From assembly GCA_949130485.1 (NCBI GenBank), contig OX422195.1, positions 1,312,566-1,376,565 of the forward strand: DNA of 64,000 bases. The letters run 5' to 3'. Below the pieces are notes generated by a model. The model searched no databases, was not told the origin of the DNA, and saw nothing but the letters and a program-made list of their open reading frames with translations. The DNA is from Agelas oroides. Its lineage: Eukaryota > Porifera > Demospongiae > Agelasida > Agelasidae. The position numbers were made by a program, and so were the translations under genes. This document shows positions 1 to 64,000 of this stretch, piece by piece (positions within the stretch are counted from its first letter, which is position 1; every line of letters starts with the position of its first letter).

Positions 1-1555
1 AGGTTGTACGTGTGATAGTACATGGCACCGTCCGCAGAGCTGTGTTCACTAACAAGGTGTGTTTGGAGCGTGGAATCTCATAGCTGCCAAATTGTCACTT
101 AGAGTAACAAACATCGCATCATCAAAGTGCATAGTCACCCAATAGGACCACCGTCTTATGAAAGATAACTGTAATGACGATGGTATCACCAAATACGAAT
201 GTTTATTGTCTAGGCTCTGTAGCTTTGCATCCAGGTTTGTTCTCGCAGAGAAAAGAGCCTGGCTCCAATTGGTCTTGTACCTAAGCTCTTAAGGTTAGTG
301 GATACTAAACTGGGTTCCCATAGAAACTGCATAAAAGGTACATTGCCGTATGTCTTTAGCAATACATGGCGGTACACAGCCGATAATTTCACAGCTTGTG
401 TATGGCACAGTAGGCAAGAGTAAGTCGCCTCTGCAGGGTAAACTTGTGTGTCCACAGATACTACATATGTGGCAGTCCCGGGTAGAAATCGAACATTATT
501 CCGTTACGTAATTCAACCGCATTACCACGTTTGAAGCGTTGTAGTGCAAAACGTCTGTTAATGGTGGGGCTCATACGCACAGCAAAGATGCATGAAAGTC
601 TACATAGAGTGTATGAGCCTCACCCAGGACTGCCACATATATATACTGAAGGTGTAAACCATTGTGTGTGCACAAAATTTGGTGTGTATATGGAGGTATA
701 ATGTTCAACTCACTAACTGTCATCAGTAGACCATAATAGTGTAGCTCATCTATACAGTTCCATAGTGACCTATTGGTTGCTTAGTTACCATGTACATTAC
801 CCTCCTGTAAACAAATCTCTTCTGATATCACTTCTGATATTCATTGCGACAGGCCAGTCTGCCAAGCGCTGATCAATTACACCGACCATCTGTTAGTCTC
901 CATGTCAGCATGAGCTAACCCATGTTTAACAACGGTTACACCTCCAAATCCTGGAAATTAGATTCATGTTCTGACTTAATCTATTATAGGTGAACTCTTG
1001 GCCACATATAAAGGTTTTATATGAATACACATATGCACGAACTAGTGGGTTGGGCGCACCATGAGTTTCCAAGGTAGGAGAGCTCTATTTGCTCCCTACG
1101 TGGCACCAAGTGGGAATATGAATATGCCTAATCCGTTACACCTCAAGGCTCTAATTAGGCGCTATGAATGCCAATGGAAGCAGTGCCTGTTGCAGGTTAT
1201 ATCATTATCATATTCATGTGTGTACATTGACACGTGCAAACAATTCTCCAGCATGGCCACATCACACTCACACTGAGCCACATGGGGTTAACCTCAAACG
1301 TAAACATGGTTATTGTTATTGCACAATAAATATGTAAACAAGCTACTGTATTCACTTTGAAAATCACAAAATGCACAAACAAACAAACAAACGATCTTCT
1401 TCATACAAGTAGTTACATCGTTTAAAATTGTTTGAGATGACGTATGCTATGTGTACATGCATGAATTAATGCATGATATGTGAATAATTTTTCATGCATT
1501 GCTACCATTGGGTCATACAATTTCCATGAGTTCCAGAGGTTGTCATGATCTAAAA

Positions 1556-1589
<34 letters not shown>

Positions 1590-3200
1590 TTTTTTATACC
1601 ATATTACCTCACTTTCTATGTATTTCATTGGACGAACAGCGGAGTAAAACAAGTCATATACTCCTAATTATGTAATAATAGTTTGCACAAAACTTGCTTG
1701 TTGTACCAGAATAATTTACACAAAATTGAGTGATAGTTTACTGTCTCAATGTGGTATAAATTGGATATACCAGTACTACCTATACTCGGAGTATATCTGC
1801 GTTTATACTTCTTGTATAGGTAGTATATCCAATACATATATATATAAAATTGATAAAGAATATCTTCATTTTTTTTGTGTACCAAAATAAAAAATTCAGG
1901 TATACATGTAGTTCTCGAAATGACCACCTGGAGCTCAGAGCTGCAAGCAACGTAGATGGGCAGACTAAAGATAGGTGCTGCAGATGATACAGGGTTGCCC
2001 AGTCGTGATTCTGATAGTTTGTCACACTAATTAATACAACTACAGACCAAATGTGCAAGATTGTAACATTTTTGTGTATAAGGGCAGCAACTATGTTCAA
2101 GGTGGCAGAACATGATCAACTATGGTATACTCACAATTGAGATAAACAGCGTGCGTAACATTCTTTCCTTTGTCCGCACAATGCCGCTAGAATTGCCGTA
2201 AGAGGGAAATCCTGCATCGGTCACCAAAGAGTTCCCTATTGGAAAGTGCTACTGAAAATATGCTATTATGTTTGGACAGGAGTAGCAACCTATTTGGAGC
2301 AAACATGCCATAGCGGCTAGCTTATGGTAATGATTGTTCACTCGGAATTTTTTTTCTTTGTGAATTACTATATGCTGATAACACTTCAAAGATGTAGCCT
2401 TATAATTATACAAGCCAAGGAAATCGGGGCAATTTAGTTGCCTTTTGCATCAGTGTGGTATTTTTTGTTGTTGTTAGAAATTGTTGTGATTCTTATTCAT
2501 CACTACTTACCATAAAATGGGATGTTAATCACGTCATCTTTTGTCTGGGTACCTGGATGGCAACCTCTTTTGTGTTTGTAGGTATCCCAACCCATTGTCT
2601 TCTTGAACCTTTCCCTTTTAGAACTGAAGAGCTGTGAGATGTTTTGAAACCGCCCATTTGCTCCCCCCTCAAGTTTCATGCAGGGTGAAGTGATGATTGG
2701 ATTATGGTTGCAAACAATGTGTGTGGGTAGGCAACCTGGCATTGCTTAATGAAGTTTACAGCAGTCAGGCAAAGAAGTGACCACCATCAGTCACCTTGGT
2801 GTTGGCTAAAGCAATAATGAAGATACTCACATGACAATCAGCTACATAGATTCAGTTCCCAGGCGTACGCATTTGTTACTAAGCAGTTCAAATAGATGGA
2901 TGCACATCGACAGTTGAACCCCACTTGAAAGACACCTTTGATTTGAAGACACCTTGGGCTCCTTTGATTTGAAGACACCTCACTAATCAGGACATTTGAA
3001 GAAGACCCATCTTTTTACCCCAGAACCGTGTTAATCGGAACATTTCTCAAGGGTGTTAGTATTAGAAAGGTTCCATGCCGCTCTATAGCAAAATGCTTTG
3101 ATGGTAATTCAACAGCTTTGATGCACAGTACTAGCTTGTAATGTGTGTGGTGATGCATGAACGCTGTCTGTGATCTGGGCTCGAGCATTACTAACTGCAA
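1..3200. other. Gene-poor flank left of the kinase gene
   Basis: No convincing coding exon is seen. The stretch holds a TATGTGGCAGTCC-ended MITE (466-639), a TA-rich run near 1556-1590, and a small hairpin near 1763-1829 whose arms read TACTACCTATAC and its complement. A degenerate fragment near 2905-3010 resembles the CAGTGGAACC MITE, including the phrase CACCTCACTAATCAGGA. The open frames here start at non-ATG codons or look random. Nothing else is supported. Confidence 0.5.
466..639. mobile_element. TATGTGGCAGTCC MITE, intact copy
   Basis: A 174-bp element with 13-bp perfect terminal inverted repeats (TATGTGGCAGTCC and its complement). A second inner inverted repeat runs GGGGCTCATACGC ... 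GTATGAGCCTCACCC. It has no coding capacity. Related, more diverged copies lie at 33236-33390, 35395-35520, 39964-40215, 40928-41240 and 44650-44800. The family name is descriptive only. Confidence 0.75.
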
Positions 3201-3257
3201 CTCTTTAACCTTCGGAAACGCGATATCATAGATATCTACGGCACCACAGACATAAGT

Positions 3258-3333
3258 ACTTCCGGTAAATTGAGCCGAGACATCAAGTCTGGGGTGGTCT
3301 AGGGCGGAAGTGACTCAGTGATGCGCTATAAAA
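3258..3333 (+). promoter_or_regulatory. Kinase-gene core promoter: ETS sites, AP-1 site, TATA box
   Basis: A consensus ETS site in reverse orientation (ACTTCCGGT) lies at 3258-3266. A second ETS-like site (GCGGAAGT, 3304-3311) overlaps an AP-1 consensus TGACTCA (3311-3317). A TATA box (CTATAAAAC) sits at about 3326-3334. That would put transcription start near 3355-3360 and give a leader of about 100 nt before the ATG at 3458. A juxtaposed ETS/AP-1 pair is the classic Ras/MAPK-responsive arrangement; its use here is an inference. Confidence 0.6.
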
Positions 3334-3457
3334 CTGAAGCAGCGCAGTTGACTTGCAGATTATAAGTGCTAAACAAAGAGTGTTTTGTACAGCTCTCAAC
3401 TGTTCAAAGCATTTCGACTTTCAGACCTACTGCGAAATTGTGAATTGCGCTAGCAAG

Positions 3458-4483
3458 ATGGCAAATGTGCACGACGCAAATACTTACCAGACCAGCCTCG
3501 ATGAGAGGTACACCTTCATCAGACAAGCCGGCAAAGGCACCTATGGCACTACGTGGATCGCTGAGGACAAGACCACAGGCCAGAGAGTAGCCATCAAGGC
3601 CATCAGCAAGACAGGTACTAGCAGATCCAACTTCAAGAGGGAGCTGAAATACAGCAAACACTTGTCAAAACATCCATACATAATCAGCACGCACGATACA
3701 GCTTACGAGACCAAGACATCGTACGTCATGGTGCAGGATTATGCACCAGGTGGCGATCTGTTTGACGCAATCGAGCCCGAAGTCGGACTACACGAACAGA
3801 AAGCAAGAGCATACCTTTACCAGATCGCGAAAGCAGTGGAGTACATGCACAGTAAGAAACTTGTGCACCGCGATATCAAGCCTGAAAACGTGGTCCTTGG
3901 AGATAAGGAAGGATCGTTCGTACAGCTAATCGATTTCGGCATGACACTAAGAACGGGTACGCACGTATCTAGAGTTTGCGGCAGTATCCCTTACACCCCT
4001 CCTGAGATCTGCAACGCCTCTGACGATATTGGGTTCTTCGTCGAGCCCTCCTGCGACGTTTGGTCCATTGGCGTGTTGCTCTTCTGCATGCTCACGGGAA
4101 GTTTCCCTTGGGAGCAGGCGACACTTAGCGATCCTAACTATTACGAGTTCGTGCAGTGGCAGACGGGAGTGACATTGAAACCTCCGCAGATGTGGCAGAG
4201 TTTCTCCCCAAGACTGCTCCAACTGTTCAACAGGCTGCTAGCAATGGATCCCCAGGATCGATGTGAAATCAAAGAAGTGTACAAGTATCTCAATGATGCT
4301 TGGTTTGTGAATTCAGCAATCCCTCTGAGCGACAGTTTGTGTGAGGTGAACATTTACCACCACTTGAACAACTACAGTAGCTTGGACTTTGAGTACAATG
4401 TAAAAGCTTCTCCTCAGTGTGGACTCAGCGTAGATGTTCTTCCGCACTCGACCTATCAGCTAACACCAGTTCATGCATTCTAA
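3458..4483 (+). CDS. SBK-type serine/threonine protein kinase, single exon
   Basis: Encodes a 341-residue protein kinase that transfers ATP phosphate to Ser/Thr, probably in the cytosol. The frame is open from 3353, but that codon is TTG. The first ATG (3458) has a strong context (CAAGATGG), so I start there. Visible landmarks are the glycine loop GKGTYGTTW (residues 25-33), VAIK lysine 47, alpha-C glutamate about 62, HRDIKPEN with Asp139, DFG with Asp159, PPE in place of APE at 181-183, and DVWSIGVLL in lobe C. A tail of about 45 residues follows the kinase domain and has no recognised motif. All catalytic residues are present. Overall it most resembles the SH3-binding-domain kinase (SBK) group; vertebrate SBK1 is somewhat longer. 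It has no introns, so a retrocopy origin is possible. It converges on the glycosyltransferase gene. Confidence 0.9.
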   Translation: MANVHDANTYQTSLDERYTFIRQAGKGTYGTTWIAEDKTTGQRVAIKAISKTGTSRSNFKRELKYSKHLSKHPYIISTHDTAYETKTSYVMVQDYAPGGDLFDAIEPEVGLHEQKARAYLYQIAKAVEYMHSKKLVHRDIKPENVVLGDKEGSFVQLIDFGMTLRTGTHVSRVCGSIPYTPPEICNASDDIGFFVEPSCDVWSIGVLLFCMLTGSFPWEQATLSDPNYYEFVQWQTGVTLKPPQMWQSFSPRLLQLFNRLLAMDPQDRCEIKEVYKYLNDAWFVNSAIPLSDSLCEVNIYHHLNNYSSLDFEYNVKASPQCGLSVDVLPHSTYQLTPVHAF

Positions 4484-5360
4484 AAAACTTTTCCCACTTC
4501 ATCATCAATGGTGACTGGTTGATGGTGCATGTTTGAAGAGAAGATGGCACACGGTGCTCAACATGATCAAGACAATCGGTCGAACCATGGCTTCTGGAAA
4601 GCCCACCATAACCAAATTGAAACGAATCATTATACAGGTCTATATACAATTTCAACCAGCATCACCTATTTTATGTTGTTCTATACTTGTGTGTAACTTG
4701 TTCTTTTTTTTTTCCACCTCAATGTTATACTGATTGTAAGCTAATTATTTAAAGTTAGCTATAATTTACATGTACTATTAATTTTAACTTCTCCAGCTGG
4801 TCTGGGGAGGATTTACATGTAACTATATTTTTACTGTACTTATTTGTTAATGTAAGGTACTGTACTTTTACTCTATATTGTATTTGGTACATATTATACA
4901 ATGTAATGTACTTTTAAATACTTATTTAGTACTATATAATAGCTTTCTCCTCTTTTTTTTTGCCTCCTGTATGTTTCTGAAATGTGAAAATGGGACAACA
5001 TAAAATGTTTGAAAACTGAATATCCTTCTTGAATATTGAATATGTTGCATGGACATGAGCTATACCCAGACACACCATATACAGTGCCAAGTGTCATCAC
5101 ACCAGGCAACCGGTGTAGGAGTGAACACCCAATAATTATGTTATGGTCATACCTCTGTAGTTATCTAAACCCTTATGTACTTGGCCGCTGCCGCCAGTCT
5201 GTCGCCTGCTAGAATGGCATGTGGGTAGCAACCTACTCTAAACAGAAGTCACTTCTTTATACCCTATACTTGTGTGTTATACTCCCTCAACTACCACGCT
5301 TGTGGTATCTAGTAGCTACTCCCTTGAGTTACGGATGCTTCAAACCATGCACAGTTGGTT

Positions 5361-5366
5361 AATAAA
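5361..5366 (+). terminator. Candidate poly(A) signal of the kinase gene
   Basis: AATAAA on the plus strand, 877 nt after the kinase stop codon. It is the first canonical hexamer found downstream by eye. Use of a closer variant hexamer cannot be excluded. Confidence 0.4.
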
Positions 5367-5378
5367 GCACTGCCAAAT

Positions 5379-5384
5379 TTTATT
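5379..5384 (-). terminator. Candidate poly(A) signal of the glycosyltransferase gene
   Basis: TTTATT on the plus strand, i.e. AATAAA on the minus strand, 866 nt after the stop at 6250. It faces the plus-strand AATAAA at 5361, so the two transcripts would overlap by a few tens of bases. Confidence 0.4.
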
Positions 5385-6249
5385 AGGCAAAGAGAGTGGG
5401 ATGTATGCATGTCTACACATCCATACACAAACACGCATGCACTCCAACTAATATTCTGGAGTATAAAAGCCATGTATGAAACTGGGATACATTATTCCCG
5501 AAATACTTGTGCATAAGTAAATTTTCATGTTGACATCTGTATTAAGAAATTAACCCTCACACAGCCCTAAGCTACAAAGCTACCAGCTGTCCATAATTGT
5601 CACACTGTTAAAAACCAACACATCCAAGAGACAGTTTTTGGTTTAGCATCACAAAGCAGATGGCAAGTTAACGAAACCAAAGCAGCTTTTCCCTCAAAAT
5701 TTATCACCCCAAAAACAATGGCCAAACACCTTGAATTACACCACTCCTCCGTACTTCTCATGCTATTACTCAGTTGTACAAAGCATGACATCATTAGCTT
5801 GCTGTATGGAGACAATCTGTGCATTTTCGAGTAACCCAATTGCTTCTAAAATTAACAATCAAAGATGGCCTCGCATTCCAGATAAATAAATGCTTGTGGT
5901 GAACAGCACTGCTGCAGATCCAAGAACTCTATCCTGATCTGTTGGAGATTGATTTACAGTCCCCTCTCTATTGATGGTTACAAAAGCTGTATCTTGTAAC
6001 TTGGGCCTCATCACTTACTCCTTATACAGAATGTTGGTTCCATACATACCCACACGATGCGTCATCACACATGCCGAGGTTGTCCGAGCGTTAGAGCTAG
6101 ATATACAGATTACGTAATTGTATTTGCAGTGTAAAACTGTAATAGTTACAATTAATACTGGTAACACAAAGTGTTAAGAGAAGAGTGAATAAAGAAACTA
6201 TGGTATAAAAAAAATACTAAATGACTTTGGTAAAATAACTCTGTTGGTA

Positions 6250-7139
6250 TCACTCTATCTTGTAGTTATCGGGGAACCTGGCACATCCACCGCCGGCAGT
6301 ATATGTATAAATAGTACCTCGCTCCGCATAAAATCTTCGAATGGCATCAGCAATGTTGCCAAAGGAACCCACATATCCCTTAGTCCGAATAATCACGGTG
6401 GAGTTCATCATGAGAAAGAACTCTTTGAACGAACGTTCTTGTACTCCTTTGAGCACACTGACTTCTGTATCAGGAGGTAAGTTGCCAAGGTGGGTATGTA
6501 CTGTTCGGGTCGCAGTGTCAATATGGATTGGTGTCTTCATTTTGCTTGCGTACTTCTTTGCCACAATGTGAACCACAAGTCTGTTGTTGAAAACAGGCAC
6601 CCAGACCATCCTGCTAGAAAGTTTAAGCTCCTTTCCAGCTTTCATGGCACAACTCACATATTGTTCTGACAATGCAACCGCAGCCTGGATGTCATCGGAT
6701 CTAGAACGTGCCTGGATCGTCATTAGAGACTTGCTTGGAACACCTAAACTTTTCAAGAGTGCATCCATTTCTTTCTGAAACTTGGATGTCATTTTGAAGA
6801 GCATATCCCAGGCGCAACAGATGCGACATTTTATCCTGTCAACACCAAGCTCATATGCTTTAGGCATAAGTCCTTGGTTACGTAGAACTGCATACGTAAA
6901 ATCATACCGATGTCCCTGTACTACTTCGACAGGGTTAGTGAATAACTTGGTAAAGTTAGTGTTCATGTACCACTGTGAGGATCTACCCGAGTCTTTAGCA
7001 GATCTCCAGCTCCCAATATCACGTACTGGCCCTCTCTTTAATCGCTGGATTGGAGTGAAGTCTGCCCAGTTGAAACTCTTTGGCTCCAAGTACTCGTCAA
7101 GGCCAGGAGGGTCTTCCCATTCAATTAAGAATGCTCTCT
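6250..7139 (-). CDS. Fucosyltransferase-like catalytic domain, terminal exon
   Basis: The last exon of the minus-strand gene: 295 codons and TGA (6250-6252). The open frame extends to 7191 but begins with TTG. A clean acceptor (pyrimidine-rich, ...TTCTTCATGCAG) ends at 7140, giving a phase-1 start. The exon opens with RAFLIEW, then a 'L.EYLEP..FNW' stretch, as seen after the GGxGNR region in NodZ/FUT-like (GT23/GT37-type) enzymes. Further on are an 'IQARSRSDD' strand, where the family has its basic 'H.RRGD'-like motif, and a C-terminal 'STVIIRTKGYVGSFGNIADA' block resembling the 'ADxxIGTxxSSFSxxA' nucleotide-sugar motif. These would bind GDP-fucose or a similar donor in the Golgi lumen. Donor and acceptor specificity cannot be read. 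Without the upstream exons this piece lacks the N-terminal motif. Confidence 0.75.
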
Positions 7140-7191
7140 CTGCATGAAGAAAAGGTGGAATACTCGGACTATTAAGCAGCAGAAGTATCAA

Positions 7192-8686
7192 ATTACAAAA
7201 GTACTATGTATTTACACAAAACTATATCTGTTAATACAAATGATTTCTGCACACCTCAAAGCCACAAAGGTTTGGAAACCTCCCAAATATTGTAAAAGGC
7301 TTGACTTAAAGCAGAAGCAAAAATAAAACGATTGCATACAAATGTCCAGAAACAAACTCTTGTGTATTCAGGTATATTATGATGGTTCTCTATAGCAACA
7401 CATATCCAGCGGAACAGAGTTGTTAGAAACTACTGAATTCAAACTGCATTAGGATTGGCCGATACAGCCACATAAAAGCCTCCCCATTCAACCACCATAT
7501 GGCACTATACAAATAACCCATAATAACAAATAATACTCGAAAGCACCACAGAAATGGGATCCTATCCACTATTCTTTCAAGCTTCTACCAAATCAACCAT
7601 GTAACGTACAAGGGATATGTATATGTAATTGCCTTTCTTTTCACAGAACATTAAGTAGTCATTCTTCATAAAAATGACTCGCTTGTGTAGCGTAGAACTT
7701 AGGCTACACATTACGAGAGTGTGACTGAACAGGAATGTATTTGATCTGCACTTATTAACTGTCCTCAAAGGTACATGAAAAGATACCAACTCACCAACTC
7801 GACTAACAAGTACAATTCAATACATATGTAATTTCCAATGGATAACTGCAACATTACAAAGCGCCTTTTGTGCAAATCTTCATCTATCTTTTTGCAAGAT
7901 GATGGAACTTCTATATACAATGGATTGGAGGTCGCTTGTCAGTACAACTCCACAGTAATTTCCATTTTGACCAATCAGGTAAAACATAGCTAGGTATAAT
8001 CTGCTATCTGATTGCAGAATCGGTGCCAGACAAGCAACCTGCAATTTACTGTATAGCCTCATTTCTAGGCTGTCCCAGAGTTAGGAGTAGAAGAATGAGG
8101 CTATAGAAACACTACATTTATTAGCATTTTCTCTTTCAGGACATCATAGTAGCACAATCTACCTTGCCATCAACATGTGAATCTCTTTAAATGTATACAG
8201 CAAATAAAAAAAAACAATGCACGGCCATTTGAGGAAATGTTCAGTTGGTACCACCAGGTTCAAGGTGCAAACCTGATTTCACCCATGAATCTTAAGCAAC
8301 TTCCTTTTTGGGTTGCCAGGAAACCCATCATCAAATATCAAGTCATGAATATCTGAAGCACAGAGTTATTCATACCGGTTTCAAGAGGTTACACTACCAG
8401 CTGACTCTGGGAGACAGCATGTCTAGCCTACTCTTACGCTGCAACCCACCACTCTCGAGATAAGTCAGCAAAAAGGGGCTACAGTGGAGTAAATCCCTAG
8501 CTGGGTTGTACACGTGTGTGCCATGGCACAGACAACAGTTAACATCTGGGGGTGGAGCTAGAAGTGCTTTACTTGATATTTAGAACTCTTCTTGCATCCC
8601 TCAACAATCGACATCTAGAAGTGTGAGCAAGGGTGTTGTGCACATACTTCTTTCAAGATGATGTTACTCCCATTAGATAAGGCCCA
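7192..8686. other. Intronic stretch without recognised features
   Basis: Searched on the minus strand for a closer 5' glycosyltransferase exon (GGxxGNR-like motif with a phase-1 donor); none was seen. Short minus-strand frames at 7577-7789 and 7880-8062 have no motif and no consistent splice sites. Nothing else is supported. Confidence 0.4.
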
Positions 8687-8760
8687 TCTCCCTGTCACCC
8701 CAGTGTAGCTGATGGGCATTGACCCGGTGCATGTGCAGTGGGTAAGCTGTATAACACCTA
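8687..8760 (+). repeat. Family A repeat fragment that seeds a minisatellite
   Basis: This matches the central part of dispersed family A, best seen at 39349-39450: CATCTCCCTGTCACCCCAGT, then TGTAGCTGATG, then a GCAGTGGGTAAGCTGTATAACACC-like end. The minisatellite that follows repeats only the last part of this fragment. Confidence 0.65.
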
Positions 8761-9987
8761 GGTCTGCCATGAAACACTTCCACATGTGCAGCGGGAGAGC
8801 TGTATAACACCTAGGTCTGCCATGAAGCACTTCCACATGTGCAGCGGGAGAGCTGTATAACACCTAGGTCTGCCATGAAACAGGGAGATACAGTTCCACA
8901 TGTGCAGCGGGAGAGCTGTATAATACCTAGGTCCGCCAAGAAACAGGGAGATACAGTTCCACATGTGCAGCGGGAGAGCTGTATAATACCTAGGTCTGCC
9001 ATGAAACAGGGAGATACAGTTCCACATGTGCAGCGGGAGAACTGTATAACACCTATAGGTCTGCCATGAAACAGGGAGATACAGTTCCACATGTGCAGCG
9101 GGAGAACTGTATAACACCTATAGGTCTGCCATGAAACAGGGAGATACAGTTCCACATGTACAGCGGGAGAACTGTATAACACCTAGGTCTGCCATGAAAC
9201 AGGGAGATACAGTTCCACATGTGCAGCGGGAGAACTGTATAACACCTATAGGTCTGCCATGAAACAGGGAGATACAGTTCCACATGTGCAGCGGGAGAAC
9301 TGTATAACACCTATAGGTCTGCCATGAAACAGGGAGATACAGTTCCACATGTGCAGCGGGAGAACTGTATAACACCTATAGGTCTGCCATGAAACAGGGA
9401 GATACAGTTCCACATGTGCAGCGGGAGAGCTGTATAATACCTAGGTCTGCCATGAAACAGGGAGATACAGTTCCACATGTGCAGCGGGAGAACTGTATAA
9501 CACCTATAGGTCTGCCATGAAACAGGGAGATACAGTTCCACATGTGCAGCGGGAGAACTGTATAACACCTATAGGTCTGCCATGAAACAGGGAGATACAG
9601 TTCCACATGTGCAGCGGGAGAGCTGTATAATACCTAGGTCTGCCATGAAACAGGGAGATACAGTTCCACATGTGCAGCGGGAGAGCTGTATAATACCTAG
9701 GTCTGCCATGAAACAGGGAGATACAGTTCCACATGTGCAGCGGGAGAACTGTATAACACCTATAGGTCTGCCATGAAACAGGGAGATACAGTTCCACATG
9801 TGCAGCGGGAGAACTGTATAACACCTAGGTCTGCCATGAAACAGGGAGATATAGTTCCACATGTGCAGCGGGAGAGCTGTATAACACCTATAGGTCTGCC
9901 ATGAAACAGGGAGATACAGTTCCACATGTGCAGCGGGAGAGCTGTATAACACCTATAGGTCTGCCATGAAACAGGGAGATACAGTTC
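8731..9987 (+). repeat. Minisatellite of about 20 units, mostly 63-65 bp
   Basis: About 20 head-to-tail units, recognisable by GTGCAGCGGGAG and CCATGAAACAGGGAGATACA. Units with CACCTATAGG are 65 bp and those with CACCTAGG are 63 bp. The two types alternate in patches. The first three units are shorter (53-56 bp) because they lack the GGGAGATACAGT part. The period is not a multiple of three, so the many overlapping open frames across it are artefacts. Confidence 0.95.
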
Positions 9988-10009
9988 AATCAATACCACC
10001 TGACATGTC

Positions 10010-10262
10010 ATTTGCTTCTTCTCACTTACAGCTTATACCAGCTACTACAAGCACCTTAGCCTACCACTTTACAGGGGTACATGGTTCACAACTTACCAGG
10101 TACCTTACAGGGAGACACAGTTCTCATTTACAACTTATACCAGCTACTACAAGCACCTTAGCCTACCAACTTTACAGGGGTACATGGTTCACAACTTACC
10201 AGGCACCTTACAGGGAGACACAGTTCTCATTTACAACTTGCCAGCTACTACAAGTACAGCTT
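10010..10262 (+). repeat. Two and a half tandem units of about 105 bp
   Basis: Units start near 10016, 10122 and 10226 with TTCTCA(C/T)TTACA and contain TACCAGCTACTACAAG and ACTTTACAGGGGTACATGG. The phrase ACAGGGAGACACAGTT links them to the adjoining minisatellite. Around 10365-10390 a short CCCACCCAAAG repetition follows. Confidence 0.8.
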
Positions 10263-11039
10263 TATCACAAGTTACATGTAAGCTCCAAGCTCCAGAAGCA
10301 CCTTATCATGTCACCAAGGTGATAAATCTCCTAGCAGAGCCAGCTAGAAACCCACTGAAACCCACCAAAGCCCACCCAAAGCCCACCCAAAGGCGCCAAA
10401 GCTCACCAAAGTCTGCCAACGCATTTCATGGTGTTCATACAGGCAGCCTTACAAATTCAGCTCAAAGCCCAGGGTGAAACCTAAAGCCCACTCAATCAAT
10501 GGCTGGGAAGCCAGTCCAGTTTCTGGGCAGGAAGCACTCAACTGCCAAGGATACTATCTCACTCCATACCACTTCCTGAGGCCTTTATTAGCATGTTGAG
10601 AGCAGCATGGGCTAAAAAGGGAGATGTTGAGACGGTGCATATGATCATGAAGGTGACATCAGGCTGCACCTCTTAATGGTGGAAACATATAGCTGAGGTC
10701 ACTAGGTTCTGCAACTTCATACTAAAATTAGTATTTACTGCACACGTTTGTAATATGTATAGTTTCAGTGGAAGCATCTTTAATGCAAGCAATGGGAGAA
10801 TACATTTCGGATCTGCCAATATATCTGCTGTACTTCAGCACAGTAGCATTGGAAAGTGAAAGTACTAACTAATGTGAATATGAAAGTGTATCCAAGGAGT
10901 GTCACTGACAGTGAAAGTGTTAACACCTCCATCTTTCATACATGGAAACTGTAGCCTGAAAATGAAAGCATTCAGTCTGACCACCAGTGCATGCACAGAA
11001 CACTAATACCAGTGTGCAGAAGAATAGACCATTTCTTTT

Positions 11040-11215
11040 TTGTGACTCAAACAATTTTCACTTTTCTATTGGAAAAAAAGGTTTTCTGCAACTTGAAATT
11101 GATTGTTGACTGAATGGTTCAGTTCTCATCAGGGCAAAGGGTGATGCATTCAGTCGAAACATCAGCTTAAGCTGGGAACAGAACCTTTTTTCCATTTATG
11201 CAGGCCAGTCACTGA
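11040..11215. repeat. Foldback repeat with TCAGTCGAAAC core, diverged copy
   Basis: The arms read AGGTTTTCTGCAACTTGAA and a matching complement near AACCTTTTTTCCATTTATGC, around a core containing TCATCAGGGCAAAG and GCATTCAGTCGAAACATC. The same layout appears at 57365-57575 and 58745-58905. Confidence 0.6.
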
Positions 11216-12542
11216 AAGATCAGTTTCTACACACCACCAAATCATGATTTATGGCATTAACTTTAAAATGTACGTGTTGCTGTATTTAGCAATGTTTAAT
11301 CTGGAACAAGCTTAGCAGTGTAAGCTACGCAGGTCCACAAACTTTCAGTGGATTCTCAGCCGGTTCCTACATAAATAGAAAGAAGGCTATCTGCTACCAC
11401 CCAAAATGTCTGCAACCGATCTCATGTTGGTAACATCAACAAAGCATTCTCTGATTTTAGATTGGCAACCGAGAACCTTCTCTCTGTTCAGGTTCACAAA
11501 ACTTGCACAATGCAAAGCACATTCAATGTGCAACAATGTATCAGGTATCCTAGCCAAACCCAGCGCATCTGGTCCTTTGGATACTCCTACTTGCGAGATT
11601 TGGAAAAGCTAACAGATAAAAGCATTTGTACAATATGCGATTTGCATACTGCAGTATACTGTGTAAAGTTATGGTCAATTAGGCAAAATTACAGTGGAAT
11701 TTTAAGCTTGAAAACTAATATACAAATTTGGATGCAGTGCACCACAAAACAAGAGCTGAGCTGGGAGAGAAGAAGTGATTGCTATCGTGTTCCTGGTAAC
11801 TGACAAGAACTTAGGCTAAAATTGCCACAGCATCAAAAGCAGGGTTCAAAATGATTAATGGATAGGCAGACTCAAGTCCAGATGTACAGGAAGGATGGCA
11901 GACCAGTAGAATTTGTTGATCACCCAACAGTCGTGATTCCAGCAAATAGGGATCTCTAATTTCCTTGTACCAGGCCAACAGTAAACATGGTTCATACCCG
12001 TTACTACTACTGTACTTTTGTCAATAGGAAAGTGAATATCAGTACATCTAAGTCCTCCTGGTTTTGATAGTACTACAAATGAAAGATTACCACTAGGCTG
12101 TATGGTGGATGGACAGGTCCCTAAAACAAGGGGGTAGTAATGATACTACATGTTGTGTTTATAATTTTCATGAAATACTGCAACCATATCAACAAATAAT
12201 AGCTACACTCAGCGTCTGTTACATAAAACGGTCAAGACTCTCTGAACTGTACACATGCTGGTAGTGGTGTACTCCACTCTAACTGTTGCCACACTGTTGC
12301 TAAGGCAGCCAAGATATGTATTTTAGTACACTATACAGGCTTTGCACTTAGTATGGCTCCAGAGATACCCCACTCATTTCCTGCCAGTTTAATTAGTTAG
12401 AGCATCATAGAACCAACACTGTAGTTAATCATCACAGAACCAACACTGTACTGTGTATATGGTGTATAGTACATCCACATGATCTATGATAATGTATTAT
12501 GACATTTATGAGGAGGGAGTTGAGTCATATTCAACTGTTGTC

Positions 12543-12680
12543 TAGCCTCGTTTCTAGGCCTTCCCTGGCTCCAGTTTTTGATCGCCTTCAGTATGCAAAA
12601 ACAGGGGGGGGGGGAGGGGGGGGAAGGAAGGCCTGGTGAATCTTACCATATGGTCTGTGGCACAGACGTCACACATCCTC
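12543..12680. mobile_element. Truncated copy of the TAGCCTCG foldback family
   Basis: One arm only: TAGCCTCGTTTCTAGGCCTT, then GATCGCCTTCAGTATGCAAA, a G-rich run (12604-12624) and GAAGGCCTGGTGA. It corresponds to the left arm of the complete copy at 61403-61787. Confidence 0.65.
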
Positions 12681-13659
12681 ACTCCTTCTTACATAGCCAA
12701 GCAACAGTAAAGACCAATCTAGTGCTCTGTACCAGCTACAAAGATGGGGCACACGCCAGCAGAGAGCCACACATCCAGCATGGGAAGCAAATTTGAGCTT
12801 GAAGACACAGCTCCCAAGAGTTACCAAGTCACACGACTTAGGCTGTTCAGAACTGTCAGATAAACATCTTGAATGAATTACATTGCATTGGTGTTCTTTT
12901 TGCATGCAAAACACTCTCATTTCATGGATCATCAACTTGACAGCAGAGCACTAATGCCATCCCTTAGGGAGGTGCTTTGTTTCCTCTTTCTGGCTGTGAG
13001 TCAAAGCTGTTTGTACATATCTGTGGGTTGAAGACAGCTTTGTTTCAGTGCCCCTCTGCAATTAGATCAACTGTCGAGTTTGACACTTCACTAGTCAGTG
13101 GGGCTTTCATCACAGCTCAGCCTACACTCCCACTTCTTCAAATATGAAAATTAGCCTTTTATACTTGGTTCTCATGGAGCCAGGCATCAAACATTGTACG
13201 GGCAGTTAGGCAGTATATGTGAAAACAGTGCTTAACCATGCGTAGCACTTCTAGTTTCACTTTGATATCAGTGCTTAGCGAGATCAAAGAGGAAGACTAT
13301 TTTATGTAGTGTTGTGTTAACATGAGATCAAAGGGGTTGGTGTTAATTGGACTTTATATCTATGCTAACATGACGCAATATCCATGCCAAAGTAAAATGA
13401 CATGCAACATATTCAGGAGTAGGAAAATACATGTAACGCACGCATTCAGTGAAATGGACAACTATGAATCTCATTGAAAACTGAATGATAACCAAGTGTG
13501 CAAGTACTAGGACCAATTAATCCAGGAACCTCTACTGTACGATGACCAAGGATGCTTGGAGTTAGAAGTGTGTGTTGTTAGTGTGTTTATCGTGCAGCGG
13601 ACAGATTCACAATATCAACTTATGACTTCATTACTAAAGTAATCACTCCACCTACAACA

Positions 13660-14262
13660 AACGGATGTAAGCGAACATCTGGAAATATACCTGGTGCCCG
13701 GAACAAAGATATGTAATACGTCATACATACGTCTGGTGTCCCTGAGTTGTAAGGGAAAATCTTGGAATATGCCCAAATATGTAAATGAACATCTCGCGTC
13801 ATATACCCAGAACAATATAAGTAGAAATCTCCCGTGTAATATTTAATGAACATCTCTCGTCATATCCAAGTAGAAATCTTGGAAAATGCCCGGAATAAAC
13901 ATGTAAATAAACATCTTGCGTCACATACCTGGAATAAAAAAATTTGTGAATGAAAATCTCTTGTCATATACCCGGAACAAACATGCAAATGAAAATCTCC
14001 CGGAATAAACATGTATGAACATCTCTTGTCATATCCAAGTAGAAATCTTGGAAAATGCCCGGAATAAACACGTAAATAAACATCTTGCGTCACTGGAAAG
14101 TAAACGAAAATCTCTTGTCATATACCCGGAACAAACATGTAAACGGACATCTCGCGTCATATACCCGGAACAAACATGTAAACGGACATCTCGCGTCATA
14201 TACCCGGAACAAACATGCAAACGGACATCTCGTGTCATATACCCGGAACAAACATGTAAAGG
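13660..14262 (+). repeat. 39-bp minisatellite and diverged relatives
   Basis: Four near-identical 39-bp units (about 14105-14262), each with GACATCTCGCGTCATATACC and CGGAACAAACATG(T/C)AAA, preceded by many decayed units back to about 13.66 kb. The period is a multiple of three, so open frames cross it on both strands; these are by-products and not genes. Confidence 0.85.
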
Positions 14263-14264
14263 AA

Positions 14265-15544
14265 CATCCGGATATGTGCCTGGTGCCCGAACAGTAATAC
14301 GTTATACATTTGGTGCCCAGAACAAAAGAACTATAAGTAAAAATCTTGGAACATGACCGGAATAAAACATGTAAATAAACATCTTCACGTCATATACCTG
14401 GTATCCAGAACATGCAACATTTAATGAACATCTCTTGTCATATCCGAACAGTAAGTAGAAAATTTGGAACATGCCCAGAACAAAATGAACAGCTGGGCAT
14501 ATGCCTGCTACCTAGAACTACGCTAGCCTCATTCCCAGGCTCCTCTGCTCCGGAACACGAACTTGAACTTGTGCATGCGGAGAGAGCCTGGTAATTTTTC
14601 TCACGTGAGCACCGCCAAAGGTAGAACGGAGGTAGAATGACCTTAATTGCACGTGGGCGTGTCTGAAGACTCAGAACAAGGAAACGAGAGAAGGTAGCGG
14701 GCACTTACTACACAGATCTAGCTACCGGGGAGTGAATATCATACACACCGAATGTTAAACGCATGGTTGGTTGAACAATGCGCAAAACATTGCCTTTCTG
14801 TTTTAGTCCTATTTCGATTACATCATGCTTACGTAGAAATGTTCCGGGAGAGCCTGGGAACGAGGCTAGAACTACGCAAGGGATTAAGTGAACATTCAGA
14901 TGTAAAACTAATACATTAGGAATGAGGAACATGACTGGTTCAGCAGATGTAAGCGAACATTGAACACAACTGAAATATGGAGATCAACCGCTATCCCAGT
15001 ATAGAACAAACATACCAGACGTATTAACTTTTGTATTAGATTTCCGTTGAACTTTCACTTCACCCACTGACGTGGGCAGAAAGGTAAGGAAGAACATGTG
15101 ATACTGGGCAGTTTCGTGAGTGGATTATGTCATCCCTTGTAACAATATACATACCACTGCGAAGAAGGAATGGTGTTTTATGCACCAGTGTTTCTCCTGT
15201 GTGTTGCGAAGGGGAACACGGGGACTTTGATACAGAAGGCCTCACAATAGGCAATCAACAGGAAATAACAGTGTTACAATTTCCTGTAGCACACATGGCC
15301 TCCTAAAGTCTTGAGAGGAAGATGAGCTAGACCAGGTCAGTTCATTACAGGAGGAAACTGAGGAAAGAACTGAGGTACAGAACACCTCTACATAACCAAG
15401 AGGAAATAATGGTGTTATACGTCCTGCAGGAGGGCTTCCACACCTGGTACTAATGTGCCATTGATTGCACCCTTCTCTTCCTGGGGTTCTGACTGGAAGG
15501 AAAAAGGCCCTTTGTCACAATAAGAGTTCAAGTTCTACACTCGA
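14265..15544 (+). repeat. 1.28-kb tandem duplication, first copy
   Basis: This segment is repeated directly as 15545-16823, with only scattered substitutions and at least one single-base length difference (AATAAAACATG versus AATAAACATG). It contains one complete 345-bp foldback element. It encodes no recognisable protein. Confidence 0.95.
14524..14868. mobile_element. TAGCCTCG foldback element with 9-bp target duplication
   Basis: Terminal inverted repeats begin TAGCCTCATTCCCAGGCTC and end in the complementary AGAGCCTGGGAACGAGGCTA. The element is flanked on both sides by the perfect 9-bp direct repeat GAACTACGC (14515-14523 and 14869-14877). It has no coding capacity. A 9-bp target duplication with long inverted repeats is typical of Mutator-like (MULE) non-autonomous elements. 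Confidence 0.85.
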
Positions 15545-16823
15545 CATCCGGATATGTGCCTGGTGCCCGAACAGTAATACGTTATACATTTGGTGCCCAG
15601 AACAAAAGAACTATAAGTAAAAATCTTGGAACATGACCGGAATAAACATGTAAATAAACATCTTCACGTCATATACCTGGTATCCAGAACATGCAACATT
15701 TAATGAACATCTCTTGTCATATCCGAACAGTAAGTAGAAAATTTGGAACATGCCCAGAACAAAATGAACAGCTGGGCATATGCCTGCTACCTAGAACTAC
15801 GCTAGCCTCATTCCCAGGCTCCTCTGCTCCGGAACACGAACTTGAACTTGTGCATGCGGAGAGAGCCTGGTATTTTTTCTCACATGAGCACCGCCAAAGG
15901 TAGAACGGAGGTAGAATGACCTTAATTGCACGTGGGCGTGTCCGAAGACTCAGAACAAGGAAACGAGAGAAGGTAGCGGGCACTTACTACACAGATCTAG
16001 CTACCGGGGAGTGAATATCATACACACCGAATGTTAAACGCATGGTTGGTTGAACAATGCGCAAAACATTGCCTTTCTGTTTTAGTCCTATTTCGATTAC
16101 ATCATGCTTACGTAGAAATGTTCCGGGAGAGCCTGGGAACGAGGCTAGAACTACGCAAGGGATTAAGTGAACATTCAGATGTAAAACTAATACATTAGGA
16201 ATGAGGAACATGACTGGTTCAGCAGATGTAAGCAAACATTGAACACAACTGAAATATGGAGATCAACCGCTATCCCAGTATAGAACAAACATACCAGACG
16301 TATTAACTTTTGTATTAGATTTCCGTTGAACTTTCACTTCACCCACTGACGTGGGTAGAAAGGTAAGGAAGAACATGTGATACTGGGCAGTTTTGTGAGT
16401 GGATTATGTCATCCCTTGTAACAATATACATACCACTGCGAAGAAGGAATAGTGTTTTATGCACCAGTGTTTCTCCTGTGTGTTGCGAAGGGGAACACGG
16501 GGACTTTGATACAGAAGGCCTCACAATAGGCAATCAACAGGAAATAACAGTGTTACAATTTCCTGTAGCACGCATGGCCTCCTAAAGTCTTGAGAGGAAG
16601 ATGAGCTAGACCAGGTCAGTTCATTACAGGAGGAAACTGAGGTAAGAACTTTGGTACAGAACACCTCTACATAACCAAGAGGAAATAATGGTGTTATACG
16701 TCCTGCAGGAGGGCTTCCACACCTGGTACTTATGTGCCATTGATTGCACCCTTCTCTTCCTGGGGTTCTGACTGGAAGGAAAAAGGCTCTTTGTCACAAT
16801 AAGAGTTCAAGTTCTACACTCGA
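15545..16823 (+). repeat. 1.28-kb tandem duplication, second copy
   Basis: Direct copy of 14265-15544. The right boundary is the shared phrase CTACACTCGA (ending at 16823), after which the sequences part. The foldback element and its flanks are included, so the duplication happened after that insertion. Confidence 0.95.
15803..16147. mobile_element. TAGCCTCG foldback element, duplicated copy
   Basis: Same 345-bp element as at 14524-14868, carried along by the 1.28-kb duplication. Its GAACTACGC flanks are intact on both sides. Confidence 0.85.
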
Positions 16824-18288
16824 CCATTTTGACTTCATACTGTACACTGTAATCCAGCATACTGTACACTGTAATCCAGCATAGGATTCCCACTCCTCAT
16901 ATCTGAGCCATTCAGAGATGGCACAGGGTAGTTAGTTACAGTTGCAACACAGGTGATGGGTACTATTTATGCACTTATAATAGACCATGGTTCACACATA
17001 CCACTCACGGTTACACCACTTTATAGACGATTTATCATATTGTGTTTCTTGAGATTGATGCCAATCTTGAAGATTGCTATGCGAAATGCTGCACATCTAA
17101 GGTTATACAAATTCCAGAACACATATAGCCTCAGTTGCCTAGCAAACATACCGGACGTTTTAAGTTTGTATTAGGTTTCTAGTGAACTTGCAAGTCACCC
17201 CTGCTAGTATCACTGGCGTGGGTACAGATGTCAGAAAGACGTAATAGAATAAGGTGGTGTTGCTGATTTCTTGTGGGTGAAGTGCGTCTGCACTTGTAAA
17301 CCAATATACCCACCCTTGTGGGTTACGAAGGAAGAAACAGGGTGTTAAATACCTGCTCCTTCCTGTGAACCTGGCTCAACAGGAAGATGAACACAATGCT
17401 TCACTACTGACCAGGTCACTTGAATAAAGAAGGTAGCTGAGGTAAAAAGGGTAAAGCCTCTCAAAGAAGGCAGACAGTTAACTTCTTCTGCACCCTTACT
17501 ATGATCTCTCAATACAGTGTAAAATGCAGAAAGGTTTCACAAGTGTCTTCACTTGACAATTTCCCTTCCTTTGAAAGAACTTCTAGCACAAGGAAAGGCC
17601 CTTGCAATCCTCTGCAAAACATATAACACCTGCCAGGGACCAAGGCTGGCAGAAGGCCAGGGACCAAGGCTGGCAGAATGTGTAGTGACATGCCAAGAGG
17701 TCAAGGATGTGTAGTGACATGCCAAGAGATCAAGGATGTGTAGTGACCATGCTAAGAGGTCGGTCAATGCTGGCAGACAGCCATGGAACAAATGGACCAA
17801 GCTCAAGGTAAGCAAAACAGCCATGGACTAAACGGCTGGCCTTCACACAGCAGGTAACCAGGTTAGGTCAACAGCTTGGATACCTAATCATACTCCATGG
17901 CAACCCAAAGAACACTTAAACACTCTTTATGTCAACCACCAGACATCTGGATGGTGGTTTGGGGCCACTCGCACCTGGAAAAGGGGTGGCTAGTCTCCAA
18001 CAAGTTTACCCAAGGATACCACCACTAATAGTAGTACTGGGTAGTAATCCTATTATCTGGAGACACAGCGTGTTCACCTGGGACAACACTCATGCTTACG
18101 TACACAGCTGGATATATTACACCTGTGTGTGGAAGAAGGGTGACATGTAGCTGCCTTTACTACATCAGATTGTACAACTTCAAAAGCCATAATCTCTTCA
18201 AAGACGTGGCTTCACAGAGATGGTGCTTTAGGGGAAGGTAAAGAGTGCTGAGAAGGGAAATTTTTAAAGTTTTTTGTGGCAGGGTTAA
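16824..18288. other. Intronic stretch with small tandem repeats
   Basis: Holds a twofold CTGTACACTGTAATCCAGCA repeat (16842-16880), and short repeats of GGGACCAAGGCTGGCAGAA and GTGTAGTGACATGCCAAGAG at 17630-17780. The rest shows no gene or RNA signature. Confidence 0.45.
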
Positions 18289-18372
18289 CATTGAAACCCA
18301 GCCATGCAGGACTCAAACTGGGGTCTTCTGAATTCTGGCCAGATGCTGTTATCAACTGAGCCAAATTTTCAT
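18289..18372 (-). repeat. tRNA-derived SINE head (pseudo-tRNA)
   Basis: On the minus strand a box A (TGGCTCAGTTGATAACA) is followed about 35 bases later by a box B-like GTTTGAGTCC. The cloverleaf is not intact, so it is a SINE-type head and not a tRNA gene. A second degenerate piece lies on the plus strand near 18545-18600. Confidence 0.5.
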
Positions 18373-18675
18373 GGTTGGACTGGCACGCCTGCCGTGTGTT
18401 ACAACTTTACTTTCGTAAATGTAGTTTTTGTACCAATAACATTTTTCGCAAAGTATTTGCAGCGTGTCCCTCCCCCAAAATGAAATTAAATTCATAATTT
18501 TCATACTGTAAGGCAGTTGGAAATGAAGGGAAATAGGAAGAAGACTCACTGGCTCAAGCCAGAGGCCCTGGGCTCAATTTCTAGCAACTGCCGGTCTTCC
18601 CACTTGCCATTTATTCCTCATCATCCAACACGTGTTCACTGATTCCCATGATAGTAATGTGCGAGTTGTGCATCA

Positions 18676-18812
18676 GGGGAGGCAGTAATATGCGAGTTAT
18701 GTGTAGAGATGGATAGAAGTGTAATGTGTAAGGGGGATTGGTAATGTGTGAGTTATGTGTAGAGATGGATAGAAGTGTAATGTGTAAGGGGGATTGGTAA
18801 TGTGTGAGCTAT
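18676..18812 (+). repeat. 57-bp tandem duplication
   Basis: The phrases GTGTAGAGATGGATAGAAGT and GTAATGTGTAAGGGGGATTG occur twice head to tail, with partial decayed units on each side. Confidence 0.75.
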
Positions 18813-19069
18813 GCAGCACAATGTGCAAAGGGGATATATGATGATACATATGGGATAGTAATGTGCGTGGGGGAGGTAACTCAATTATAATGCAGAAGTC
18901 ACAATCGGTGTAGTGATCTTAGTCGCTCGTGTTTGCACACCATGACCTGACATCCCTTTACATCATAATTAGAAGACCCCTGGGAAAGTTAACAATAGAA
19001 GCTATAAGGTGCACATTTTATTGGCGTCTTCTTTGGCAGGCTGTGCGAGCAAGCATGTGCCGGCTCTCA

Positions 19070-19129
19070 AGAGCGCATGATGATGTCATTTTTATTGCAA
19101 TAAAAGTGATGTCATCATGTGCTCTTGTG
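19070..19129. repeat. 60-bp near-perfect hairpin
   Basis: The left arm AAGAGCGCATGATGATGTCA and right arm TGATGTCATCATGTGCTCTT pair across a TTTTATTGCAATAAAA centre. Each arm carries a TGATGTCA half (CRE-like). It could be a minimal foldback element; no target duplication was found. Confidence 0.7.
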
Positions 19130-20362
19130 GCGGCATAATAGGGTTAAAATTTATATTTTTAATGTATATGTAGTACAAAATTGTAATAGTAAATGTGAGT
19201 GGTGTAGTAGGCTCATATTTCAAGCACAATAGGGTTAAATTTATAGTATGATGTCATTATAGTTTATGTGCAGTGAGTAGCAGACTATGGCCCAGTGAAG
19301 TAATTAGTTGTAGCTGTAGCTCTAGATCAATGAATCGGCTGTTGACCTGTGCTGTTGTGTCCACAAAGATACATTAAAGAACTCTTTCCCTTTGGAGTTC
19401 GATCAGGCATGCAAGGTGAACTGTAACCCACTGTCAAAGTGAGGCGCTGGCAAGTGAGGCGCAGGCAAAGAGAGGATTGAAGGACCTTTGTGCTCGTCCT
19501 TCCAAGCTACTAGTACGTAACACAATTGCTAGTCGAAATCAGGACAGAACATTAAGAAAGCATTATTGTGCCGGTTCCTAATAAGCTCTTTTATCTTTAG
19601 GAATTTGGACTGGCCTCTGTTGTAAACACTACATAGTTAATTAAGTACCTAATAATAAACTTAACTCCAATCTGATACCACACACACAACATCACATGTT
19701 AACAAGTTATATTTGATAATTTGGTGTAAAAGTCAACACTGGGTTCCTGCCCTCTACCTTCTCAAAATGAAGTTAGTTCCACAGAGCATTCCTGTGCGCT
19801 ACTGTTGACAAGTTAGCACCTCACATCACAGCCGAGTGTGTACTGGATATCATGACCACACAGACACTTCGACAATTGAAAAACAAAGCTATACCATGCA
19901 TCATCACTAATGACATCCTGTATGTCACAAGTAGTAATTAGTAAAATTTATCACCCTTAAAACACAAGTCACTGGTGCCATAATCACACTTAAATACGTG
20001 TTATTGATGCAAACTCAATTAGTATGTATCACTAGAGAGAAATTATCTTTTTGAGATGTTTTAGTCACAAAACCCCCGGCTGAACACATAACAAGCAAAT
20101 GAATCTCTACTCAAAGAAACATTTCATTATTCAACAGAGCTACTGTAGAAGGAAGATGAAGTTTTGGCTTATGGTTGGCTAAAGGTCTGTAAAGTCATGC
20201 CAACAGTGCTGGTGAAGAGTGTATCGACCTAAAAAGTCGAAACAGCACCCCAAAATGCATCCCGTGACCAAGAATTCATGATAACTTAGCTAAAAAAAAA
20301 AAGGTACAACTTCATCACTCTCCTCATCTTTTTGTCTGCAGCATGTAAGATATCTAATAAAG

Positions 20363-20439
20363 AGGTTATGAGGTGAAAACTGAAAAGGCAGTCGTTAGGA
20401 ATTGAATCCAGGACACCTGGCTGGTTTCACCTCATAACA
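20363..20439. repeat. Hairpin enclosing a box B-like SINE remnant
   Basis: The arms AGGTTATGAGGTGAAAAC and GGTTTCACCTCATAAC enclose GGAATTGAATCC, the complement of a box B-like sequence. It looks like a decayed tRNA-derived element. Confidence 0.45.
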
Positions 20440-22028
20440 TCTAAATCTCTCTCCATTTCCAGCGTGAGGCAAGAAGTCCTAAGCATGCATGATCTCTGTT
20501 TGTGACCCAAGTCATGAAACTTGGCAGTGTGCCCTCCACTGGTGGGTATATATAGTAAACGTACTCCAAGCTAATGTTTGCTCAAGGTCACCAACACAAG
20601 GTGACGTGCCAGGTTAGCAAAGGATAAGAACGCCTTTTCTGTCCAGAGCGCCCGACTCTAACATAAACTTACTCTGCGAGGGCACAATACAGCTGGTTGT
20701 TTAGTGTGAGACAGTTGTTACAAACGACACCACTGTCACTCTGTGTACGGCGATGTAAGGTGCTATGAACAGATACGGTTACTTTAAGGGGTGGTTGGAC
20801 AATAGGTTTGGTGTTTTTGTTATGAGAGGCAGTGTACATGTTTTACAGCTTTGAGGTCAATCTTGTTACCTTTGGCAACCATTGCCATAGCAACAGGCTA
20901 TTGCTATTGAGACCTGGAGCACAGGAATATGTTGGCCCTTTTTGCACATGCTATTTGCAGCTCCACCATTTGATACACAGATTCTTTTAGTCTGCCTATC
21001 TTAATCGTCTAGACAACTGGATGACTGTCTGCTTGTCTGTCTATATCTATGTGTCTATCTACATTGGGAGGAGGTGGTGACAATAACAGTGACGGACTGT
21101 AGTGTCCTATATTCAATGTATGCAACAAATTCAGCTGCCTGATGCTGGCCACCAGAGAGAGGCAGAACAAAACCATGTGCACAAAATATTGTATTATAGA
21201 GCTAATCTAGATTTAGATTTGGTTCGATCCTGGAGTGTAAGAATGCCGTTTGGGTGTGCTTAATTGACTCGGTAATGTGACTAATGATCTCAATGCTACA
21301 CTAACCTTGTCCTACCCCCCCTGATCAGCTACCAGATAATTCCCAAAGTCACAAAGTACGACGTTAAATGGGTATGAATGAACAATCAGTGAACCACATC
21401 TCCCAGTAGGCAGTGAGTCGGAAAGCCCCATGTAATAACTTGTAGGACAGTCGTATGTAACATGTTGTCACCTAGTGTATCTATACGTAGGGTGTGTAGG
21501 TTAAACTGCTAGAGTTCACCCTGTGAAGCGATCACCATCTGTCTTTCTGCCCACCACTTTTATTGGAGATTTCCTTGCATGGGTACCCCCACCTCAACAT
21601 CTTGTATGGGTCACTGTGTAATTAACAATATACTTCCTGTCTAAATGACGAATGCAGCTCTCTGGTTGGTCAGGACTTAACTGAATACAGTTTAGCTCCC
21701 AAAATCATTCCTCCCTGCATCTTGACTCTCTATTTATGCATCCTTTACATCCACTTTACTAAAGTTTACTTCAGCGCATAGATATCACTTGCTCCTTAAC
21801 GAATACTGCTTTTAGCACCTAACGTGAAAATAATCGATCCTTCCTTTCTCTATTGTGCACCACGTTACTGAGGTCAGTGCACCAGCGTCATTTGCTTGGC
21901 AATGTACAGGCCACTCCCTTGTTTTCCTGATCGCATACTAATTAGTAAAGTATGTATGTTGATTATCAGGCTACCTGTATCTTATCCCGCTTGCACAAGT
22001 TGAATATGTCACGTTGCACAGAAATATA

Positions 22029-22432
22029 CCGTATTTCTTCAATCAGACGACGTGGCTGCTATTTTCTTCACTGCACGTTTTTATGTGGCTACCATTCAAG
22101 GGCAGTGTTTTTTTTTTTGGAAAGCCCGCAGACACCAACGACGGCTGGATAAGGTACTATCAATACAGTGATGACTGTTAGATGCTGTCAGTAGTAAGCG
22201 CAGCCTCTCAGTCCTCTGTCAGCTGTTGAAACAGGTCATACAACACAAACAGCCTTAGCACTAGTCCGGTGATCGTCGTCAGAAATTATTTGCATACGTG
22301 TGCGTGTGCCACGTATAGTAGCCACGGCTACTATTAGAGGGCGGCATTTATTTCGCTCAGAGCTCCTAATTGTGCCGCTATTATTCAAGGGTGGCGACTA
22401 TTTGACGGCGGCATCTATTCGAAGAAATACGA
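22029..22432. mobile_element. TA-flanked MITE with CCGTATTTCTTC ends
   Basis: A 404-bp element with 12-bp inverted ends (CCGTATTTCTTC, and GAAGAAATACGA at the right), flanked by TA on both sides. Inner sequences pair loosely (ATTCAAGGGCAGTG and TTATTCAAGGGTGGCG). There is no transposase, so it is non-autonomous. It shares TA targets and CCGTA-type ends with 50181-50367 and 55389-55911. Confidence 0.75.
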
Positions 22433-23173
22433 TATGTAAATACAAATTGCTATTGTATTGCTTGTTTAGATCTGAAAGGAATGCCCATTACTCTAGCAAC
22501 GAGAATTTCAGTCACTAGGAGGAGCTAGGAGGTTTCAATTAAATTAATTAATTGGCATATGTGATAGCCCATGGCTCACAATAACACAGTCTATATTCAC
22601 ATTTTGATAGATTGCAGCACAAATTTTTTTCACAATTCCCAGCAGCGTAACGCATGCACTGCACACTCACACACAAACTTTGAACAACTGATAACTTTTC
22701 CCTGCTAATTGTATGCTCTAAAACTTTGTTCCTTTGTGTATTTTGTTTTTATATATTTTATAGATATTTGTTTGTAGTCCAGTAAGCCTAACCAGGCTGG
22801 CTACGCTACGCCTTGCATAGGGACTTAAAAAATAAATTGAATTGAATTGAATATAAAGGAAATCATGAAATTTTTCCACCATAAAAAATTTTTAATGTAT
22901 AATATGCACTTGCACCATATGTTTTGCAGTACCACAAAACCATGATCTATTTACAGTTCCTTAGCCTGTGAACCTTCCACATCCACTTAGCAAAAGTGAT
23001 GTGTGTACCTCAGAAGCCATTAACGTGGTGTTTAGATACCTACATCCCTAAGTGGCTGTGATTAGTGGCTGTGAGACCCCCATTGTGCCTACCTACATTA
23101 CCATGCTTGTTGTGTAAACTCCAGGTGTTGATCATGAGCTGGGGTCAACTGTAACTGCTAATGTGTTTATGTT
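22433..23173. other. Intronic stretch, nothing recognised
   Basis: AT-rich sequence with a short TTGAATTGAATTGAATA microsatellite near 22837-22852. No coding or RNA signature is seen. Confidence 0.4.
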
Positions 23174-23225
23174 AGCCTCATTCCTAGGTCTTCAACAACT
23201 CCAGTATTGGATTGTGCAAATATGG

Positions 23226-23332
23226 TAGCCTCATTCCCAGGCCTCCCCCATTTTTGTTCTTCAGTTTGCGTTCAGTATAATACACGGAAGCGGATGAACG
23301 CGAAAAACGGGGAAGGCCTGAGAACGAGGCTA
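23226..23332. mobile_element. 107-bp TAGCCTCG foldback element with 9-bp target duplication
   Basis: Ends TAGCCTCATTCCCAGGCC and GGCCTGAGAACGAGGCTA, flanked by the perfect 9-bp direct repeat CAAATATGG (23217-23225 and 23333-23341). This is a compact version of the same family. A lone left arm lies just before it (about 23174-23205). Confidence 0.85.
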
Positions 23333-23404
23333 CAAATATGGCTGCACACAGAGTCTAATGTGGCCTTAGATGTGTGGCTAATAACTGTAAGGAAGAATAC
23401 CTGG

Positions 23405-23632
23405 GAGATTTCAACGACGTCAGGTGGGCAGAGGGTAGACACATGGGGGGGCAAGTGATCAGTCCCGAGTTTACCAAAAAAAAAAAAAAACAAGAAGAAA
23501 GCTGTATTGACACTCCCTTGTGAATGGTCCAGCCTCCAGTCCTTGGGTAGCCATTTTACAAGGAAGGTTCTTCGTTGAGGTACCGCCCCCCATGTATCTA
23601 CCCTCTGTCTACATGACATTACCGCACGTAAC
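23405..23632. repeat. Foldback repeat ending in GTCAGGTGGGCAGAGGGTAGA
   Basis: The left arm GGCAGAGGGTAGACACATGG and right arm CCATGTATCTACCCTCTGTC are inverted copies around a poly(A) run and unique sequence. A relative with GGTAGACACACGAAATGTG and CTATGTGTCTACCCCTGCC lies at about 27366-27565. Confidence 0.6.
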
Positions 23633-23701
23633 AAAATCTCCCCCTTGTTATTTACATACTGGAAGCGATTTAATACTGGAAATAGTCAAATAATACTAAT
23701 A

Positions 23702-23820
23702 CGGGAGGTGCAGGGAAAGGGACAGGGACAGAGGGACAGAGGGACAGAGGGACAGGGATAGGGACAGGTACAGAGGGACCGGGACAGAAGGACAGGGAAA
23801 GGGACAGGGTATAGGGGCAT
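23702..23820 (+). repeat. GGGACA-type simple repeat
   Basis: Short units of GGGACAGA and GGGACAG, purine-rich. A similar array lies at 38318-38437. Confidence 0.85.
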
Positions 23821-24040
23821 GGGAACGAGGCTATGTCTGTGGTCACTACTGGGTTAGTTTGCATGTGAAATACACACACAAACACACTATTAGCAGAGTA
23901 GCTTATGGTTCACATGCACCCATAAAATGTGTTTGTGGGCCATTATTGAATTGTTTACATGTTTAATGCACACAGCTTGTGTATACTCACACAGATGTAC
24001 ATTAACAAATGTCAGCACAACAGCTTTTTAACCTCAGAGG

Positions 24041-24112
24041 TAGCCTGGTATCCGGTGTGGAGAAGAGCACCTGGTACACACTTTTATTTTCCACACACCA
24101 GGTATGAGGCTA
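24041..24112. mobile_element. 72-bp foldback element, TAGCCTGG ends
   Basis: TAGCCTGGTATCCGGTGTGG pairs with CCACACACCAGGTATGAGGCTA. The ends resemble the TAGCCTCG family. The 9-bp flanks (CCTCAGAGG and CCTCAACTG) agree at only 6 positions, so the target duplication is eroded or absent. Confidence 0.6.
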
Positions 24113-24155
24113 CCTCAACTGGACATTTTTGATGTTGCAAGGTGAAAAATAAGGA

Positions 24156-24426
24156 GAGCGAAAGCTGGCAGTCACCGGACACCAACTCAAGGCTCCTGGC
24201 TTGAGTCGTCGGTGTTCTACCACTGAGCTATGACCACCAGCCCTTACAGATTACTGGCTTTTACTGAGCTATGACCACCAGCCCTTACAGATTACTGGCT
24301 TTTACTGAGCTATGACCACCAGCCCTTACAGATTACTGGCTTTTACTGAGCTATGACCACCAGCCCATACAGATTACTGGCATTTACTGAGCTATGACCA
24401 CCAGCCCTTACAGATTACTGGCATTT
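24156..24426 (-). repeat. tRNA-derived SINE head and its 41-bp tandem array
   Basis: On the minus strand the head carries a textbook box A (TAGCTCAGTGGTAGA), then GACGACTCAAGCC, a degenerate box B, and GGTGACTGCCAGC. The same order occurs at 44395-44462. The box A end is then repeated five times with a 41-bp period (units begin at 24222, 24263, 24304, 24345 and 24386). It is not a functional tRNA: the anticodon stem does not pair and box B is broken. Confidence 0.75.
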
Positions 24427-26040
24427 CGCTTTCCTTAGCACAAGTAACAAGGGTACGTATGTAATATGTATAACATGAAGTAGCTATATTATTGCTGCTC
24501 ATGCTACGTATATACACTTTAGGATATGCTACGACAATCGGCTCACATGTCCCGTTAGCATGAGCACATGCAAGGTATGTGAATACCATGTGTCAAAGAA
24601 TTGTTACTGTGTACACTTGAGCACTGGTGTTGTAACAACTCAGTAATGATAAGCTATCCGCACAGATCAAAAGTGTGAATCCTTCACGGTGCGGTTGATA
24701 ATGGAGGTTAGGTCCTGAACATCAACTAATTGGTTGCAAACACACACGTCACAGCTCTAAACTGTCACAGAACCTGGTCTTCTATAGTGACACCCAGTGG
24801 CATAGCCAGGATCCCGAAGTTACCCAGGCATGGCAATTTGTGCAGGCCATGCCCCTTCAGCGTGGCTTGAGTGCAGTAGGTTTGTTGAGTTTGGTTGACA
24901 AGGGCGCCACTAGGAACGTTAGGTCAAAGTTCGACATTATTATCAAGATTCTATTTACAGCCCGCGCCATGTGCTATTGCCCGGTTGTCTCGTGACCAGA
25001 CCACACCTCGGCAGGAGGTGCATGCGATCTGGACACAATTGCCTGGGCCCAGAGCCAAGTTGCCTGGGCACGTGCCCGGGCAGGCCCGGGATATGGCTTC
25101 ACCAATGGTGATACCTAGTAAGTCCGGACACACACAGCTGGCCATCATGCAACTACAAAGCGCATGGACGAAGAAGTTCAGTTGTAAAGACAATCATCTA
25201 GCCAACAAGTAAAAAATTATATCCAACAATCTAATTACTTAATCAACTATTTACTGGAGGTAAATTATGCAACTGATCTGCAAAACAAAACCTCCTGTGA
25301 AATAATAAAATTTCTGAAGACTCCTAACCCCCTCCCTGAAGTTTACTGTGGTCAGGGTAAGCCTACAATTGTTATGCATTGTTAGCATACCAACGGTGGT
25401 TCCAGCAACACCTTAAAAAGAGCCACTAATCGCGCTCTTTCTTTGAAATCAGCCTTAAAGTTTAAGTGGGCTGCTGGAGATTTTGTTTAAGCTGGGCGAT
25501 GGTTGAATAGCATTGTTACGCTTTGAGTAACAAGTTTAGCATTGGGTACCTCTTGAGATGGAAACTTAATACAAAACTGTTTGGTAAAGGAATTTAATTA
25601 TGTCAAAAAAAACTGTCATTGAAAAAATAGTCGTATGCATTCTCGCTAAATGATAGCAGACCTGGGCATACTGAACATAAGCAACGAAGGCGATTTTAAT
25701 TGCAACAGATGGCATGTGATGATTTTGGTGCACAAGTATGTGGCTCCAATTAGTACTAGCAATATACACAGTTAAACCCACTACTCTTGGAATGCAAAGC
25801 CGCTACTATTGTGTATGGATAATATAACATTATACTTTGTATGCGTAATACAATGGGGACAGTGTACAACACGAGTAGGTCACACCGAGGGAACAATAAC
25901 ACCTGCATCTCCGTTCCACACAGATGCACTTTGACCCCACAGATGTCCATACACATATGCACATCACAAGATTTGACCAATCACAGGGCTGCATTTAGTG
26001 CCTAGACTGGAAAAAGCAAGCTCCTAAATGCTCAAGGGCT
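24427..26040. other. Intronic stretch, no gene recognised
   Basis: Contains a phrase (GTGGCATAGCCAGGAT, near 24790) reminiscent of the 3' ends of some non-LTR retroelements, too short to classify. The 105-codon frame at 24895 begins with TTG and has no motif. Nothing else is supported. Confidence 0.4.
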
Positions 26041-26240
26041 TGAGAACGAACAATCAATGAACCACATCTCTCTAACAAAATCGGCCTAGATGCCATGCAA
26101 AGTTACCCACTGCGCAGGACGCGTTTCAGCCAATACCAGGCCTCATCATCTGTGCTGGAGATGGGGACTGCTACCTCATGCACAAAATGCAGTCAGGTGG
26201 CTGGCCTCATCCAAAGGCTGGTAGAAGCTCCTCGAAAGTA
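26041..26240 (-). repeat. Dispersed family A copy
   Basis: Key phrases are CAATGAACCACATCTCTCT, GGCCTAGATGCCATGCAAAG, GCCAATACCAGGCCTCATCA and CAGTCAGGTGGCTGGCCTCA. The same order is seen at 34060-34330 and, inverted, at 39240-39480. Strand is given relative to the 39-kb copy. Confidence 0.75.
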
Positions 26241-27700
26241 CTGTCTCTAGTTGCCTAACTACCCTCCTGTGGGTATCGTTTAAGCCATATTGCTAAAGCC
26301 TTTTAGCTTAGATAAATTGTAACACTCTCAACCTCCTTGTGAGGTGTACTTTAGACTTGTACAAACGTAATCAATCTGCGAACTTCTGTGTACACATCGA
26401 AACTTGAGCCATGCAATTAAAGTTAGATTTTACTGAACCACTGTCGTTGTGTGCTTGGAATGTGATGATCTATTGGTGGCATTTCCGATCTTTTATCGCC
26501 CTGGGCTTCCATGCAATGAGTGGCCTCCTTACTTCATTTGTGGGTGAAAGAAATGAATATGTAGAACACGAGGGCCTTGCATTCCACTTACAGTACTACT
26601 TGGCAAATCCTAAGGGCTTCCACCACCTTAGGGGTTCTGTGTCCAATGGCATACAATAATAGGAATGTAAGGTGTGACAATCATATGCATGGTGAGCTAC
26701 ATAGCACGTATCTGTACACATGGATGCAATGCATATATATGGATGCCGGTATACTGTATACACTTGTTGGCGCCAGTCAGGTTAGTCCGGTTTCAACCGG
26801 ACCACCTTTTCCCTCACTCATGGCTTGCTTGGCATCACCAATTAGCGCCTTTACTCAGTAGATGCCCACGCAAAGACTCCATGCACACAGCGTGCATTGG
26901 GAGGCGACATGTTGAAACTTGTAAGCAAGATGGCTGCAAGCAGTGCGAAAGAATCTCTTCTCATAACAACTTTTTGGGCTTCCAAGTGAATGATTAGTCC
27001 CGCAAGCCTCATCTGCAAAGAGTGTGGCTTGCAAGATCAGCAAACGATTGGAAAGACGAGTGCAATATAGAAAAGGTAGAGTATTCATGTGAAACTCAGT
27101 CGTCTGGTCTCTGAGAAGCATTGTTCTGGTCTCAGAAGTAATCTCATAGCCTCTAAATTCCAACAATTTTATGTGGGGGAAGGAGGGGGGGGGGGGGGGG
27201 GGAGTCCCCAGACCCCCCCCCCTCCACCATACAGCTGTTACGTGCTTACGCACGCACTAGCAACCTGACCAAATCTGATGACTACAGCCCTTAAGCTATA
27301 CGCTTGTTCCCAGGCCTACTGTCTACAAGTATGCCAGAGAGGTCTGCTCACATGCTGTGATGTCAAGTAGCATCAGGTAGGTTGCGGGTAGACACACGAA
27401 ATGTGACAACTGTCTTCAGGGTCCTGAATACCATGTCGAGTGGTATTGCTACTGCCTTGTTGATGCTCCAGCCTCCAGCTCTTCAACTACTACAAAAAGA
27501 CCTCAAGCTCCTTTGTCGGGCACCACACCCTATGTGTCTACCCCTGCCTACATTACTGCGAGTGATTGTATTTCTGCTAGGTGTTCTCCTTTCATATTAG
27601 AACAATGCAAGTGATCAGAGACAGAGAAACAAAAGCCTGGGGAGCCAGCCTTACAAGGCTACCACAATATCAATCCCAGTCATGTTAACACCTGACCTGT
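26241..27700. other. Intronic stretch with a G-run and weak frames
   Basis: A run of about 17 G lies at 27186-27202, followed by a C-run, making a small G/C hairpin. The ORF at 26411-26659 (82 codons) has no homologue I recognise and no splice signals. No gene call is made. Confidence 0.4.
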
Positions 27701-27739
27701 TTTGTACGACTAATCCTGGTCACGTTAAAGGAAGCAGAA

Positions 27740-28190
27740 CTGACATGCTATTTTGCAGAGCTAATTCTGAAAGGAAGACACTATTTTGCAGAACGGACAC
27801 GCTATTTTGCAGAACTAATTCTGAAAGGAAGACACGCTATTTTGCAGAACTAATTCTGGTCACATTAAAGGAAACAAAAGGACACGCTATTTTGCAGAGC
27901 TAATTCTGGTCACATTAAAGGAAACAAAAGGACACGCTATTTTGCAGAGCTAATTCTGGTCACATTAAAGGAAACAAAAGGACACGCTATTTTGCAGAGC
28001 TAATTCTGGTCACATTAAAGGAAACAAAAGGACACGCTATTTTGCAGAGCTAATTCTGGTCACATTAAAGGAAACAAAAGGACACGCTATTTTGCAGAGC
28101 TAATTCTGGTCACATTAAAGGAAACAAAAGGACACGCTATTTTGCAGAGCTAATTCTGGTCACGTTAAAGGAAACAGAAGACAAGCAAGA
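27740..28190 (+). repeat. 50-bp minisatellite
   Basis: At least five near-identical 50-bp units (from about 27846 to 28145), built of GCAGAGCTAATTCTGGTCAC, ATTAAAGGAAACAAAAGGAC and ACGCTATTTT, with variant units on the left edge. Confidence 0.95.
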
Positions 28191-28651
28191 ATAGACAAAC
28201 ATGGAGAACGAGTTGACACCAATTTCAAGGATGAGTTCACCCCTTACCGAGTTAGATCTGAGAAGAATGCAGATATGCCAATGAATTCACACGCTTGATG
28301 GTGGTCCGGTATGGGGAGTTTTGAGTTTATTCTTTTGCCAATTACTCTTGCTACTATATATAGCGTTATGCATCCTTTGTGTTAATCATAATTTACAAAG
28401 TATAATTGCAAGGTTAAAAGAGCCGTGAAGTAGTACGCTTGGTAATATCACTCGAGATTACATAATAGCAATTGTTGCAAGACGTGGGAGGGTGTCAAGA
28501 CGGAGCCAAACAAGAAAGTTTAGAGAAGCAGCGTGGTATTTTTGGAAAGACACAAAACCTGTTTGAAAAGGTGATCCAGTAGGTGAGGTCAAAGTACGGA
28601 AAAGTTGAACTTGAAAAATTAAAAACATTTATTATTGCCAGCATATAATGT

Positions 28652-28760
28652 TACCAGCCTCGTTCCCAGGTTCCCAGGCTCCAGAATGCAAAACATTACA
28701 ATCGTGAAAGGCAGGGAGAGCCTGGTATCTTTTCTCACATGAGTGATGTCAAGGGTAGTA
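28652..28760. mobile_element. Truncated TAGCCTCG foldback copy
   Basis: The left arm (AGCCTCGTTCCCAGG) and the following GGGAGAGCCTGGTATCTTTT block match the first 80 bases of the 345-bp element at 14524. No right end is seen. A C-run tract (28805-28842) follows. Confidence 0.6.
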
Positions 28761-29035
28761 GGTACATGTAGTAAGTTGCCTTGTACCTTCACCTTTTTAC
28801 TATTCTGAGCCCCGCCCCCCCCTCCCCCCCCCTCCCCCCCCTCGGGTATGCCCGCACACAGCGCACTGCAGATTGTTACGTTAACAAAAGTGCTGACTAT
28901 AATACCACATACATACAAACGTACCACCAACACAGCAAGTATTAACTTACCAATGTGGTAAGTTAATACTAAAAGAACAGGTATGAATTTGTAAACACAC
29001 AGAGATTAGAAGTCCATTTTCGTAACAAGGTCACC

Positions 29036-29300
29036 ATCAAAGTTTGACTCGTTAATGAAATCATGCCTTAATGCACAAATTGTGCACAGATGTGTAATAG
29101 GCAAGACAGGATTTCCTAATATAAGCATACCCAGTTTTGGAAAAAGGTCACAGTTAAAGTTCCTCGCAGTTCAAGTTTGACTCACCAATGAAATCACACC
29201 ATAATGTACAAATTGTGCACAGATGTGTAATAGCCAAGTCAAGGATTTCCTAATATAAGCATACGTACCCAGCTTTGGAAAAAGGTCACAGTTAAAGTCC
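29036..29300 (+). repeat. Two tandem units of about 125 bp
   Basis: Both carry AAGTTTGACTC, CACAAATTGTGCACAGATGT and GATTTCCTAATATAAGCAT followed by GGAAAAAGGTCACAGTTAAAG. Confidence 0.75.
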
Positions 29301-29486
29301 ACTTGTCAAGGACATCATACTCTAATATACATAGCTATGCATAGTATTAGTAGAGAAAGCATTTCCTGGTGTATGCATAATGACAGTTCTTGTTCTACTC
29401 TCTACTCATGAATCAAATCACACTCTAAAAAGTGCACACATGTATAATACAGTGGAGTAGAAACACTGCTTCCTGGTTCATGCAAC

Positions 29487-30232
29487 CCAAACGCTGCATA
29501 TTCCAGTCCTTTTATGGACATTAAAGTTTCACTAATCAATGACATCATCTCTAGTATGTGCATACACAGTGCTTCCATACCCAGATCCCATAGAATAGAC
29601 ACCCTCAAACACAACACACACACAAGTGAGAAACTATGGTGGGGCTCTAAAAATGTTGCTCAAAGCAGCTCAAAGTGTGCTGACTAGCCGCTACCAGGGC
29701 TTCTGCTATGCGCTTTAAAGACGAAATAGAAAGCGTCCCAGCAACGTCTATTCAGACCACACCACAAACGGTATGCATCAATAATGAGAATTACATACAC
29801 ATTAAACAACTATGTCCATTATTGGAGCACTAAACTTACACAGCTTCTTACTCATTATACCAAACGCTGCATATTCCAGTCCTTTTATGGACATTAAAGT
29901 TTCACTAATCAACGACATCATATCTAATATGTGTACACACAGTGCTTCCATACCCACCAGAATAGACACCCTCAAACACGAAGGCACGCACACACACACA
30001 CGTGAGAAATTATGGTGGGGCTCTAAATATGTTACTCAAAGCAGCTCAAAGTGTGCTGACTAGCCGCTACCAGGGCTTCTGCTATGCGCTTTAAAGACGA
30101 AATAGAAAGCGTCCCAGCAACGTCTATTCAGACCACACCACAAACGGTATGCATCAATTTACATACATCCTAAACAACTATGTCCATTATTGGAGCACAA
30201 AATTTACACAGCTTCTTAGTCATTATACCACT
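29487..30232 (+). repeat. About 370-bp tandem duplication
   Basis: Copy one begins at 29487 and copy two at 29861 with CCAAACGCTGCATATTCCAG. Both run through GCTGACTAGCCGCTACCAGG and end in ACTATGTCCATTATTGGAGC. Open frames in it are duplicated along with it and show no motif. Confidence 0.9.
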
Positions 30233-31120
30233 GACTAAGAGATGAATAGCAAGGCCTCGAGACCTGGTATTTGCAGCCTGACACAAACAGCAATGGTACT
30301 TCTAAGAAATCACAATGCAGGGCAGACACACAGGCACACACATTCAGGTCATCCACACAAAGCAATAGTACTTCTAAGAAATCACACACACAGGTACACA
30401 TATGTATTGAGGTCATCCAATATTAGAGAACATAGAAGATGAATGGCAAGGTCAATAGACCTGGTATTTGCAGCCTAACACACACAGCAATAGTACAAGC
30501 ACTGCAGATACATAGGTACCATGCATCCAATATCAGAACACAGAAGATGAATGGCAAGGCCATGAGACTTACTCTGTATGGCCTACGTAATACATGATGA
30601 TATTCGTGGGAACACACAGATACATACATATGCACATACCCCCATCTGTATAAGCCACTCAATGTTAGAACATGTTAGCTAAAGATCTGGTTTGTGTGGC
30701 CTATGTAACACACGCTAACACAACTTACTAATGCGATCAAGCATGGGAACACGTGAATACATGCACATGCACATGCATCCATCTGTGGAGGCCACCCGCT
30801 GTTAAAACAGGGAAACTAGATTCGAAGCTTGTTTTGTGTGGCCTACGTAATACACATGACTTACTAATGTACTCGAGTGTGGGAGACACATGCACCATCT
30901 GTGTAGGCCACCCAATATTAGACGTCTGGGCTCTACTTTTCATAACTCATTTACCATTGTACATAAGGCATTGCAGTGGGAGTGTGCACTCGTGTGTGAA
31001 CACACACACACACACAGAGGGAAACTTAAAACATCAAAGGAAAAGTACCGAACTAGTGATCTGTGTGACAATTCTCCACCGACCATTGCCTACCCAATCA
31101 ACCTGACGTTCAAACAAACT
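30233..31120 (+). repeat. Decayed tandem repeats with GAAGATGAATGGCAAGG phrases
   Basis: Recurring phrases (AGATGAATGGCAAGG at 30436 and 30545; GTGTGGCCTA(C/T)GTAA at 30695 and 30835; AGGCCACCC near 30788 and 30905) show an old tandem array. No gene is recognised. Confidence 0.55.
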
Positions 31121-31149
31121 AGATGACTTCAAGTACTAAATATGCTTAT

Positions 31150-31300
31150 GAAATGGCGGGAAATGGTGGGAAATGGTGGGAAATGGTGAGAAAAGGTGGG
31201 AAATGGTGGAAATGGCGGAAAATGGTGGGAAATGGTGGGAAATGGCGGGAAATGGTGGAAATGGCAGGAAATGGTGGGAAATGGCGGGAAATGGTGGCAA
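31150..31300 (+). repeat. 10-bp minisatellite (GGTGGGAAAT)
   Basis: About 15 units of GG(T/C)GGGAAAT with occasional one-base slips. The frame through it is an artefact. Confidence 0.95.
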
Positions 31301-31475
31301 AAGTAGTGAGCTAAGGTGACACTACAATTTTTCCTACCAGTTTACAATTTGCAAATTGGCAAGCAAACCTTCCGAGTTGCGCCAATACACTAAAGGAAAG
31401 TGGAACATTACATCACCATTTGCGCGATAAATAAAAAAAATGTTTTTTAAAAACTCACAGGACAGTGCTGCAAAC

Positions 31476-31903
31476 AGCAATGAATGACCTTAGGAAGTGA
31501 ACTCTGCACACAATGATATGATGGAGAATGCAAAGTAAATTCTTTTGGTTCACAGCATTTGATAAGTGGCTGCCTGTTAAGTGACTCAGAATTGACAAAC
31601 AGGGTTTTGGGCCAGAGAGGGTGTACAACACACACACACACACATCACACATCTTTGACTACAAAAATGCGAACTGTTACAAATCATTATTTCTTGTTGA
31701 ATAATCATTTCAAGTAATTTGCCCCCATTAGAGTCAGTGTGCGGTAGGCCGCTATTGTGAAGAGAGCCCACACAGCTAGTGCAGCAACAAGGGCACCTCA
31801 AGGGTCAAGACCTCGACATTCTACCCTCTGGAAAAAAACAAACACCCACTCCAGGGTTCTACAGAGATTGCATTTAGGCATGATCAGCTACGTGGCTTAG
31901 GTT
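31476..31903 (+). repeat. Segmental duplicate, copy A
   Basis: About 430 bp repeated at 33405-33837 with few changes. Both copies include a (CA)n run, GAATAATCATTTCAAGTAAT and GCTACGTGGCTTAGGTT. Confidence 0.9.
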
Positions 31904-32150
31904 ATGATATTTGAGAATCAGAGATTAAGTTAACCCTGGGGATTGGAAAGACAATTTTAGACTCATTGGCAAAGATAGATGATGTTTTAGATTCCTCTCG
32001 GAGCCAAGGACAGTAATTTCATGATGACTCTGATGCTGTTTCTGAGTGCCTTAGTGTGAGTTGTACGAGGATATTCACGAACGGATAGTCAGAACAATCT
32101 TTGAGTGAACACAACTTCATCATAACTTTATGCAACGTTTCGGCTGTTTG

Positions 32151-32491
32151 GTACAGTGTGTCTAGTATCACATGCATGAAGAAGGTACAGTGTGTCTAGT
32201 ACCACATGCATGAAGAAGGTACAGCGTGTCTAGTATCACATGCATGAAGAAGGTACAGCGTGTCTAGTATCACATGCATGAAGAAGGTACAGTGTGTCTA
32301 GTACCACATGCATGAAGAAGGTACAGCGTGTCTAGTATCACATGCATGAAGAAGGTACAGTGTGTCTAGTACCACATGCATGAAGAAGGTACAGCGTGTC
32401 TAGTATCACATGCATGAAGAAGGTACAGTGTGTCTAGTATCACATGCATGAAGAAGGTACAGTGTGTCTAGTATCACATGCATGAAGAAGG
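32151..32491 (+). repeat. 34-bp minisatellite, 10 units
   Basis: Ten units of GTACAG(T/C)GTGTCTAGTA followed by (T/C)CACATGCATGAAGAAG, with an exact 34-bp spacing. T/C variants are interspersed, which suggests gene-conversion-like exchange between units. Confidence 0.95.
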
Positions 32492-32589
32492 TCCTACCAC
32501 ATACGTATACCGTAGTAGCAATTTAGCTGTTCCCGTGAGTTTTAAGTAGTGACGTAACCTTTCACTTTCCTCTAGTGTAATGCGCAATT

Positions 32590-32644
32590 GGTTGGCCAAT
32601 TTGCTTGCCAATTTGCTTGCCAATTTGCTTGCCAATTTGCTGGT
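32590..32644 (+). repeat. 12-bp repeat (CCAATTTGCTTG)
   Basis: Four to five units. On the minus strand they spell repeated KLAS residues in an open frame, without other evidence of coding. Confidence 0.85.
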
Positions 32645-33257
32645 TTTCCTTCTCATGTTTAACCACAGCGATAATACGTGAGTTTGATGATGAGACTAGT
32701 GGCACCACTCGGGAATTGAACTCAACAGGGAATACATGACTAAGTACGATGAAAGTTTGCACATACGTGGACATTTAGTTATATAAACTGTGAGCCGGCC
32801 TATACTGCAATATTAATTAGTAGCCTCACACTCAGGCATCTTTAGTTTGCGGTAGTCTGAATCTCGAACAACCAACCTCTCGGCCAAAGATTGCGTGGGT
32901 ACGCTACACAAGGATATTCGCGAACCATTATCAATCTTTGAGTGCACACAACTTCATCATGACTATATGCAACGTTTCGGTCCCGTAATCCCAGATAGAA
33001 AAGCGTCTGTGAAGCAGGGTTCTCGCTAGGCCTTTAGCGGATGGTTTTGCACCATTTGGTTAATTGTAGCACCATTCAGATGTGGGGAATTTAGGTAAGA
33101 GCACCATTTGGATCACTTCCTAAACCCTACCCATAGCAGTTACTGTCCTGGCTTCCCACTCAATAGCTGAGGGTGTTTCATACCAGCCTATTATTGTACT
33201 ATGCACCATTTGGAAGTGGATTTCTAGCGAGAACCCTGCCGTGAAGTGTGTATGAGC

Positions 33258-33332
33258 CTAGTCTATCAAGCCAGACCATCTCTCACCCTCCAGAAAAGTG
33301 AGGGTGAAAGATGGTCTGGCTTGATAGACTAG
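33258..33332. mobile_element. 75-bp hairpin element with 7-bp target duplication
   Basis: CTAGTCTATCAAGCCAGACC pairs with GGTCTGGCTTGATAGACTAG; the arms total about 33 nt each. Perfect TATGAGC direct repeats flank it (33251-33257 and 33333-33339). It sits inside a TATGTGGCAGTCC-family MITE remnant. A possible partial relative is near 45597-45625. Confidence 0.8.
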
Positions 33333-33404
33333 TATGAGCTCTGTCCTTAAACAGAAGTTTGGCGGCACAGTGCTTCAAATGTGGTTGTGCAACCCAACAT
33401 GTAC

Positions 33405-33837
33405 AGCAGTAATGAATGACCTTAGGTAGTGAACTCTACACACAATGATACGATAGAGAATGCAAAGTAAATTCTTTTGGTTCACAGCATTTGATAAGTG
33501 GCTGCCTGTTAAGTGACTCAGAATTGACAAACAGGGTTTTGGGCCAGAGAGGGTGTACAACACACACACACACACACATCACACATCTTTGACTACAAAA
33601 ATGCAAACTGTTACAAATCATTATTTCTTGTTGAATAATCATTTCAAGTAATTTGCCCCCATTAGAGTCAGTGTGCGGTAGGCCGCTGTTCTCAAGAAGG
33701 CCCACACAGCTAGTGCAGCAACAAGGGCACCTCAAGGGTCAAGACCTCGACATTCTACCCTCTGGCAAAAAACAAACACCCACTCCAGAGTTCTACAGAG
33801 ATTGCATTTAGGCATGATCAGCTACGTGGCTTAGGTT
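33405..33837 (+). repeat. Segmental duplicate, copy B
   Basis: The partner of 31476-31903. The right end is the shared GCTACGTGGCTTAGGTT; flanking sequence beyond it differs. Confidence 0.9.
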
Positions 33838-34059
33838 TCTAATTTTAGCCAAGTTTAGAGATGTCACAGATACGCAGTGAAGTCATTCTGAGGGTGTAAA
33901 TATATATAATTGTCACATGTTATCAAGTGACCATCACAGGTCACACATCACTAAATATTTAATCAGATATAATTATGATAAACTCACTGTACAAGGACGT
34001 ACACAACGCACAATTAACATAACAAACAAGCGGTGGTTTTGGGGGCGTATCATGCTCAT

Positions 34060-34330
34060 AAGCATGAAAAACCAACAAACCAAATCTCCCTAAAAAAAGC
34101 AGGCCTAGATGTTATGCAAAGTCACACACTGTGCAGGATGCGTTTTGGCCAATACCAGGCCTCATCAGGTGTGCTGGGGTGACGGGGAGATGGGGACTGC
34201 TATCTCATGCACAGAATACAGTCAAGTGGCTGGCCTCATCCATATAGCAGGTAGAAGCTCCTCTAACCTAGCGTCTCTTTGTGCCGCTGTTTTTCAAAGA
34301 TTGTTGCTATAATATGAGGGATCATAATTG
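34060..34330 (-). repeat. Dispersed family A copy, nearly complete
   Basis: Runs from CCAAATCTCCCT and AAAAAAGCAGGCCTAGATGT to CAAAGATTGTTGCTATAATA and GAGGGATCATAATTG. It covers the same blocks, in opposite orientation, as 39240-39480. Confidence 0.8.
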
Positions 34331-34477
34331 TCATGTGCTGTTGATGTGCATGTGTACATGCATGTCTGCATGCATCTACATGTGCGCTGAAGCACTGGAG
34401 GGAGGTACATGTCAGTAGATGCAGTGTTAAAAAATATTGATAACAATACCACATGATGGAAACGTCATGATTTATTG

Positions 34478-34760
34478 ATACCTCGGTAGATCGGGAAATT
34501 TTCACACTATAAATAGTCCCGTTGCTCAACAGTTCACAATGTGAAACACATCAAGTATAATTGAAACCAATATCACCCTTTTCATTCTTATATTTGTTTT
34601 ATATTTGTCATTTTATTAAAACATGTCTTGCTAAAACATGACTAAGGTCTGAATTCTACTTGATGTGTTCACATGTAGACATATTTTAAAGTTTTGCACA
34701 TTTCATATTCGTCATTCGTCACACTGACGAAATATGATAATGGAAAAAACCTATGGTATT
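34478..34760. mobile_element. Diverged MITE with TAGATCGGGAAATTTTC end
   Basis: The left end CGGTAGATCGGGAAATTTTC matches the intact MITE at 50181-50367. The right part (TTCGTCATTCGTCACACTGA) also matches, but the terminal repeat has decayed. Confidence 0.6.
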
Positions 34761-34837
34761 GCTCATCCCACACATTACATCCCGCAGACACACTTGCAAC
34801 AAATTAGAGAAAGATGGGTGGATTATTGGATTAATTA

Positions 34838-35079
34838 ATGGCAGCTGTAGTTATCTTTCTCCCACCAACATTTCTACATACCACATCCATATCAGCGTTT
34901 GTTGCATCGCATGAATATGTGAACCTGACCGATTACGACATAGACGTGGCAGCCCGTGTAGAAATTGAAGGTTATTTATCGCATATTTCGAATGCACCAC
35001 TAGGAGCTTATGAGCGCTGTGAAGGAGTGTCAAACTACCATACATTAGTTGATCCCATCCTCTGTCGAATTTGGCGAAG
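34838..35079 (+). CDS. Candidate first exon of an unknown gene
   Basis: An ATG in good context (TTAATGG) opens an 80-codon frame that ends exactly at a strong donor (CGAAG|GTAAGC, GT at 35080), leaving phase 2. Residues 3-22 are hydrophobic (VVIFLPP ... SAFVA), which could be a signal peptide or anchor. The following stretch is rich in Asp/Glu/Tyr and has two cysteines. I recognise no family. It lies inside the predicted giant intron on the opposite strand, so it would be a nested gene. No matching downstream exon was identified with confidence; one phase-compatible acceptor lies at about 41526. Confidence 0.35.
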
Positions 35080-36630
35080 GTAAGCTGTATGTTTGCACCT
35101 ACTTCGTTAAAAAACCAGCAGCCAGCTCCTGTTACAGCAGGTGCTCTTGAGAATCCCTAGTCATAACCTCAAAACTCGTTAACACAAGTAAGTTAAAACC
35201 CATATATGGCACGTTTAATAGTGTGATTCGACAGAGGATGGGTACGCTAGTCTGATGCTCCTTCTCGTGTAGCGGTTCATAACCTCCTGCATTCAAAGTG
35301 CTGCAATACTAGACTTATGTCAAGAGGGGAGGGCGGGGAGGGCGGGGAGCAGGGGGAGGCACATACATGTTTTGTTAGTGCATTGGATAACTATGTGTCT
35401 ATGAAGCGTGCCAGTCTTAATAGAAGTTCAGTGATATGGTACTTCAAACAGAGTGATGCATTTCAAACACAGGATGAAATAACCTTCCATTTCAACACGG
35501 GACTGTCACAGATATTTTTGTTTTGTTCTATCAGTGCCTCGATACACCAGAACAATCTTCACCTGGGAAGTCGAGCAACGCTGGAAATGAACAAACTTGT
35601 GGGTAGGAAGTAAGTGAGTAACACTAACAACTTGGCACTTGCGTGTGTCTGTTTGGGGAAGTAGAGACATCATATGGTCAAGCGATAATGCTTCTGTGCA
35701 TGCTCATATTAGGATTCATAAAGTATGGCATCTCGGCACTTCAGTGACTATATATAGAACTTTCCTACACACGTAGTTACGGTCACGTGAAACCATTAAC
35801 ACCAGCTGCCTAGTCCAGAACTGGATGGTCGAAGTTATCTGTCAGTTATGGTACTAAGCAAATTGGTGATCCATAATTCCAACTACTTCTTGATGCATCT
35901 GGTACCACCCACCAATTTGATGAGAACGGTTAAAAACTCAATGGTCGAAGGTATCTGTGTCAGTTATGGTAATAAGCAAATCAGCACTCCGTAATACCAA
36001 TCACTTCTCGATACATTTGGTACCCACCAATCAAATAGCGGGGGATAGTAATGGTCTAGCAGTTATGGCACAAAGCAAGCCGTTGCTCCATAATCCTAAT
36101 CATACTGTTACCACCTATTAATTTGCTGCCTGACAGAGAATGGTCAAAGAATTCCATTTTTGGTGGGTATGTCGATACCTGTCATGGATCATTATTTCGA
36201 GTACAAGAGTAACTTGAGATTCATGATCCTAAGGGAGAAGTTGGGATGTTAATAGGCTCACCGCAGTCTCCCCCTTAGAGTCATGAATTTTGAAACAGTT
36301 GTACTCGAAACAATCGTCTGTGACCGGCACCAAACATTCTCAACAGAAGAGAAATATTTTGACCATTCTCGGCAAACTGGCGGAAACGCAGAGGGTGGTG
36401 CCAAATGCATTGAAGCATTTAGGATAATGGATTTGTTTATTGCCATAACTGACAGGTAGCCTCAAGCATCCAGTTCTTGAACATGCAGTTAGTATTAACG
36501 ATATCATGTGCCCATAACTTCGTATGTACATAGAGGACCTCTATTTATCATACGTCTAACTCACGCGAATGTATGGGAGTCAATGGGGAAGCCTTGCAGC
36601 TGCATGCAGTTTATAAAAAGCCGTATTTTT
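35080..36630. other. Repeat-rich intronic stretch
   Basis: Holds a GGGAGGGCGGGGA tract (35328-35350), a decayed TATGTGGCAGTCC MITE (35395-35520), repeats of CAGTTATGGTA(A/C)TAAGCAAAT (35.83-36.06 kb), and an inverted repeat at about 36190-36320 (ATTTCGAGTACAAGAGTAAC versus a GTTGTACTCGAAACAAT arm). Confidence 0.55.
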
Positions 36631-36790
36631 TACTACAAGTCACGCGAGAATCCGTATCAGTACTACAAGTCACGCGAGAATCCGTATCAGTACTACAAGT
36701 CACGCGAGAATCCGTATCAGTACTACAAGTCACGCGAGAATCCGTATCAGTACTACAAGTCACGTGAGAATCCGTATCACATACTACAAG
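36631..36790 (+). repeat. 30-bp minisatellite, five units
   Basis: Exact 30-bp units, TACTACAAGTCACGCGAGAA then TCCGTATCAG, starting at 36631. They translate to a 10-residue repeat (YYKSRENPYQ) without stops. A sixth unit is decayed. Confidence 0.95.
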
Positions 36791-36842
36791 TCACATGTGT
36801 GCGTCTGAATGTGCAATGAAATCGAAGGTTCGTATGATAAAA

Positions 36843-36975
36843 CCATTATCACCATAGTACCAAGCTATGCCGGAAAAAAATATCACTCATTTGTTGCCGT
36901 TGGCATTGTTACTCGTGCTGCACACTCGTAACAATACAGATGGCAACAAACTCATGATTGTACTATGGTGATACT
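36843..36975. repeat. Imperfect foldback of about 130 bp
   Basis: The outer arms read ATCACCATAGTAC and GTACTATGGTGAT. The inner arms read TTTGTTGCCGTTGGCATTGTTAC and GTAACAATACAGATGGCAACAAA. Confidence 0.7.
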
Positions 36976-37146
36976 TATATAGTATAATGGTAGTAGAGTG
37001 TATTGGGTGGTACCAAACATATCGAAGTGGTTGGCATTAGGAGCACCAATTTGCCTAGTACTATAACTAACAGATGGCTCAACCAACCAGTTCTTCAATA
37101 GGCAGTTAGTATTGGTGATATCATGTGCCCACAAATTTGTACACAT

Positions 37147-38290
37147 GTAGGGGACTTCTATGTATAATGACAGTAGTGTGTAGTGGGTGAAATTGAAGCA
37201 AGGAGCATCAATTTGCTTATCACCATAACTGATGGACAATTTTGAACATTCAGAACTTTAATAGGAAGTTAGTATTAACAGTATCATACCAGGATCATGC
37301 ATGTCTTTAGAGTCTTCCGTCATGTACTTACAGTCATGTGATCGTGACTTTGCATGTAGGGGACCTCTATGCATAATGACAGTAGTGTGTAGTGGGTGAA
37401 ATTGAAGCAAGGAGCATCAATTTGCTTATCACCATAACTGACGGACAATTTTGAACATTCAGAACTTTAATAGGAAGTTAGTATTAACAGTATCATACCA
37501 GGATCATGCATGTCTTTAGAGTCTTCCATCATGTACTTACAGTCATGTGATCGTGACTTTGCATGTAGGGGACCTCTATGTATAATGACAGTAGTGTGTA
37601 GTGGGTGAAATTGGTCAATTTGCTTTATCACCATAACTGACAGATATTTTGAACATTCAGAACTTTAATTGGGGCGAGCCTGAGCGAGCCCCACACTAGC
37701 GGGACTGCATTGCGCAGATGTGTGCGTATACGACCGTACGTACGTGCTTGCTTGCAGCCATATACCGTAAATTTTACATGCGCGTTTAAATATTTCCTGA
37801 AAATTGAACGTCCTCGTGCACTTAGTAGTTAGCCTCAATAGGTGAAGGGCATGGCATGGCAATGCTGGGCTACTACCAGAGTGCAGCGTTGGCAACCGTA
37901 GCGGAGACGGCTCAAGTTTAAGCACGCACGGCACCTTACTTCTTGTTTGTCACAGCAGCTACGGACCGACCATCAACGGCAGCTGCAAAATTATACACGC
38001 CTGGTTGAGATCGCTTCAGGTAAGGGTAGTGCATAAATGACACTCATAAACCCTACCGATTCAGCTCATCGTTTCAGCATGAAGCTTAGTCTATTCATGT
38101 GCATGTTAGCTGCTTGCTCAGGCTCGCTCCCACAATGTTCTAGATTTTCTAGTAGGAAGTTAGTATTAACAGTATCATACCAGGATCATGCATGTCTTTA
38201 AGGGTACAGTCTTTCATCATTATTTGATGTACTTAAAGTCATGTGATCGTGACTTTGCATGTAGGGGACCTCTATGTATAATGGCAGTGA
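37147..38290 (+). repeat. About 209-bp tandem units interrupted by an insertion
   Basis: Units begin GTAGGGGAC(T/C)TCTATGTATA at 37147, about 37356 and 37566, each ending in GTCATGTGATCGTGACTTTG. The third is split after CAGAACTTTAAT (37669) and resumes with TAGGAAGTTAGTATTAAC (about 38153). Confidence 0.85.
37670..38152 (-). mobile_element. GGGGCGAGCCTGAGCGAGCC element inserted in a tandem unit
   Basis: About 483 bp. The left end GGGGCGAGCCTGAGCGAGCC and a right end with GCTCAGGCTCGCTCCCAC form an inverted pair. A minus-strand frame ends in a GLAQARPN-like tail; the related fragment at 42700-42780 gives GLAQALPN on the plus strand. This shows a repeat-encoded tail and not a host protein. 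Confidence 0.7.
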
Positions 38291-38317
38291 TGCTATAACT
38301 GTGGCATACCAATGAGA

Positions 38318-38437
38318 TACAGAGGGACAGGGACAGACAGACAGGGACAGGGACAGGGACAGACAGACAGGGACAGGGGGACAGGGACAGGGGGACAGGG
38401 ACAGGGGGACAAGGACAGAGACAGAGGGACAGGGACT
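38318..38437 (+). repeat. GACAGGGACAG simple repeat
   Basis: Short units of GACAGGGACAGG and GACAGACA. Confidence 0.9.
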
Positions 38438-38731
38438 GTATGTGTACATTGCACGGCCTGTAAGCTTTGTTTCTGCGCGTATGTATAAACATGTGGTATG
38501 TTGGTAATGGAATGTGACGATGTCAAACCCCAATACTGGGACACGGTTACGTAAATGTCATTCAATACAATATGAACACATTGCTTTACGTGTGAACTGT
38601 ATGCGTGTAATGACATGTGGTATGGTGTGCAAATGAGGCATAATTCAAAGTTAAATTATGTTACGCACGTAGCAACCTGTTTGAAATATGTAGCTGTATA
38701 CACATGTAATGACGTACAGTACGCCCATATC

Positions 38732-38940
38732 ACATTCCATTGTCACATTCCATTATCACATTCCACTATCACATTCCATTATCACATTCCATTATCACAT
38801 TCGATTGTCACATTCCATTGTCACATCCATTGTCACATTCCATTGTCACACCATTATCATATCCATTATCATATTCCATTGTCACATTCCATTGTCACAT
38901 CCATTATCATATTCCATTGTCACATTCCATTGTCACAACC
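38732..38940 (+). repeat. 12-bp repeat (CATTCCATT(G/A)TCA)
   Basis: About 16 units of CATTCCATTATCA/CATTCCATTGTCA with slips. Frames through it are artefacts. Confidence 0.9.
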
Positions 38941-39239
38941 ATGACATAATTCAAACATTATAAAAATGCTATCCAATATATGTACGTAGTGTATGCGCAT
39001 TGCAACAAAGCTTCGTGTTTGAAGCATGTACGTATCTGAATCCGACATACGGTATGCCAATATTGTATTCATTATCAGTTGTCAAACTCCAATATTGAGG
39101 AACGGTCAAATGACACCCAATATGGCAACTGAGGTACAATTATGCTTGAGGAGTGGGCAAGTTCCGTCCAATGATCGGGACATTGCCACAATAATACACT
39201 CTACCGAACCTGAAAATTACAATCATGTGTACACAATAT

Positions 39240-39480
39240 TATGATCCCTCATATTGTAGCAACCATCTTTGAAAAACAGTGGCACAGAGAGCTGCTAGGT
39301 TAGAGGAGCTTCTATCTGCATTTTGTGCATGAGATAGCAGTTCCCATCTCCCCGTCACTCTAGTGTAGCTGATGAGGCCTGGTATTGGCCGAAACACGCC
39401 CTGCGCAGTGGGTGACTTTGTATAACGTTTAGGCCTGCGCTTTTTTTCAGGGGGGTGTAGTTCAATAATTGTTCATGCAC
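39240..39480 (+). repeat. Dispersed family A copy, reference orientation
   Basis: Runs from ATGATCCCTCATATTGTAGC through CATGAGATAGCAGTTCCCAT, AGTGTAGCTGATGAGGCCTG, GCGCAGTGGGTGACTTTGTA and TTTTTTTCAGGGGGGTGTAG. Other copies are at 8687-8760, 21374-21411, 26041-26240, 34060-34330, 42517-42600, 56750-56850 and 57985-58100. No terminal inverted repeat is obvious. Confidence 0.8.
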
Positions 39481-39497
39481 ACAAAACATGTCGTCAT

Positions 39498-39720
39498 CAC
39501 AGGGAACTTGGGGCATGGTCAAATGCCAGCCAATGATTGGGACATAACACTATTACACTCTAGAAAATCAGGATCACAATCATGCATGAAACCTGTCACA
39601 CTCGGAAGTCATGTGTTGATTGGGACATAACACTATTACACTCTAGAAAATCAGGATCACAATCATGCATGAAACCTGTCACACTCGGAAGTCATGTGAT
39701 GTGTGGGTATAGCTATATTT
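39498..39720 (+). repeat. About 85-bp tandem duplication
   Basis: GATTGGGACATAACACTATT followed by CACTCTAGAAAATCAGGATC and CTGTCACACTCGGAAGTCAT occurs twice in direct order. Confidence 0.85.
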
Positions 39721-39963
39721 AACCATAAAGTGCTATAATTAGGAGACCAAAGACGGTACCTAATGAGCCATTATTAGGTAAAATAAAAGGTTGGTGTGGT
39801 GGTGTATCAGTGCGATGTAAACACTGGCCATGAAAGAATGTCCTAATGCGCCTGCGGGTCACAATATTGGGCCATGACGTGTCTGGTTACCACGGTGGAA
39901 GAGGCCAAAACAGCGGCTGCCAGTGAAGCACAAACATGAACACTTCAAAACAGTTCCTTCCGT

Positions 39964-40215
39964 ATATGTGGCAGTCAAGATTATTCCGTCGCATATTTTG
40001 ATTGCTTCGCTGTGTTCAAAGCACCATATCGCTAAACTTCTGTTGAGGGCAGGGCTCATACGCGCTTTGCAGACTCATTAGATATTCATGCATCTACGAA
40101 GCACACATGAGCCCCGCCCTTAACAGAAGTTCAGCGATACAGCATTTCAAACACAGCGATGTGATCAAAAAACGCAACAGAATAATCTTCAATTTCTATA
40201 TGGGACTGTCACATA
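39964..40215. mobile_element. TATGTGGCAGTC MITE, 252-bp copy
   Basis: The left end TATGTGGCAGTC and right end GGGACTGTCACATA frame two inverted halves: GCTAAACTTCTGTTGAGGGC pairs with GCCCTTAACAGAAGTTCAGC. The short frames here are repeat-encoded. Confidence 0.7.
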
Positions 40216-40469
40216 TGCTCTTCTATCTACATGATTATAGTATGCGGAGGTGCCTGGTTAACATGGAGTATAGCCTGGTTCTAGAGGTATCTGGTTGCCA
40301 TGGAGATGCCTGGTTGTCATGGTAGTCCCTGGTTGCTATGGAAGAAACATAGCCAGTGAAGCACAAGTATGGATGTGCCAAAACAGTTCTTAGACTATTA
40401 TGCTCGACTGTCTACATACATGCACTGACATTGCATGTAATAATACAATTTGTATCTGGAGTTTGGTAT

Positions 40470-40720
40470 AAATGTGTGTGTGCATGTGTGTGTGCATGTG
40501 TTGTGCATGTGTGTGTGCATGTGTGTGTGCATGTGTGTGTGCATGTGTTGTGCATGTGTGTGTGCATGTGTGTGTGCATGTGTGTGTGCATGAGTGTGTG
40601 CATGAGTGTGTGCATGTGTGTGTGCATGTGTGTGTGCATGTGTGTGTGCATGTGTGTGTGCATGCATGCATACATCTGTGCGTGTGAGTGTGTGTGTGTG
40701 TGCGTGTGTGTACATGTGTC
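40470..40720 (+). repeat. TGTGTGTGCATG simple repeat
   Basis: A 12-bp alternating purine-pyrimidine repeat of about 20 units. Long open frames on both strands, rich in Cys/Val or His/Thr, are artefacts. Such sequence can adopt Z-DNA. Confidence 0.95.
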
Positions 40721-40769
40721 TGTGGCCACACAAGTGCAGGTATGGGGGGTGGGAGGGGTAGTGCAATTT

Positions 40770-41245
40770 GTTTTAAGGTGTCGAGTATCTAAAACATGGT
40801 TGTAACAATCCTGTATTTCCGTCACATATTTTAAGCTTTCATTAACAGCAGAGCTCACACAGCTGTTGTAGATACATCAGGGTGGGGCTCATACGTATTT
40901 TGAAGATACATCATGCATCTAAAAAGCACATGTGGTAGTCCTGGGTTGAATCGAACATTATTCCATTGCATATGAACATGTTTGAAGCGCTGTATCGCAG
41001 AACTTTCGTTAAAGGCAGGCCTCATACACACTGTTTAAACGAATGAATACTTGACACGTTCACAAAGCGCGTACGAGCCCTACCCTTAGCGGAAGTTCTT
41101 CGCTACAATTCTTCTAACACGGTAACACAATCGAGATACGGAACGGAATAATGTCCCATGAAACTTCAGCAATACAGAGCATCAAATGCAAAACACGCAA
41201 CAGAATATATTTTTGATTTCTACACAGAGCTGTCACACATACATA
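40770..41245. repeat. Cluster of decayed TATGTGGCAGTCC-family copies
   Basis: Phrases such as ATCGAACATTATTCCATTGC, CAGAACTTTCGTTAAAGGCA and GAGCCCTACCCTTAGCGGAA recur in both orientations. At least two overlapping decayed copies are present. Confidence 0.6.
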
Positions 41246-41500
41246 CAATGCAGTCTAGTCTGTACCGTCCATTTTATTACAAGTGAAATCATTCCCTCAA
41301 CCCCCATTAAATTGTCTGCCATCCTTCCTCAGCTATTGATCCCCCAAGGGAGGAAAACGCTCCTGTCTGGAAGGAGACTTGCACAGTTTCACCCAGCACA
41401 CTCAGCAGATGACCAACAGCTGGAGCCAAGAAACCTCCTGGTGAAGGAGACTAACTGACAGCCATAAAGGAAGCAGGTTGTGCAACCGTCACTCAGGACA

Positions 41501-41812
41501 ATGAGGCAGCAGTGTTTTTTTACAGACAGGATGTTTCTTGTCTCCTCTATAGTAGCAGTGGAATGCAATAAAACCTGCCAAGGACATAACACGGTGGTGA
41601 TATACGCAAATTCTCACGGCTTCAGTTGGACTTGTCGGCCAGTCGCCAGCATAAAATACCATAACAGTACAGGACAGTATTACACTAATGAATGCATTGT
41701 ACCGGTACTGAAAGACTGCTATTACTTTGATGTTCATGTTGTCAATAACAACTTTTACACGGTTGGGAAAGCTAAACAGAAGCATTACATACATAATGCA
41801 GGAAGGAGTTGA
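41501..41812 (+). CDS. Small cysteine-containing ORF, possible secreted protein
   Basis: A frame of 103 residues from an ATG at 41501. The N-terminus (basic/polar start, then FLVSSIVAV) could be a signal peptide. The mature part has five cysteines (CNKTC, WTC, NEC, KDC), an NKT and an NST glycosylation sequon, and a Tyr/Asn-rich body. I recognise no family. The C-terminal few codons come from the first unit of a tandem repeat. A possible acceptor (TTTTTTTACAGACAG) inside it means it might be an internal exon. It lies in the giant intron on the opposite strand. Confidence 0.3.
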   Translation: MRQQCFFTDRMFLVSSIVAVECNKTCQGHNTVVIYANSHGFSWTCRPVASIKYHNSTGQYYTNECIVPVLKDCYYFDVHVVNNNFYTVGKAKQKHYIHNAGRS

Positions 41813-42190
41813 TATAAAAAATTTTACAGTGAGCTTTGTCTAGCGTCTAATGGGGGGTAACGCCTGTCGGACCATCTATGTATAGATAGATAGATAGAAC
41901 TTTCATAGGAGTGCTACATCAGCTAACAATGTACATACATAATGGGAGGAGTTGATATAAAATTTTACAGTGAGCTTTGTCTAGCATCTAATGGGGGGTA
42001 ACGCCTGTCGGACCATCTATGTATAGATAGATAGATAGAACTTTCATAGGAGTGGTACATCAGCTAACAATGTACATACATAATGGGAGGAGTTGATATA
42101 AAATTTTATGGTGAGCTTTGTCTAGCATCTAATGGGGGGTAAAGACTGTCGGACCATCTATGTATAGATAGATAGATAGATAAACTGAAT
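41784..42190 (+). repeat. Three tandem units of about 138-149 bp
   Basis: Units start near 41784, 41933 and 42071 with ACATACATAATG. Each contains GAGCTTTGTCTAGC(G/A)TCTA, TGTCGGACCATCTATGTATA and a GATA microsatellite. Confidence 0.9.
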
Positions 42191-42957
42191 ATAGGAGTGC
42201 TCCATCAGCTAATATAGCCGGTCTTCTACTGGGACTGAGACTACAATCAGGCTCACCCTACGATGATGAACAATCTCTCCAGTAACTAGCGTGGTCTTAC
42301 ACGTTACTGGTGTTGGAGCTTCTGCTGAAATGTAATACTCTCTGCTGTGGAGTGTCTTGGTGATTTCATACAGAATATGTAATGTATGCACAGCAATAAA
42401 CAATCCTGTGTAGTCTCCACAGCCAGTTGTTGGCATGAAAGGTATCATGAGAGAATGTACAACACTGAACTCGCGTCTCGTCGTCAGGACTATACAGGAT
42501 TGTTTATCACCATCAAATGGGGACGCTATCTCATGCACAGAATGCAGTCAGGTGGCTGGCCTTATTTATTAGTAGAAGCTCCTTAAAAGCACCATGGCTC
42601 TTACCTGAAGCACCCCCTGCTATCTTACCTTTTCAACACGGACCAAGTTCAACCACAGTTGAAATGTTTAAAAATGCTATTTTGAAATATACAGTCTGTC
42701 CAAGCAAACAAGTGCATATAAACGTGCAGGTGTGCTGCAGTCCTGCTTGTGTGGGGCTTGCCCAGGCTCTCCCCAATTAGTTAAAACACGGATAAACTAT
42801 GTAGAGCCTTTCTCTCCCTAGCCACAGTTGACAGAATTATTATAAACCATGAGCCAAACGCTAGGCCTCAAAACCACTTCCAAGAGTAGTTACACCACAA
42901 AGGGAGGCTAAAGAAGTAGGCATGCAATGAGGATTACATAATCCTTGTAAAGCACCG
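42191..42957. other. Intronic stretch with repeat fragments
   Basis: Holds a family A fragment (42517-42600) and a GLAQALPN-type element fragment (42700-42780). The rest has no recognised feature. Confidence 0.45.
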
Positions 42958-43870
42958 GTGAACCGTGACGGTCTCACCTTTAGCCTGCGACACTTGGTAC
43001 CCCAGCGGACATAACACAAATTAAAGCTAGTCTGCTCCAAACAGTATCATTACCGATACCCTACTAGAAATGTTGAAGGAAGCAATGGAGGAGAATGCAT
43101 GGAATGATTGATTAACATACTGTTCACCTTTCACCCTAAGTCATTCAGTAAAGTTTGACATTAAAAAATCTCTTCCAAAGGTGATGATACTGCTAGGAAT
43201 GTTGAAGAAAGCAAGAGAGCAGTGGGCGTAAAATGACAAGTATATCATCACCGATGTGAGCTGTGACGTTCACCTTTCACCCTAAGTCACTCAATAAAGT
43301 TTGTCATCAAAATCTCTTGCAAAGGTGATGATACTGCTAGGAATGTTGAAGAAAGCAAGAGAGCAGTATGCGTAAAATGACAAGTACATCATCACCAGTG
43401 TGAACTGTGACGTTCACCTTTCACCCTAAGTCACTCAATAAAGTTTGTCATCAAAATCTCTTCCAAAGGTAATGATACCGCTAGGAGTGTTATCAAGAGA
43501 GCAGTATGCGTAAAATGACGATTACATACAACATCACCCGTGTGAACTGTGACGTTCACCTTTCACCCTAAGTCACTCAGTAAAGTTTGCTATCAAAAAT
43601 CTCTTCCAAAGGTAACGATACTGCTAGGAATGTTATTAAGAAAGCAAGAGAGCAGTGGGCGTAAAATGACGATTACATCATCACCGGTGTGAACAGTGAC
43701 GTTCACCTTTCACCCTAAGTCACTCAGCATCGTAGTGGTGGGAGTAACATGAAAGTTTGAAAGTCTCTTCCAAAGGCATTGATACTGCTTGGGAGGCCGA
43801 GGAAGGCTAGGGGGAAGTATACTAACAAGATTACATAATCAAACTGTGACCTGTGACCTGCACCTTGATC
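42958..43870 (+). repeat. About 144-bp tandem array, five to six units
   Basis: TTCACCTTTCACCCTAAGTC recurs at about 43123, 43269, 43413, 43555 and 43702, with a degenerate unit near 42958. Each unit also has TCTCTTCCAAAGGT(G/A) and a GCAAGAGAGCAGT(G/A) block. Confidence 0.9.
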
Positions 43871-44079
43871 CTTAAGTCTTCCCATCCCACCCACCACTTT
43901 GAAAGAGAAAGAGGTAGGGGTACCGAATGTTTAGTCTAGGATCCAGGATGTCCTGATGTCTAACACATATGTCATCACAAAAAGAGTCTTCCACACTTGA
44001 ATTGCTTGCTGACAACGACCTTGAATCGCTGAATACCCTCACACCATATTTAATGACCGTTGAGGAGCTTTTGTTGTCC

Positions 44080-44282
44080 TGGCAGCAGACAACACACTCA
44101 CATGACCTAATCTGTTTCCCCGAGGGTCTCACGGTAAGGTTACGGCGGAGCCTATCAGCTATGGACAAGTATGTCTACTACTATAGCAGACAACACACTC
44201 ACATGACCTATTCTGTTCCCCCGAGGGTCTCACGGTAAGGTCACAGCGGAGCCTCTCAGCTATGGACAAGTATGTCTACTAA
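44080..44282 (+). repeat. Two tandem units of about 105 bp
   Basis: GCAGACAACACACTCACATG, CCCGAGGGTCTCACGGTAAG and CAGCTATGGACAAGTATGTC occur twice. Confidence 0.9.
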
Positions 44283-44394
44283 TGCAAGACACTGTGGGAG
44301 GTTGAGTGAGGGAGAGAGTTACATTGACCAGCTTTGAACAATGACACAAAGACGTTTTAGATGTTATTTGGTGAAAAACAGAGAAAGTGAAAAG

Positions 44395-44462
44395 CCGGCA
44401 GTCACCAGGAATCGAACTTAGAGCTCTTGAGTCGCCAGTGCTCAACTACTCAGGTGTGTGGC
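44395..44462 (-). repeat. tRNA-derived SINE head
   Basis: On the minus strand a degenerate box A (CTGAGTAGTTGAGCA) is followed by GGCGACTCAAGAGC, a perfect box B (GTTCGATTCC) and GGTGACTGCCGGC. It has the same layout as 24156-24237, where box A is the intact box instead. Not a functional tRNA. Confidence 0.65.
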
Positions 44463-45722
44463 TCAGATAGGCTATCAAGCACACATAGGCCTTCAAACCA
44501 GTCTCAGAAGGTAGCTAATTGCAACAACTGCAATGGTTAAACTTAATTGGAGAGTATGGTAATATAGGCCCATGAAATTCAACTTGGTTCACCAGACTGT
44601 TTCTCACCAGGAGGCACACACGAGCCAGGTACAGGACTAGTCTACGGTTGTTTTGAAATCAAACTTCAAACTTAATTCCATTGCATGTTGAACTTTTGTT
44701 TAAGGTGGGTCTCATATATCTAATGCATGCACAAAGCATGTATGAGCCCCGCCCTTATATGTGCAATACAGCACTTTAAAAGCAACACAACAGACTTATG
44801 ATGTTCTACTCTGGGCATTCACACGTGTACAAGCAAGTACAATGGCACACGGATAAACCCCACACTTGGTTCCTGTGCAAGACCCACATGTTTGTAATTA
44901 TCACCACACAAATACAGATGGAAGCTGAGGGCTTATCCTACACGGTAAAATTAATAGCCTCACGCCAAGGCAACTTGGCAAAAACCACAAAAGAATGCAC
45001 GTCTATACAAGCATGCACAAAATACGTACTGGGTTACAGGCGCAAAACGAGATCCCGGTATCTACCACCACACAGTTCAACAACATCAACACACACACAA
45101 GAGATATATCATCTTCTCCTGTGCCGAGATCCATCAAAGTCTGGCAAGTTCCATATAGAAGGATAAAATTTCTAACTTTGTGTCTTTTGCCATGGTATCA
45201 ACAAGTCGTACGTCTTGATACACCATAGCTTACAGCCAGCGATAGGGTACGTGAAACACTAGTAGAGGGTATCAGCTGATGTATGCAAGAGAGATCAACA
45301 AAAGACTCAGAGCTACACCATCAATTAGCATGTGAACAAAGACTCCTGGCTGGCTTTTGGGATTAATGGTGCCCGTTTTGGGGTTAAATTGTTTCTTTGG
45401 GGTTGTTAATCACACTCAATTGCTCCTTTGGGGTTAATCAGATTAAAATTGCTCCTTAGGGTTAATCACATTAACAGTGCTACACTGGGAGAGGGGTAGC
45501 TTCCCCCCCCAAAACCCTGAACACTGCTTCTACATGTACAAGCATGCACTTGCTAGCATTTGCACGCTAAGCGTTGACCATGTACACTTATGCTTCTAGT
45601 CTATAGAGCTAGACCATCTCTCTAGTTCAATAGGAATACACTTCACGGCCACGCCCGTTCAAAACAAAACAAACTACATTGTACAGTTCTTACGTCAGTA
45701 GTTTTAACACAGAGGGCAGGGG

Positions 45723-45756
<34 letters not shown>

Positions 45757-46060
45757 GCATCCCTAGGGACTACCTACGTCACTCCAACGAACTGCCTCAG
45801 CACATGTATGATGGTAGAAATAACAACGTCAGTATTGTTACAAATCTCATGAGAGCGCTGGAAGCCCTAATTTGCCCTTTGGCCAATTAGTTGTATCTTC
45901 CCACTCATATCGAAATTCAGTTCCCACACAGATTTAGTAAGTGCAGTATCGTTTGTGGAGACAGTGGGGTGCGTTCACATGTATACCTTTCTCTGATCAC
46001 TACAGATGGCCCCAGTGCCTGCTGGCCCCACACACTCCAGCGTTAGTGAGTAATGAGATA
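44463..46060. other. Intronic stretch with a MITE remnant and a long G-run
   Basis: A TATGTGGCAGTCC-family remnant lies at 44650-44800. A run of about 26 G lies at 45732-45757. Repeats of TTTGGGGTTAAT occur near 45370-45460. The frame at 44798-45166 has no motif and is not called. Confidence 0.45.
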
Positions 46061-46250
46061 ATGTGTAAAAACACACACAGTCAAACACTTCAGCGTTGGT
46101 AATATGTGCATGACGTAATACATACCATCATACAACTAACACACACACTCACACACTTCAGCATTGGTAATATGTGCATAGCGTAGTACATACATCATAC
46201 AACTAACACACACAGTCAAACACTACAACGCTGGTGAGTAATGAGAAAAT
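46060..46250 (+). repeat. About 70-bp tandem repeat, three units
   Basis: CACTTCAGC(G/A)TTGGTAATAT followed by GTGCAT, TACATACA and CATACAACTAACACACAC. Confidence 0.8.
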
Positions 46251-46255
46251 ACATA

Positions 46256-46416
46256 CAGTGGAACCTCTCTAATACGGACACCCCTTGGGACCAAAATATT
46301 TGTCCTGATTAGTGAGGTGTCCTTATTTCAGGGGGAGAATAATATGCAGTTATCTAAAGTTGGAACTCAGTCAAGTGTCCTGATTAACCAGGTGTCCTTT
46401 AAGAGGGGTTCCACTG
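46256..46416. mobile_element. CAGTGGAACC MITE between TA dinucleotides
   Basis: Ends CAGTGGAACCTCTCTAA and AAGAGGGGTTCCACTG, flanked by TA on both sides. 161 bp, non-coding, Tc1/mariner-like by target site and end structure. A second copy is at 63411-63568. Confidence 0.85.
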
Positions 46417-47009
46417 TACATCGCACAACAGCATAGCAGTTCTCTCCCCCATAACATACGCCACATCAGGATATTAGTAAACCACTCCTGTTCCTGCAAT
46501 GTAAACTTTATCTTGAAGGAAAGGTCATAATTTACGTAGCTAACACTTGTGGGGAAGCTTGCTTCATTCATCAAGCTATCAAGAGCCTCGCAAATGCCCA
46601 TTCTAAGGTCACAATAGCATAGAATGTTTGACTATTGACAACCCTTCAGCATCATACAACCCCCCCTCCACCTCCATCTCCACCCTCCAAACCCATCATG
46701 ATCTTGGTCGTACAGATTCTAATATTTGCAGGGTTCTTTTTTTGTCTTTTGGAATGTTCATTAACACATAGCACATGTGACCATGTTGTACACTATGGTT
46801 GTGGCCCTGGGATAGCTTCCTACACAGAGTCCAAGGTTCACTGGCCCTTGCGGGTACTTGTGGCCCTTCTGGTAAACTTATCCAGACAGTGAAAACCAAC
46901 AAATCTTGATAAGCACATACTTGCATCATCAGGTTCTTGGAAGCAACAAGATGTTTACTCCTTACATATGTCTCTTCCAGAATGGTCCCTGTAGTCTCTT
47001 GACCACTGG

Positions 47010-47090
47010 TATGCCTTTCTTCCTTTCTAGGAAGACACTATACTAGTACTTACGTCAATGTGTGTATAACATATTCTTTCTCTTGCAGGA
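47010..47090 (-). repeat. Left part of the 47/54-kb repeated block
   Basis: CTTCCTTTCTAGGAAGACAC, ACTATACTAGTACTTACGTC and GTATAACATATTCTTTCTCT recur at 54236-54310 and 54507-54580. Each is followed by the 51-bp unit, expanded only here. Confidence 0.8.
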
Positions 47091-47450
47091 AAGGCCCCTT
47101 ATGAGCTAACACTCTCGTCCCCATGCCATCACACATGTGGAAAGGTCCCTTATGAGCTAACACTCTCGTCCCCATGCCATCACACATGTGGAAAGGTCCC
47201 TTATGAGCTAACACTCTCGTCCCCATGCCATCACACATGTGGAAAGGTCCCTTATGAGCTAACACTCTCGTCCCCATGCCATCACACATGTGGAAAGGTC
47301 CCTTATGAGCTAACACTCTCGTCCCCATGCCATCACACATGTGGAAAGGTCCCTTATGAGCTAACACTCTCGTCCCCATGCCATCACACATGTGGAAAGG
47401 CCCCTTATGAGCTAACACTCTCGTCCCCATGCCATCACACATGTGGAAAG
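47091..47450 (-). repeat. 51-bp minisatellite, seven units
   Basis: Exact 51-bp units beginning GAAAGG(T/C)CCCTTATGAGCT, starting at 47091 with steps of 51. The minus-strand frame stays open (a 17-residue repeat containing CDGMGTRVLAHKGPFHM) because 51 is a multiple of three. I treat it as non-coding. Confidence 0.95.
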
Positions 47451-48706
47451 GCCCCTCTACTACGTAGCTTGTTCCAATGCATTCTGTTTCCTTGACTCAA
47501 ATTGTATTGGCTAATACTGTCGTCTCTGTGTCTCCATATTGTGTACATTGTTCATTCCTTTGTTCACAGAAAGACCCTTGTATTGGTACGTGTGTCCATG
47601 TGCGTACTATGATGTATTCCTTATTTGGCAGAAAAATCCACTGCAGTACGTAGTTACTATATTTTTCCATATTTTCTTCCTCTCGGAAAAGCCCCCTGTA
47701 TATATGTAACCCTGTCTCCGTATTGCAAGGCATATTCTGCAAACAGCATCCAACAGGTGCTGCAACAGCGCCAAATGATTGTCACCGTGATTAGTCTCGT
47801 TCCCAGACTCTCAGTACTGTACTGGGAGTCGCACTGGGGGTCTGGGAATGAGACTAGAGCATGTTTGATTACACTGCCATCACAAAGGAGGGTCTCAAGT
47901 GGGCCAGCTCTTACTTACAAGTTCACACGACTTCCTGAACAAAGTCCACGGTTCACGGATCAGTACTAGTCATTACAGGGTACGGTACGTAATACAATTC
48001 AGGAAGTGGAAACAGACTTTGACAATAGGGACATACGTAGATCCATTGAGTATTTGAAATATATATCCTTAAGTTTACTGGACTCTGCATTGTGCGTAAT
48101 TACAGATACAGTGCTTCTCACCCGAGATGGTGTTAGTACTTGTGTCAATGTGTGTACTACGTATTCTTTCTCAGGAAAGCCACCTGTATTAGCTACCACT
48201 CTTGTCACTACACAATGATGTCTTCATGAGAAAGGCCTCTCTACCAGTTCCACTAGCTAACACTCTTGTCACTACACAATGATGTCTTCATGAGAAAGGC
48301 CTCTCTACCATTTCCACTAGCTACCACTCTTGTCCCTAAGCAATACGATTTCTTCACTCCGGCAAGAAAGGCCCCCATACTAGCTTCCTTCTATGTGTCA
48401 CGTTTCCTGCACCACAGCAGAATCCCCTGTATTAGTACCGTTACCCCTCTATTGTGTATTCCGCAGAAACAAAACTGTAGTACTCTCATCTCCATATTAT
48501 GTACATCCTGCATTCCCCTTCTTGCAGAAAGGTGCTTGTATTAATACTCTGTATATTTGTATTACATGTTCCCACTCTGCAGCTCATAAAAGGCTGTCAC
48601 TATATTAGACCTTATGTGTTTTCTCCCTGCAAAAAATCCCTGCATTACTACTCTTGTAGCAAGAGATTACTGCTTGTAGCAAAGGTCTGCATGAAAGATC
48701 ATAGGC
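47451..48706. other. Decayed repeat field of GAAAGGCCC-type phrases
   Basis: Degenerate units with CTAACACTCTTGTC, CACTACACAATGATGTCTTC and AGAAAGGC(C/T)CCT recur through 48.68 kb, including a direct repeat at 48230-48320. A short foldback lies at 47792-47856 (TAGTCTCGTTCCCAGAC and GTCTGGGAATGAGACTA). Confidence 0.6.
47792..47856. mobile_element. 65-bp foldback, TAGTCTCG variant
   Basis: TAGTCTCGTTCCCAGACTCTC pairs with a complementary right arm ending GGAATGAGACTA. No clear target duplication. Confidence 0.6.
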
Positions 48707-48710
48707 TCAC

Positions 48711-48842
48711 CTAGTAGTACAGCCATGAAGAAGACGGTAGTGATGCCTCGAATCCTGCCCGCTATCCCTCCACCAGTCGGGTAGTCTCCTTTGCCTGTGG
48801 AGTAAACAAGGTAGGCAGGAGGACGCTTGCCAGTGATAATCT
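48711..48842 (-). CDS. Fucosyltransferase-like N-motif exon
   Basis: 132 bases, phase 1 at both ends, 43 full codons. The acceptor (CACACCACACACAG|AG) is preceded on the coding strand by a long CCCT repeat, a very strong pyrimidine tract. The donor is CTACTAG|GTGAGC. The peptide includes PPAYLVYS, a glycine-rich loop GGGIAGRIRGI and FFMAVLL. In NodZ/FUT-like enzymes the equivalent loop (GGLGNR-type) begins the Rossmann-like domain and is followed by 'A(L/V)LTxRxFLIDW'. Joined to the terminal exon this gives AVLL-E-RAFLIEW, an exact family fit. The loop has AGR instead of GNR, so catalytic status is uncertain. Confidence 0.8.
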
Positions 48843-48850
48843 CTGTGTGT

Positions 48851-48892
48851 GGTGTGGTGTGGGGGGAGGGAGGGAGGGAGGGAGGGAGGGAG
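48851..48892 (+). repeat. GGGA microsatellite next to a splice acceptor
   Basis: Seven to eight GGGA units on the plus strand. On the minus (coding) strand it is a CCCT tract about 10-50 bases before the acceptor of the 48842-48711 exon. Confidence 0.9.
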
Positions 48893-49292
48893 GGGAAGTA
48901 GGTTGAGAGCACAAATACAGAAAAGTAAAATTAACTGGCACAACAAAATAAATTGCCTCATTTTGTTTGAAAACAACAACAAATTTACATCAAATGACAC
49001 AACAAGTGACGCTGTTGACCACTGAGCCATTAAGCATGCCTAACGGGACACCTTCACTCAAGTTCAACTCTGCCGACCCCAACCGAACCCACGTAAACCA
49101 CGATCCACTTGAGGAACCACACCTACATGTTAGATACACTGTCGTTGGTTAGCCATTGAGTTAGTTAACGTTCTGAAAAACCACAAGTTACAACATTCTG
49201 AGATGTAACATGTAAACACACCAAACATTAATTAGCTCTCTTTAGGGATCGACCCATTATGCTTCTCTTTCTGGTCACATGACCTATTGTGC

Positions 49293-49336
49293 TAGCCTCG
49301 TTCCCAGGCCATGTGGGAGGCCTGGGAACGAGGCTA
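49293..49336. mobile_element. 44-bp minimal TAGCCTCG foldback with 9-bp target duplication
   Basis: TAGCCTCGTTCCCAGGCC and GGCCTGGGAACGAGGCTA pair perfectly around an 8-base loop. Perfect flanking repeats CTATTGTGC lie at 49284-49292 and 49337-49345. It is the smallest copy in the window and nothing but two ends. Confidence 0.9.
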
Positions 49337-49349
49337 CTATTGTGCTTGC

Positions 49350-50180
49350 TCACATGACCTAGTACATATGCTTAAAATTATGCTTTTGACTCAGCTCTGA
49401 TCTTTAAGGAACTTAAAATACGACACCAGAAGAGAACAGTTTCTTAACCACAATTGAGATCAAAATTATCTCTCAAATCCAAAGAACCAACTGTCTAAAA
49501 TCATACTAAAACAACACCTTATAAGGTGTTTTCAGCTAAGTTAAATTTGCATTACTAAACTCCTGGCTCTGAAAACATCTTGGGTGTGGGTTCGTCAATT
49601 GCTTATTGAGTTTGAGCAAACAAAAGGCCTCATGCATAGCTACACTGATACACAATAATTATGAAAGGTCATTTTACTATGAGCACATTATGCTCAATGT
49701 TTGACTCAAAAGTATGATGGGTTGTTCCCAGTTCAAATACCTAGCCACAATATAAACAGCTCAAGACTAAGCTACATTATGCATGGATGCCATTGAAAGC
49801 TCAACGGAATGCAGAAGATTTCAATACCTTACTTGCTCGTAAACAACTTGTAAACACGTCAACAAGGTGTCATACCCACATTTATTGATGACATAAGAAA
49901 ACAAAAACATTAAAAATGTAATAAGATGTAGGGATGGCATGCTAAAAAGTATGAAAACAAGGTAGGGATGATAAAAAGTGGAGGAAAATATACAAAGCCC
50001 TATCCCTAAATCTTTCTACACTACAGATACACTCTAGGGTGAAAAAGATGCAGGGCTGTTGACTAATCTAATGTCTTTGAGTTGACTAATCTTTTGAGGG
50101 TGTCGTTTTAATGTGGCTGCCGTTTTTTGGGGGGGTCATCCCTACATATGGCGTACTACCGTATGCCATGATACAACCTA
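49350..50180. other. Intronic stretch, nothing recognised
   Basis: AT-rich, without motif-bearing frames or repeats that I can see. Confidence 0.4.
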
Positions 50181-50367
50181 CCATAGATCGGGAAATTTTC
50201 GCGGTAAAAATAATTCGCGTTTTAAATTTTCATGTTAAAAATATTTCGTCATTCGACGGTTCCGCAATGTAGCGCGTATATGGATATTTTATTTTCGTGC
50301 GTTTAATTTTTGTCGCTCCCACGCACTGACGAAAATATTTTAACGGCGAAAATTTCCCGATCTACGG
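50181..50367. mobile_element. TA-flanked MITE with TAGATCGGGAAATTTTCGC ends
   Basis: CC(A/G)TAGATCGGGAAATTTTC at both ends (inverted), flanked by TA. An inner inverted pair (TTCGTCATTCGACG and TCGCTCCCACGCACTGACG) is weaker. 187 bp, non-coding. Confidence 0.85.
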
Positions 50368-51850
50368 TATATACAAGGTGTACTGTATGAGGTGAGGGGG
50401 AAATGACGACTATGCACTGTGAGTAGCCTTCAAACACAACTTGTTACCAAACAGTGGCATGCTTTTAACAATACATCATATATTTTTATTGTAACATGTT
50501 TCATTCCAAATCCGACCACATATACACTACACAAGAGCACATAAGAATGGGCGGCTTGAGTAAGAGCGTGTAACTCCAACCGCACTAAAAATAGAACACC
50601 CGGTCACGTGCTTAGCAACATGTGTCTATGAGGCATGCCCAGTGCGTGTTACTATTTTTACTACTGGCGGTAAATTCTCATATTTTGCGGAGTTACACGC
50701 TCTCACTCTACCCGCCTGTTCTTATGTGCTCTTGGCTACGCACAAGGTGCACTGTATGAGGTGAGGAGGAATGCACCTTCAAAAACAACTTGCTACCGAA
50801 AAGTGGCATGCTTTTAACACTACATTACATAGTTTGACCATGACGTGTTTCTCCTCTCACATTCCAAATCTGACCATATATATACAAGGTGCACTTTGAT
50901 GACTACATACCACCAGTGGCCTTCAAAAACAACGCGACACAAAAAAGTGGCATGCGTTCAATAACATACTCTTTACCGTAGCCTATTTCTCCTCTTACAT
51001 AACAAATCTGACCACAAAGACGCTACATACAGATGAGGTGAGGGAAGAATTACAACCATGTGAGAGGGGGGACTAATGGACAAATTCCTTTCAAAACCAC
51101 CAAGTCACAATACCAATTAACTTACAACAATGAATCATTTCAGGTTAATTTCCACCTTCAATTCACATGATTTAGCTTGTTCCTTTTATAGAGATGTCAA
51201 CAGAAAAAAGTATGAAAAATTGTCGAGACACTAATTAATGAAATATTACACCAAGAAGCTAAATCATGTGATGAATCTTCCCATACCACTATGTACACCA
51301 AGAATTAGATTTTCCGTTGAGTCGCCATATAATCTCTGCCACCCCCAGTACAAACTGCTTCCGTCTGGGAATGAGACTAGGCTCCGCATGTGAAAAAATA
51401 GGGTCTGGAATTCCCTGAACAACAATTCTCCTCAAACATTCAAAAGCTCCAATCAGATGGCAGAAACGCAGGTCACATGACATAAATAATTGCATTTAGA
51501 TTAAACCAAAGTGGAGATATATATAGCTATAGCAAAAGCTTTCCACACAGCTTAGAGGTAGAGAAAAAGTTTGTTTCAGGCAGACAGCTATGTAGATGAT
51601 AGGTGTCTGCGTGTTTTCTAAAGAAATAGACACCACTCTCCAATAGATGCTGCTCGACTAGTAGCTGCGTTAAAACAAACAGCAAGGTACGTATGTATGA
51701 ATAGTGGCGCAGCGTCTGATTGGGATGGAAACAATGGTGTTAACCTATTTGCATGCCAAATCAGTGGCGTCATTGTTTACGCCAACGATTACAAATTTTA
51801 TTTAATAAACTGGTGAATGTAGTAGTAATGAATATGCTAATCTTAATGCT
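50368..51850. other. Intronic stretch with decayed tandem repeats
   Basis: AAGGTGCACTGTATGAGGTGAGG and AAGTGGCATGC(T/G)TT recur at 50.37-51.05 kb. An inverted pair (CACATAAGAATGGGCGG and GCCTGTTCTTATGTGCTC) encloses about 50538-50730. A lone foldback arm (GTCTGGGAATGAGACTAG) lies at 51363-51380. Confidence 0.5.
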
Positions 51851-52035
51851 AAGTAATGTTCACATCAGCAGAAACAACATATTTTCCTAACTTTATTGTA
51901 CTTTGCCATCTAAACATTGTAACACAAGCTGCGTCTTTTGCAATCCTAGCATGGTTATTACAAAGCTGTCAACAGGAGTTTATGACCATAAGTTCCTGTC
52001 ATCAAGAACAATGCAATCTTTATTCTTGTCATATA

Positions 52036-52166
52036 AAACACAAGACAGGAAACATCCACCCCCACTGCTTCTCTTGGAAGAGGTAGATACATGGAAGATT
52101 AATATGAAGGGAACTAAGCACAAGACTGGAAACATCCACCCCCACTGCTTCTCTTGGAAGAGGTAG
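52036..52166 (+). repeat. 85-bp spaced duplication
   Basis: GGAAACATCCACCCCCACTG and CTTCTCTTGGAAGAGGTAG occur twice, about 85 bp apart. Confidence 0.85.
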
Positions 52167-52385
52167 TTACACCCCAAGATGCAACTTAAAGGACCCACCC
52201 AATATAATTAATATAATATAATTCACAGGCCAGAGGAAGCGTTGAACATCCAATCTGAGATGATATTCGTTAATGGCATGGTGCACTTACCCCAGGAATG
52301 AAACTTTGGTACACCAACAATTCTCCCTTCACCAGCTACACCACCGTCACCCCTCACAGCGACTCCCGAAGTGATTTTACCACTT

Positions 52386-52497
52386 ACGTGACGTCACGTG
52401 CTCAATATACTTCGTATAAAATCATTGTTACGTGTATTGAGCGCGCTACCATGCTTCGGGCTAATACTACGCACGTAATGCGCGAGTATAAAGCTGG
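52386..52497 (+). promoter_or_regulatory. Possible promoter: CRE palindrome and two TATA boxes
   Basis: A 14-bp perfect palindrome ACGTGACGTCACGT (52386-52399) combines a full CRE (TGACGTCA, 52389-52396) with an overlapping E-box CACGTG (52395-52400). Plus-strand TATA boxes follow (TATAAAA near 52423, TATAAAG near 52490). A short frame (ATG at 52534) ends at a donor (CAAG|GTAAAC) near 52567, but no further exon was identified. Confidence 0.35.
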
Positions 52498-52769
52498 TGA
52501 AGGCATGCCTTGCTGTTCACGATTGATAAACTGATGTCTGGCTCCTCCCTTGAGTGTTCGAGCCAAGGTAAACCTGCAGAACTAACCTTCCGTGGGCATC
52601 TTGGGGTGTGGTTACTTTGCTCAATACATGGAAGACTATTTAAACCATTTAGGTCTAAAATGGACCTTTATGGCCTCCAGAAAGCGTAAGTTTCTAAGAA
52701 CAAGCTCTAAAATTAGCTTTAGTACACTCTCGTAAGTCCTCATTGTCCAGTCACTTTGCAGAAAGTTTG

Positions 52770-52812
52770 ATTGATTGATTGATGGATTGATTGGTTGATT
52801 GATTGATTGAGT
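52770..52812 (+). repeat. TTGA tetranucleotide repeat
   Basis: About ten TTGA units with two interruptions. Confidence 0.9.
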
Positions 52813-52974
52813 TACATGCTCATTGGTTGAAGTCAACATTACACTCACTAAAAACAACTCCCTTTTAAATCAAAGTTTAATCAAGTTATAATTTTAATAA
52901 GCACTTGCAGAGTCAGCACAAGTCAGATAAACAGATCATAACAGTAATCAAGCTCTTGAAACAAAGTTACAAAC

Positions 52975-53092
52975 ACAATGAGATCAGACAATTATACCAA
53001 GCCTCATGATCAGCATCCTCATGCACAAAGTTACAAACACAATGAGATCAGACAATTATACCAAGCCTCATTATCAGCACCCTCATACACAG
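52975..53092 (+). repeat. 62-bp tandem duplication
   Basis: ACAAAGTTACAAACACAATG and AGATCAGACAATTATACCAA occur twice head to tail. Confidence 0.9.
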
Positions 53093-53960
53093 GTGATGAC
53101 TCACATCTCCCACCAGACTAATTATGACATCACCAAGTAAATAATGACATCAGATCACACGCAGGTGATGTCATCTACACCTCAACATGAATTGCAAAAT
53201 ACACCATTAATTTGTAATAGATACCCCAGCTGTGATACACGACCTTTGTAATGGGTCACCTTAGCTCACCCTTCTACGCCCCAAACCGTCTGACCTTTGT
53301 CACAACCTACAGAGCAATTTGCAACGGTATCTTAGCAACCTACTATATTGTGCTTAGAGAAGCATACAGCTGTTCTCCTCCATCTCATAGACTTCCACTG
53401 AACAACAGCACCAACCCTAAATCCCTACAATGCAGGCATTGTGGAGCAAGCCTAAGCTAGCAGCAATATTCGATCCTGCATACCTAAAAATGCAAAGGGG
53501 CTCTGTAGCTTGGTACCATAGGATCTTCTTTTCGTCTAGGCAGCCCAGCTTTTGTTGTTTACAGACAATTCAGCCATTTGTCTGGCCAGGGCAGTTACTA
53601 TGGCAACACACATGCTTCATACTCACTATAAAGTTGAAACCTAGCTTTTTTGTTAATATATTATTATTCCTCTTAGACCAAGCGCTACCATTTTTTGTCT
53701 TGGCTGGCTTATTTAGACTGTACTTAAAACTAACCGTGGATCTCCTGGTCAGTGCAGCTAACATTGGACAAAAAAAACACGGCAAGTACAGCCTGGCTCC
53801 AAAAGTGGATGATTCTAGACCATCTGTAATCATCCCTAATTTGATGATTTGTTCACGATAGGAAACAATCATCCGGTTTAGTTCATTTTTCTTTTATATA
53901 GAATGAGAACAAACAATATTCATTCAATTTTGGATGATTATTGTTATCCATTTTTGGACG
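53093..53960. other. Intronic stretch with an unresolved ORF
   Basis: A 143-codon plus-strand frame (ATG at 53430, stop at 53861) has a hydrophobic middle (about residues 70-105) but no recognised family, and its end runs into a decayed GATGATT repeat. Because an opposite-strand frame of similar size overlaps it, I do not call a gene. Confidence 0.35.
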
Positions 53961-54740
53961 CCCCTGTATTAGTTAATACTTATGTCCATGTGTGTATAAC
54001 ATATTATTTCTCTTGCAGGAAAGGCTCCTGGTATTAGCTAATACTCTTGTCCTTATGCAATGATTTCATTATACATGAGGAGAGGCCCCTGTACTACACA
54101 TAGCTTGTTCTGTTTCCTTCACTCAAATACAATTCCCTGTATTGGCTATCATCTCCGCCTTGTAGTATTCTGATCTCCATTGTGTACATTGTTTGTACTT
54201 GTTTGTTTATGTCTTTGACCACCGGTATAGTATGCCTTTCTTCCTTTCTAGGAAGACACTATACTAGTACTTACGTCAATGTGTGTATAACATATTCTTT
54301 CTCTTGCAGGAAAGGTCCCTTATGAGCTAATACTCTTGTCCCCATGCCATCACACATGTGGAAAGGCCCCTGTACTACGTAGCTTGCTCTGTTTCCTTCA
54401 CTCAAATACAATTCCCTGTATCACCTCCGCCTTGTAGTACTCTGTATCTCCATTGTGTACACTGTTTGTACTTGTTTGTTTATGTCTTTGACTACTGGTA
54501 TGCCTTTCTTCCTTTCTAGGAAGACACTATACTAGTACTTACGTCAATGTGTGTATAACATATTCTTTCTCTTGCAGGAAAGACCCCTTATGAGCTAATA
54601 CTCTTGTCCCCATGCCATCACACATGTGGAAAGGTCCCTCTGCTACGTAGCTTGTTCCTACAGTTCTGTTTCCTTGACTCAAATTGTATTGGCTAATACT
54701 GTCGTCTCTGTGTCTCCATATTGTGTACATTGTTCATTCC
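53961..54740 (-). repeat. Repeated block homologous to 47.0-47.5 kb
   Basis: Two to three copies of the block with CTTCCTTTCTAGGAAGACAC and GGAAAG(G/A)(T/C)CCCTTATGAGC. Each carries a single 51-bp unit instead of the sevenfold array at 47 kb. Confidence 0.8.
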
Positions 54741-54767
54741 TTCATTAAACTATCACCCAAAAATATA

Positions 54768-54925
54768 ACCTGTTACCTAGGCAATATCTAAGAGTGTTGC
54801 TCATATCTCTCTTCTACAGTGATGTTGCCTAGGTAACAGGTTATATATCCCTCCCTGGGGTGTGGTCTTGCACATTGGTGTCAGGCTACGTGTAAAACGA
54901 CCACCCCCCAGGGAGGGATATAACT
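54768..54925. repeat. Double hairpin repeat, copy 1
   Basis: Two successive hairpins. First, ATAACCTGTTACCTAGGCAA pairs with TTGCCTAGGTAACAGGTTAT. Second, ATATCCCTCCCTGGGG pairs with CCCCAGGGAGGGATAT. The same pair of hairpins occurs at 56308-56471. Confidence 0.85.
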
Positions 54926-55034
54926 ACTTGGATGATTATTGTTTCTATAACTAGAAATATGCATGCGCAGAGTGTTTACCTTGCGCACATGTCCAGTATG
55001 TAGTGGGCGTGGCAGGCCTATAGCCTATTGTGAG

Positions 55035-55086
55035 GCGGGAAAACAAGAAGATGGCAAAGCGATCGTTTGTTGAAGTCTACGATGAG
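55035..55086 (+). promoter_or_regulatory. E2F-like site before a 12-codon candidate first exon
   Basis: GCGGGAAA (55035-55042) matches the E2F core. Nine bases later ATGGCAAAGCGA (55051) opens a 12-codon frame, MAKRSFVEVYDE, ending at GATGAG|GTCAGT (GT at 55087), phase 0. The ATG context (AAGATGG) is strong. The HIRAN-like exon downstream needs phase 1, so the two do not join directly. Low confidence. Confidence 0.3.
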
Positions 55087-55388
55087 GTCAGTACCTGGTA
55101 GATGTGCCCTTGGTTGGTTTAGCGTTTCGCCTGTGACTGCTAGACTCTCTCTGTATGCATCGCTTCTTTCTCACTCTATCACGATCCCTTTCCTTTGCCA
55201 CATGCTCTCATGTGACGTAGTCGCCCTTTGCTTTCACGTTGTGTTGCGTAGAGACTGCTCAGGTTCCATCAGGGTCCATTCATGCAGCACTTGCTTTCAT
55301 AAGTGTCAATGCGACCACATGCACGCCATGTCTGTACGCACGTGCAACTAGACTGCCCACGCTAATCAATGTGTGACAGATATACATA

Positions 55389-55911
55389 CCGTATAGCCGG
55401 TTAATTTCGCGGGTACAAATTTTCGCGAATCGATCAAAAGATGCCTCAGCACAAATTTTCGCAAATTAAAATTTCGCGGTCACACGCGCGTCGTCATAAA
55501 TTTCTATTTAGCGCACATGTACAACTACCGTAACTTGCCAGCAGAGAAGCAAAACGTGCGAACGATACCAATGGAGACTTTTGAAGCAGAAAGCTGCGTT
55601 CGAGGCTACCACACATATAGCGCTGTTTGGGTAGCAACAGTTGGAGAGCAACTACAGTGTGCACAGGAACGTAGAAACGCAAAAGATCCTTTTGCAGTGG
55701 CAGTATTGAACCCTGAAGGGAGCGATATTGTAAGACACAGGAAACGATAGACATCTAGAACTTTGCTTTACAACGACAGACTTCTAAAATGACACTCGGT
55801 CTCTTTCACGTGTTACTTTCTAAATTTTCGCGGGAGAAAATTTTCGCGAATCGGTCCCGACTCGCGAAAAACGCGAAAATTTGCACCCCGCGAAATTAAC
55901 CGGCTATATGG
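55389..55911. mobile_element. 523-bp TA-flanked TIR element carrying an exon
   Basis: Inverted ends CC(G/A)TATAGCCGGTTAATTTCG with TA on both sides. The sub-terminal regions are rich in AAATTTTCGCG motifs in both orientations. The centre (55517-55729) is unlike the ends and encodes a HIRAN-like segment. There is no transposase, so mobilisation would be in trans. Confidence 0.8.
55517..55729 (+). CDS. HIRAN-like domain exon inside a TIR element
   Basis: An open segment (ATG at 55517) ending at a good donor (GATATT|GTAAGA, GT at 55730). The peptide has the order ESCVRGYHTYSAVW, VGEQLQC, ERRNAKDPFAVAV, which fits the invertebrate HIRAN-like pattern 'V.G.H.Y..(I/V)W....GE.L.C..E..N..D(P/R)(F/Y)AVAV', usually followed by VGHVPR. 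Here the frame runs into the donor just before that point. HIRAN domains bind DNA ends in repair helicases; the function of stand-alone relatives is unknown. It may be a captured host exon or part of a live gene into which the element ends grew. A partial gene at best. Confidence 0.55.
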
Positions 55912-55959
55912 TACATACAAACATACAAACGTGAACTGACAGCGCTGCACAATTATCAG

Positions 55960-56745
55960 CCTCGCGTTAAGGTACTCGGCAATTATAAAGACAAATGAAC
56001 TAAAACCATCTAAAATTGGATTATTATTGCTTGTTTCCATTCTATAATTATAGAGACAAATGAACTAAAATCCTTTAAAATTAGATGATTATTGTCGGTT
56101 CCATCCTATAGAGAGACTAATGAACTAAAATTGGATTATTATTGTTTGTTTTCATTCTATAATTATAGAGACAAATGAACTAAAATCCTTTAAAATTAGA
56201 TGATTATTGTTGGTTCCATCCTATACAGAGACAAATGAACTAAAACATTTAAAATTTGATTATTGTCTGTTCTCATCCCACATAGAGACAAATGAACTAA
56301 CCATCTAATATAACCGTTACCTAGGCAACATATAATCATATCTCTCTTCTACAGAGATGTTGCCTAGGTAACAGGTTATATATCCCTCCCTGGGGTGTGG
56401 TCTTGCACATTGGTGTCAAGGTACGCTAGACACAAATGTGTAAAACGACCACCCCCCAGGGAGGGATATAACTATTACAAATTGGATTATTATTGTTTGT
56501 TTCCATTCTATAATTATAGAGAGAAATGAACTAAAATCCTTTAAAATTAGATGATTATTGTCGGTTCCATCCTATATAGAGACAAATGAACTAAAGTTGG
56601 ATTATTATTGCTTGTTTTCATTCTATAATTATAGAGACAAATGAACTAAAATCCTTTAAAATTAGTGTCTGTTCTCATTCTGTATAATTATAAAGACAAA
56701 TGAACTAAAATCATCCAAAAATGGGCATATCATAATCATCCATTT
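55960..56745 (+). repeat. GACAAATGAACTAAAAT tandem array
   Basis: Around eight units of roughly 60-95 bp with AGAGACAAATGAACTAAAAT, CCTTTAAAATTAGATGATTA and TTGT(T/C)GGTTCCATCCTAT, interrupted by the double hairpin at 56308-56471. Related decayed units lie at 53.81-53.95 kb. Confidence 0.85.
56308..56471. repeat. Double hairpin repeat, copy 2
   Basis: Matches 54768-54925. The right hairpin is intact and the left hairpin's first arm is shortened. It sits inside the tandem array above, so it probably inserted into it. Confidence 0.8.
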
Positions 56746-56749
56746 TTGG

Positions 56750-57360
56750 AGCCGGGCCATACCTCAACATGGGGGTGAGTTTGCATAACATCTATACCTG
56801 CCTTTTTTTCAGGGAGATGTGGTTCATTGGTCGCCCATGTACACCATGAATCCCTTTGAGAAACTATATAGATCTCTCAAGCAGGAGAAAATTCAGCAGC
56901 TCCTAGTCTTGCACAAACAGTGTTCAGCTAAAGCGAGGACAGACTGGTACATAACGCATACCGTATGGCGCCAAATTTTCAAGGGTCTAAATTTTTAGCG
57001 AGTAGCAGTTTTTTTGAAGATTTTCATTAAAATAATTGCTATATAAACCACGCACACGCTGCGCACATAATGTAGTATGGGCGTGGCATACAAGCCAAGT
57101 TCTATCTAACACACCCTGTTACACCAATGTCCGCTCAAGCACGACTTACAGCACAGAAAAGTGAGGAGAGCCTGGTACATAATCCATATGGTTGGTCAAA
57201 CAACACACACACACACACACAAAATATTGCCTTTTCGTCTGGAAAGTTTTGGCCATTTGTGGGCTCATGTGAGATTTTTGCCAGGCACTCTCCCACTTCT
57301 ACTGTAAGCATTAAAAACTCGGGCAGTGACCTGAGAAGTGCTCAGTTGTGTATCAGGCAA
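56750..57360. other. Family A fragment, MITE end and weak frame
   Basis: A family A fragment (56750-56850) is followed by a lone CCGTATGGCGCCAAATTTTC end (56962-56981). The frame at 57127-57504 runs into a foldback repeat and is not called. Confidence 0.5.
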
Positions 57361-57364
57361 AGGT

Positions 57365-57575
57365 CAACTTCAGAAATGAAGAGAAGGTTATCGGTTACCA
57401 ACTTCAGTTCGGAAAATAACTTGCCGACGTTTCGACTGAATGCTCCAGTCGTCATCAGGGCGAAAGTGAAGAAGTGCGAACAAACGCTAGCCATGCACTA
57501 CTGAGCTCAAGTTGGTAACAGATAACCTTCTCTTCATTTGTGCAGAAGCCAACTGAGAAGCCACTGAAAATCAAC
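57365..57575. repeat. Foldback repeat with TTCGACTGAATGC core, copy 2
   Basis: The arm GAAGAGAAGGTTATCGGTTA and its complement TAACAGATAACCTTCTCTTC enclose GCCGACGTTTCGACTGAATG. About 200 bp. Confidence 0.8.
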
Positions 57576-58149
57576 TTCAGAATTCAGAGGCAACTAAACT
57601 GATATAAACATCCTACGTACCTTTCTAAGTGGGGTAAACCCTGGTATAAAAATACAATTAATGGAGAGTTTGGTAAGTTATACTCCCTTCTTACTACTCT
57701 CAGTCCAACCCACAGCTGGAAAAATTGAAATTTAGTGTAATTTTCCTAATTACAAACCTCTCAGTGATGTAAAATGACATCACAAGACAAACAAACAGAG
57801 AGGGAGGGAGGGTGGGAGATGGTTGCTATACTCACTAACTCCCTAACAGTTGCCCAATATATACCCCCTCACACCACAAAGGTTACCATAGGGATGACAT
57901 CGTGCATAACAGGCCACACTAGTGGGTGACATTCTATATGTATAAGATGACTCCACAGGGTTCTACTAAGAGGGGAAGGGGGAGGGCATTAGGGCTGATG
58001 AGGCCTGGAATTGGCTGAAATACGTCCTGCACAGTAAGTGACTTTGCACAGCATCTAAGGCCTGCCTTTTTCATATGGTTCAATGATTGTTTGTGCATTT
58101 GTATGTAAGCAACTAATGCTGTATGGGGCCTGGAAATGAGACTAGTGTT

Positions 58150-58555
58150 GCCCCTCTTCCTTCCCTCTCTTTCTCCCTGCCTCCCTTTCCTCCTGCCTTA
58201 ACTTCCCCCCATTCTCTCTTCCCCCCTACCTCCCTTTCCCCCTGCCTTAACTTCCCCCCATTCTCTCTTACCCCTGGCCTTCCCTTAACTTCCCCACCCA
58301 CCTCTCTTTCCCCCTGGCCTTCCCTTAACTTCCCCACCCACCTCTCTTTCCCCCTGGCCTTCCCTTACCTTCCCCCCTTCCTTTCTTCCTTTCTTTCTTC
58401 CTGCCCTTCCCTTACCTCCACTCCCCCTCAATTCCTACTCCTCCCTTACCTTTACCCTTTCCCCCTGCCCTCCTCTCTCCTTTGTCCCTTCCTCCCATTC
58501 CCTCTGCCTCTTCTGATTTCCTCCCCCACCCCCATCCCCAAACATCTTTACCACA
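58150..58555 (+). repeat. Pyrimidine-rich tract with about 41-bp tandem units
   Basis: Three units of CTCTCTTTCCCCCTGGCCTT and CCCTTAACTTCCCCACCCAC, within about 400 bases of almost pure C/T. Open frames across it are artefacts. Confidence 0.9.
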
Positions 58556-58744
58556 CAATGTTTGTTCTTTTTTGACAATCTGTACAAGTATGCTGAGTGT
58601 AGCCATGCGATAATCATCATCGTCACGTGATAACAAGTGGTAACGATTAATGTGTACACCAAAACTCTGATGGCAGGCAAAGATGTCACATATGTGAAGT
58701 GATAACCATGAGAAACTTAAACAGAACCCACACAGTTCGAGATG

Positions 58745-58905
58745 AGGAAAACATGAAGAGGAAGGTTGTCAGTTACCAACCTGAGTTTGCCGACATTTCG
58801 AATGGAGCATTCAGTCGAAATGTCGGCAAGTTATTTTCCGAGCTCAAGTTGGTAACAGACAACATTCCTCTTCATTTATCCAGGAGTCAACTGAGAAGCC
58901 GCTGA
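58745..58905. repeat. Foldback repeat with TTCGACTGAATGC core, copy 3
   Basis: Outer arms GAAGAGGAAGGTTGTCAGTT and AACAGACAACATTCCTCTTC. The inner arms TTGCCGACATTTCGAATG and CATTCAGTCGAAATGTCGGCAA form a second, tighter hairpin. Confidence 0.8.
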
Positions 58906-59009
58906 GAACCTGGAGCTCCAAGTTGGATTCACACTCAAGTCTAATTACAAGATGTGTGTAACCAAGCAATGTTTAAAACACACGCCCTCTCAAAAATGTT
59001 CCAATACCC

Positions 59010-59389
59010 TAGCCTCACCCTCAAGCCTTCCCTTATCCAGTTTGTGATTGCTTACAGTGTGCAAAAACAGAGGGAGAAAGCCTGGTCCATTTTATGACAT
59101 TGAGTAGATAGGAGGGGAAGAGGGGTCTTTGACCAAAAGAATGTATTCCACACAAATGTTCTTCATTCTGAACAGGCAACAAATTTTCCCCATCACAAAA
59201 ATTCTGAACTCCACCACATGGACAGACATACACTACAAGAAATGACCTCGAGCACTTCTTCCCCTCTGTCTACGTAGGTAGCCATTGACGTCATTCACAT
59301 GATAAAATGGACCAGCCCTCCCCCCTCTGTTTTTGCATACTGCAAGTTATCAAAAATTGAACAGTTAGGAAGGCCTGGGAATGAGGCTA
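59010..59389. mobile_element. TAGCCTCG foldback element, 380-bp copy
   Basis: The left arm (TAGCCTCACCCTCAAGCC, TGCAAAAACAGAGGGAGAAA) and right arm (CCCCCCTCTGTTTTTGCATA, GGCCTGGGAATGAGGCTA) are inverted. The flanks CCAATACCC and ACCATATCC no longer match, so this is an older copy. Confidence 0.8.
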
Positions 59390-59408
59390 ACCATATCCAT
59401 GTACGTAG

Positions 59409-59692
59409 TCCCCCATCAAAAGAATGAGCTTGAGGGTTTATCTTGTAGCTTCTGCCACAAGCACTGGAGTTTCCAAAGTTCGCGAAGCAAAAAACGTATA
59501 GCTCCTGGTTAGAAACAAAGAACGCATGCGCGAAATGCATTCTTTCGATGGGGGATCCCTCCCCCCCTCTGTCTACCTAGGTAGACACTGACGTCATTTC
59601 ACATGATAAAATAGACCAGGCCTTCCCCCTCTGTTTTCGCATACTGCAAGCAATCAAAAACTGGACGGTGGGAAAGCCTGGGAGCGAGGCTA
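59409..59692. mobile_element. TAGCCTCG foldback element, left arm lost
   Basis: Matches the inner part and right arm of 61403-61787 (CCCCATCAAAAGAATGAGCT, TTCTTTCGATGGGGGATCC, CTACCTAGGTAGACACTGAC). It ends at 59692, about 10 bases from the donor of the 59812-59705 exon. Confidence 0.75.
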
Positions 59693-59704
59693 TTATGTGC
59701 CTAC

Positions 59705-59812
59705 CTTTGTGGAGTCTCTCGTACTCAACTAGCCAGTGTCCACACATGTATTTGGAGTCCTCGGGGTACATGGGAGGATTGAGGGGGTTAATAGGGTACA
59801 TGTCCAATCCAC
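59705..59812 (-). CDS. Linker exon before the glycosyltransferase domain
   Basis: 108 bases, phase 1 at both ends. The acceptor (CTCTTTTCCCAG|GTGG) follows the kilobase pyrimidine tract; the donor is CACAAAG|GTAGGC. The peptide is proline- and tyrosine-rich (MYPINPLNPPMYPEDSKYM) followed by CGHWLVEYERLHK. In related fucosyltransferase-fold proteins a 'W(L)..Y..LH..I' stretch precedes the 'LVY' strand. The joined product LHK-E-IITGKRPPAYLVYS fits that pattern, so this exon most likely splices straight to 48842. Confidence 0.75.
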
Positions 59813-59815
59813 CTG

Positions 59816-60815
59816 GGAAAAGAGAGGAAGGAAGGAGAGGTAAAGTAGGATGGGAAAGGGGGAGGAAGAGAGAGGGGGGAGGGGAGGGAGGGGGAGGGGA
59901 GGGAGGGGGAAAGAGAAGGGAGTGGGAGATAAAGGAGGGGGAGGGAAAGGGCAATGGAGAGGGAGGAAGAAGAGAGGGAGAGGGAAGGAAGGGGAGAGAG
60001 GGAAGAGAAAGGAGGGGGGAGGGGGAGGAAGGGGGAGAGGGAGGAGGGGAGGAGAGGGAGGAAGGGGGAGGGAGGGAGGAGAGAAAGGGGAGAGAGGAAA
60101 GAGAAGGGAGGAAGAGAAAGAAGGAAGGGAGAGGGGAAGAGGAGGGGGAAAGAAAGGGGAGGGAGGGAGGGAGGGAGGGAGGGGAAGGAGGGGGAGGAGA
60201 GGGAGGGGAGAGAGGGAAGGGAAGGAAAGGGGAGGGGATGGGAGAGATAGAAGGAAGGGAAAGGGGAGGGAGGGGGAGGAAAGAGAGGGGGAGGAGGGGG
60301 AGGAAGGGGGAGGGGGAGGAAAGGGAGGGGGAGGAGGGGGAGGAAGGGGGAGGGCGGGAGGGAGGGAGGAGAGAAAGGGGAGAGAGGGAAGAGAGGGGAG
60401 GGGGAGGGAGGGAGGGCAGAGAGGAAGGGGAGAGAAAAGGGAGGGGGAGGGGAAGGGAGGGAGGGGAAGAGAGGGCAGAGAGGAAGGGGAGAGAGAAGGG
60501 AAGGGGAGGGGAAGGGAGGGAGGGGAGGTAGGGAGGGGAGGAGGGAGGGGAGGAGGGGGAGGAGAGGGAGGAGGGGAGGGAGGAGGAGGGAAAGGGGAGA
60601 GAGGGATGAGAAGGGGGGAAAGGGAGGGGAGGGGAGGAGGGGAGGGGAAAGGAGGGGAGGAGGAGGAGGAGAGGGAGGGGAGGAGAGGAGAGGAGGGAGG
60701 AAAGGGAGGAGAGAGAGGGGATGGGGGAGAGGAAGGGAGGGAGGAGAGGAAGGGGAGAGAAGGGAGGGGGAAGGGAAGGGAGAAAGAGAAGGAAGGGGAG
60801 AGAAAGGAAGGGGAG
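59816..60815 (+). repeat. About 1-kb polypurine tract (GGGGA/GGGAA)
   Basis: Almost pure G/A on the plus strand, with only a handful of interrupting pyrimidines. It fills most of the intron between the TSP1 exon and the 59812 exon and is the pyrimidine tract of that intron on the coding strand. The long Gly/Arg/Glu- and Pro/Ser-rich open frames through it are artefacts. Confidence 0.95.
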
Positions 60816-60817
60816 CT

Positions 60818-60998
60818 ACTTCTTTCTCTTTCTCCCTCCCTCTTTTCTTCCTCCTCCTCTCCCTCCTCCCTCTCCCTTTACCATTTTCCTCCCGTCTCCT
60901 CCCCCTTCCTTCTCTTTCTCCCTTCCTCTCCCCTTTCCTCCCCTCCCACTTCCTTCTCTTTCTCCCTTCTCCTCCCCTCCCCTCTCTTTCTCTCTTCC
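60818..60998 (+). repeat. Pyrimidine tract opposed to the polypurine tract
   Basis: About 180 bases of almost pure C/T (CTTTCTCCCTCCC, CCTCCTCCCTCTCC). Next to the preceding purine tract it makes a large potential hairpin or triplex-forming region. Confidence 0.9.
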
Positions 60999-61101
60999 CG
61001 GGATGAATGAACAGAAGAACAAGGAATGAAGAAAGAGAGACGGAAGGAGTGTGACACAAACTGACAGAAAGAAAGCTTCTGCCATAATCTCTGAACGATA
61101 C

Positions 61102-61287
61102 CTGGTCCTCCATATTTGTTGGGGTCAAACTTGCAGGGAACGTCACAGATGCTCTCCTCGATGCGGTTAAGAGGACACTTGTCCGAGGCCTGACAAACAA
61201 AGTCATAGATGGCCTTGCGGTAGCGGCGGCCTTGTCCACACGCCTTGCTGCATGGAGACCATTCTGACCACACAAAGGGAGGGCACA
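61102..61287 (-). CDS. Thrombospondin type-1 (TSP1) domain exon
   Basis: With the acceptor AAGACAG|TGTGCC the exon is 186 bases with phase 1 at both ends, the symmetric class typical of shuffled animal extracellular modules. The donor is GGACCAG|GTATCG. The peptide begins CPPFVWSEWSPCSKACGQG and continues with RRYRK, DFVC, DKCP, SICDVPC: seven cysteines and the TSP1 'W..WS.C...CG.G...R' signature. WSEW is a WxxW C-mannosylation motif. The O-fucosylation motif CxxS/TC is absent because the residue before the second Cys is Ala. An alternative acceptor 10 bases upstream (start 61297, phase 0) would add CKTV. It would act outside the cell or in the Golgi lumen. Confidence 0.8.
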
Positions 61288-61402
61288 CTGTCTTGCACTG
61301 TGCGTGTGTGTGTGTGCGTGTGTGTGTGTGCGTTGCAGATGATTGAAGTGTGTGTTATTGTCTTACATCACGACAAGGGAGCCTGGGAATGCATGTTATA
61401 CT

Positions 61403-61787
61403 TAGCCTCGTTCCCAGGTCTTCCCACCGTCCAGTTTTGATCGCTTGCAGTATGCAAAAACGGAGGGGGAAGGCCTGGTATATTTTATCACGTGAATGAC
61501 GTCAGTGTCTACCTAGGTAGACAGAGGGGGGGGGGTCCCCCATCGAAAGAACAAGCTTGAGGCCTTATCTTGTAGTTTCTGCCCCAAACGCTGGAGTTTC
61601 GAACTTTCGTGAAGTGAAAAACGCGTGCAAAAAATGTGTTCTTTCGATGGGGGACCCCTCCCCCCTCTGTCTACCTAGGTAGACACTGACGTCATTCACA
61701 TGATAAAATATACCAGGCCTTCCCCCTTGTTTTTGCATACTCCAAGTGATCAAAACTGGACGGTGGGAAGGCCTGGGAACGAGGCTA
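61403..61787. mobile_element. TAGCCTCG foldback element, complete 385-bp copy
   Basis: Long inverted arms. TAGCCTCGTTCCCAGGTCTT, GCAGTATGCAAAAACGGAGG, GACGTCAGTGTCTACCTAGG and CCCCCATCGAAAGAAC on the left are matched in reverse on the right, which ends GGCCTGGGAACGAGGCTA. Each arm contains a GTCTACCTAGGTAGAC palindrome. It lies in the intron 5' of the TSP1 exon. Confidence 0.9.
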
Positions 61788-61836
61788 GGGTACCCTTTCA
61801 CTGCAGTGACATCTGCCATCACACCGTGACACTCAC

Positions 61837-61888
61837 CATCTGTCCACTTCTGATAGCCCTGGCAACCTCCTCTGCACTCATCCTCATC
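61837..61888 (-). CDS. Mini-exon with CxxxC motif before TSP1
   Basis: 52 bases (phase 0 in, phase 1 out). The acceptor is excellent (CCCTCCCTCTTCCCAG|GATGAG) and the donor is CAGATG|GTGAGT. It encodes DEDECRGGCQGYQKWTD, which joins in phase to the TSP1 exon. Alternatively the 35-base intron upstream is not removed and the region reads on in another frame (...MSAEEVARAIRSGQM), which would need the 61297 acceptor. I favour this version because it makes the TSP1 exon symmetric and keeps paired cysteines. Confidence 0.5.
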
Positions 61889-61923
61889 CTGGGAAGAGGG
61901 AGGGTTGGGGGATCAGTTTCTAC

Positions 61924-62025
61924 AGTCTTGGGAACAATGGCCCTGCGAGCATTCAGTGGAGCTGGAGCTTGAATGATGCGAGGGACAGGCTTGGCCACAA
62001 GCGGAGAGCCAGGGTTCTTTATCAC
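61924..62025 (-). CDS. Proline-rich linker exon
   Basis: 102 bases, phase 0, beginning VIKNPGSPLVAKP. The acceptor is a tandem NAGNAG (TTCCAGCAG|GTG), so an extra Gln is optional. The donor AAGACT|GTAGAA is weak and the following intron would be only 35 bases. If it is not spliced the exon continues to 61837 in the same frame. It is part of the flexible stem. Confidence 0.5.
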
Positions 62026-62111
62026 CTGCTGGAAGAACACACAGTGCAAAAACTCAGGGTGGAGGTCTGGAAAAGAGGCTAAATCTCTGTTCTCCTTCTC
62101 CCTCTCCTTAC

Positions 62112-62210
62112 CTGTTGCATTGTCTGAGCCTGGTTTATACCATTGTTCAACATCAACGCTCTTGGTTGCTGAGCAGGCACACCCCCCAGTGGTGAGGACA
62201 AACCGGGGAC
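62112..62210 (-). CDS. Stem exon, tandem duplicate of the preceding exon's end
   Basis: 99 bases, 33 codons, phase 0 at both ends. The acceptor is CCGATCAG|GTC and the donor CAACAG|GTAAGG. The peptide (VPGLSSPLGGVPAQQP ... NQAQTMQQ) is nearly identical to the last 33 residues of the upstream exon, and the intron behind each is also alike. It arose by tandem duplication of about 270 bp. Low complexity, Gln/Pro-rich, no domain. Confidence 0.7.
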
Positions 62211-62403
62211 CTGATCGGAATGGTTGAGATCAACAGTAAAAGAATAGCACAAAATGCGTCAACGTGTCACTACATCTGGTGTAGCCTCATTCCTTCCATA
62301 CCTATACACTCAGATTCTCGCAGTGACTGCTGCAAGATAAAATCTGGGCGGAGGTCTGGAAAAGAGGAGACATCTTGTGTGTTTTCCTCCTCCCTCTCCT
62401 TAC

Positions 62404-63030
62404 CTGTTGCATTGTCTGGGCCTGGTTTACATTCCTGTTCAGTGTCAACACTCCTGGCTGCTGAGCGGGCACACCCCCCAGTGGTGAGGACAAACCGGGG
62501 ACCTGACCTGGAATGTTTTTGGCAATAACACCCTGTAAAGTGCCTGGGGTATGGGCAAGGAATTGGGCACCAGGAAGGGCCGCTGTTCCTGGCAACTGCT
62601 GGTTTTGCTCTGAGTCCAAAGGATGCTGGATGTTCGAAGAAAGAGTTTGGGAATGCACTGCTTCATTCAAGGGGTTAGGTTGGGGTGGGCCAGCTTGGTC
62701 TCCAGGCACAGGTACAGCTGGGTCATCCCCTCCATCCTGCAGGTTGTTGTGTTGATCTGGTCTGTCCTGAGCATCTCCATTGTACTGACTTTCATCCCTT
62801 CTGTCCTGGACCTCTTCCTCCTCTCTCTCTGGCCCACGTCCCTCTTCCGATCTTTCTTGTCTGTTGTCCTGATAATTCGCATCAAGCTCATCATTGTCTC
62901 GTATTTTGCCAGCGGCCTCCTGCTCCTCGGCAAGACGGCTCTTCATTTCATTCCCTTCCTTGATACTGTGGGCCAACGTTCTGGACGAGTGAGGGTCAAC
63001 GTGTAGACGTGGGGCAACGTTCTGGTCTCC
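62404..63030 (-). CDS. Long disordered stem exon
   Basis: 627 bases, exactly 209 codons, phase 0 at both ends. The acceptor ATAAATGTGCAG|GGAG has a branch-point-like CTAATGAC about 25 bases before it. The donor is CAACAG|GTAAGG. The first third is charged (GRGPEREEEEVQDRRDE), and the rest is Gln/Pro/Asn-rich (PAVPVPGDQAGPPQPNP, LPGTAALPGAQ). There is no cysteine and no domain. This resembles the stem of a Golgi type II enzyme or a secreted linker. The ORF upstream of the acceptor continues by chance. A signal or membrane anchor is not visible. Confidence 0.7.
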
Positions 63031-63114
63031 CTGCACATTTATGTTTGTACAAGTCATTAGCATATGGTTTTGTGTGCACGAGGGAAAACAAGAGAAATTG
63101 GATTCATGCCTTAC

Positions 63115-63137
63115 GAACATTATATCATGTGTGTCAT
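63115..63137 (-). CDS. Possible 23-base microexon
   Basis: Between a pyrimidine-rich acceptor (CTGTTCTACCTTCCAAG|ATG) and a donor (ATGTTC|GTAAGG). Phase 1 in and phase 0 out fits the next exon and would encode DTHDIMF. The intron to 63030 would be 84 bases. The call rests only on splice signals. Confidence 0.25.
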
Positions 63138-63253
63138 CTTGGAAGGTAGAACAGTTTCAAAGCAAGCTCAAATAATAGCCTAGCCATACAATTTCCAAGA
63201 TGCAGAAGTGTGGGAGCAATCGCAATCCCTTTACACTTTGAATGTATGATACT

Positions 63254-63982
63254 ATAGGCTCGTACCCAGGCTCTTGGTGAGTGGGGAGAAAAGAGCTTGG
63301 TATCTACTGTTTGCGCAAACGTGTAATTATCCACTGCTGAACACGTTAGTGGGAAGGGAATGTATGCATCCATGTGCAAGTGATTGATAGAGTAATGTAC
63401 GCTTACAGTACAGTGGAACCTCTCTAATATGGACACCATTGGGACCAAATGTTTAGTGAGGTGTCCTTATTTCAGGGGGAGAATAATATGCATTTATATA
63501 AAGTTGGGACTCAGTCAAGTGTCCAGGTGTCCTTGTTTCAGGGGTGTCCTTTAAGAGAGGTTCCACTGTATATAGCTCAGTAAAAGAACGAAACAACTAC
63601 ACTACAACTAGCACTACGCCGTCCTGATTTGCTATCAGTTCTTGCTAACTACGGTCTATGACAAATGGTAACGCTTTGTATCACACAGACTCACCAGACA
63701 GTAGCTGTATAATGCATCTTTCCCCTAACAAACATCCGAAATGTACTGTCTTGAGACTCATATCAGAAGTACCTGGCGCAGGAGAATGAACGATCGAAAA
63801 CTCCCATCATTGGTCAGAAAATGTGCGGACGACGTAGCAGAACGTTCTGACGTCACAATTGTACGAATATAACACGATAGTTCCCGATTTCCCAAGATTT
63901 CTGGGAAACTAAGCGTATGCACAAACAGTGGATACCAGGCACTTTTTTCTCCCTGCCCACCAAGAGTCTTGGTACAAGGCTA
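63254..63982. mobile_element. Large foldback pair enclosing a MITE
   Basis: The left arm TAGGCTCGTACCCAGGCTCT, TGGTGAGTGGGGAGAAAAGA, TATCTACTGTTTGCGC pairs with the right arm GTGGATACCAGGCAC, TTTTTTCTCCCTGCCCACCA, AGTCTTGGTACAAGGCTA. The interior includes a CAGTGGAACC MITE (63411-63568). The arms resemble a diverged TAGCCTCG family. Confidence 0.75.
63411..63568. mobile_element. CAGTGGAACC MITE, second copy
   Basis: 158 bp, ends CAGTGGAACCTCTCTAA and AGAGAGGTTCCACTG, TA on both sides. Similar throughout to 46256-46416 but with small deletions in the middle. It is nested in a foldback element. Confidence 0.85.
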
Positions 63983-64000
63983 GTGATAATACGACTAAGC

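What the first reader, a model, noticed from the sequence alone, without database searches (positions are those of the whole stretch)
6250..63030. A TSP1 module spliced onto a fucosyltransferase-fold enzyme, spread over nearly the whole window
Eight minus-strand exons with consistent GT/AG sites and phases spell a Gln/Pro/Glu stem, a TSP1 domain, and a NodZ/FUT-like catalytic domain. Seen: motifs WSEWSPCSKACGQG, GGGIAGRIRGI, RAFLIEW and a C-terminal GSFGNIADA block. Known: TSP1 domains are substrates of O-fucosyl- and C-mannosyltransferases. A fucosyltransferase-like enzyme that itself carries a TSP1 domain is an unusual architecture. Inference: the TSP1 part may anchor the enzyme to matrix or substrate.
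Basis: partly seen in the sequence, partly recalled or inferred. Interest (0 to 1): 0.85.

Follow-up and report, generated by a model that had tools for sequence, protein, structure and literature searches.

The report
Animal fucosyltransferase-like enzyme with TSP1 domain
This stretch of what is probably a sponge genome appears to hold one long gene for a Golgi-type, membrane-anchored sugar-transferring enzyme (a fucosyltransferase relative) with a thrombospondin module built in between its stem and its catalytic part, an architecture I did not find described.

The parts
62404..63030 (-). stem exon 1 (Gln/Pro/Glu-rich, acidic), phase 0 to 0
   Evidence: AG/GT sites and open frame; codon usage above 500 of 500 intron pieces
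62112..62210 (-). stem exon 2, 99 nt, a tandem copy of the 3' end of exon 1 (77% identical over a 39-residue match that includes a few flanking codons), phase 0 to 0
   Evidence: codon usage not distinctive alone
61837..62025 (-). stem exon 3 (start 62025 or 62028, both in frame), phase 0 to 0
   Evidence: codon usage not distinctive alone
61102..61297 (-). TSP1 exon, 196 nt, phase 0 in and phase 1 out; C-mannosylation motif WSEW present, POFUT2 site CXX[S/T]C absent (CSKAC)
   Evidence: PF00090 30.8 bits; genome search 34.3 bits; phases
59705..59812 (-). first exon of the fucosyltransferase-like unit (linker, ...YERLHKE), phase 1 to 1
   Evidence: conserved in the C21 paralog, E 9.7e-5
48711..48842 (-). 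second catalytic exon with the Gly-rich loop GGGIAGRIRG (equivalent of GLGNR in AtFUT1), phase 1 to 1
   Evidence: paralog exon E 2.4e-9; alignment with AtFUT1/FUT4
6250..7139 (-). last exon, 295 complete codons plus stop: most of the catalytic domain, with IQARSRSDD and GSFG
   Evidence: paralog E 2.4e-29; hhalign to 12 ORFs

Best explanation
One gene encodes a type II membrane protein of about 815 residues: short cytosolic tail, signal anchor (exon just outside the window), long acidic Gln/Pro stem, one TSP1 domain, and a C-terminal GT-B domain of the FUT8/NodZ/plant-FUT1/POFUT superfamily. It most likely works in the Golgi lumen as a GDP-fucose-dependent inverting transferase. The TSP1 module at the end of the stem would hold an acceptor glycoprotein, a polysaccharide or the enzyme complex next to the active site. 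Shown: exon structure in the DNA, TSP1 domain, homology of the catalytic domain to an in-genome family with the fucosyltransferase fold, and retention of the three motif residues compared here. Inferred: splicing as drawn, Golgi location, fucose as donor sugar, activity, and the role of TSP1 as a binding module.
Against: No transcript. Direct Pfam search finds no GT family; direct PDB sequence search finds TSP1-bearing chains only, and unrelated ones with the two-row profile. The window's own last exon did not fold (pLDDT 30.7); the good model is of a relative whose row is 21% identical to the window exon. Of 39 to 41 columns invariant in the 12 ORFs the window has the same residue in only 14 or 15 (AtFUT1 15 to 17), so much of the family's own motif set, such as HIRTG, is changed. 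Two introns are 10.9 and 41.6 kb. The signal-anchor scan returned rows at a similar rate on the opposite strand (2 rows from one frame), so that exon is only suggestive. The nearest paralog shows no TSP1, so the join of TSP1 has no second instance here.
Confidence: 0.65

Rival explanations
1. Two neighbouring genes: a stem-TSP1 membrane protein (64464-61102) and a separate fucosyltransferase-like gene (59812-6250) that starts with its own undetected first exon.
For: The C21 paralog has anchor plus catalytic exons without a significant TSP1 match in about 36 kb. No RNA. A phase match of two unlinked exons happens by chance about one time in three (reasoning).
Against: No signal-anchor start with a phase 1 donor in 59813-61101 (other phases were not scanned there). 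The TSP1 exon would need a terminal exon of its own; reading through its donor gives mostly low-complexity sequence up to a stop at 60878. The acceptor of the first catalytic exon is phase 1, as is the TSP1 donor.
Confidence: 0.12
2. The architecture is right but the enzyme is not a fucosyltransferase: it uses another GDP or nucleotide sugar, or is an inactive relative kept for binding.
For: Strong divergence: no Pfam GT hit, 21% identity to the modelled family member, only 14 or 15 of 39 to 41 family-invariant residues kept. HIRTG reads QARSR. The sister copy has lost the Arg of the Gly-rich loop and reads SPFS for [ST]-x-F-G.
Against: The window copy keeps the loop Arg, the Arg of IQ-x-R and the Phe of S-x-F, and matches the family-invariant columns about as often as the active plant enzyme AtFUT1 does (15 to 17). 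The solved structures nearest in fold to the family are fucosyltransferases.
Confidence: 0.3
3. TSP1 is not a binding module but a substrate: the enzyme modifies its own TSP1 domain.
For: TSP1 domains are known acceptors of O-fucose and C-mannose (PMC11990869 passages); WSEW and WSPC fit the C-mannosylation motif given there.
Against: The CXX[S/T]C site is CSKAC here, and the other C-x-x-x-C pairs of the exon (CKTVC, CDVPC) do not fit either (sequence). In 15 of 17 other TSP1 motifs read from three regions of this genome the position is S or T (a subset picked through the hits).
Confidence: 0.07
4. The TSP1 exon is a recent insertion or decoy exon in one assembly and is not used.
For: No second species was available; its codon usage is not distinctive (0.084 of intron pieces as high).
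Against: The domain is intact (8 Cys, WSEW, Pfam over cut-off) with usable splice sites, and the phases need it.
Confidence: 0.06

Closest known systems
GT37 xyloglucan fucosyltransferases (Arabidopsis FUT1, PDB 5koe/5kwk; Pfam XG_FTase PF03254)
   Different: The window domain itself does not hit PF03254; hhalign directly to FUT1/FUT4 is weak (27%, score 34.9 against a shuffle maximum of 30.1). TSP1 and long stem; animal.
FUT8 (GT23) and NodZ alpha-1,6-fucosyltransferases
   Different: No Pfam hit to a FUT8 or NodZ model and no SH3 domain listed.
POFUT2 (GT68)
   Different: POFUT2 meets TSP1 as a separate substrate. Here TSP1 is part of the chain and lacks the acceptor residue.
C21 paralog in the same genome (L006 5377 to L002 2391)
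   Same: Three catalytic exons with identical intron places and phases, 34% identity, likely own signal-anchor exon.
   Different: No significant TSP1 match in about 36 kb upstream and no long stem in the model; two motifs degenerate.

Membership tests
TSP1 domain (PF00090) | score over Pfam gathering cut-off | tested here: met
   30.8 bits, cut-off 21.6; 34.3 bits in the genome search
TSP1 domain (PF00090) | Trp motif and at least six Cys | tested here: met
   WSEWSPC and 8 Cys in the exon
POFUT2 substrate TSP1 | C-x-x-[S/T]-C acceptor site | tested here: not met
   CSKAC in the window; consensus from PMC11990869 passages
GT37 / XG_FTase (PF03254) | window domain over Pfam gathering cut-off | tested here: not met
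   no PF03254 hit listed up to E 10; in the genome search only C10 rings. So not filed as GT37.
GT-B fucosyltransferase superfamily (GT23/37/65/68) | homology to a family with that fold | tested here: met
GT-B fucosyltransferase superfamily (GT23/37/65/68) | own predicted structure of the window domain | tested here: inconclusive
   last exon alone, 2-row alignment: pLDDT 30.7
GT-B fucosyltransferase superfamily (GT23/37/65/68) | Arg of the Gly-rich loop, Arg of H/Q-x-R, Phe of S-x-F | tested here: met
   aligned in three MAFFT modes; that these are the defining residues is partly recalled
GT-B fucosyltransferase superfamily (GT23/37/65/68) | transfer of fucose from GDP-fucose | not testable with these tools
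   needs an enzyme assay
Golgi type II glycosyltransferase | short cytosolic tail, signal anchor, luminal stem | tested here: inconclusive
   candidate anchor exon 64464-64261 in phase; the scan gave comparable rows on the opposite strand

The most novel reading that the evidence does not exclude
The TSP1 module is a substrate-recruiting arm: it steers a fucosyltransferase to TSP1-bearing or sulfated matrix partners. It arose by insertion of a TSP1 exon into a fucosyltransferase gene, followed by loss of its own fucose acceptor so that it binds without being consumed. The enzyme would be a substrate-tethered matrix fucosyltransferase of a kind not described so far.
Probability: 0.15. Interest if true: 0.7.

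Novelty: new variant of a known kind. Interest (0 to 1): 0.45.

Why it matters
POFUT2 reads TSP1 domains as separate substrates. An enzyme of the same superfamily that carries a TSP1 domain with the fucose site removed would show how a substrate fold was turned into a targeting module, and would add a matrix-binding type of fucosyltransferase to an animal lineage that branched early. The genome also holds 12 uninterrupted ORFs of the same family, so fucosylation in this animal may be richer than vertebrate gene names suggest.

Tried and rejected
Pfam scan of the joined protein and of the paralog: no GT family; the hits under cut-off, such as Gag_p19 on the paralog (14.6 bits, cut-off 22) and CDC45 on the stem, were taken as chance. 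PHROGs: nothing better than E 0.37. PDB sequence search: TSP1-bearing chains only; with the two-row profile only neurofibromin chains and a designed protein, E 0.13 or worse. Viral contigs and genome contigs: no relative confirmed; phages: nothing below E 1. So no second instance of the architecture was reachable. AlphaFold of the last-exon pair failed. Self-fucosylation was considered and is disfavoured (CSKAC). TSP1 hits on C15 lie about 20 kb from the relative L022 but on the opposite strand, so I did not read them as a second fusion. Literature, seen as listings (titles and starts of abstracts): searches found no paper; 30, 31 and 74 listed 6, 6 and 5; 86 and 87 showed 12 of 36 and 12 of 57; no listing names a TSP1-fucosyltransferase chain. 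Passages only were read in PMC6214176, PMC10481521, PMC5604996, PMC11990869, PMC11500582 and PMC3522684.
Full report
Place. The window is contig C13, bases 1312566-1376565, of a 259-Mb assembly in 141 contigs. Contig C141 (22,436 bases) carries a COX1 read with TGA as Trp and split by a stretch that holds a LAGLIDADG-like frame. From memory of such genes I take the organism for a demosponge; no call names it.

Exons. With corrected boundaries the model reads: signal-anchor exon 64464-64261 (outside the window), stem exons 63030-62404, 62210-62112 and 62025-61837, TSP1 exon 61297-61102, and catalytic exons 59812-59705, 48842-48711 and 7139-6250; 814 residues plus the stop, or 815 plus the stop if the third stem exon starts at 62028. 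The joins up to the TSP1 exon are phase 0; the TSP1 exon leaves at phase 1; the later joins are phase 1. Stem exon 2 is a tandem copy of the end of exon 1. The anchor exon was the only phase 0 row in about 30 kb upstream, but the opposite strand gave two rows from one frame in the same scan, and phase 2 one row. Codon usage separates stem exon 1 and the last exon from intron pieces (0 of 500 as high); the other six exons lie between 0.054 and 0.148, and in three of the eight a wrong frame scored higher.

One gene or two. In the C21 paralog the three catalytic exons recur, with introns at the same places and in the same phase 1, behind a likely signal-anchor exon whose phase 0 donor fits a phase 0 acceptor of the first catalytic exon (read by eye from the sequence). 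No significant TSP1 match was found in the about 36 kb upstream that was read (with the window TSP1 as query; chance matches from E 3.7), and none of the 36 matches listed by the genome-wide TSP1 search lies on C21. In the window, anchor and stem donors are phase 0 and the first catalytic acceptor is phase 1; of the exons found, only the TSP1 exon bridges them. No other signal-anchor start with a phase 1 donor was found between TSP1 and the catalytic exons. Hence one gene is the better reading, without RNA proof.

Catalytic domain. Direct Pfam and PDB sequence searches do not recognise it. A genome search with XG_FTase found one place, on C10, over the cut-off. Its ORF found 15 matches in the genome, from which I took 12 ORFs (L014-L025). 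L026 (with stops), L027 (a second match in the L025 frame) and L028 (E 0.67) were left out. hhalign of the window-plus-paralog profile A2 to the profile of the 12: prob 98.2, E 5.7e-14 for this one comparison, score 106.7, 300 columns. Controls: best of 100 column shuffles 25.9, reversed 18.3 and 16.9. The 12-ORF profile against AtFUT1/FUT4: prob 81.5, score 48.9, 78 columns. A2 against FUT1/FUT4 is weak, 34.9 against a shuffle maximum of 30.1. Of 8 ORFs scanned in Pfam, one passes the XG_FTase cut-off, two hit it below the cut-off and five do not hit it.

Structure. The window exon with its paralog only: pLDDT 30.7, useless. L019 with 14 rows, including the two last exons: pLDDT 83.6, pTM 0.86. 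Foldseek: ranks 1-47 are FUT8, AtFUT1, NodZ and POFUT1. VIA-align: AtFUT1 23.0, FUT8 19.3, NodZ 18.0, POFUT2 14.9, POFUT1 14.2; the next row, a family 9 glycosyltransferase, is 9.5. In three MAFFT modes the loop Arg, the Arg of IQ-x-R and the Phe of S-x-F are kept in the window; in the paralog the loop Arg is lost and the second Arg aligns in one mode of three. Of the 39 to 41 columns invariant in the 12 ORFs, the window has the family residue in 14 or 15, the paralog in 13 to 16, and AtFUT1 in 15 to 17. The window domain is thus about as far from this family, at these columns, as the plant enzyme. A tree puts window and paralog together with 100/99, on long branches that the program flags as a risk.

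TSP1. The exon has 8 Cys, WSEW (C-mannosylation motif) and CSKAC, where POFUT2 needs S or T before the second Cys (passages of PMC11990869). Of 27 rows printed by my pattern scan of other TSP1 regions, 8 repeat others and 2 are not TSP1; of the remaining 17, from C2, C15 and C23, 15 have S or T. The C22 region gave no row. These regions were picked through the BLAST hits and are a part of the 36 places.

Reading. A type II Golgi-like fucosyltransferase relative with a TSP1 module at the end of its stem. The binding role of TSP1, the donor sugar and activity are inferred. Searches listed no paper that names such a chain (86 and 87 showed 12 of 36 and 12 of 57); the library lacks most subscription journals, and no annotated animal genomes could be searched, so the architecture may exist in databases under an automatic name.

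Noticed in passing
3338-4483 (+): An uninterrupted protein kinase frame (Pkinase 188.2 bits) just past the 3' end of the gene on the other strand.
   Followed up: partly
G000 C3:6425998-6472682 and C21:7014193-7019120: Clusters of uninterrupted fucosyltransferase-like ORFs, five and three copies, some nearly identical.
   Followed up: partly
L006 5377 to L002 2391 (contig C21): Paralog with the same catalytic exons but the loop Arg lost and SPFS at the last motif; perhaps an inactive relative.
   Followed up: partly
62112-62210 and the 3' end of 62404-63030: Tandem duplication of a stem exon; the adjoining intron stretches also look alike by eye.
   Followed up: partly
14379-15514 and 15658-16793: Tandem copy of about 1.3 kb: the same frames recur 1279 bases apart.
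   Followed up: no
8615-9952 and 47050-47496: Minisatellite-like arrays inside the 41.6-kb intron, open in several frames.
   Followed up: no
L035 (G000 C141:13800-16700) and C107:16176-16808: Mitochondrial COX1 interrupted by a stretch with a LAGLIDADG-like frame; a second COX1 match without inside stops on C107 suggests a bacterial contig in the assembly.
   Followed up: no
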